A stretch of 33,468 bases of DNA from Clostridiales bacterium (lineage in GTDB: Bacteria; Bacillota; Clostridia; Lachnospirales; Lachnospiraceae), in the NCBI GenBank assembly GCA_021199255.1, contig JAJQIK010000068.1, positions 1-33,468 on the forward strand. The letters run 5' to 3'. Position numbers and translations under genes: made by a program. The stretch's first letter is position 1. Each line of letters begins with the position of its first letter. Below, one piece after another: positions 1-33,468 of this stretch. The notes beneath the pieces are model-generated. The model did not search any database, had not been told where the DNA came from, and worked only from the letters and a program-made list of their open reading frames with translations.

Positions 1-55
1 TGTGCAATAGTAACAAATTTAAAGAAAAGCACAAATTAAACTTGAAATTTACATT
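1..55 (+). repeat. Left copy of a 55-bp perfect inverted repeat bounding the window
   Basis: Bases 1-55 are the exact reverse complement of 33414-33468. It begins TGTGCAATAGTAACA and is AT-rich. Identity stops exactly at base 56 (G here, C in the reverse complement of the other end). No transposase or recombinase lies inside the window. It could be a terminal repeat of an element, the inner edge of a longer inverted repeat outside the window, or a shared assembly-graph node with k = 55. Confidence 0.97.
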
Positions 56-83
56 GAAAATTTAAACAAAATGTTACTAAATT
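54..83 (+). promoter_or_regulatory. Weak candidate promoter for the rfbD operon
   Basis: TTGAAA at 54-59 and TAAATT at 78-83 are separated by 18 bases. The -35 overlaps the last two bases of the inverted repeat. The -10 matches only 4 of 6 consensus positions, so this is a tentative call in an AT-rich stretch where chance matches are common. Confidence 0.25.
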
Positions 84-248
84 ATTACAAAAAGTTTGGG
101 AATGTGCTTAGATGTGGGGGTAACAGATTTGCGGGAAAAGAAAGACGAGGGGTAAGAAGAATCGGTAAGGAAGAATTGGGCTTAAGAATTGCATAATTGA
201 CTCATAAGTTGTAAGATAGAATGAGCGTAGAACAGCAATAAGGAACGC
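56..248 (+). other. Non-coding AT-rich leader upstream of rfbD
   Basis: No credible gene is seen here; the reading frames lack ribosome sites and family resemblance. The stretch carries a weak candidate promoter near its left edge (listed separately) and a second weak one around 189-217 (TTGCAT, 17 bases, TAAGAT). The likely role is the 5' untranslated leader of the polysaccharide operon. The repeat module at 249-357 follows directly. Confidence 0.5.
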
Positions 249-357
249 GGCTATTTGTTTGTGAGCGGAAGCGAATGGCCCCGGAAGGCGGAAAAGAATA
301 ATTTTCACAGAATTTTGCCTCTTTGCGATAAACCGCTTAGAAATGGAGATTATAATG
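249..357 (+). repeat. Dispersed intergenic module, copy A, ending in the rfbD ribosome site
   Basis: It begins with GGCTATTTG (249-257), which pairs with CGAATGGCC (272-280) through two G-U wobbles. A looser second hairpin follows (GGC/AAAA against TTTTGCC). It ends with CTTAGAAATGGAGATT leading into the rfbD start at 355. The same order of parts recurs at 4271-4373 and 10333-10491. The hairpin arms differ in sequence but still pair, which favours a structured element. Confidence 0.7.
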
Positions 358-1203
358 AAAAAGATTATTGTAACAGGCTGTAACGGACAGTTGGGACGGG
401 CTATTAATTTACAATATGCAGGAAATGGGGAATACGAACTGATTAATACAGATGCGGGCGAGTTGGACATTACGAGGATAGACGACGTGATGAAATTTGT
501 GCGTGATATACAGCCCTATGCCATTATCAACTGCGCTGCCTATACGGCGGTGGAGGCCTGCGAGAAGGAGGAGGATCTCGCGTTCAGGATTAATGCTATC
601 GGACCGCGTAATCTCAGTATTGCATCGCAGGAAACGGGCGCGAAGCTGATGCATGTGTCTACGGACTATGTGTTTGACGGAAATGGAAGCAGACCGTACA
701 GGGAGACTGACCCAGTGGGGCCTCAGGGCGCTTATGGAAGAACAAAGCTGGCGGGGGAGAATTTTGTAAAGGAATTTTGCGGGCAGCATTTTATCGTGCG
801 TACTGCATGGCTGTATGGCGACGGTAAAAACTTTGTTAAGACGATGCTGCGTCTGTCCGAGACTAACGACAAGGTAAGGGTTGTCAGGGATCAGGTGGGT
901 TCGCCCACCAGCGCCAGGGAACTGGCCAAGGCCATCGCGTATCTGCTTCCTACGGAGAACTATGGGCTGTTCCACGGGACCTGTGAAGGGGACTGCAGTT
1001 GGGCGCAGTTTACGGAGGAAATATACAGATTGGCGGGCAAAAATACCGTGGTAGAGGGCATAACATCGGAAGAGTACGGCGCGGCCGTAAAACGTCCGGC
1101 ATATTCTATCTTAGAGAATTATATGCTTAAGATGACCACAGATTTTATGTTTGCGGATTGGCATGATGCGATAGCGGAGTATCTTGCGGATGTTCCCAGG
1201 TAG
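355..1203 (+). CDS. rfbD: dTDP-4-dehydrorhamnose reductase (RmlD/RfbD)
   Basis: Last enzyme of dTDP-L-rhamnose synthesis: it reduces dTDP-4-dehydro-L-rhamnose with NAD(P)H in the cytoplasm. The 282-residue protein has the short-chain dehydrogenase layout: nucleotide-binding GCNGQLG at 8-14, STDYVFDG at 102-109 and the catalytic pair Y127/K131 (YGRTK). Length is normal for the family. The start at 355 is preferred over an in-frame ATG at 343, because GGAG at 345-348 lies six bases upstream of 355 and the family N-terminus begins MKKIIVTG. It is the first gene of the locus. The partner genes rfbA, rfbB and rfbC are absent from the window, so they must lie elsewhere if rhamnose is made. A 182-base gap without a recognisable signal separates it from gmd. 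Confidence 0.93.
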   Translation: MKKIIVTGCNGQLGRAINLQYAGNGEYELINTDAGELDITRIDDVMKFVRDIQPYAIINCAAYTAVEACEKEEDLAFRINAIGPRNLSIASQETGAKLMHVSTDYVFDGNGSRPYRETDPVGPQGAYGRTKLAGENFVKEFCGQHFIVRTAWLYGDGKNFVKTMLRLSETNDKVRVVRDQVGSPTSARELAKAIAYLLPTENYGLFHGTCEGDCSWAQFTEEIYRLAGKNTVVEGITSEEYGAAVKRPAYSILENYMLKMTTDFMFADWHDAIAEYLADVPR

Positions 1204-1385
1204 GGGAATGTGGCTGATAAGGGCGCGGGACGCCTCTGGCCGCGCGGCGCCGAAGCTGGACAGACTGCCGGAACGACAAAAGGAAAAGCTTTACAGAAGG
1301 TAGAGTTTATGAGAAAATGATACCAGTTTCAAGATGCGGGAAACGGCATGGAAACGCAGAATAAAAGAAAGGCATGGGAGTTATT

Positions 1386-2456
1386 ATGCAGAGAATAGCG
1401 TTTATTACAGGTATTACAGGTCAAGATGGTTCTTATCTGGCCGAGTTTTTGCTGGAAAAGGGATACGAGGTGCACGGCCTGATTCGCAGGCACAGCATTA
1501 CCAATACGGCGAGAATCGATCATCTGATTGCTTCTGATTATTATAAAGTTAAATTTTTCCTGCATTTTGCGGATACCACAGATTCCAGCAATCTGATGCG
1601 GCTGATTGCCGAGATTCGCCCCACGGAGGTTTATAATCTGGCGGCGCAGTCCCACGTTGGGATATCCTTTGAAGTACCGGAATACACCGCGGAGGCGACA
1701 GGAGTCAGTACCTTAAAGCTGTTAGAGGCAATCCGCGTCAACGGCGGAACGTGCAGATTCTATCAGGCGTCTACTTCGGAACTGTTCGGCGGTATTCCCG
1801 AAACGGCGCCGCAGAGCGAAAAGACTCCGTTTTATCCCAAGAGCCCTTATGGCGCGGCGAAGCTGTATTCCTATTGGATTACGGTCAATTACAGAGAATC
1901 CTATAATATGTTTGCCTGCAATGGCATTTTGTTTAACCACGAGTCACCCAGACGGGGCGAGAATTTTGTTACGAGAAAGATTACGCTGGCGATTGCGAAT
2001 ATTATCGCGGGCAGACAGGAGAAGCTGTCTCTGGGCAATATGAATGCGAAACGCGACTGGGGCTTTGCGGGGGATTATGTGAAAGGTATGTGGCTTATGT
2101 TACAGCAGGATAAGCCTGATGATTTCGTACTTGCCACCAATGAAACCCATACCGTCAGAGAGTTTGTGGAAGCGGCATTTGACCAGTTAGGCATAGAAAT
2201 TCTTTGGAAAGGTACCGGCGTCAATGAGAAAGGGTACGACGCAAAGACGGGCAGGATTCTCGTAGATGTGAATCCTGAGTTCTATCGCCCGGCTGAAGTG
2301 GAATTTCTCTGGGGAGACTGTAGTAAGGCTGAAAAGGTGCTGGGCTGGAAGCGCGATGTAGATTTCAGGGGACTGGTCGCTATGATGATGGACGCGGATT
2401 TACAGGAAATCGCGGGAATGAGCTGCGCTGATTATAGGGCGCAGAACCAGGAGTAA
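1386..2456 (+). CDS. gmd: GDP-mannose 4,6-dehydratase
   Basis: Converts GDP-D-mannose to GDP-4-dehydro-6-deoxy-D-mannose, the first step to GDP-L-fucose and other GDP-6-deoxyhexoses. The 356-residue extended SDR shows TGITGQDG at 8-15 (NADP binding), STSELFG at 129-135 with the catalytic Thr/Glu, Y155/K159 (SPYGAAK), and the family signature [11 protein letters not shown] at 184-194. Length matches bacterial Gmd. The start at 1386 is chosen because GGGAG at 1376-1380 sits five bases upstream; the in-frame ATG at 1374 overlaps that site. Its product would be used by Fcl, encoded at 4408 after one intervening membrane-protein gene. Identification is firm. Confidence 0.96.
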
Positions 2457-2524
2457 TTCGGCAACAGAGACTCTAAATCACGCAGCTATGGAAAGCGCGT
2501 AGTTACGAAAAGGCGTGGGTATCT

Positions 2525-4270
2525 ATGCTATCAGTGATATTAATATGGTGCTATATGCTGGTCACTGCCTTTGGGACAGGCTATGGGGTGTTGCGGGCGA
2601 TTACCTCCCGTGTCCCTTATCGAATCAGGCATGTAGACAGTTATTTGATGTGCGGGCTTGTGTGCGTCACGGTGTATGCAGAATTTTTCAGCCTGTTTGA
2701 TCGGGTTGGGTTACTTGCGAATCTGATTCTGTGCGGGGCGTGCGCCCTGATCCTATGGCGCGACAGGCGGGTATTGGGCGGTAAGCTGCGGGAATTGCTG
2801 GCTGGCGCAAAGGGCAAAAGGAAAGCCTGCGTTTACCTGTTTCTCTTCCTGTTATTCGCCTATGGAACCTCACGGGGAATGATTCATTACGATACCGGTC
2901 TGTATCATGCGCAGAGTATTCGTTGGCTGGAAGAATATGGCGTGGTAAAGGGACTGGGGAACCTGCATTGCAGGCTGGCATATAACAGTTCGTCTTTTGC
3001 GCTGTCGGCTCTGTACAGTATGCCCTTTCTGGGAGGGCAGTCCTATCATTGCTGTGCGGGGCTGCTGGCCTTGATCATAGCTGGAATCTGTCTGGAAATT
3101 GGTGATTCGCTGAGAGCCGGAAGGCTGAAGGTCAGCGATTTCGCCCGCGTCATGGGTATTTACTATCTGGTCATTATTTTTGATGAGATGATTTCGCCCG
3201 CCTCTGACTATTTTATGGTGCTGATCGCGTTTTATATTGTGATTCGCTGGCTTGACCTGCTGGAGAGCGGGGAGAAAGTCATCGTGCCCTACGCCCTTTT
3301 ATGTGTTATGGGGGTGTTTTTGGTCACGGTAAAATTGTCAGCGGCGCTGATTCTGCTTTTGACGCTCCAGCCGGCCTATTATCTTCTGAAGGAAAGGAGA
3401 GGGCGGGAGACGGCGGGATATCTGCTTCTCGGCTGTCTTGTGGCGCTGCCTTATCTGATCAGAAATGTGATCATTTCCGGCTGGCTGGTATATCCCTTCA
3501 CCGGAATTGACTGGTTTTCGGTTTCCTGGAAAATACCGAAGGGGCTGGCGGATTATGACGCCAGAGAGATTCAGGTCTGGGGCAGGGGCTATACAGATGT
3601 GTCGCAGTTTGACCGTTCCATAAGGGACTGGCTGCCGGAGTGGTTTCAGGCGTTGGAGAACAGTGATAAGCTTTTGGTGCTGGCGGCGGCATTTTCTGTG
3701 TGTGTGCTGCTGTTATATGGAGTCGGTATGCTGTGGGGGCTGCTGCGCTCCAGAAAGCGCAGCGGGGCAGGAAAACCGTTGGCGGAGCAGTGGCATATGC
3801 TGCTGGTACAGGGAACGATGGCGGGTTCCTTTCTTTTTTGGCTGGGGACGTCGCCTTTGATTCGTTATGGCTGCGTCTATGTATATCTGACTTCCGCGGT
3901 GGTTCTGGGCGGCCTGTACGACAGGCTGGTAAATCGGACCGGCAGAACCGGCGCGGCGGTTCAAAAGAGCGCCGCCCTGTGGCGTCGCAGCGTTAACGGG
4001 CTGTGTATGGCGGCGGTGACGCTGCTTATTCTCTATAAAGCGTGCGCTTTAGGAAGAGAAATCATGGGGGCTTATGTAGATGATTACTGGCTGGCGCAGA
4101 AGGATTACGAGAATTATGAAGTAATTCCCTATGAGCTCAACGGCGTGACCTTTTATTATCCGGCGCAGGGCGATCAGGTCGGTTATGAGAGCTTTCCCTC
4201 TTCGCCGGCCAGAGCGGAGATCGGCTTTCTGGGACAGGAGATCGAGGACGGATTTTACAGTCCGGATTAG
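2525..4270 (+). CDS. Large polytopic membrane protein, LIC_10190-like
   Basis: A 581-residue protein with about ten hydrophobic segments spread over its length and a hydrophilic C-terminal tail of about 75 residues (ending IEDGFYSPD). The segment around residues 120-150 (DTGLYHAQSIRWLEEYG, then GLGNLHCRLAYNSSSF) resembles the LIC_10190 family of polysaccharide-locus membrane proteins, as I recall that family. Their function is not established; the topology recalls GT-C glycosyltransferases or polymerases. It lies between gmd and fcl, so it is probably cotranscribed and acts on the same polymer. The ATG at 2525 has only a weak ribosome site (GTGGG). It is not clearly a flippase: no MATE/Wzx-type repeat pattern was noticed. 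It could serve as a second polymerase. Confidence 0.72.
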   Translation: MLSVILIWCYMLVTAFGTGYGVLRAITSRVPYRIRHVDSYLMCGLVCVTVYAEFFSLFDRVGLLANLILCGACALILWRDRRVLGGKLRELLAGAKGKRKACVYLFLFLLFAYGTSRGMIHYDTGLYHAQSIRWLEEYGVVKGLGNLHCRLAYNSSSFALSALYSMPFLGGQSYHCCAGLLALIIAGICLEIGDSLRAGRLKVSDFARVMGIYYLVIIFDEMISPASDYFMVLIAFYIVIRWLDLLESGEKVIVPYALLCVMGVFLVTVKLSAALILLLTLQPAYYLLKERRGRETAGYLLLGCLVALPYLIRNVIISGWLVYPFTGIDWFSVSWKIPKGLADYDAREIQVWGRGYTDVSQFDRSIRDWLPEWFQALENSDKLLVLAAAFSVCVLLLYGVGMLWGLLRSRKRSGAGKPLAEQWHMLLVQGTMAGSFLFWLGTSPLIRYGCVYVYLTSAVVLGGLYDRLVNRTGRTGAAVQKSAALWRRSVNGLCMAAVTLLILYKACALGREIMGAYVDDYWLAQKDYENYEVIPYELNGVTFYYPAQGDQVGYESFPSSPARAEIGFLGQEIEDGFYSPD

Positions 4271-4373
4271 GCGGCTATTTGTGCCGGAGCGCAACGAATA
4301 GCTTTGATGGCAGACGCACATCTGATATTTGCGTCGCCTCGTCGCTAACGCTTCGGAACGGGGATTGGTGTGA
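4271..4373 (+). repeat. Dispersed intergenic module, copy B, between membrane protein and fcl
   Basis: It starts right after the preceding stop codon. Hairpin 1 pairs GGCTATTTG (4273-4281) with CGAATAGCT (4295-4303). The linker TGATGGCAGACG (4305-4316) is identical to copy C. Hairpin 2 pairs GACGCA with TGCGTC. It ends in CTTCGGAACGGGGATTGGTG, followed by TGA (to 4373), matching the 3' module of the other copies. Here the last part is not the direct ribosome site of fcl, which starts 35 bases further on. Confidence 0.72.
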
Positions 4374-4407
4374 GATTAAGATTTGAGAGAAAGGCAGGAT
4401 AAACATT

Positions 4408-5349
4408 ATGAATAAAACAGATAAAATTTACGTGGCGGGTCATAGGGGCTTAGTGGGAAGCGCTATCGTGCGGAATCTGCAGGCGAAGGGCTATCAGAAT
4501 ATTATCGGCAGAACGCACAGGGAATTGGATTTGACAAATCAACAGGCAGTCAGAGATTTCTTTGAGGCTGAAAGACCGGACGCGGTAGTGCTGGCAGCAG
4601 CCAAGGTAGGCGGTATTAATGCGAATAATACTACTCCCGCTGAATTTGCCTATGAGAATATGCAGATTCAGTGTAATGTAATCAAATGCTGTCATGATTA
4701 TAAGGTAAAGAAGCTGCTGTTTTTGGGAAGCACCTGTATTTACCCTAAGATGGCGCCTCAGCCCATTCCGGAGGACGCCCTGCTGACAGGCCCTCTGGAA
4801 GTGACGAATGAGGCTTATGCCATTGCCAAGATTGCCGGGCTGGAAATGTGCAAATTCTATAAAAGGCAGTACGGGGACGACTTTATTAGCTGTATGCCGA
4901 CTAATCTCTACGGCCCCCACGATAACTATGATTTGCAGGGCTCTCATGTGATGCCTGCCATGATTCGCAAGTTTCACGAGGCCAAAATCAATCAGGCGCC
5001 GTCGGTGGAGCTGTGGGGAACAGGCACGCCGCTGCGGGAATTTCTATATGTAGACGATATGGCGGACGCCTGCGTTTTCTTATTGGAAAATTATAGCGGC
5101 GAACAGCACGTGAATATTGGTACCGGCAAGGAAGTGACTATCAGAGAATTGGCGGAAACAGTACAAAAGGCTGTAGGGTACGAGGGAGAGATTGTGTGGA
5201 ACAAGGATATGCCGGACGGTACGCCCCGCAAGCTGACAGATGTGACCAAGCTGCATGGACTGGGCTGGAAGCATAAGGTGGAGCTGGAGGAAGGAGTACG
5301 GCTTGCTTATGACTGGTTCCGGGAAAATGTGGAAGACGCCAGACTGTAA
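4408..5349 (+). CDS. fcl: GDP-L-fucose synthase
   Basis: Epimerises and reduces GDP-4-dehydro-6-deoxy-D-mannose to GDP-L-fucose with NADPH. The 313-residue SDR protein has GHRGLVG at 11-17, GSTCIYP at 107-113 and the catalytic Y137/K141 in NEAYAIAK. Length is as usual for GDP-fucose synthases. The start at 4408 follows an A/G-rich stretch with GGCAGGA about eight bases upstream. Together with gmd at 1386 it gives a complete route from GDP-mannose to GDP-fucose, which a glycosyltransferase of the locus probably uses. It is the last gene before the independent Spo0A-like unit. Function is firm by motif and pairing with gmd. Confidence 0.96.
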
Positions 5350-5376
5350 CCAGATTTCCAGTGCGATAACTTACCG

Positions 5377-5405
5377 TTTACAGTGCTGTCATTGTTTGAT
5401 ATTAT
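5377..5405 (+). promoter_or_regulatory. Sigma-A-type promoter of the Spo0A-like gene
   Basis: TTTACA at 5377-5382 and TATTAT at 5400-5405 are separated by exactly 17 bases; each hexamer matches 5 of 6 consensus positions. It lies between fcl and the Spo0A-like gene, about 44 bases upstream of the chosen start. With the terminator at 5869-5898 it makes this gene a monocistronic unit. Confidence 0.65.
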
Positions 5406-5411
5406 GTCAAA
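5405..5411 (+). promoter_or_regulatory. Candidate 0A box (Spo0A-type binding site)
   Basis: TGTCAAA fits the core 0A-box pattern TGTCRAA. It overlaps the last base of the -10 and the expected transcription start of the downstream Spo0A-like gene, a position suited to autorepression. It is part of a small inverted repeat, TTTGA (5395-5399) with TCAAA (5407-5411). A 7-base match can arise by chance; its location is what makes it notable. Confidence 0.35.
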
Positions 5412-5448
5412 TGTAGTAATTATTACCGGCAGGAGGAGTAAAAGGGGA

Positions 5449-5829
5449 ATGTTACAAGTAAATAGTGTGAGTAAGCAGGAGTTGGAGCAGGCAATCTCGG
5501 ATTTCATGCTGGAACTGGGAATACCCGCTCATTTGAGAGGGTATCAGTATTTGCGCAGCGCAGTTAGTATGTGCGCGGAAAATATGGAACTGGTGGGCAG
5601 CGTGACGAAGCTTTTATATCCTGACCTGGCGAAATTGTACCAGACGACGGATCAGAAGATAGAGAGGGCTATCCGCAATGCTATTGAGGTATCCTGGGAA
5701 AGAGGAAACAGCGAATTGTTCGAGGAATTATTTGGATACTGTAATGGGAATGGTTACAGCAGACCTACCAATAGCGAATATATTGCCACAGTGGCGGATT
5801 ATATACGTTTGAAATATGAGTTATTGTAA
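5449..5829 (+). CDS. Stand-alone Spo0A C-terminal DNA-binding domain protein
   Basis: A 126-residue protein that is almost entirely the Spo0A effector domain. Residues about 10-125 follow that domain closely: LGIPAHLRGYQYLRSAV at 23-39, SVTKLLYPDLAKLYQTT at 51-67, the recognition-helix region IERAIRNAIEVSWERGN at 71-87, and RPTNSEYIATVADYIRLK at 105-122. The phosphoacceptor receiver domain of true Spo0A is missing, so DNA binding should not depend on phosphorylation. The start at 5449 is chosen because AGGAGG (5431-5436) and AGGGGA (5443-5448) precede it; in-frame ATGs at 5383 and 5404 lie within the promoter. It has its own promoter, a candidate 0A box and a terminator. It likely regulates the flanking polysaccharide genes, itself, or both. 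Domain assignment is firm; targets are inferred. Confidence 0.85.
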   Translation: MLQVNSVSKQELEQAISDFMLELGIPAHLRGYQYLRSAVSMCAENMELVGSVTKLLYPDLAKLYQTTDQKIERAIRNAIEVSWERGNSELFEELFGYCNGNGYSRPTNSEYIATVADYIRLKYELL

Positions 5830-5868
5830 GGGACGGGCTTTGCTCCGGCCATAATATAGCGAATGTGG

Positions 5869-5898
5869 GAAGGAAGAGACAGGTCTCTTCCTTTTTTT
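5869..5898 (+). terminator. Rho-independent terminator after the Spo0A-like gene
   Basis: AGGAAGAG (5871-5878) pairs with CTCTTCCT (5885-5892) over a short loop and is followed by a run of seven T (5892-5898). It closes transcription from the left part of the locus, so the glycosyltransferase operon that follows needs its own promoter. None is clear in 5899-6003; TAAAAT at 5950-5955 with a poor -35 (TAGTCT, 5927-5932) is the best candidate. Confidence 0.88.
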
Positions 5899-6003
5899 GT
5901 ATAACTATGATAGAATTATGTTGAATTAGTCTGACTATTATTGGCAGGCTAAAATAGACAGGCAGGAATTTTCGCACTTTGAGAGAAGGGCATGGTTATC
6001 GGT

Positions 6004-6933
6004 ATGAAGTTACTCAGCGTCATTGTACCTTGTTATAATGAAGAAGAAAATGTCAGGGATTTTTATGACGAATTATTCAGGAACGCGTCTTTTTTTCGGG
6101 AAAAAGAAATAGAAGTAGAGATTTACTATATTGACGATGGTTCCAGTGATAAGACCGCGGAAGAGATTAGAAAGCTCCATGCGGAAGACGAAAGGGTGCA
6201 TATGGTATCCTTTTCCAGAAACTTCGGCAAGGAGGCGGCTATTTATGCCGGCCTGCAGAAGTCGAAGGGGGATCTGGTGGTGTTGATGGACGCGGATTTG
6301 CAGGATCCGCCGTCGATGCTTCCTGAGATGTATGCGTATATAGAGCAGGGATATGATTCCGTGGCAACCAGACGGGTGACGAGAGCGGGCGAGCCGCCGA
6401 TCCGGTCTTTTTTCGCCAGAGTGTTTTATCGGATTATGAATCAGATCTCCAAAACGGAGATTGTAGACGGCGCCAGAGATTATCGTCTGATGACCAGACA
6501 GGTGGTGGACGCTATTCTTGCCATGACGGAATATAATCGTTTTACCAAGGGGATTTTCGGCTGGGTAGGCTATGAGACGAAGTGGCTGGAATATGAAAAT
6601 GTGGAGCGCAGGAAGGGGGAGACGAAATGGTCTTTCTGGAAGCTTTTCCTGTATTCCTTAGAAGGCATTACGGCATTTTCTACGGTGCCTCTCACCATTG
6701 CCTCCGTAATGGGCGTGTTGTTTTGTGTACTGGCCTTTCTCCTGATTATTGTGACAATTATCAGGAAGGTTTGCTTTGGAGATCCCACCTCCGGCTGGCC
6801 ATCTCTGGTATGCCTTATTATGCTGGTAAGCGGCGTGCAGTTGTTTTGTCTGGGTATCGTCGGGCAATACTTATCTAAGACTTATATGGAAGTGAAGAGA
6901 AGGCCGATTTATCTGGTGAAAGAGGATATTTAA
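6004..6933 (+). CDS. GtrB/DPM1-like polyprenyl-phosphate glycosyltransferase (GT2)
   Basis: Probably transfers a sugar from a nucleotide donor to undecaprenyl phosphate on the cytoplasmic face. The 309-residue protein has the GT2 catalytic domain (VIVPCYNEE at 6-14, DDGSSDKT at 44-51, MDADLQDPP at 95-103) followed by two membrane helices near 229-253 and 265-288 and a basic tail with QYLSKTYMEVKRRP. That layout is typical of GtrB, YfdH and ArnC relatives. The family N-terminus begins at M6004; an in-frame ATG at 5992 is possible, but the A/G-rich site at 5983-5990 is almost adjacent to it. The sugar is not predictable. Polyprenyl-phosphate sugars usually serve GT-C enzymes on the outer face, and candidates occur at 16847 and 22445. 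Confidence 0.9.
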   Translation: MKLLSVIVPCYNEEENVRDFYDELFRNASFFREKEIEVEIYYIDDGSSDKTAEEIRKLHAEDERVHMVSFSRNFGKEAAIYAGLQKSKGDLVVLMDADLQDPPSMLPEMYAYIEQGYDSVATRRVTRAGEPPIRSFFARVFYRIMNQISKTEIVDGARDYRLMTRQVVDAILAMTEYNRFTKGIFGWVGYETKWLEYENVERRKGETKWSFWKLFLYSLEGITAFSTVPLTIASVMGVLFCVLAFLLIIVTIIRKVCFGDPTSGWPSLVCLIMLVSGVQLFCLGIVGQYLSKTYMEVKRRPIYLVKEDI

Positions 6934-7826
6934 TGAGCGAGTTGGTCAGTATTATTGTACCTGTATATAACGCGGCGCTTTATATTGGGAAGACCATAGA
7001 AATGGTAACAGGGCAGACTTATCCCGGCTGGGAACTGCTGTTGGTGGACGATTGCTCGTCAGATGCGAGCCTGTTGGAAATCGAGAAGTCCTTGGCAGGC
7101 TATGAACGCCGCCGGGAGGAAGCCGCGCAGCCGGATATTGCCGGGATTGATGTGTATCTGCCCGGAAGCGCAGAGACAGCGGCCTCCATGGGGGCTATGC
7201 CTCCGGAAACGGCGTATGCCTCCGGGGGAGCAGGGAAAGAATGGGGCAGGATCAAGGTAATCAGCAAGAAGCGCAATGAGGGAGCCGCCAGAGCGCGCAA
7301 TACCGGGCTGGCCATGGCGCAGGGCAGATATCTTGCCTTTCTGGACGCAGATGACGTCTGGTATCCCGATAAGCTGACAAAGGAGCTTGCTTTTATGAGG
7401 GACAGGCAGGCCGGGTTCGTATTCAGCGCCTATGAGTTTGGAGATGAGCAGGCGCGTCCTACCGGCAAGGTGGTTCATGTGCCGGACAGGCTTGTTTATC
7501 GGCAGGCATTGTCCAGAACCGTTATTTTTACCACCACAGTGCTTCTGGATCGGGAGAAGATTCCGGACAGGCTGATTCAGATGCCCGTGGTAGAGAGTGA
7601 GGATACGGCTACCTGGTGGCAGATACTCCGGGCGGGATATGCGGCATATGGGCTGGACGAGGTGCTCGCTGTTTACCGCAGGCCGCCCAGATCGCTGTCC
7701 TCCAATAAATTAAAGGCGATCAGGCGTATTTGGAGGTTGTATCGGGAGCAGGAAAAGCTGTCGGTGATCAGCAGCGCACGCTGTTTCCTGTTTTGGGCAT
7801 ACAGGGCGGCTGCGCGGCGGATATAG
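6933..7826 (+). CDS. GT2 glycosyltransferase with an unusual internal insertion
   Basis: A 297-residue family 2 glycosyltransferase, probably adding one sugar to the lipid-linked repeat unit. VSIIVPVYN at 5-13 and VDDCSSDAS at 38-46 start the fold; RNEGAARARNTG at 114-125 and LDADDVW at 137-143 (DxD metal site) continue it. Residues about 58-105 are an Ala/Gly/Glu-rich stretch that interrupts the strand between VDD and RNEG and is much longer than the usual 15-20 residues. The reading frame is intact through it. Its start overlaps the previous stop by one base (TAATG), so translation is coupled to the GtrB-like gene. Acceptor and donor are unknown. Confidence 0.88.
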   Translation: MSELVSIIVPVYNAALYIGKTIEMVTGQTYPGWELLLVDDCSSDASLLEIEKSLAGYERRREEAAQPDIAGIDVYLPGSAETAASMGAMPPETAYASGGAGKEWGRIKVISKKRNEGAARARNTGLAMAQGRYLAFLDADDVWYPDKLTKELAFMRDRQAGFVFSAYEFGDEQARPTGKVVHVPDRLVYRQALSRTVIFTTTVLLDREKIPDRLIQMPVVESEDTATWWQILRAGYAAYGLDEVLAVYRRPPRSLSSNKLKAIRRIWRLYREQEKLSVISSARCFLFWAYRAAARRI

Positions 7827-7890
7827 CTTCCTTGTCCTGAGGATTTCTTTGCGGCAGTCTGCCCTGTCGTGGAAAAGCAGATGATAAATT

Positions 7891-7907
7891 GCTTCGGAAT
7901 GGAGATT
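7891..7907 (+). repeat. Partial module copy D: 3' ribosome-site part only
   Basis: GCTTCGGAATGGAGATT matches the 3' part of copies A, B and C and again sits just before a start codon (7911). A small palindrome with GGCAGTCTGCC lies upstream, but hairpin 1 is not recognisable, so this may be a decayed copy or only a shared ribosome-site context. Confidence 0.45.
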
Positions 7908-7910
7908 GTT

Positions 7911-9305
7911 ATGAAACGGATAGAAACACTGAAAAGAATGATTATTATGCAGCTTTCTCTGATCGGACTGCTTTTTCATACGGCAATTTACGCATATGTC
8001 TGGTTGAAAGAATATTATCCTTTTTTGAGCATACACAGAAATTTCCGGTATTACTTCAGGGGACATGTGCTGATTATTCTGATTTATTTTGTCCTGCTGT
8101 TTTTCTTTGCCAGTACCTATGGCGCTTTGAAAATTGGATATTTAAAGCCTGTCGATGTGTTTATCTCTCAGGTGTTTTCACTGCTGTTTGTCAATGTAAT
8201 ATCTTATTTTCAGATATCGCTGATGGCCAACTGGGTTGTAAAGGTGGGGCCTATGGTGAAGACGATGCTTTTGCAGATGGCGGTTGCGGCCGTATGGGTA
8301 TATATCTGTAACGCGTTTTATTATAAGGCGTTTCCGCCCAGGGGGATTCTTATTGTCCACGGAGAACGTCCTATTGACGATATTGTGGCGAAGTTTGAAT
8401 CCCGTAAGGATAAATACAGGATTGAGAAGTGCATGAATATTTCTCAGGGAGTCGAGGCGGTGAAGGAGGAAGCGGTGAAGCAGTATGGCGCGGTGGTTCT
8501 GTGGGATATTCCCGCAAGCGACAGAAATGCGCTGCTGAAGTATTGCTACAGTAAGTCTATCCGCGTGTATATGATGCCGAAAATCTCCGATGTGCTTGTG
8601 AAGGGGGCGGATCAGCTTCATCTGTTTGACACGCCGATTTATTTGACCAGGGAGTATGCCCTGAAGGTGGAACAGCGGATTGCCAAGAGAGCGATCGATT
8701 TGGTCTGTTCTGTTATTCTGCTGGTGATTGCGTCGCCCTTTATGCTGATAACGGCTATTGCGATCAAAGTATATGACGGCGGGCCGGTGTTTTATAAACA
8801 GATACGCTGTACCTGCGACCGGAAGGAATTTTATATTCTGAAATTCAGAAGCATGAAGGTAGACGCTGAGAAGGATGGCGTGGCGCGGCTTGCCTCGAAG
8901 AATGATTCCCGTATTACGCCGGTAGGGAAATGGATTCGCACCACCCGAATTGATGAGCTTCCCCAGCTTTTGAATATTTTAAGGGGGGACATGTCCTTTA
9001 TCGGCCCCAGGCCGGAGCGGCCGGAAATCATCGATCAGTATATGGAGGAAATGCCGGAGTTCGCTTTCCGAATGAAGGTGAAAGCGGGGCTTGCGGGTTA
9101 TGCGCAGGTATATGGCAAGTATAATACCACACCCTATGATAAGCTGAAATTGGATTTGACGTATATTGAGCAGTATTCGGTATGGCTGGATCTGAAGCTG
9201 ATGCTTCTTACCCTGAAAATATTGATCCGGCCGGAGAGCACGGAGGGCGTGGACAGCAGCCAGACTACGGCGTTGAAGGAAAAGGAAGGAAAGGCTTCGG
9301 AATAG
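7911..9305 (+). CDS. Initiating phosphoglycosyltransferase, WcaJ/WbaP type
   Basis: Starts the repeat unit by moving a sugar-1-phosphate from a nucleotide sugar to undecaprenyl phosphate. The 464-residue protein has four N-terminal membrane helices (about 12-32, 52-70, 83-105, 116-138), a central CoA-binding-like/Rossmann region (about 143-235), a further hydrophobic segment at 263-286, and a C-terminal catalytic domain with KFRSM at 311-315, DELPQL at 348-353, SFIGPRPERPE at 362-372 and GLAGYAQV at 393-400. This is the full polyprenyl-glycosylphosphotransferase layout. The start at 7911 has GGAG six bases upstream (7901-7904); an earlier in-frame start at 7869 lacks a site. The first sugar cannot be told from sequence. 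It sits next to the chain-length gene, as is usual in capsule and EPS loci. Confidence 0.93.
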   Translation: MKRIETLKRMIIMQLSLIGLLFHTAIYAYVWLKEYYPFLSIHRNFRYYFRGHVLIILIYFVLLFFFASTYGALKIGYLKPVDVFISQVFSLLFVNVISYFQISLMANWVVKVGPMVKTMLLQMAVAAVWVYICNAFYYKAFPPRGILIVHGERPIDDIVAKFESRKDKYRIEKCMNISQGVEAVKEEAVKQYGAVVLWDIPASDRNALLKYCYSKSIRVYMMPKISDVLVKGADQLHLFDTPIYLTREYALKVEQRIAKRAIDLVCSVILLVIASPFMLITAIAIKVYDGGPVFYKQIRCTCDRKEFYILKFRSMKVDAEKDGVARLASKNDSRITPVGKWIRTTRIDELPQLLNILRGDMSFIGPRPERPEIIDQYMEEMPEFAFRMKVKAGLAGYAQVYGKYNTTPYDKLKLDLTYIEQYSVWLDLKLMLLTLKILIRPESTEGVDSSQTTALKEKEGKASE

Positions 9306-9310
9306 AAGGC

Positions 9311-10327
9311 ATGAAGGAAATCAGGTATGCCGATGCAGGCATGGATATGAAAAAGTGGATACTTTGGCTGATCAGGAAAAGCTGGGTGGCGTTGGCGGCG
9401 GCGCTAATCGGGGCGGCTTTAGGCGGCGCGATTTATGCGGCTGCGCGCACGGTGCCGGAGTCGGAGCGGGAATATCAGGCTGTCTCTAAGCTTTATCTGG
9501 ATTTTGCGGTAGATGAGACGGGAGAGGTGTATCAGGAATACAACGGTTATACCTGGAATGATCTGATGGTGACAGACCCCATCTTAGATGAAACCATGTC
9601 CTGTCTGTCCGAAGATTATACGAGAGAAGAAGTGATGGCGGCGACCGAGGCGACCATCTTATCGGATTTAAGGCTTTTGACGGTGACGATTACGACCAAT
9701 GACCGGGAGCGTAGCGACCGGATTCTGGCGGCGACCGATCAGGCGTTGGAGAATTACGGGAACAGCGCCAAGGAGTTTGTACAGATTCAGACGATTCAGG
9801 CCACTGAAGCGCAGCTTGTGGTGGCGGATTCCAGACTGGCGCAGGCCGTTGGCATCGGAGCGGCCATTGGGCTGGCGGCAGCCCTGCTGGGGTTGCTGTT
9901 GTATTATGTGCTGGACGACCGGATTCTGGTGGCCAGCGACGTCAGGCAGGCAACAGAGGTGCCCTTTGTGGGATATTTATTTGGAGAAGGGCGGGAAGAG
10001 ACGGCCGGGGGTCAGTTTCTGTCGGAGCAAAGGCTTCAGCACGATTATGAGGCGTCGGCGGCCTGTCTGCGGGAGCGCTGCGGAGAGGTATTGGAGATCC
10101 GAATCAACCGGAAGCAGGACGCTGCTATGGAAGAGCTGGAACAGGCAAGGAAAGCGTGCGCTTTGATTCTGGCGATTCCCTATGGGCAGATACACGGCAC
10201 GTATCTGGCTTATCTGATCGGACAGTATCAGGCGCGTGGCTGTCAGGTGTTGGGAATCGCCATAGAAAACGCGGATATCCAATTTCTCAACAGGTATTAT
10301 GGCCGGGCGATTGGGAAAGAGCAATAG
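9311..10327 (+). CDS. Wzz-like chain-length determinant with a degenerate kinase-like tail
   Basis: A 338-residue polysaccharide co-polymerase candidate that would control chain length with the EpsG-like protein. It has membrane helices near 26-44 and 179-200 enclosing an extracytoplasmic segment, the Wzz/CapA layout. The C-terminal part (about 210-338) has strand/helix spacing like a BY-kinase nucleotide-binding fold (ACALILAIPYGQ at 282-293, QVLGIAIENAD at 312-322), but the position of the P-loop reads AIPYGQIHGT and no Walker A GKS/T is present. It therefore looks non-catalytic. The extracytoplasmic region is short and coiled-coil content is low for a Wzz. The start at 9311 is five bases after the previous stop; an upstream extension to 9182 overlaps the WcaJ gene and is unlikely. 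No separate tyrosine kinase or phosphatase gene is in the window. Confidence 0.78.
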   Translation: MKEIRYADAGMDMKKWILWLIRKSWVALAAALIGAALGGAIYAAARTVPESEREYQAVSKLYLDFAVDETGEVYQEYNGYTWNDLMVTDPILDETMSCLSEDYTREEVMAATEATILSDLRLLTVTITTNDRERSDRILAATDQALENYGNSAKEFVQIQTIQATEAQLVVADSRLAQAVGIGAAIGLAAALLGLLLYYVLDDRILVASDVRQATEVPFVGYLFGEGREETAGGQFLSEQRLQHDYEASAACLRERCGEVLEIRINRKQDAAMEELEQARKACALILAIPYGQIHGTYLAYLIGQYQARGCQVLGIAIENADIQFLNRYYGRAIGKEQ

Positions 10328-10332
10328 AAGCC

Positions 10333-10491
10333 CAGGAATGGAGATTGGTGTGAAAAATCACACTGATGTGCTGATTTTTCACACGGCTATTTGTTTCTGA
10401 GCGAAAGCAAATAGCCCTGATGGCAGACGAGAAACCGCCTTCGCGGATTTCTCGCCGCCGCTTCGCAACAAGTTGCTCAGAAATGGAGATT
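10333..10491 (+). repeat. Dispersed intergenic module, copy C (fullest copy)
   Basis: A unit flanked by near-identical 14-base direct repeats, CAGGAATGGAGATT (10333-10346) and CAGAAATGGAGATT (10478-10491), about 145 bases apart. In order it holds a 13-bp perfect hairpin (10348-10384), hairpin 1 (GGCTATTTG at 10385-10393 with CAAATAGCC), the linker TGATGGCAGACG (10418-10429), hairpin 2 (CGAGAAA/CCGC with GCGG/TTTCTCG), and a small GCAAC/GTTGC stem. The right direct repeat is the ribosome site of the gene at 10495. It fills the gap after the Wzz-like gene. A 20-codon frame (10338-10400) and another open frame (from 10420) are read through it but look incidental. Confidence 0.8.
10348..10384 (+). 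repeat. 13-bp perfect inverted repeat within copy C
   Basis: GTGTGAAAAATCA (10348-10360) is the exact reverse complement of TGATTTTTCACAC (10372-10384), with an 11-base loop. No T-run follows, so it is not a standard intrinsic terminator. It could act as an RNA processing or pausing hairpin between the Wzz-like gene and the next glycosyltransferase, or be the core of the repeat element. Confidence 0.85.
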
Positions 10492-10494
10492 AAG

Positions 10495-11277
10495 ATGAAA
10501 ATACAGATACTGGTTTCCGCGGTGGAGCAGGACGGGGCGGAGCTTGCGGCCAGAATGAGGCTTCATACGGACGCGGTCATCGTCAATCAATGCGATCGGT
10601 ACGGATATGAGGAGATACAAGGAGGGAAGTGGAGGGCACAATGCTTCTCCATGAAGGAGAGAGGCGTAGGACTAAGCCGTAATACCGCGCTTCTGCACGC
10701 GGACGCCGAGATCTGTGTCTTTTCAGACGAGGATATAGTATTGGCGGAGGATTATGAAGAGCAGATTCGCAAGGCCTATGAGCAGCTGCCGGACGCGGAT
10801 ATGATTCTGGTCAATGTGAAGGTGGCTCCTTCCCGCAGGACTTATTGGAATGAGGACATTCATCGGATTCATTACCGCAATTACGGGAGATATCCGGCCT
10901 ATAGCATCACGGCCAGGTTAGATGCGCTCCGCAGAGCCAACGTACATTATTCCTTATTGTTTGGCGGCGGCGCCAGATACAGTAACGGGGAGGACAGCCT
11001 GTTCTTAAGAGATTGCCTGAAGGCCGGGCTTAAGATCTATGCCCATACGGTGTGTATCGGAGAAGAGACAGAGCGGGAATCCACATGGTTCAGCGGATAT
11101 CATGAGAAGTTTTTCCGTGACAGGGGCGTTCTGTATCACTATTTGTACGGCGCGGCGGCGGTTCCTCTGGCCTGTCGTTTCCTGTGGGTGCACAGGAAGC
11201 AGATGTGCGTGCAGATTCCCTTAAAGCGGGCGTTTGAGCTGATGCGGGAAGGTATCCGTGAGGGGCAGGGAAGATAA
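10495..11277 (+). CDS. GT2-like glycosyltransferase (divergent)
   Basis: A 260-residue protein with the second half of a GT2 nucleotide-binding domain: GVGLSRNTALLHADAEI at 57-73 and FSDEDI at 76-81 (DxD-like metal site), then IRKAYEQ and a C-terminal basic, hydrophobic tail. The usual N-terminal VDDGS motif is not recognisable; the protein opens MKIQILVSAVEQDG. It resembles short EPS-locus glycosyltransferases that act on a fixed acceptor. The start at 10495 follows GGAG at 10485-10488, which belongs to the repeat module. Frames that begin at 10420 are read through the repeat and are rejected. It probably adds one residue of the repeat unit; the sugar is unknown. Confidence 0.8.
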   Translation: MKIQILVSAVEQDGAELAARMRLHTDAVIVNQCDRYGYEEIQGGKWRAQCFSMKERGVGLSRNTALLHADAEICVFSDEDIVLAEDYEEQIRKAYEQLPDADMILVNVKVAPSRRTYWNEDIHRIHYRNYGRYPAYSITARLDALRRANVHYSLLFGGGARYSNGEDSLFLRDCLKAGLKIYAHTVCIGEETERESTWFSGYHEKFFRDRGVLYHYLYGAAAVPLACRFLWVHRKQMCVQIPLKRAFELMREGIREGQGR

Positions 11278-11278
11278 G

Positions 11279-11300
11279 CGGCGAATTGTGCCGGGCGGCA
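11279..11300 (+). repeat. Possible 5' fragment of the intergenic module (copy E)
   Basis: GCGGCGAATTGTGCCGG just after the preceding stop resembles the 5' part of copy B (GCGGCTATTTGTGCCGG). The matching 3' arm and the ribosome-site part are not evident, so this is a tentative, degraded copy. Confidence 0.35.
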
Positions 11301-11341
11301 AAGGCGGAGAGCCTGCGGCGGGGAAAGGACGATAGCGGTCG

Positions 11342-12502
11342 ATGATTTTATATATCACGGTGGCGGCAGTTACGGTGCTGCTGGCGGGGCTGGTGAATAA
11401 TCAGCCGGCTACACAACCTTATAGGATAACAAGACAGCAGATGTGTAACCGCGTCTGCCTTTTGTCCGTCTTTCTGATTTTATTCGCCCTGTCCGCCTGT
11501 CGGCTGAATGTGGGAAACGATTATGCCAAATATGTGGAGTTTATGCATCTGATCAACTGTGATTCCTATGTGCCCACTGAAATCGGCTTCAATCTGTTGG
11601 TAAAGCTTCTGTACGGACTGTCCGGTTATGAAAACTATCTGCTTGTTTTTGCGGTTTATGCATTTGCGACCGTTTTGCTGTTCCTGCTGGCGATGTATGA
11701 TTTGAGCGATGATTTCCCGTTTTCCTTCTTTCTGTTTATGATGCTGGGATATTATTTCCAGACCTTTAGCACGGTACGGTATTATCTGGCGCTGGCAATC
11801 GCCCTGTATTCCATGAAGTTTGTACTGCGCAGGCAGTGGGGAAGATTTATCGCCCTGATTCTGCTGGGCTCCGCCTTTCACAAATCCTTACTGGTGGTCA
11901 TTCCCTTATATTTGCTGGCGACGCGTTCGTGGAAGAAGTGGCAGCTTGCCCTTGCGGCTTTGTTTTGCAGTACGTTTCTCTTCTGCCAGGACTGGTATCT
12001 GAAAGCGGTGGTCTTGCTGTACCCTACCTATGAGGATACGGAATATCTGGAAGGAGGAACAAGCTATATCAATATTTTGCGCTGCGCGGCTGTTCTGGTA
12101 TTTGCGGGCGTTGTGTTATGGCTGCAGAAACGACAAGACGGGGAGAAATGTGACACATGTGTCGCAAATGAGACGGAAAAAGGGCTTCAGGACGACCGTT
12201 TTCGCTTCTATTTCTATCTGAATCTGGGGGCGTTGGTGTTGTATGTATTTTGTTCTTTTCTGCCTATTATCTCCAGAATCGGATATTACCTGACGGTCAG
12301 CCATATTCTGTTTTTGCCCATGCTGCTGCAACAGATTGCCCCTGTGAAATGGCGCAGGCTGTTTCGCGTGGGAACGATACTGGCGGCTGTTTTGTATTTT
12401 GCGGTCTATATGAGCAGGGCGGGAAACGACGGCGTACTGATACTGCCTTATCAGACCTTTTTCTTTCATGATATGGTGAACATTCTTTCAGATGTGAATT
12501 GA
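11342..12502 (+). CDS. EpsG/Wzy-like polysaccharide polymerase
   Basis: A 386-residue integral membrane protein with about ten hydrophobic segments and the features of the EpsG family: an early polar loop with RLNVGNDYAKYVEF (about residues 54-67), a PTEIGFNLLVKLL segment (78-90), and a TVRYYLALAIALYSMKF helix followed by GSAFHKSLLVV. EpsG-family proteins are regarded as Wzy-type polymerases in EPS loci without a classical Wzy. It would join lipid-linked repeat units on the outer face of the membrane, with the Wzz-like protein at 9311. The start ATG has a weak A/G-rich site (AAAGGA about 13 bases upstream). A cytoplasmic loop with GEKCDTCVANETEKG near the middle is unusual but in frame. Confidence 0.85.
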   Translation: MILYITVAAVTVLLAGLVNNQPATQPYRITRQQMCNRVCLLSVFLILFALSACRLNVGNDYAKYVEFMHLINCDSYVPTEIGFNLLVKLLYGLSGYENYLLVFAVYAFATVLLFLLAMYDLSDDFPFSFFLFMMLGYYFQTFSTVRYYLALAIALYSMKFVLRRQWGRFIALILLGSAFHKSLLVVIPLYLLATRSWKKWQLALAALFCSTFLFCQDWYLKAVVLLYPTYEDTEYLEGGTSYINILRCAAVLVFAGVVLWLQKRQDGEKCDTCVANETEKGLQDDRFRFYFYLNLGALVLYVFCSFLPIISRIGYYLTVSHILFLPMLLQQIAPVKWRRLFRVGTILAAVLYFAVYMSRAGNDGVLILPYQTFFFHDMVNILSDVN

Positions 12503-12510
12503 GGGTGACA

Positions 12511-13305
12511 ATGATATTTAGTGTGATTGTGGTCTGCTTAAACGCGGGAGAGAAGCTGCATAAAACGATAGAGAGTATCCTGTGTCAGACTGAGACAGAT
12601 TATGAGATTCTGGTGAAGGATGGCGGGTCAGAAGATGGGTCGGTGCAGGCCATCAAGGCGGAGGATAGGATCAGCGTCTATTGTGAAAAGGACACGGGAA
12701 TTTACGACGCTATGAATCAGGCTCTTTTGCATGCGCGGGGAGATTATGTCTGTTTCCTGAACTGCGGAGATTATTTTGAAAATGAGCTGGTGCTGCAAAG
12801 GGTCAGGGAACAGATCGGGCAGAAGAGGGGCAGCCGGCCGACTATTTTTTACGGCAATATCCGGGAACGGCAGACCGGCGCGATGGTGCAGTCCAATCCG
12901 ACGCTGGATGATTTCGCGTGTTACCGGAATCTGCCTTGTCATCAGGCCTGCTTCTATGACAGGAGGCTGTTTGGCAGCCGGCAGTTCGAGCTGAGATATC
13001 AGGTGCGCGCCGATTACGAACATTTCCTGTGGTGTCTTTACCAGGCACAGGCCGCCGCCGTGTATATGCCGGTTACGGTGGCAAGCTATGAGGGGGGCGG
13101 TTATTCGGAATCCCGGACAGGGAAAAGGCAATCGAAACGGGAGCATAGGGAAATCGTCGCCCGATATCTTCCTAAGAAAAAGGCGCGCAGGTATCGACTT
13201 GTAATGATACTTACGCTGGCGCCGCTTCGGACATGGGCGGCGGGGAATCCGGCTACGGCGGGAATCTATCAGGCGGTAAAAAAGAGAATTTATAAGGAGC
13301 GGTGA
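12511..13305 (+). CDS. GT2 glycosyltransferase, WcaE-like
   Basis: A 264-residue family 2 glycosyltransferase with KDGGSEDGS at 36-44, EKDTGIYDAMN at 59-69 and LNCGDYF at 83-89. The GIYDAMN block with a LNxGD metal site is the pattern of WcaE-like enzymes of colanic acid and related clusters; the donor cannot be assigned safely, though fucose is a possibility given gmd and fcl. The start at 12511 uses GAGGGT at 12501-12506, which overlaps the stop codon of the EpsG gene; in-frame TTG at 12499 and GTG at 12505 would overlap that site. Spacing shows tight coupling with the neighbours. Confidence 0.87.
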   Translation: MIFSVIVVCLNAGEKLHKTIESILCQTETDYEILVKDGGSEDGSVQAIKAEDRISVYCEKDTGIYDAMNQALLHARGDYVCFLNCGDYFENELVLQRVREQIGQKRGSRPTIFYGNIRERQTGAMVQSNPTLDDFACYRNLPCHQACFYDRRLFGSRQFELRYQVRADYEHFLWCLYQAQAAAVYMPVTVASYEGGGYSESRTGKRQSKREHREIVARYLPKKKARRYRLVMILTLAPLRTWAAGNPATAGIYQAVKKRIYKER

Positions 13306-13310
13306 TAGAG

Positions 13311-14594
13311 ATGAGAATATTGTGGGTGTGTAATATTATGCTGCCAGCCATCGCCAAAAGGCTGAATATGCCTTACAGTAACCGGGAGGGGTGGCTTAGC
13401 GGCTTATTAGACAGGGTGATTTCCGAGCAGGATCGGAATCGGATAGAGCTGGCGATTGCCTTTCCGGTGGAGGAATCCGTGGGGGCGTTCGATCAGGTGA
13501 TGCAGTTGGGTGAGAATATATCCTGCCATTGCTATGGATTTGTGGAGAATCTGGCGGAGCCGGAGAACTATGATGTGGAGCTGGAGGATTACTTTCGTCT
13601 GATTATCGATGATTTCCAGCCGGAGCTTATGCACGTGTTCGGTACAGAATTTCCCCATGCTTTGGCCAGTATTAAGGTGTTTGGGAACCCGGATCATACG
13701 CTGGTGGGCGTCCAGGGGCTGATTTCCGCCTGCGCGAAGGTATACATGGCGGATCTGCCGGTCAAGGTGCAGCGGCAGGCGACCTTCCGCGACATACTGC
13801 GGAGGGACAGTATCAGGCAGCAGCAGAGGAAGTTTGAGAAGCGAGGCGTGTATGAGGTGGAAGCGCTTAAAAGGGTGAAGCACATAGCGGGCAGAACCGA
13901 CTTTGACCGCGCCGAGACGGCGAAGATTAATCCTGACGCCACCTATCATTATTTGAACGAAACTCTCAGAGGGATTTTCTACCGCGACCGCTGGAAGAAG
14001 AGCGGCTGCCAGTTGTACCGCATTTTTATGAGCCAGGGGGATTATCCCTTAAAGGGGCTGCATTATATGCTTCAGGCGATGCCGAAAATATTAGAGCAGT
14101 TTCCGGACGCTGAATTGTATGTGGCGGGAAGCAATATTATCAGCCGGGAGACATGGAAGGATACGTTGAAGCTGCCAGCCTACGGGAAGTATTTATTAAA
14201 GCTGATCAGGGAAGAGCATCTGGAGGATAAGGTGACTATGCTGGGGAGGCTGAACTCTGAGGAAATGAAAGAGCAGTATCTGTTAAGCCATGTCTTTGTA
14301 TGTCCGTCGGCGCTGGAAAATTCCCCCAATTCCGTTGGAGAGGCTATGCTGCTGGGGGTTCCCTGCGTAGCTGCCAATGTGGGAGGAATCCACAACCTGT
14401 TGACAGATGGCGGGGACGGGTTCCTATATCCGCCGGGGGACGTAGAGGCGCTGGCGGATCAGATTATAGAGCTTTTTACGAAGGAAGCGATTGTGGATCG
14501 CATTACGGATAATGCCAGAAAGCATGCCCGCGTCAATCATGACGCGGATCAGAATTATTATCGTTTGATGAGGATATATCGGGAGATGCTATGA
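13311..14594 (+). CDS. GT4 family glycosyltransferase
   Basis: A 427-residue GT-B enzyme. The N-terminal Rossmann domain opens MRILWVCNIMLP. The C-terminal donor domain holds GRLNSEEMKEQYLLSHVFV followed by ALENSPNSVGEAMLLG (E-x7-E type, about residues 335-350), then GIHNLLTDGGDGFLYPPGD. These are glycosyltransferase group 1 signatures. The region between about 140 and 230 is basic and longer than in simple GT4 enzymes. The start at 13311 has AAGGAG (13294-13299) eleven bases upstream; GTG at 13302 is too close to it. It ends in an ATGA overlap with the next GT4 gene, so the two are translationally coupled. Confidence 0.9.
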   Translation: MRILWVCNIMLPAIAKRLNMPYSNREGWLSGLLDRVISEQDRNRIELAIAFPVEESVGAFDQVMQLGENISCHCYGFVENLAEPENYDVELEDYFRLIIDDFQPELMHVFGTEFPHALASIKVFGNPDHTLVGVQGLISACAKVYMADLPVKVQRQATFRDILRRDSIRQQQRKFEKRGVYEVEALKRVKHIAGRTDFDRAETAKINPDATYHYLNETLRGIFYRDRWKKSGCQLYRIFMSQGDYPLKGLHYMLQAMPKILEQFPDAELYVAGSNIISRETWKDTLKLPAYGKYLLKLIREEHLEDKVTMLGRLNSEEMKEQYLLSHVFVCPSALENSPNSVGEAMLLGVPCVAANVGGIHNLLTDGGDGFLYPPGDVEALADQIIELFTKEAIVDRITDNARKHARVNHDADQNYYRLMRIYREML

Positions 14595-15787
14595 CCTTTA
14601 CTTTTGTGTCTAATTATATTAATCACCATCAGATACCCCTGTGCGAATCGCTCTATCGGAGGCTGGGAGATGCATTTACGTTTATCCAGACGATGCCCAT
14701 GGAGGAAGAGCGCGTGACCATGGGCTGGAGTGTGGATATCGAGACGCTGCCTTATGTGGAGTGCCTGTATCGGAAGGAATATGACTGTCTGAAGAAAATA
14801 GCGGAAAGCGACGTCGTGCTTTTTGGCTGGACGGAGAGGGAGGATCTTGTAAGAGCCCGGCTGGACAGCGGCAGGACGACGTTGCGCGTCAGCGAGCGCC
14901 TTTACCGGGAAGGACAGTGGAAGGCGGTTTCCCCCAGAGGGCTGCTGGCGAAATATCATGAACATATTAAATACCGCAGGCAAAATGTCTGTATGCTGTG
15001 CGCCGGAGCTTATGCGGCGTCGGATTTCCATTTGATCGGAGCCTATCCGGATAAAATGTTTTGCTGGGGCTATTTTACGGAGCTGAGGACGTATACCGAA
15101 GAACAACTGGAAGCGATGAAGATACAGGATGGGCTTCTGCATATCGTCTGGGCGGGCAGATTTATCCCCTTGAAGCATCCTGAGTATGTGGTCAGGCTTG
15201 CGGAGAGCCTTAAAAAGAAGGGCTATGGATACCATATACATATGCTGGGAGATGGGGAATTAGCGCCGCTTCTGCGGCAGCAGGCTGCGGATTTGGGGCT
15301 TTCAGAGGCTTTTACCTTTTATGGATACGCCGCCCCGGAGAAGGTTCGGGATGTGATGGAAAAGTGCCATATCCATCTTTTTACCAGCAATTACCTGGAG
15401 GGCTGGGGGGCTGTGGTCAACGAGGGAATGAACAGCGGCTGCGTGGAAGTGGTGAACGTCCAGGTAGGCGCGGCTCCTTATCTAATCCGGCATGGCGAGA
15501 ACGGATTGCTATATTCCAATGACAGCTACGACCAGATGGAAAAGCTGATGGAAGAATTGTTTCTCCATTGGGAGGAGAAAAAACAGATGGGGCAGGCGGC
15601 CTATGAAACCATTAGAGATATGTGGAATGGAGAACATGCGGCGGAGGAGCTGCTGCGGTTTGCGGGAGAATTACAAAAGGGCAGAATTGTTCCGGCACAG
15701 GAGGGCCCGCTCAGCAAGGCGCCGGTGATCCGCCCGCACGGTCACAAACATTCTTTATGCGCAAAGGGCAGCGTAGAAATGAGGTAA
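14591..15787 (+). CDS. GT4 family glycosyltransferase
   Basis: A 398-residue GT-B glycosyltransferase. The acceptor domain opens MTFTFVSNYINHHQIPL; the donor domain holds HIVWAGRFIPLKHPEYVVRL at 184-203, HMLGDGEL at 217-224 and the E270-x7-E278 motif in EGWGAVVNE, then IRHGENGLLY. It overlaps the upstream GT4 gene by four bases (ATGA, 14591-14594) and is followed after three bases by a GT2 gene. The last 30 residues are basic and unlike the family, with no clear role. The linkage formed is unknown. The opening residues resemble those of fucosyl- or glucosyl-type EPS transferases, but not enough to name a donor. Confidence 0.9.
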   Translation: MTFTFVSNYINHHQIPLCESLYRRLGDAFTFIQTMPMEEERVTMGWSVDIETLPYVECLYRKEYDCLKKIAESDVVLFGWTEREDLVRARLDSGRTTLRVSERLYREGQWKAVSPRGLLAKYHEHIKYRRQNVCMLCAGAYAASDFHLIGAYPDKMFCWGYFTELRTYTEEQLEAMKIQDGLLHIVWAGRFIPLKHPEYVVRLAESLKKKGYGYHIHMLGDGELAPLLRQQAADLGLSEAFTFYGYAAPEKVRDVMEKCHIHLFTSNYLEGWGAVVNEGMNSGCVEVVNVQVGAAPYLIRHGENGLLYSNDSYDQMEKLMEELFLHWEEKKQMGQAAYETIRDMWNGEHAAEELLRFAGELQKGRIVPAQEGPLSKAPVIRPHGHKHSLCAKGSVEMR

Positions 15788-15790
15788 GAT

Positions 15791-16789
15791 ATGAAGAGGG
15801 TCAGCGTCATAGTACCGGTGTATAACTCCATCGATTGTCTGGAAAGATGCGTGCAGTCGATCTGCGCCCAGACCTATTCCGCCTTGGAAATCCTTCTGGT
15901 GGACGACGGTTCTACAGACGGCACCGACAGGCTGTGCGAGCGGCTGGCATTACAGGATAACCGTATCGCCGTTTATCATAAGCCCAACGGAGGCGCTTCC
16001 TCCGCGAGAAATCTGGGGATTCAGATGGCTTCCGGGGAATATATAGGCTTCGTGGACAGCGATGATTATATTGAACCCTATGTCTATGAGGAAATGATGA
16101 AAGCGCTTGACGGGTCGGATTGGGAAGTGGCGCAGATTTCCAGAGACGAGGTGGACGAGGAAGGAAGAAGACTGCCGGACGTATGTGTGCCGCCGGAGCA
16201 GGCGCGTTTCTGTGGGACGGAGACTTTTCTCAAGGAGCTGCTGCTGCATCAGGGGGACTGTTCCTTTTGTACCAAACTGGTAAAAAGGGAATTGTTCGCA
16301 GACCATCAGTTCCCGGAGGGGGTCTTGAATGAGGATTTCCGGCTGCTGGTAGAACTGCTGCAGGAGATTCGCGGCATTATCATTCTGCCCCGTCAGGGAT
16401 ATCATGTGGTATGCCGCAAGGAAAGCACCACGAGAAAGAAGACGAAGGACAGCTTTTCCAGAGTGTTTCTGGATATTGTGGATAACGCAGATCGCGTGCA
16501 GGAGCTTGTGAACCGCGCCTATCCCGGACTGCGTCCCTATGCACTGCGGTTCAACCTGTACCAGCGTCTGGATTATCTGCTTCATGTGCCGATTTCGCAG
16601 ATGACAAAGGAAAATGAATTTTATGGCAATGTGAAAAGATATTTGAGAAGCCATGTGGCGGATACCCTTGGGAATCCCTATCTGACGAAGAAGCAGAAAG
16701 GCTATCTGCTGTTGCTGACGGCTGCGCCCAGAACGGTGAGAAAGGCGCATGCCAGAAGAATGGAAAGGCGCGGACAGGGTGGAGCGTGA
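15791..16789 (+). CDS. GT2 glycosyltransferase, EpsJ-like
   Basis: A 332-residue family 2 glycosyltransferase with VSVIVPVYN at 4-12, VDDGSTDGT at 37-45, NGGASSARNLG at 66-76 and VDSDDYI at 88-94 (metal site), followed by a C-terminal helical part containing CTKLVKRELF and NEDFRLL. This is the common EPS/capsule type. It starts three bases after the previous stop with an internal GGTAAG-type site in the preceding gene, so coupling is likely. The product ends in a basic tail. Donor and acceptor are unknown. Confidence 0.92.
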   Translation: MKRVSVIVPVYNSIDCLERCVQSICAQTYSALEILLVDDGSTDGTDRLCERLALQDNRIAVYHKPNGGASSARNLGIQMASGEYIGFVDSDDYIEPYVYEEMMKALDGSDWEVAQISRDEVDEEGRRLPDVCVPPEQARFCGTETFLKELLLHQGDCSFCTKLVKRELFADHQFPEGVLNEDFRLLVELLQEIRGIIILPRQGYHVVCRKESTTRKKTKDSFSRVFLDIVDNADRVQELVNRAYPGLRPYALRFNLYQRLDYLLHVPISQMTKENEFYGNVKRYLRSHVADTLGNPYLTKKQKGYLLLLTAAPRTVRKAHARRMERRGQGGA

Positions 16790-16846
16790 GAGGGCTGCCG
16801 TACGGACAGGGGCAAAACGGACTGAGTGGGAATGAAGAGGGATATG

Positions 16847-18499
16847 ATGAACATAGAAGCGGGAATGAAAAGAAAACCTTACAGGATATGCTTTGCAGTC
16901 GTCTGGATAGTGCTGATGGCTGTATCATTCTATTTCTGCACCCAAAAACAGGGATTTCATGAGGACGAGTATTATACCTATTACTCGACGGCGCGTACCA
17001 ACGGCTTCTATGTGGAAGACGGACAATGGATGAGCGCGGAAACTTATCGAAATGAGTTTGTGGTGCTTCCGGGAGAGCGGTTTCAGTATGGGCTAATCAA
17101 GCTGGTACAGTCATGGGATGTTCACCCGCCCCTGTATTACTGGGTATTTCACACGGCCGCGTCCATGACGCCGGGCGTATTTTCCAAATGGATTGGCCTG
17201 ACGGTCAATCTTTTTTTCCATGGAATCAATCTTGTGCTGCTGGCCTGTCTGTCCTATCTGGCGGGCGGGCGCAATCGGACTACAGCGCTGATTGTGACCT
17301 TATTCTATGGCTTAACGCCGGCGGCAGTCAGCGGCGTGGTCTTTATCAGAATGTATGAGATGCTGACCATGTGGGTGCTTCTGTGCGGCGTACTCCACGT
17401 GCGGGAGGTCGGGCGCTGGAAAGCGGCCTCTGCCGGGACGGCGGAAGCAGGGAATGGGGCGGCAGGCCAGGGCTCAACAGACAAATTATCGCTAAAGGGA
17501 TTTCTCCTTCCTCTGGCAGCGACTACTTATCTGGGGTTTTTGACACAATATTATTATTTTATCTTTCTGTTCTATATGGCGGCAGGATTTTGCATCTGCC
17601 TGTTATACCGTGACCGTAATCTCTGGAATTGCCTGCGTTATGGCGTCAGTCAGGCAATCGCATTCGCACTTGCATGGCTGACCTATCCCTCCTGTCTGGG
17701 GCAGATGTTCCGTGGACAGCGGGGCGCGCAGGCGACGGAAAACTTTCTGGAGCTTTCCAATACGCTGGAGCGCTTTCGCTTCTTTTGTGATTTGCTGGAC
17801 GAGTATGTATTCGGAAATCTGCTGGCGTGGATTCTGTTACTGGCGGCAATAGCGGCTGCGGTGGTATACGTGGTGGGCAGACGCCGGATAACGGGCGCGG
17901 CGCCCTTGCGGACGAAGCGGACGCCGGACGCCGCTCTTTGGCTCCTTGGCTTTGCGGTGGCCGGATATTTCCTTACAGTGTCTAAGACCGCGCTGCTGTT
18001 AGGAGATACCTCGAACCGCTACCAGCTTCCGGTGTATGGGATGATTGTTCTGCTGCTTGTCGTCGGCCTTTCCCGACTGGACAAAGGATATGCATACGCG
18101 GCGGTTGGTCTGGCGCTGATTCTGAATATCATCGCTCTTGCCCAAGGGAAGGTGGTATTTCTCTATCCGGAAGATGAAGAACAGGTGGCATTTGCCGCAG
18201 AACGGGCGGGGACAGGAGCTTTGGCCGTATACGTCTATCAGCCCGGATCAGAGTGGTGCATCTGGGATGTGACCAACGAGCTTCTGGAATATCCGGCGGT
18301 GTATTTCGTATCCGCTGACAGCGGGGATTTGGTCGAGGACGACAAGATTGCCAGTGCGCAGGAACTGGTGGTATACCTGGTGGACGGCGTAGATGCGGGC
18401 TGGCAGCTTTACAGGATTACGGGCAATTCCGCTTATCTGACAGAGGCTGAAAGCCCGGTATTTGAAGAGAAATATTGTGACGTTTATGATATCCGATGA
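16847..18499 (+). CDS. GT-C-like polytopic membrane glycosyltransferase
   Basis: A 550-residue protein with about eleven hydrophobic segments and a soluble C-terminal part of about 120 residues. FHEDEYYTY at 37-45, just after the first helix, is a candidate GT-C acidic motif (compare the DE loop of ArnT and PMT), and HPPLYYW at 93-99 is the GT39-type motif that follows it. Such enzymes use polyprenyl-phosphate sugars on the outer face of the membrane; the GtrB-like enzyme at 6004 is a plausible supplier. The start at 16847 has GAGGG five bases upstream; alternatives at 16832 and 16844 overlap that site, and GTG at 16826 lies further out. It could instead modify another cell-wall polymer. Confidence 0.8.
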   Translation: MNIEAGMKRKPYRICFAVVWIVLMAVSFYFCTQKQGFHEDEYYTYYSTARTNGFYVEDGQWMSAETYRNEFVVLPGERFQYGLIKLVQSWDVHPPLYYWVFHTAASMTPGVFSKWIGLTVNLFFHGINLVLLACLSYLAGGRNRTTALIVTLFYGLTPAAVSGVVFIRMYEMLTMWVLLCGVLHVREVGRWKAASAGTAEAGNGAAGQGSTDKLSLKGFLLPLAATTYLGFLTQYYYFIFLFYMAAGFCICLLYRDRNLWNCLRYGVSQAIAFALAWLTYPSCLGQMFRGQRGAQATENFLELSNTLERFRFFCDLLDEYVFGNLLAWILLLAAIAAAVVYVVGRRRITGAAPLRTKRTPDAALWLLGFAVAGYFLTVSKTALLLGDTSNRYQLPVYGMIVLLLVVGLSRLDKGYAYAAVGLALILNIIALAQGKVVFLYPEDEEQVAFAAERAGTGALAVYVYQPGSEWCIWDVTNELLEYPAVYFVSADSGDLVEDDKIASAQELVVYLVDGVDAGWQLYRITGNSAYLTEAESPVFEEKYCDVYDIR

Positions 18500-18560
18500 A
18501 GAATGGGGCTATGAGCAGACGCCCATAGGCGAGGTCAATTGACAGGCTTTGGGAGCAGAT

Positions 18561-18962
18561 ATGGAAAAGAGAGGCATGATTGAAGAATATGCGCAGGATC
18601 AAGCGGGAGGGGAAGCTATTGAGGAGATTGCCGGATTATTAAAGGACGGCGCGGGGCAGGAAGAATTGTTCGCCGCGGTTTGGAAAGCAATCGAGATTTT
18701 TCAGGGATATCCCTTCCACACCTATCAGGGGCTTTGTTTTATTTACAGGGTAAGAGGATATGAAATCTTTGTGGATCGGAAGGATAAGAGTATTACCAGG
18801 TCGTCGGTAGGAATTGCCCTGATGAAAACCGTTGAGCTTCAGGGCAGGGTATCCGGCCCCAAGAAGCTGAAGGCCTTTGGCGCCAGCTATCTGTATCCGA
18901 TTTTTATCCGCTTTGGGCTCATCAGGCTGGAGGACTCGAAGCGGCCGGAGAGGGAAGTTTGA
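18561..18962 (+). CDS. Small conserved-looking protein of unknown function
   Basis: A 133-residue protein that I do not recognise. The N-terminal 45 residues are acidic and variable-looking (EEIAGLLKDGAGQEE). Residues about 50-120 look like one compact fold with a strong pattern: FQGYPFHTYQGLCFIYRVRG, DRKDKSITRSSVGIAL, then VSGPKKLKAFGASYLYPIF. There is no membrane segment or signal peptide. The start at 18561 has GGGAG five bases upstream (18551-18555). It is the last gene before the pseB promoter, 61 bases after the GT-C gene, so it is probably the tail of the glycosyltransferase operon. A regulatory or accessory role is possible, but nothing in the sequence proves it. Confidence 0.7.
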   Translation: MEKRGMIEEYAQDQAGGEAIEEIAGLLKDGAGQEELFAAVWKAIEIFQGYPFHTYQGLCFIYRVRGYEIFVDRKDKSITRSSVGIALMKTVELQGRVSGPKKLKAFGASYLYPIFIRFGLIRLEDSKRPEREV

Positions 18963-19000
18963 AACAAAGCGGATAAAGCGGATAAAGAACCGAAGACCAT

Positions 19001-19029
19001 TTGCAAACGATTTATCCCTATGCTATACT
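19001..19029 (+). promoter_or_regulatory. Promoter of pseB
   Basis: TTGCAA at 19001-19006 and TATACT at 19024-19029 are separated by 17 bases, and TGC precedes the -10, giving an extended -10. The pseB ribosome site GGAGG lies at 19057-19061. Two tandem GCGGATAAA units sit upstream (18969-18986). The GCTATACT core is shared with the pseG promoter on the other strand. Confidence 0.8.
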
Positions 19030-19068
19030 TAACGATAGTGCAGAAGATATTATTTCGGAGGGAAACCC

Positions 19069-20064
19069 ATGTTAAACGGCAAGACCATATTGATTACCGG
19101 GGGAACCGGTTCTTTCGGTAAATGTTTTACAAAATACGTGCTGACTCATTATGAGCCGAAGAAGATTATCATCTATTCCCGGGACGAGTTCAAACAGTGG
19201 ATGATGGAAAATGAATTTGCGGCGTATCAGGAAAAGCTTCGCTTCTTCATCGGAGATGTGCGGGATTTAGAACGGTTGAAAAGAGCCTGCGAGGGCGTAG
19301 ATTATATTATTCATGCGGCGGCGTTAAAACAGGTGCCCGCCTGCGAGTATAATCCCAATGAAGCGATTAAGACCAATATCCACGGCGCCATGAACGTGAT
19401 CGACGCGGCGTTGGACTGCGGCGTGCGCAAGGTGGTAGCCCTGTCTACGGATAAGGCGGTCAATCCTGTAAATCTGTACGGAGGGACAAAGCTTGTGTCG
19501 GACAAGCTTTTCGTGGCGGCTAACGCCTATGCCGGCAGTAAGGATATTAATTTCTCCATTGTCAGATACGGCAATGTGGCGGGGAGCCGGGGGTCGGTGA
19601 TTCCCTTTTTCCATAAACTCATACAGGACGGCGCGGAAGAACTGCCGATTACCGATCTGCGCATGACGAGATTCTGGATTAGTCTGACGGAAGGCGTGGA
19701 GCTGGTGATTAAGGCCTTGTCGGAAGCGACCGGGGGAGAGACCTTTATCAGCAAGATTCCTTCCTTTAAGATTACGGATTTGGCGGAGGCTATGCTGCCG
19801 GGCTGCAAGATCAGGGAGACGGGAATCCGCCCGGGGGAAAAGCTGCATGAGATTATGGTTACGACGGAGGACTCCATGACCACCTATGAGTATGAAAAGC
19901 ACTTTATCGTATACCCGCAGATGACATGGAATAACAGGCAGCAGCCGGATCTGAGCGGTAAGAAGGTAGAAGACGGTTTCTCCTACAGCTCCGGCAATAA
20001 TACAGAGTGGCTGAGCGTGGAAAATATCAGAGAATTGCTGAAAGAGGTAGACTTGGAAAAGTAG
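19069..20064 (+). CDS. pseB: UDP-N-acetylglucosamine 4,6-dehydratase (inverting), PseB
   Basis: First enzyme of pseudaminic acid synthesis: it converts UDP-GlcNAc to UDP-2-acetamido-2,6-dideoxy-beta-L-arabino-hexos-4-ulose. The 331-residue SDR has TGGTGSFG at 10-17, the TDK triad segment STDKAVNP at 126-133 (D128, K129) and Y137/K141 in NLYGGTK, which is the PseB/FlaA1 pattern. RFWISLTEGVELV and RPGEKLHE further along also fit. Length is normal. The start has GGAGG seven bases upstream. It is the first gene behind a strong promoter and is followed by pseC after 86 bases that hold a hairpin. A related reaction by CapE-type enzymes for capsule aminosugars cannot be excluded, but the pairing with pseC and pseG favours the pseudaminic route. 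Confidence 0.93.
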   Translation: MLNGKTILITGGTGSFGKCFTKYVLTHYEPKKIIIYSRDEFKQWMMENEFAAYQEKLRFFIGDVRDLERLKRACEGVDYIIHAAALKQVPACEYNPNEAIKTNIHGAMNVIDAALDCGVRKVVALSTDKAVNPVNLYGGTKLVSDKLFVAANAYAGSKDINFSIVRYGNVAGSRGSVIPFFHKLIQDGAEELPITDLRMTRFWISLTEGVELVIKALSEATGGETFISKIPSFKITDLAEAMLPGCKIRETGIRPGEKLHEIMVTTEDSMTTYEYEKHFIVYPQMTWNNRQQPDLSGKKVEDGFSYSSGNNTEWLSVENIRELLKEVDLEK

Positions 20065-20075
20065 CGATCACAGGG

Positions 20076-20104
20076 AAAGGACATGTACAGGCTGCATGTC
20101 CTTT
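20076..20104 (+). promoter_or_regulatory. Hairpin between pseB and pseC
   Basis: AAAGGACATG (20076-20085) is the exact reverse complement of CATGTCCTTT (20095-20104), with a nine-base loop. ATCCTTCGTT follows, not a T-run, so full termination is unlikely. It lies 12 bases after the pseB stop and about 35 before the pseC ribosome site. It could stabilise the pseB message, mark a cleavage site or set the pseB:pseC ratio. Confidence 0.8.
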
Positions 20105-20150
20105 ATCCTTCGTTAAGGGCGGAGGAACCGTTGGGAAAAGGAGAGGTATG

Positions 20151-21344
20151 ATGAATAAACCTGCGATTGAGGGAGGGACTCCTGTCAGGGATACGAAGAT
20201 TTTCTATGGGCATCAATATATAGACGACGCCGATATTCAGGCGGTGGTAGATGTTTTGAAGAGCGACTATTTGACCTGCGGACCCAAGATTACGGAATTG
20301 GAACAGAAATTATGCCGGGTCACAGGGGCTAAATACGCGGTGGTATGCAGCAACGGTACGGCGGCGCTTCATATTGCGGCGTTGGCGGCCGGAGTGGGAG
20401 AAGGGGACGAGGTTATTACGACGCCCATCACCTTCGCGGCGTCGGCTAACTGTGCGTTCTACTGCGGGGCAACGCCGGTTTTTGCGGATATTAATCCGGA
20501 GACGTATAACATTGACCCGGATAAGGTGAGGGAGGCCGTCACGCCCAGAACCAGGGCGGTGGTAGCCGTGTCTTATACCGGGCAGTCCGTAGAATTTGAA
20601 CCTCTGAAAAGGCTTTGCGAGGAGAAGCATCTGGTTCTGATTGAGGACGGGGCGCATGTAATCGGCACCAGATATCAGGGACAGCCTAACGGTTCGATTG
20701 CGGATATGACGACCTTCAGCTTTCACCCGGTTAAGACGGTGACAGGGGGCGAGGGCGGCGCCGTACTCACCAACGACGAGGCTTTGTACAGGAAATTGCT
20801 GCTCTATCGCGCCCATGGGATTACCAGAGAGGAAGAGCTGATGGAACATGAGCCGGATGGGCCATGGTATTATGAGCAGATCGCGCTGGGCTACAACTAT
20901 CGCATGACGGATATACAGGCGGCGCTGATTATCAGCCAGTTGGATAAGCTGCCGTTGTTCTGTAAGCGCAGAAAGGAAATCGTGGCGAGATATAACGAGG
21001 CATTTGCCAAAATCCCCGGTATTGTCGTGCAGAGAGAGATTCCGGAATCTGATTCCACGAGGCATTTGTATATTCTGCGCCTTGCGCCGGAGAGATTAAG
21101 GATCGGCAGAAAGCGGTTTTTTGAGGCGCTGGCAGCCGAGAACGTATGTTGTAATGTGCATTATATCCCTGTCTATTACTTCCCATATTATGAGAAGCTG
21201 GGATATCGTAAGGGCTTATGTCCCAATGCGGAGAAGCTGTATGAGGAAATCATTTCGCTGCCTCTTTACTATGCCATGAGCGACCGGGATGTGGAGAGCG
21301 TGATTGAGGCGGTGAAGAAGATTGCCTTATATTATGCTGTATAA
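20151..21344 (+). CDS. pseC: UDP-4-amino-4,6-dideoxy-N-acetyl-beta-L-altrosamine transaminase, PseC
   Basis: PLP-dependent aminotransferase of the DegT/DnrJ/EryC1 family; in the pseudaminic route it aminates the PseB product at C4 using glutamate. The 397-residue protein has CSNGTAALH at 66-74, TPITFAASANCA at 91-102, IEDGAH at 164-169 and the Schiff-base lysine K195 in FHPVKTVTGGEGG, the PseC-type context. NYRMTDIQAA and HYIPVY downstream also fit. Start: AAGGAG at 20138-20143 lies seven bases before ATG 20151; the adjacent ATG at 20148 is the alternative, and an upstream extension to 20007 would run back into pseB. It is followed after 48 bases by a GT2 gene. Confidence 0.92.
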   Translation: MNKPAIEGGTPVRDTKIFYGHQYIDDADIQAVVDVLKSDYLTCGPKITELEQKLCRVTGAKYAVVCSNGTAALHIAALAAGVGEGDEVITTPITFAASANCAFYCGATPVFADINPETYNIDPDKVREAVTPRTRAVVAVSYTGQSVEFEPLKRLCEEKHLVLIEDGAHVIGTRYQGQPNGSIADMTTFSFHPVKTVTGGEGGAVLTNDEALYRKLLLYRAHGITREEELMEHEPDGPWYYEQIALGYNYRMTDIQAALIISQLDKLPLFCKRRKEIVARYNEAFAKIPGIVVQREIPESDSTRHLYILRLAPERLRIGRKRFFEALAAENVCCNVHYIPVYYFPYYEKLGYRKGLCPNAEKLYEEIISLPLYYAMSDRDVESVIEAVKKIALYYAV

Positions 21345-21392
21345 GATGGCGCTATCTGGGGAAGCATTGCTTTGGCATGAGGGAAAGGCCAT

Positions 21393-22424
21393 ATGAAATT
21401 ATCGATTATCGTGCCCGTCTACAACATGGCGGCGGATCACAAATTAGAATATTGCCTGGATTCTCTTGTCGTCCAGACAATAGAGGATTATGAGATTATT
21501 GCCGTGGACGATTGTTCCACGGACGCTTCATGGGAGATTCTACAGGCATATGCGGAGAAATATCCTGAATGCTTCCGCGCCATTCATTCTACGGTCAACC
21601 AGAAGCAGGGCGGCGCTAAAAATATTGGAATGGAGGCGGCGCGGGGCGAATGGATTGGATTTATTGACAGCGACGACTGGATTACGCCGGATTTCTATGA
21701 AAGGCTGATTGCCAGAGGAGAAGAAACCGGTGCGGACATGGTGGGCTGTGATTACAGCCTGACCGGGGAGCACAGCATGAAGGTCGGGCAGGTGGTGCGT
21801 AATAATAAGCCGGAGCAGACGGGGCTTTTGAACGAGGAGAAGTATCGTTCCCTGATTCTGGACAGCGGCAGTCTGGTGGTAAAGGTGTACCGCAGGGAAA
21901 TCGTGATCGGCCACCCCAGCCGTTTCCCGACGGGAATCTTCTATGAGGATAACGCGCTGGCCAATTCCTGGATGCTGCGAGCCAGGCATTTTGAATATAT
22001 TCAGGAGCCTTTATATTATTATTATCAGCATGATACCTCCACGGTGCACACGGTCGACGCCAGGCGCTGTGAGGATCGCATGGAGGCGGGACGGATTATG
22101 CTGCGGGAAGCCAAAGAATATGGATATTTCCAACAGTATTATCCGGAGCTGGAGTTTACCTTTGCCACCCTGTTCTATGTGAACACGCTGTTTACCTATA
22201 TGCAGGGGGTTCGCCCGCTTCGGCCGGGCTTTATCCGCCGTTTGGGGAAGGAAATGCTGGAGACTTTTCCGAATTTCCAGAGGAACCCCTATTATCAGGA
22301 ACGGGTTGCCGCGGAGGAAAAGAAGCTGGTACGGCTGCAGCTTGCGTCCACGGTGGGCTTCCTGCTGTATTATAAGCTGCTATGGGGCTACAGGAAGCTG
22401 CGCAAAAGGCTGGCAAACAGATAA
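21393..22424 (+). CDS. GT2 glycosyltransferase
   Basis: A 343-residue family 2 glycosyltransferase: SIIVPVYN at 4-11, VDDCSTDAS at 38-46, QGGAKNIGMEAARGEW at 72-87 and IDSDDWI at 91-97 carry the nucleotide and metal sites. The C-terminal half contains VVKVYRREI and YEDNALANSW, as in EPS-type enzymes, then a long aromatic helix-rich region and a basic end. It lies in the pse transcription unit, so it may act on the aminodeoxysugar made there. The start has GAGGGAAAGG within 10-19 bases upstream. The next gene begins 20 bases after its stop. Confidence 0.9.
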   Translation: MKLSIIVPVYNMAADHKLEYCLDSLVVQTIEDYEIIAVDDCSTDASWEILQAYAEKYPECFRAIHSTVNQKQGGAKNIGMEAARGEWIGFIDSDDWITPDFYERLIARGEETGADMVGCDYSLTGEHSMKVGQVVRNNKPEQTGLLNEEKYRSLILDSGSLVVKVYRREIVIGHPSRFPTGIFYEDNALANSWMLRARHFEYIQEPLYYYYQHDTSTVHTVDARRCEDRMEAGRIMLREAKEYGYFQQYYPELEFTFATLFYVNTLFTYMQGVRPLRPGFIRRLGKEMLETFPNFQRNPYYQERVAAEEKKLVRLQLASTVGFLLYYKLLWGYRKLRKRLANR

Positions 22425-22444
22425 GGAATGAGATAACAAAAGGG

Positions 22445-24724
22445 ATGGGGACAAAAGCAATATCCATAAAACATAGAATAGCATACGTGATATTCCTGTG
22501 CACAGTGACGGCGCTTCTGCTGCTTGGCAATGAGGGGAGCCAGCCGCTGGAATACAGCGGCTCCCAACTGCAGCATTCCGTCGGACTGACCGATTCAGAG
22601 GACGGGCTGGTGATCAGGGAGTCGGTGGCAAGACAGGGTTCTATCGCTAATACGCTCCAGTATGTGATGAACAGGGGCACCTATACCGCCACGATGGCTT
22701 ACAGCGCCCAAAGCGACGGCTCCACGCTGGAGTTATGGGAGCAGGGAAGCAAGATCGCGGCGTGGCCGATCTCTGCGGAACAAAAGGTGATGAGCGTGGA
22801 TTTCACGCTGTCCAGGGACGCAAAGCAGCTACAGTTGAAAATTAATTACGGCGGAGAGGGCGACCTGACGATCAGGACTCTGACGCTGACGCCTCAGGGT
22901 ATGTTCTATTCGGATACCTATTTCTTTGTGGCAGTTTTCCTGCTGTTAAACGGATTGGGCTGTCTGTATATCCGGTATGTCAGAAAGGGCGGGAAGGGGA
23001 TTCCCCAGGAACGGTTGATAGATTACGCCGTATTATTAGGGGTGGCGCTACTGGCGACTACGCCCATGATGCAGACCTACCTCTATAATGGGGACGATCT
23101 GTGCTATCATCTGGCCAGGCTGGAAGGCCTGAAGGACGGTATTCTGGACGGGCAGATACCCGTTAATATTTTGCCGGACGGCTTGAAAAATCACGGGTAC
23201 CTAAACGCCATGTACCCTTATCTTTTTCTGTATATCGGCGCTTTCCTGAGGATTTGCAGGGTGTCTCTGGCCTTATCCTACAAGGTGTTGGTCTTTCTGG
23301 CTAATCTGGGTGCGGCGGTCAGCGCTTATGTGGCGGTGAAATCCATGATTCGGTCGCGCAGGAGCGTGATGCTGGCGGTGGTGCTGTATACGCTGATGCC
23401 ATATCGCTTTACCAATATCTTTTCCAGAGGAGATTTGGGGGAAACGCTGGCGCTGATTTTCTGGCCGCTTGTCATTGCGGGGCTTTATCATGTGGTTATG
23501 GGAAACCGCGGGAAGTGGTATTATCTGGTAATCGGTTTCAGCGGCGCTTTGCAGAGCCATATTTTAAGCGTGGTTTTCGTATCGGTGTTCTGCGTGATTA
23601 CCGTGTTGATTTACGGGGGGCGTATCATACGGGAGAAAAGATATAGGGAAATCGGTAAGGCGGCGGGGCTTTCCGTGCTGCTGAACCTGTGGTATCTGGT
23701 TCCTTTTATGACCTATTATTTTGGAGAAGATATCTGTAAGGACAGTCTCAGATGGAGCGGCTATTTCGAACAGTCTATTAATCTTTCCAATATGACGCAG
23801 AGCCTGAGCCTGTATAATAAACAGTATTTTTCGCTGGGACTGGCGCTTTTAGGCTGCTTTGGCATCGGCGTGGTTTATCTGTTGTTGGAAAAGCGCGGCG
23901 GCCGGACGGATTCGGAGGGATATCTGCTGTATCTTTGGGTCTTAGGGTGTATTCTTACCTTTATGACTACGGGGTATTTTCCCAGCAAGGCTCTGCTGGC
24001 CAACAGCCTGTTTGAGAATATAGGCACAATGCTGCAATTTCCATGGCGGTTTTTAGGTCCCGCTTCCGTTTGCTTTCTGTTTGTGGGAGCTATCGGGTTA
24101 ACCCGGTCGGAGATCATCAAGCCCTACCGCAATATCGTGTTCGCCCTGCTTGTAGGTCTGAATCTGCTTGTGATTGTGTCGGTGCCCACGGACAACAGCC
24201 ATATGTCTTACGATAATTCGTCTGCGGCAGCGTCCAAAGGCCATGAAAGCAAGCTGGCCGCGAATATCGGGCTGTTCTATCCTCATGAGTGGCGCCTTGA
24301 CGGAGCCGCGGAGGAGAGACTGACCAGCAGCGTTGTCAATTCTGATATGAATACCATTACGGTTTATGATTATCAGAAGGAGGGCACCAAAGCGGTGGTG
24401 TCCTATCGGGCTACGGAAGACGGAGGATACATAGAACTGCCGATGCAGAGTTATTTCGGCTATCGGGCTTATGATGAAAACGGAGAACGGATTGCCATAG
24501 AACGCGGCGACGCCGCCAGAATGCGCTTTGCGGTCATAGGCGACGGCGAGGAGCATCGGATATATGTGCAGTACGGACCGGTGGCGGGATTTGTGATAGC
24601 CAATGTCATATCCGGCCTGACGATTATCGGCTGTGGGTGGTATCTGTACCATCGGAGGCAGACGGGGAAATCAGCGCCTTCGCGATTCTCTCAGCCCCCA
24701 GACCATCTAGAAACGCTCTCATAG
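22445..24724 (+). CDS. Large PTPS-related, GT-C-like membrane protein
   Basis: A 759-residue protein. One N-terminal helix (about 12-28) is followed by an extracytoplasmic beta-rich region (about 30-155), then about ten membrane helices (about 160-600) and a second extracytoplasmic domain before a last helix near 720-745. The segment NGDDLCYHLARLEGLKDGI, with YLNAMYPYLFLY after it, resembles the 6-pyruvoyl-tetrahydropterin-synthase-related membrane family, whose members look like GT-C or YfhO-type glycosyltransferases; the acidic DD after the first helix of the core fits a GT-C active site. The start at 22445 has a weak site (AAAGGG adjacent). An in-frame ATG at 22382 overlaps the GT2 gene. 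Its last 101 bases run antisense into pseG. Function is inferred. Confidence 0.75.
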   Translation: MGTKAISIKHRIAYVIFLCTVTALLLLGNEGSQPLEYSGSQLQHSVGLTDSEDGLVIRESVARQGSIANTLQYVMNRGTYTATMAYSAQSDGSTLELWEQGSKIAAWPISAEQKVMSVDFTLSRDAKQLQLKINYGGEGDLTIRTLTLTPQGMFYSDTYFFVAVFLLLNGLGCLYIRYVRKGGKGIPQERLIDYAVLLGVALLATTPMMQTYLYNGDDLCYHLARLEGLKDGILDGQIPVNILPDGLKNHGYLNAMYPYLFLYIGAFLRICRVSLALSYKVLVFLANLGAAVSAYVAVKSMIRSRRSVMLAVVLYTLMPYRFTNIFSRGDLGETLALIFWPLVIAGLYHVVMGNRGKWYYLVIGFSGALQSHILSVVFVSVFCVITVLIYGGRIIREKRYREIGKAAGLSVLLNLWYLVPFMTYYFGEDICKDSLRWSGYFEQSINLSNMTQSLSLYNKQYFSLGLALLGCFGIGVVYLLLEKRGGRTDSEGYLLYLWVLGCILTFMTTGYFPSKALLANSLFENIGTMLQFPWRFLGPASVCFLFVGAIGLTRSEIIKPYRNIVFALLVGLNLLVIVSVPTDNSHMSYDNSSAAASKGHESKLAANIGLFYPHEWRLDGAAEERLTSSVVNSDMNTITVYDYQKEGTKAVVSYRATEDGGYIELPMQSYFGYRAYDENGERIAIERGDAARMRFAVIGDGEEHRIYVQYGPVAGFVIANVISGLTIIGCGWYLYHRRQTGKSAPSRFSQPPDHLETLS

Positions 24725-25775
24725 AACGGGAGGCTTCGGCGCGCTCTTCCACATTAGCTGACATATGTGTCAGGAAATCCAGAATATGCAGGAGGGTGGA
24801 ACGGTTCAAAAGAGTCGGTTCCCTGTCCGGGGAGGCGGTTGGCTCTGTGGGAGTGTGTCCGCTGCGGATATCCCCCGCGCAGGGGATCAGCCCCCTCTGA
24901 GCGAAAGCTTCTACGGCGGTGCGCTGGTTCTCCGCCATCAGATAGCTGACCGTGGGAACGCCTACGGCGCATAATTCGCACAGGGTTGTGCCTCCCGCGG
25001 AGACTGCCAGATCGCAGGCTCCCATAAGGGACGCCATATCGGCTACCCCTTCATGAATGTGAAGACGGGGGTTAGAGGACGCCCTGTCCAGCAGGGCATG
25101 ATAGCGGGGATTAGCCCGGCTGGTGAGGACGTGATAGTCGTATGCCTGAAGCGCCGGGCAGGAGAAGTCTGTAGGATGAAAAATATTTTCCAGCAATCCT
25201 TCCGCCACCCCGTAGGGATCGGTGCCCCCGGTGGACAATAAAATGTTTTGGGTCTGGGCGCGGACGGTATAGGGAGGCTTTTCAAACTGTTCCCGCAGGG
25301 GCGTGAAGCGGGAGCCTAATAATTTGCGCGCCGCATGCTGATAATAGGCGCAGTCGTCTTCGCTGTCGTAGTGAATAAGCAGATCCACGTCACAGGGGAA
25401 GCTTCTTAAGTCGTCCAGATAGGCGGTCAGACAGTGGGGGCGCAGGGCGGCAAAATAAGCGGGCGTGGCAAAGTAGGAGTCTATCAAGAGCCATGGCCTG
25501 GCGGCGGAAGATTCCCTTCCCAGATAGGACAAAAGCGCCGGCAGTTCCTTTTCTGGCGCCCGATAATCGCAATGCAGGCAGTGAATGGGAAACTCATCGT
25601 CTGCATGGAACCGGCTTTGCAAAAGAGACTGGCTTTCCTCGTCCGATACGACAAAGGTAATCCGGGCGTTTCGCCGGGCGCAGGCGCGTGCGATGGCAAG
25701 ACAGCGCATGATATGTCCTGTGGCGATGTGGGCGTTTCCGTCTGTTCGAAAGTAAAGGTTTGTCCTATCCGGCAT
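24624..25775 (-). CDS. pseG: UDP-2,4-diacetamido-2,4,6-trideoxy-beta-L-altropyranose hydrolase, PseG
   Basis: Releases UDP from the diacetamido-altrose intermediate in pseudaminic acid synthesis. The 383-residue protein is a GT-B-fold hydrolase with RTDGNAHIATGHIMRCLAIA at 10-29 (catalytic His21 in GHxMRC), YLDDL at 119-123, LLSTGGTDP at 179-187 and SAGGTTLCEL at 259-268. It is longer than many PseG proteins; a Pro/Thr-rich insert at about 305-325 accounts for part of this. No fused PseH acetyltransferase domain is seen. AAAGGA lies ten bases upstream of the ATG. It is read from its own promoter, divergent from the AraC gene and convergent with the membrane protein, overlapping that gene's 3' end by 101 bases. 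PseH, PseI and PseF are not in the window. Confidence 0.9.
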   Translation of the reverse strand: MPDRTNLYFRTDGNAHIATGHIMRCLAIARACARRNARITFVVSDEESQSLLQSRFHADDEFPIHCLHCDYRAPEKELPALLSYLGRESSAARPWLLIDSYFATPAYFAALRPHCLTAYLDDLRSFPCDVDLLIHYDSEDDCAYYQHAARKLLGSRFTPLREQFEKPPYTVRAQTQNILLSTGGTDPYGVAEGLLENIFHPTDFSCPALQAYDYHVLTSRANPRYHALLDRASSNPRLHIHEGVADMASLMGACDLAVSAGGTTLCELCAVGVPTVSYLMAENQRTAVEAFAQRGLIPCAGDIRSGHTPTEPTASPDREPTLLNRSTLLHILDFLTHMSANVEERAEASRSMRAFLDGLGAERIAKALISPSASDGTDTTHSR

Positions 25776-25811
25776 GGTATGTCCGTCCTTTCATAGAGTT
25801 ACGTTACCTGT

Positions 25812-25840
25812 AGTATAGCGATTTCACGGGGAAATGGCAA
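25812..25840 (-). promoter_or_regulatory. Promoter of pseG (minus strand)
   Basis: On the minus strand TTGCCA (25835-25840) and TATACT (25812-25817) are separated by 17 bases. The GCTATACT core equals that of the pseB promoter. The start codon lies 36 bases downstream. The region 25776-25877 also holds the araC upstream sequence, in which I see no clear plus-strand promoter. Confidence 0.75.
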
Positions 25841-25877
25841 ATATTTTGATCAACCGATTCAAACGGCGGGGGAAGCA

Positions 25878-26816
25878 ATGGGAAATGTGAGCAGGAAGAA
25901 AAAGCAGATACAGTTTCGTTATTATGAGATTCCGCAGAATCAGCCTTTGATGGCGCTGCTGGGGGATTATTGGATACGTCCTTACGGAGAAGGGGTGGAT
26001 TCCCTGCATTTTCACAATTATATGGAAATCGGCTTTTGCTATGACGGCAAGGGCGAGCTGGTGCTGGACGAACAGATCATTTCGTATGGACCGGATATGT
26101 TTACCGTTATTCCCAAGAATTTTCCCCATACCACCGAGAGCGAGAACGGCTCCCTGAATCGCTGGGAATATCTGTATCTTGACGTGGAGAGCTTTCTGCA
26201 TGAGGTATATCGGGAACAGCCTGTCTTTGCAGACGATATGATTGAACGGATTAACAGCAGGGCGCGTCTGGTCAAGGTGGCGGAGCAGCCGGAGGCCGCC
26301 AGCCTGATTTTGGCTATTTTAAATGAAATGCGGGAAAAGAAGGAGTTCTACCTGGAAACGGTCTACGGGCTTATGCTTTCCCTGTTGATGCATATTGCGC
26401 GGATGAGCCGTAAGTCTTCCGGCAGGGTCAGAAAACAGACGGGCGGGCTTACGCAGATAGCGGAGGCGCTGGATTATATCAGCAGACACTTTGAACAGGA
26501 GCTGTCGATCGGAGACCTGGCGGCGGTCAGCCATATGTCGGAAACTCATTTCAGGCGTATTTTTTTCAAGAATATGCATATGACGCCCTCCGATTATCTG
26601 AATATGGTACGGGTCCATGCGGCCTGCGAATATATGAAAAAGCATGACGTTCCCATGGAACTGGTGGCGGAGAACTGCGGTTTCCATTCAGTGTCCACTT
26701 TTAACCGTAATTTTAAGAAAATAGTGGGCATTACGCCCTATCAGTGGAAAATACATCCCGAAAATTATGAAGGAAAATTGCTGAATTTTAAGATTTCCGC
26801 ATATAAGGGCTGGTAG
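25878..26816 (+). CDS. AraC-family transcriptional regulator
   Basis: A 312-residue regulator: an N-terminal cupin-like ligand domain (SLHFHNYMEIGFCYDGKGEL at about 42-61, then IPKNFPHTTES) and a C-terminal AraC double helix-turn-helix (ALDYISRHFEQELSIGDLAA, SETHFRRIFFKNMHMTPSDY, ENCGFHSVSTFNRNFKKIVG). The cupin type is common in sugar-responsive regulators next to ABC uptake operons. It lies divergent from pseG and directly upstream of the sugar-binding, permease and beta-galactosidase genes, so it probably activates those in response to their sugar. The start has a GGGGGA site five bases upstream. A terminator follows at 26853-26885, so read-through into the operon should be limited. Confidence 0.92.
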   Translation: MGNVSRKKKQIQFRYYEIPQNQPLMALLGDYWIRPYGEGVDSLHFHNYMEIGFCYDGKGELVLDEQIISYGPDMFTVIPKNFPHTTESENGSLNRWEYLYLDVESFLHEVYREQPVFADDMIERINSRARLVKVAEQPEAASLILAILNEMREKKEFYLETVYGLMLSLLMHIARMSRKSSGRVRKQTGGLTQIAEALDYISRHFEQELSIGDLAAVSHMSETHFRRIFFKNMHMTPSDYLNMVRVHAACEYMKKHDVPMELVAENCGFHSVSTFNRNFKKIVGITPYQWKIHPENYEGKLLNFKISAYKGW

Positions 26817-26852
26817 GGCAGAGGAGGGGCTGCGATAACGTAAACGTTTAAG

Positions 26853-26885
26853 GTGCAAATTCATGGTCGAATTTGCACTTTTTTT
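26853..26885 (+). terminator. Rho-independent terminator after the AraC gene
   Basis: GTGCAAATTC (26853-26862) pairs perfectly with GAATTTGCAC (26869-26878) over a six-base loop, followed by seven T. A palindrome TAAACGTTTA lies just upstream (26841-26850); it resembles the core of LacI-family or catabolite sites but matches poorly at the flanks. Confidence 0.93.
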
Positions 26886-26921
26886 GCTCTATATCAACAA
26901 CATGGACAAAAATCAAAGAGT

Positions 26922-26927
26922 TATAAT
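26922..26927 (+). promoter_or_regulatory. Consensus -10 without a -35: likely activator-dependent promoter
   Basis: TATAAT sits about 125 bases upstream of the sugar-binding protein gene. No acceptable -35 hexamer is found at 15-19 bases upstream, a pattern typical of promoters that need an activator such as the neighbouring AraC-type protein. Two ATCAA copies, 19 bases apart (26893-26897 and 26912-26916), are possible activator half-sites. Confidence 0.4.
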
Positions 26928-27009
26928 GCATATACAATCTTCCCAAAATCTTTAGAAATTATACAAATTGACGAAAGACTCTGGGCGATTGCAAAAAGTA
27001 AAAGAAAAA

Positions 27010-27026
27010 TGTGCACAAAATGCACA
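27010..27026 (+). promoter_or_regulatory. Palindrome in the 5' leader of the sugar-uptake operon
   Basis: TGTGCA (27010-27015) and TGCACA (27021-27026) form an inverted repeat with a five-base spacer, ten bases before the ribosome site GGGAGGAAG. It could be a repressor operator or a short RNA stem affecting translation. TGTGCA and TGCACA also form the outer ends of the window's terminal repeat, probably by chance. Confidence 0.35.
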
Positions 27027-27051
27027 AAAACAAAATGGGAGGAAGAAGTAA

Positions 27052-28419
27052 ATGAAAAGAAAGATTTTAGCAGCTTTACTGGCGTCCACCATGGTCGTTT
27101 CCCTTGTGGGATGCGGTTCGGGCTCTGAGGAAGCGGCTTCCACCGCAGCTACGGAAGACACAGCGGCAGCGGAAGATACGGCTGAAGAGGAAGCTCCGGC
27201 GGAGATGTCCGCTGCGGCAGCAGGAGAGAATAAGCTGACGGTGGCTGCATGGGATGCGAACTTTAACATTCCTGCGCTGGAAGCGGCAGCAGAAGATTAT
27301 AAGGCAAATGTAGACGATACATTTGAATTGGAGATTATTGAGCAGTCCCAGTCCTCTGATATTGAGGATGCCATTACGCTGGCAGGTTCATCAGGCGATT
27401 ACAGCACCTTGCCGGACATCGTACTGTTCCAGGATCACTGGATTCAGAAGTACGTAAGCGATTATCCGGACGCATGGCAGGATGTGGATGACGCAGATGT
27501 GGATTGGGATGATTTCGGCGCTGAGAAGTTATCATATTCTACAATCAACGGCAAGCATTACGGTTTCCCTGTGGACAATGGTACGGTAGTATTCGCCTAT
27601 AGAATTGATGTTCTGGAGGAATGTGGCTATACCATTGAAGATATGACAGGTATTACATGGGATGAGTTTATCGCCATCGGCGAAGAGGTTTACGCTAAGA
27701 CCGGTAAATACTTACTTTCCATGGACGGTGATGGAAACGACCTGATCTACATGATGCTTCAGGCAGAGGGCGGTTCCCAGTTCAAGGACGGCCAGCCTTA
27801 TATTACAGAGAATGAGGATCTGGTTCAGGTATGCGAGAAGATCGTAGAGATGGTTCAGAAGAATGTCTGCTATCTTGCAAATGACTGGTCCGATTACACA
27901 GACCAGACGATTATCGGCGACATGGTTGCAGGCGTTATGAATGGTAACTGGATTATTCCTACCATCGAGCAGGTTTCTGAGAACAGCGGTAAGTGGGAGA
28001 TCACATCTATGCCTACGCTTGACGGCGGCGAGGGTTATGCTTCTAACGGCGGTTCTTCCCTTTACGTTACGGCTAACTGCCAGAATCCTGATCTTGCCAA
28101 GAAATTCCTTGCTTATACCTTTGGCGGCAGCACTGTAACCTATGACGGAGCCCTTCGCGACGGCGGCGTTATCACATGTTGTATTTCGGCCGGACAGTCT
28201 GACGTATACAATGAGGGCGTTGCTTACTTCAACGATACGCCGATTTACGCTGAGATCGTAGAAATGGGTGCAAACGTACCGGTAATAGAGCAGAACGACT
28301 TCCATTACACAGCCCGTACTTATATGGCGGCAGCTATTATCAATGCGGTTCAGGGCGCCGACCTTGCAACCGAGTTACAGGCGGCAGAGGACAATCTGAA
28401 CTTTGCTATGGGCAACTAA
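27052..28419 (+). CDS. Sugar ABC transporter substrate-binding lipoprotein
   Basis: A 455-residue extracytoplasmic solute-binding protein of the CUT1 class, captured on the membrane outer face. Signal peptide residues 1-20 lead to a lipobox ending SLVGC, with the lipidated Cys21. An acidic Ala/Glu-rich linker (about 22-57) precedes the binding domain, which starts KLTVAAWDANF. DIVLFQDHWIQKY and KHYGFPVDNGTVVFAYR are typical cluster 1 blocks. The ribosome site GGGAGG lies well placed before 27052. Two permease genes follow, but no ATPase gene, so a shared MsmX-type ATPase encoded elsewhere is expected. The likely ligand is a galactose-containing oligosaccharide, inferred only from the adjoining beta-galactosidase gene. 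Confidence 0.92.
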   Translation: MKRKILAALLASTMVVSLVGCGSGSEEAASTAATEDTAAAEDTAEEEAPAEMSAAAAGENKLTVAAWDANFNIPALEAAAEDYKANVDDTFELEIIEQSQSSDIEDAITLAGSSGDYSTLPDIVLFQDHWIQKYVSDYPDAWQDVDDADVDWDDFGAEKLSYSTINGKHYGFPVDNGTVVFAYRIDVLEECGYTIEDMTGITWDEFIAIGEEVYAKTGKYLLSMDGDGNDLIYMMLQAEGGSQFKDGQPYITENEDLVQVCEKIVEMVQKNVCYLANDWSDYTDQTIIGDMVAGVMNGNWIIPTIEQVSENSGKWEITSMPTLDGGEGYASNGGSSLYVTANCQNPDLAKKFLAYTFGGSTVTYDGALRDGGVITCCISAGQSDVYNEGVAYFNDTPIYAEIVEMGANVPVIEQNDFHYTARTYMAAAIINAVQGADLATELQAAEDNLNFAMGN

Positions 28420-28453
28420 AATAAATCTGTATTAGAAACAGACAGTTATTCCA

Positions 28454-28491
28454 AATAAACGGGGAATCGGTTTTCCGACGCCCCGTTTATT
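28454..28491 (+). promoter_or_regulatory. Long hairpin between binding protein and permease genes
   Basis: AATAAACGGGG (28454-28464) pairs with CCCCGTTTATT (28481-28491), and an inner stem TCGG/CCGA closes a TTTT loop. No T-run follows. Hairpins here commonly protect the abundant binding-protein message or end part of the transcripts, giving more binding protein than permease; that role is inferred. Confidence 0.8.
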
Positions 28492-28543
28492 ATCAAACGG
28501 GTTCATAAATGATAAGATGTATTGATACAAGGGGGCAACATCA

Positions 28544-29443
28544 TTGAAGAATAAGAAATCGACAGTGCTGGCAAAACAGCACAGGGCCGGCTGGATTTAT
28601 CTGGCGCCTGCGACTCTGTTAATCGCAGTCATGAGTTTTTATCCGATGATCCAGGCATTTATTATGTCTCTGAAAACCGGTTCCAGCGCCAATATGCAGT
28701 GGGCAGAGCCGGTTACCTATAATTACACACGAATGTTTCAGGACAAATTATTTATTCGTTCTGTTGGCAATACTTTTCTGTATCTGATTATTCAGGTGCC
28801 GATTATGCTGGTGCTGGCTATGCTGCTCGCCCAACTGTTAAACAATAAAGATCTGAAATTCAAGGGACTGTTCCGCACCTGTATTTTCCTTCCGTGCGCA
28901 ACCTCGCTTGTATCCTATTCTTTGATTTTCAAATCCATGTTCGCGACCAATGGATTGGTTAACTCCGTACTGCTGAACTTAGGCCTGATTGAGAATAATA
29001 TTAATTTTATCGGAACCACAAGTACGGCGCGCATGGTGATTATCATAGCGTTGATCTGGAGATGGACGGGATATAATATGGTGTTTTATCTTGCCGGTTT
29101 GCAGGGGATAGAGTACTCTGTATATGAAGCGGCTAAGATCGACGGCGCGAACGGCTGGCAGACCTTCTGGCGGATTACAGTGCCGCTGTTAAAGCCTACG
29201 ATTGTAATGACGGCGATTATGTCCATTAACGGTACGCTGCAGTTGTTCGATGAATCTGTCAACCTGACAAGCGGAGGCCCTGCTAATTCAACGATTACGA
29301 TGTCCCATTATATTTATCAGAACTCCTTCGGCGACTTTGTAGCGAACTTTGGATATGCTTCCGCGTTATCCTTTGTGGTATTTATCATGGTTGCGGTGCT
29401 TTCGGCAATCAACTTGAAAGTAGGTGATAAGCGTGACGACTAA
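28544..29443 (+). CDS. Sugar ABC transporter permease (MalF/UgpA-like)
   Basis: A 299-residue CUT1 permease with six membrane helices. The first follows RAGWIYLAPATLLIAVMSFYP (about 14-34). The EAA loop reads YEAAKIDGANGWQTFWRITV (about residues 192-211), where the ATPase docks. The gene starts with TTG at 28544, eight bases after AAGGGGG; no ATG fits. Its 3' end overlaps the next permease gene by 11 bases, so the two are translationally coupled, as expected for a heterodimeric membrane channel. Confidence 0.93.
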   Translation: MKNKKSTVLAKQHRAGWIYLAPATLLIAVMSFYPMIQAFIMSLKTGSSANMQWAEPVTYNYTRMFQDKLFIRSVGNTFLYLIIQVPIMLVLAMLLAQLLNNKDLKFKGLFRTCIFLPCATSLVSYSLIFKSMFATNGLVNSVLLNLGLIENNINFIGTTSTARMVIIIALIWRWTGYNMVFYLAGLQGIEYSVYEAAKIDGANGWQTFWRITVPLLKPTIVMTAIMSINGTLQLFDESVNLTSGGPANSTITMSHYIYQNSFGDFVANFGYASALSFVVFIMVAVLSAINLKVGDKRDD

Positions 29444-30269
29444 GAAAAAAACAGGACACTCCACGATTCAGAGAAGACTCATTCCCACCTATATTTTCCT
29501 GATTATTGTGTCTTTGATTTCCGTATTCCCGTTCTATTGGATGGTTACGGCTGCAACGAATACGACGGTAGAGGTTGCGAGGGGAAAGATTGTATTCGGT
29601 ACGCATCTGGTGGAGAACTTTACCAACCTGCTGGCGCAGCAGAACTTATGGGGAGCGCTGAAAAACTCCTTCTTATATGCTGGCGTACAGACGGTTGTAG
29701 CGCTTTTTATCTGCTCGCTTGCGGGCTATGGCTTTGAGTTATACCACGACCGGTATAAGGATCGGCTCTTTTCCATTCTGCTGCTGGCGATGATGGTTCC
29801 TCAGGTGGCGACCATGATTCCGTTGTTCAAGATGGTGGCGAAGCTGAAGCTGTTAAATACGGTCTGGGCGTTTATTTTACCCGCGATTTCCACGCCCTTT
29901 TTGATTATGATGTTCAGGCAGAATTCCCGGAATTTCCCGATGGATATTATGGAGGCCGCGCGGATAGACGGATTGAGTGAGTTTAAGATTTTCTTTAAGA
30001 TGTATATGCCGGTTATGAAGGCGACCTATGCGGCAGCCGCCGTTATTACCTTTATGAATGCGTGGAACGCGTATATGTGGCCGAAGGTTGTTATGAGCGA
30101 TAACCGCGCCCAGACAATGCCTATGCTGATTGCTAATCTGGCCGCGGGCTACACGGTGGATTACGGAATGTTGATGATGGCGGTGCTGTTCTGCTCCTGC
30201 CCGACTATGATTATTTTCTTTGTACTGCAAAAGCAGTTTGCGGAAGGTATTACCGGTGCCGTCAAATAA
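29433..30269 (+). CDS. Sugar ABC transporter permease (MalG/UgpE-like)
   Basis: A 278-residue CUT1 permease, partner of the preceding one. It has six membrane helices and the EAA loop MEAARIDGLSEFKIFFKMYM in the second half, followed by the WNAYMWPKVV block typical of MalG-like subunits. The start is GTG at 29433, with AGGTGAT just upstream; GTG at 29424 overlaps that site. It begins inside the 3' end of the previous gene. Between its stop and lacZ lie 85 bases with a weak hairpin. Confidence 0.93.
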   Translation: MTTKKKTGHSTIQRRLIPTYIFLIIVSLISVFPFYWMVTAATNTTVEVARGKIVFGTHLVENFTNLLAQQNLWGALKNSFLYAGVQTVVALFICSLAGYGFELYHDRYKDRLFSILLLAMMVPQVATMIPLFKMVAKLKLLNTVWAFILPAISTPFLIMMFRQNSRNFPMDIMEAARIDGLSEFKIFFKMYMPVMKATYAAAAVITFMNAWNAYMWPKVVMSDNRAQTMPMLIANLAAGYTVDYGMLMMAVLFCSCPTMIIFFVLQKQFAEGITGAVK

Positions 30270-30310
30270 CCATGGCAGTATGGCGGCGTCCGTTACGGTT
30301 CGCGCCATGG
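30270..30310 (+). promoter_or_regulatory. Weak hairpin between permease and lacZ
   Basis: CCATGGC (30270-30276) pairs with GCCATGG (30304-30310) right after the permease stop codon. The enclosed sequence offers a competing stem, TGGCG (30281-30285) with CGCCA. No T-run follows. It may modulate lacZ expression relative to the permeases. Confidence 0.45.
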
Positions 30311-30354
30311 ATATTGGGACAGACAAATTATAATGATAATGAAGAGGATAAGTT

Positions 30355-33300
30355 ATGGCAACGTTTGATTATGCAAAAGTAAAAGATCCTGCATGTTACA
30401 AAGAGAACGTACTTGACGCACATTCTGCTCACATGACTTATGCGGATAGAAGTGAGCTGTTTTCTGAAAACAGCTCACTTATTATGTCGCTGGACGGTGT
30501 TTGGAAGTTCTCTTATGCAGTAAATTATCAATCTGCGGTTCCGGGCTTTGAGAAGCCGGAATATGACTGCGGAGGCTGGGACAGTATTCGTGTGCCGGCA
30601 CATATTCAGATGGAGGGGTATGACGCGCCGCATTACGCGAATACCCAGTATCCCTGGGACGGCAGAGAGGAATTGAGGCCGGGGCAGATTCCGGAACGGT
30701 TTAATCCGGTAGCCAGCTATGTGAAATATTTTGAACTTCCGGAAAAGATGAGGGGCAAAGCGGTCAGGATTTCCTTTCAGGGAGCGGAGAGCGGCATGGC
30801 GTTATGGCTCAACGGCGAGTATGTGGGTTACAGCGAGGACAGCTTTACCCCTTCGGATTTTGATTTAACGCCTTATATCAGAACGGGTGTGAATAAGCTG
30901 GCAGTCCAGGTATTTAAGTGGACGTCTTCAAGCTGGTGTGAGGATCAGGATTTCTTCAGATTTTCCGGTCTTTACAGAAGTGTGTATCTATACGCTGTAC
31001 CAAAGGTTCATGTGGAAGATTTATGCGTTAAGACCTTATTTGAGGAGGATTGCTTTGAACGGGCGGTGCTGGCAGTGGGGCTTAAGGTTTCCGGGGAAGG
31101 CAGGCTGAGGCTTCTTCTCAAGGATCAGGGGCGCACGGTCGCAGAATGTGTACGGGAAGCCTGCGGTACGGTTGCCGTGGAACAGGAAATCACGTCGCCG
31201 CAGTTATGGAGCGCGGAAAGCCCTTATCTGTACACGATGGAAATAGAGGTTTATGACAGCGATGGAAACCTGACGGAGTTCATTCCCCAGAAGGTAGGCT
31301 TCCGCAAGTTTGAATTAAAGAATAAGCGGCTGCTTTTAAACGGCAGGCGGATTGTATTCAAAGGCGTGAACCGCCATGAGTTCAGCTCCGTTTCCGGACG
31401 CCATGTATCCGATGAAGAGCTGGAAAAGGATATTGTGACTATGAAACAGAACAATATCAATGCCATTCGTACCTGCCATTATCCGGATGATGTAAGGATT
31501 TATGATTTGTGCGACCGTTATGGAATATATATGATTGCGGAAAATAACCTTGAGACGCACGGAACATGGGCAGCCTGTCTGAAAGGCGCGCAGGATGAGT
31601 CCTTTATCCTGCCTGATGATAAGCCGGAGTGGAAGCCCATGATGTATGACCGCGTTAATTCCTGCTATCAGAGGGATAAGAATCATCCCGCGATCTTGAT
31701 GTGGTCTCTTGGAAACGAGTCTTATGGGGGCGAGACGCTGTATGAAATGTCGCAGATGTTCCGCAGGCTGGACGATACCAGACTGGTTCATTATGAAGGC
31801 GTTTTCCAGGACCGCAGATATAACGACAGTTCCGATGTGGAAAGCCGTATGTATGCCAAGGCGGCGGAAATCCGGGAATACCTTGAGACGGACGGCGGTA
31901 AGCCCTTTGTCTGCTGCGAATATATGCACGCCATGGGAAATTCCTGCGGCGCGATGAATAAGTACACAGAATTGGCTGATCAGGAAAATTCCGGCTATCA
32001 GGGCGGTTTTATCTGGGATTATATCGACCAGTCCCTTTATAAAAAGAATCGTTATGGAAAGTGGTTCCAGGCATACGGCGGAGATTTCGGCGACCGACCC
32101 ACCGATTATAATTTCAGTGGAAACGGAATTGCCTACGGCGGTTTGCGGGAGGCTTCCCCCAAAATGCCTTCGGTGAAGTTTCATTATCAGAATATTGCCG
32201 TGACCGTGAGGGCTGGGGAGTTTGAGGTCTGGAATAAAAACCTTTTTGTCAATACCGACGCTTTTCAATGCGTGGCGCAGCTTCTGCGCAATGGTGTGGT
32301 GATTGATGAGCGGGAGCTGGAAAATATCGCGGTGCCGCCGGAGTCGAAGGCTGTGTTCCCCATTCCCTTTGCGACGCCGGAGCGGGCGGGAGAATATGCG
32401 GTGACCATATCCTTCCGCTTAAAGCGCGATGAGCTTTGGGCGAAGCGTGGCCATGAGGTGGCCTTTGGGCAGGCGGTGACCGCGCTGGTGCAGGAGCCTG
32501 TCAAGGCGGAGCCGAAGCCCTATACGTTGATTCGCGGCAACGATAATATCGGCGTCCGGGGGGAGGATTTCGATGTGCTTTTCTCAGAGCTTTCCGGCGG
32601 ATTGGTGTCCTATCGCTATGCCGGAAAGGAATTGATTGAGGAGATTCCCAGACCCAACTTCTGGCGCGCCCCGACCGACAATGATATGGGGAATAATATG
32701 GTTGGCCGCCAGGGACAGTGGAAGCTGGCCAGCATGTACGCGACCTGTAAGGGAGCCGGGAAGCTTCTCGATACGCCGACGGAGCATTATGAGAATCCGG
32801 TTGTGCGGGAAACAAAGGATTATGTCAGCGTAAAGTATTTTTATCATTTACAGACTACTCCCAGTGCGGAATGTCAGTTGGAGTATTGCGTATACGGCGA
32901 TGGCCGCATACAGACGAAGCTGACCTATACGCCGGTGGCGGGGCTGCCCGATATGCCGGAATTTGGAGTGATGTTTAAGTTTGACGCCGATTTTGACCGG
33001 ATAGAATGGTATGGCAACGGCCCGCAGGAAACCTATGAAGACAGAAAGCAGGGCGCCAGGCTGGGCGTATATCGCGGTATGGTTGCCGATTCCATGGCGG
33101 CCTATCTGGTGCCGCAGGAGTGCGGCAACAAGACGGACGTCCGTTATGCCAGGGTGGTAGATCGAAGGGGAAGGGGAATTTTGTTTAGCGGGGAAAATAT
33201 GAATTTTTCGGCGCTTCCTTATACCCCTCATGAGATTGAGAACGCCAGACATCCTTATGAGCTGCCGGAGGTACATTACACAGTGGTTCGCGTTGCGAAA

Positions 33301-33411
33301 CAGCAAATGGGCGTGGGCGGCGACGATAGCTGGGGCGCACCGGTGCATCTTGAGTATCATATCCCGGTTGACAGCCCTCTGGAGTTTACCTTTACCTTCC
33401 GCGGTATCTGA
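30355..33411 (+). CDS. lacZ: Beta-galactosidase, GH2 family, LacZ type
   Basis: Cytoplasmic hydrolase that cleaves terminal beta-galactosides such as lactose. The 1018-residue protein has the five-domain LacZ layout: N-terminal sugar-binding domain (WDGREELRPGQIP), jelly-roll and Ig-like domains, a TIM barrel with acid/base E455 in LGNES and nucleophile E522 in CCEYMHAMGNSCG, and the C-terminal galactose-mutarotase-like domain (NFWRAPTDNDMG, WYGNGPQETYEDR). Length is near that of E. coli LacZ (1024), and no signal peptide is present. GAGGA precedes the start. It is the last gene of the sugar-uptake operon and ends two bases before the right inverted repeat. A 13-bp perfect hairpin is encoded near codons 33-42. 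The true substrate could be a host or plant galactoside instead of lactose. Confidence 0.96.
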   Translation: MATFDYAKVKDPACYKENVLDAHSAHMTYADRSELFSENSSLIMSLDGVWKFSYAVNYQSAVPGFEKPEYDCGGWDSIRVPAHIQMEGYDAPHYANTQYPWDGREELRPGQIPERFNPVASYVKYFELPEKMRGKAVRISFQGAESGMALWLNGEYVGYSEDSFTPSDFDLTPYIRTGVNKLAVQVFKWTSSSWCEDQDFFRFSGLYRSVYLYAVPKVHVEDLCVKTLFEEDCFERAVLAVGLKVSGEGRLRLLLKDQGRTVAECVREACGTVAVEQEITSPQLWSAESPYLYTMEIEVYDSDGNLTEFIPQKVGFRKFELKNKRLLLNGRRIVFKGVNRHEFSSVSGRHVSDEELEKDIVTMKQNNINAIRTCHYPDDVRIYDLCDRYGIYMIAENNLETHGTWAACLKGAQDESFILPDDKPEWKPMMYDRVNSCYQRDKNHPAILMWSLGNESYGGETLYEMSQMFRRLDDTRLVHYEGVFQDRRYNDSSDVESRMYAKAAEIREYLETDGGKPFVCCEYMHAMGNSCGAMNKYTELADQENSGYQGGFIWDYIDQSLYKKNRYGKWFQAYGGDFGDRPTDYNFSGNGIAYGGLREASPKMPSVKFHYQNIAVTVRAGEFEVWNKNLFVNTDAFQCVAQLLRNGVVIDERELENIAVPPESKAVFPIPFATPERAGEYAVTISFRLKRDELWAKRGHEVAFGQAVTALVQEPVKAEPKPYTLIRGNDNIGVRGEDFDVLFSELSGGLVSYRYAGKELIEEIPRPNFWRAPTDNDMGNNMVGRQGQWKLASMYATCKGAGKLLDTPTEHYENPVVRETKDYVSVKYFYHLQTTPSAECQLEYCVYGDGRIQTKLTYTPVAGLPDMPEFGVMFKFDADFDRIEWYGNGPQETYEDRKQGARLGVYRGMVADSMAAYLVPQECGNKTDVRYARVVDRRGRGILFSGENMNFSALPYTPHEIENARHPYELPEVHYTVVRVAKQQMGVGGDDSWGAPVHLEYHIPVDSPLEFTFTFRGI
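30451..30479 (+). repeat. 13-bp perfect inverted repeat inside lacZ
   Basis: AGTGAGCTGTTTT (30451-30463) is the exact reverse complement of AAAACAGCTCACT (30467-30479), with a three-base loop. It lies about 100 bases into the gene, in frame, encoding SELFSENSSL in the variable N-terminal stretch. No T-run follows. Confidence 0.95.
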
Positions 33412-33413
33412 GG

Positions 33414-33468
33414 AATGTAAATTTCAAGTTTAATTTGTGCTTTTCTTTAAATTTGTTACTATTGCACA
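33414..33468 (-). repeat. Right copy of the 55-bp perfect inverted repeat
   Basis: Exact reverse complement of bases 1-55, ending ...TGTTACTATTGCACA. It starts only two bases after the stop codon of the beta-galactosidase gene, so that gene ends practically on the repeat edge. No U-tract terminator hairpin is visible in it. Confidence 0.97.

What the first reader, a model, noticed from the sequence alone, without database searches (positions are those of the whole stretch)
1..33468. The window is bounded by a perfect 55-bp inverted repeat
Bases 1-55 and 33414-33468 are exact reverse complements, and identity ends abruptly at base 56. One reading is that inverted copies of a longer repeat (an insertion sequence or an invertible-switch end) flank a 33-kb polysaccharide and lactose segment, so that the segment could invert or move as a unit. 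The other reading is technical: 55 is a common assembler k-mer size, and a contig that begins and ends at the same graph node shows exactly this. Even then, the genome must contain this sequence in inverted orientation on both sides. No recombinase or transposase is in the window.
Basis: partly seen in the sequence, partly recalled or inferred. Interest (0 to 1): 0.72.

Follow-up and report, generated by a model that had tools for sequence, protein, structure and literature searches.

The report
Insertion-element ends bounding an assembly contig
The matching inverted ends of this DNA piece are one end of a repeated insertion element at which the genome assembly broke, not the borders of a mobile or proven flippable 33-kb segment, so the finding is ordinary.

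Summary
The 55-bp inverted repeat is real and exact. The window is one whole contig (C33) of a 93-contig draft genome. Technical: contig tips of this assembly repeatedly share exactly 55 bp (6 pairs in the same direction, 3 end to end), the mark of a k=55 graph. Biological: 53 of the 55 bp are one terminus of an insertion-sequence-like element that is itself absent from the readable draft; the last 2 bp (TT) are flank shared by chance. A third copy of the terminus is at the tip of C38. The other terminus was found at the tips of C60 and C63, the contigs that gene order in sister species predicts. Each pair (window right end/C60, C38/C63) carries its own exact 15-bp target duplication, and the two termini are imperfect inverted repeats (19/25). 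So two copies of this terminus face into the block from both sides. But the block's genes are collinear in sister species (27 of 27 ORFs in one, 26 of 27 in another) and the right-hand copy has its own duplication, so the segment did not arrive as a unit. Whether it inverts now cannot be told from contigs. The ends resemble long-duplication IS1202/IS481-type elements; no transposase was available to test this.

The parts
1..53 (-). Terminus of element copy R2 (reading outwards on the - strand: TGTAAATTTCAAGTTTAATTTGTGC...)
   Evidence: Identical to 33416-33468 and to C38:3-55; homology to the sister spacer starts at base 54
54..55 (.). Two flank bases (TT) that agree by chance with the flank at the other end and lengthen the exact repeat from 53 to 55
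   Evidence: C38 reads CA here
54..68 (.). Expected 15-bp target duplication of R2; its partner was not seen
   Evidence: Inferred from the 15-bp duplications of R1 and R3; no partner among the usable tips (best shared stretch 10 bp)
33401..33415 (.). 15-bp target duplication GCGGTATCTGAGGAA of copy R1; second copy at C60:57-71; contains the beta-galactosidase stop codon
33416..33468 (+). Terminus of element copy R1 (TGTAAATTTCAAGTTTAATTTGTGC...); its far end is C60:1-56
343..33411 (+). Polysaccharide cluster and lactose-type operon (RmlD-type reductase to GH2 beta-galactosidase): ancestral chromosome between the two insertions
   Evidence: Pfam; collinear in sister species

Best explanation
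The inverted repeat is the same end of one insertion-sequence-like element (called R here), met at both tips of an assembly contig. R inserted at least three times in this genome, as separate events: at the end of lacZ (R1), in the spacer upstream of the RmlD-type gene (R2), and at the end of a small gene at the C38/C63 junction (R3). A k=55 assembler could not thread the repeat, so contigs stop one k-mer inside it (C63, whose copy is slightly different, goes 115 bp in). The body of R was not found in the readable part of the draft: the draft holds no contig under 2,500 bp, and those under 3 kb are masked here. R1 and R2 happen to present the same end to the block from both sides, which makes the tips reverse complements. 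The 33-kb block is ancestral chromosome, not cargo. Shown: the exact repeat, the k=55 signature, the third copy, the second terminus at C60 and C63, two 15-bp target duplications, terminal inverted repeats, sister junctions between the C38 and C63 flanks without the element. Inferred: that R carries its own transposase, how long it is, and that R2 is full-length.
For: k=55 tips: of 147 usable tips, 6 same-direction pairs share exactly 55 bases from the tip and 3 pairs overlap end to end by exactly 55. Third copy at C38. A pattern made from both termini finds five places in G000: C33 left and right tips, C38, C60 (exact) and C63 (1 mismatch). Window right end/C60 and C38/C63 share exact 15-bp duplications directly at the termini. 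Sister gene order: 6 of 7 sisters run from lacZ to the genes at the left end of C60, and 5 of 5 fetched run from the C38 flank to the C63 flank, there without any insert. Termini 19/25 alike, reached by 0 of 100,000 shuffles. The block is collinear in sisters.
Against: The body of R and its transposase were never seen. The far flank of R2 was not found. In sisters 1.6-3.4 kb of other, variable genes lie between lacZ and the C60 genes, so the exact lacZ/C60 junction rests on the target duplication, not on a clean empty site. 14 of 10,731 tip pairs share some 15-mer in the same geometry, several through other repeats, so a shared 15-mer alone is weak. No relative of R was found in any collection searched, so it cannot be named.
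Confidence: 0.9

Rival explanations
1. The two inverted copies recombine, so that the 33-kb block exists in both orientations in the population (an inversion by homologous recombination).
For: Copies of one terminus face the block from both sides, identical over 53 bp. Contig tips look the same whichever way the block lies, so nothing here excludes it.
Against: [quoted passage not shown] No recombinase family in the window. The target duplication tells how the block lay when R1 inserted, not how it lies now.
Confidence: 0.1
2. A composite transposon: the two copies of R moved the 33-kb block here as one unit.
For: Inverted copies of one element flank the block; no more.
Against: R1 has the same 15-bp duplication on both of its own sides, so it inserted alone. 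The block is collinear in sister species: 27 of 27 window ORFs in G465 and 26 of 27 in G493 in the same order and strand.
Confidence: 0.01
3. A pure assembly artefact (fold-back or chimeric contig) with no second copy in the genome.
For: The length 55 equals the node size of this assembly.
Against: The two ends continue inwards into different genes that lie 33 kb apart in sisters too; a third contig carries the same terminus; independent target duplications.
Confidence: 0.02
4. R is a non-mobile repeat such as an rRNA operon.
For: tRNA genes lie upstream of the block in 5 of 7 sister pieces and the end of a 23S rRNA in 1 of 3 pieces scanned, and such operons often break drafts.
Against: Target duplications and terminal inverted repeats; no such repeat between the C38 and C63 flanks in 5 of 5 sisters.
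Confidence: 0.02

Closest known systems
IS1202 family, long-duplication group (PMC10132070; passages and sections seen)
   Same: Imperfect terminal inverted repeats of about 25 bp (here 19/25), one end starting TGT, target duplications far longer than usual (published 16-28 bp, or a 15-17 bp class as told in PMC10045372; here 15 bp)
   Different: The other end starts TGA (CGA in the C63 copy); the second inner binding site described for some members was not found; no transposase available
IS481 family (PMC10045372; passages seen)
   Same: Some members make target duplications of about 15 bp
   Different: Most members make 6 bp; no transposase available to compare
Short-read contig breaks at multi-copy insertion elements
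   Same: Tips of different contigs share exactly one k-mer (55) and stop just inside the element
   Different: Only that one contig has the same element end at both tips, which happens when two copies lie inverted around it

Membership tests
Insertion sequence (any family) | Target duplication directly at both ends of the element | tested here: met
   Exact 15 bp at window right end/C60 and at C38/C63; the third copy could not be tested
Insertion sequence (any family) | Terminal inverted repeats | tested here: met
   19 of 25 alike, 0 of 100,000 shuffles as good
Insertion sequence (any family) | Multi-copy, absent at the corresponding place in relatives | tested here: met
   Three copies of one terminus; C38/C63 flanks tens of bases apart or less in 5 of 5 sisters. 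For lacZ/C60 the sisters hold other genes, so no clean empty site
Insertion sequence (any family) | Encodes a transposase | not testable with these tools
   The body of R is not in the readable draft
IS1202 family | 5'-TGT and ACA-3' outer bases | tested here: inconclusive
   One end TGT, the other TGA (C60) or CGA (C63)
IS1202 family | Second copy of the inner part of the inverted repeat near each end | tested here: inconclusive
   Local alignments no better than shuffles (fractions 0.14-0.70)
IS1202 family | Large DDE transposase with the family's motifs | not testable with these tools
   No transposase sequence
Composite transposon | One target duplication around the whole unit | tested here: not met
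   R1 has its own duplication on both sides
Site-specific invertible switch | Recombinase gene beside the repeats | tested here: inconclusive
   None among 27 window ORFs; outside the window no family scan was made
k-mer node contig break | Other tips of the same assembly share exactly the same length | tested here: met
   6 + 3 tip pairs at exactly 55 bp, 147 of 186 tips usable

The most novel reading that the evidence does not exclude
R is an undescribed insertion sequence making 15-bp target duplications that lands on gene stop codons without breaking the genes (2 of 2 measured duplications contain the stop codon of a gene transcribed towards the same element end), and its inverted pair around the polysaccharide-lactose block lets these 33 kb flip in the population.
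Probability: 0.05. Interest if true: 0.45.

Novelty: new member of a known kind. Interest (0 to 1): 0.15.

Why it matters
It settles a sequence oddity: exact k-length inverted ends of a contig point to a repeat at both borders, here an insertion element, and not to a mobile unit. The route used (gene order in sister species to tell which contig tips belong together, then target duplications across the missing repeat) recovers both ends of a collapsed insertion element from tips alone. If the inverted pair does recombine, it would be a way to reorient a 33-kb surface-polysaccharide and lactose region.

Tried and rejected
Composite transposon, fold-back artefact and rRNA operon: see rivals.

Searching for R elsewhere: the exact 53-mer has no match in genome contigs or viral contigs. 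With up to 3 mismatches it is in 1 of 61 genomes, G000 itself. BLAST of a 60-mer from C38 gave matches at E<=0.01 in 36 of 397 family genomes; the 35 besides G000 had short AT-rich matches (best E 9.2e-5). I inspected 11 of these loci and recognised no transposase by eye, without a family scan. The outer 25 bp with up to 3 mismatches are in 1 of 294 genomes, G000. A degenerate pattern for both ends is in 27 of 397 genomes, the 26 besides G000 only at 2-3 mismatches, while the reversed control pattern rings in 18 genomes by my count of the listing. Of those 26 I followed one, G107 (two identical matches); the reading frame beside it looked by eye like an IS3-type integrase, so I take it as a chance match. 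A 22-mer of the other end has no match in genome contigs. C63:1-115 has no plasmid match and 3 weak phage matches (E 0.09, in a ribonucleotide reductase gene). Window 1-2500 has no near match in plasmids. The ISNCY transposase model NF033594 matched 10 of 77 genus genomes, none over its cut-off and none in G000; in its 15 loci I found no end pair with a long duplication. Paper searches: one search gave the two papers used; two searches gave nothing used.

My first wording, that lacZ runs 'directly' into C60 in sisters, was wrong and was dropped. The claim of collinearity was first based on the two end genes only and was then tested on 27 ORFs.

The genome sets overlap, so their counts must not be added.

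Full report
What was checked. The window is the whole of contig C33 in a draft genome of 3.08 Mb in 93 contigs. Bases 1-55 and 33414-33468 are exact reverse complements, and the identity stops at once. The same sequence occurs once more in the genome, at C38:3-55, after which C38 reads CA where C33 reads TT at both ends. Thus the shared core is 53 bp, and the last two of the 55 are flank that agrees between the two C33 ends only.

The assembly side. I fetched both tips of all 93 contigs (C33 is the window, C38's left tip came). Of 186 tips, 39 are masked and 147 were compared. Six pairs of tips, read inwards, share exactly 55 bases from their first base (33L/33R, 14L/16L, 23R/90R, and the three pairs among 56R, 73R and 85R), and three pairs overlap end to end by exactly 55 (64L/69L, 57L/66L, 4L/88L). 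This is the mark of contigs cut at nodes of a k=55 graph. C38's left tip is TT plus the 53 bp, again 55 bases to the point where it parts from the others, as expected for a neighbouring node in the same repeat. The shortest contig has 2,500 bases, so a shorter insertion element assembled on its own would be missing.

Sister gene order. No relative carries the sequence itself, so I used gene order. In 7 of the 76 other genus genomes searched (G005, G010, G012, G019, G465, G483, G493) strong matches to the first gene (RmlD type) and to the beta-galactosidase lie on one contig in the same relative order and orientation; an eighth, G031, has both on one contig, but with a weak, short match to the beta-galactosidase, and was not followed. 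In the others they lie on different contigs or one is not found. I then fetched the interiors and placed the 27 window ORFs on them: in G465 27 of 27, and in G493 26 of 27, lie in the same order and strand. In the other five the order is the same except that the homologues of the ORFs at 21393 and, where found, 24627 (a weak match, 32-35%) lie beyond the beta-galactosidase, and 1 to 5 ORFs are not found. So the block is an old neighbourhood with some internal change.

What lies outward. Flanks of these genomes were compared with the G000 stretches held. After the beta-galactosidase, 6 of 7 run on to genes that in G000 lie at the left end of C60 (the contig of G019 ends first). They are not immediate neighbours there: 1.6 to 3.4 kb of other genes lie between, different in different sisters. 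The gene at the left tip of C38 runs on to the left end of C63 in 5 of 5 sisters fetched (G493, G465, G012, G477, G010), with the two flanks at most about 50 bases apart and no insert.

The missing element. At both junctions G000 shows target duplications. The right end of the window reads GCGGTATCTGAGGAA and then TGTAAATTTC...; C60 reads ...AAAGTTTTCA (up to position 56) and then GCGGTATCTGAGGAA. C38 (complement) reads TCCTGAGAAATATTG and then TGTAAATTTC...; C63 reads ...AAAGTTTTCG (up to 115) and then TCCTGAGAAATATTG (the script's 16th matching base is the first T of the terminus). The duplications are 15 bp each and differ between the two sites, as independent insertions should. The two ends of the element, read inwards, are TGTAAATTTCAAGTTTAATTTGTGC and TGAAAACTTTATATTTAAATTGTGC, 19 of 25 alike, which 0 of 100,000 shuffles reached. 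A pattern covering both ends finds in G000 just these five places. The C63 copy differs from the C60 copy at a few bases and by one gap. Control: 14 of 10,731 tip pairs share some 15-mer in this geometry, several through other repeats; the weight lies in the match standing exactly at the termini, at the tips that sister gene order predicts.

The left end of the window. Homology to the sister spacer upstream of the RmlD-type gene begins at base 54 (C33:54-101 against G465, 94%), right after the 53-bp end. In G465, G493 and G005 a divergent lipoprotein-like gene lies on the far side (named by eye), with tRNA genes further out in 5 of 7 upstream pieces and the end of a 23S rRNA in G465 (3 pieces scanned). 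A nucleotide search of G000 with the G465 piece found no match to that lipoprotein-like gene, so the far flank of R2 seems to be missing from the readable draft. That R2 is a complete copy is therefore inferred.

What this means for the segment. The block is ancestral in this part of the genus; the element came later and separately to each site. The composite-transposon reading fails because R1 has its own duplication on both sides. The inversion reading cannot be tested on contigs: tips stay the same whichever way the block lies. The duplication shows how the block lay when R1 inserted, not how it lies now. The first ORFs of C60 look by eye like genes for a sialic-acid-type sugar, so the polysaccharide region probably does not end with the window.

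What kind of element. Long target duplications are uncommon. PMC10132070 (abstract, passages, one part of the text and section 17 seen) describes the IS1202 family with TGT/ACA ends, imperfect repeats of about 25 bp, and duplications of 3-5, 16-28 or 0 bp. PMC10045372 (passages) gives 15-17 bp as one class of IS1202 and reports some IS481 members at about 15 bp. The ends found here fit this style, but one end starts TGA or CGA, the second inner site described for some members was not found, and no transposase is at hand. I therefore say that it works like an insertion sequence with long target duplications, and do not file it in a family.

Two of two measured duplications contain the TGA stop codon of a gene that runs into the same end of the element: the beta-galactosidase (33409-33411) and the small gene of C38 (stop at C38:65-67). 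With two cases, and R2 not fitting this pattern by its inferred site, this is only a lead.

Verdict. The finding is ordinary: an assembly break at a multi-copy insertion element.

Noticed in passing
window 10326-10505 (full copy); 245-361; 4272-4316; 7873-7917 (weak): Dispersed intergenic repeat of about 170 bp: 40 BLAST hits in 1.04 Mb of G000 DNA held, and matches in 40 of 77 genus genomes including G000. It ends in a ribosome-binding-like GG(A/G)GATT; of 27 copies reaching that end, 13 have ATG or GTG soon after it (3 nt in 12, 0 nt in 1) opening a frame of 60 codons or more. It may supply start signals to downstream genes.
   Followed up: partly
window 5383-5829: A 148-aa protein whose only Pfam family is the Spo0A C-terminal DNA-binding domain, without a receiver domain, inside the polysaccharide cluster; homologues at the same place in 7 of 7 sisters.
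   Followed up: partly
window 21393-22424 and 24624-25775: In G465 and G493 these lie before the beta-galactosidase as in the window; in five other sisters the closest match of the first, and in four of them a weak match of the second, lies beyond it.
   Followed up: partly
L213 (G493:C40) 1713-2726 of the locus: Where G000 has the element after the beta-galactosidase, G493 has a 337-aa frame that looks by eye like a tyrosine recombinase/phage integrase, next to a helix-turn-helix frame; not scanned. The site after this gene seems to collect inserts.
   Followed up: no
tips 56R/73R/85R and 56L/68L/73L of G000: Two further groups of three contig tips share a border of 46-55 bp, probably the ends of other multi-copy elements.
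   Followed up: no
L070 (C63) 28-47: Within the 115 bp of the element's other end held in C63 is the palindrome TTTTCCAAACGTTTGGAAAA (sequence, seen by eye).
   Followed up: no
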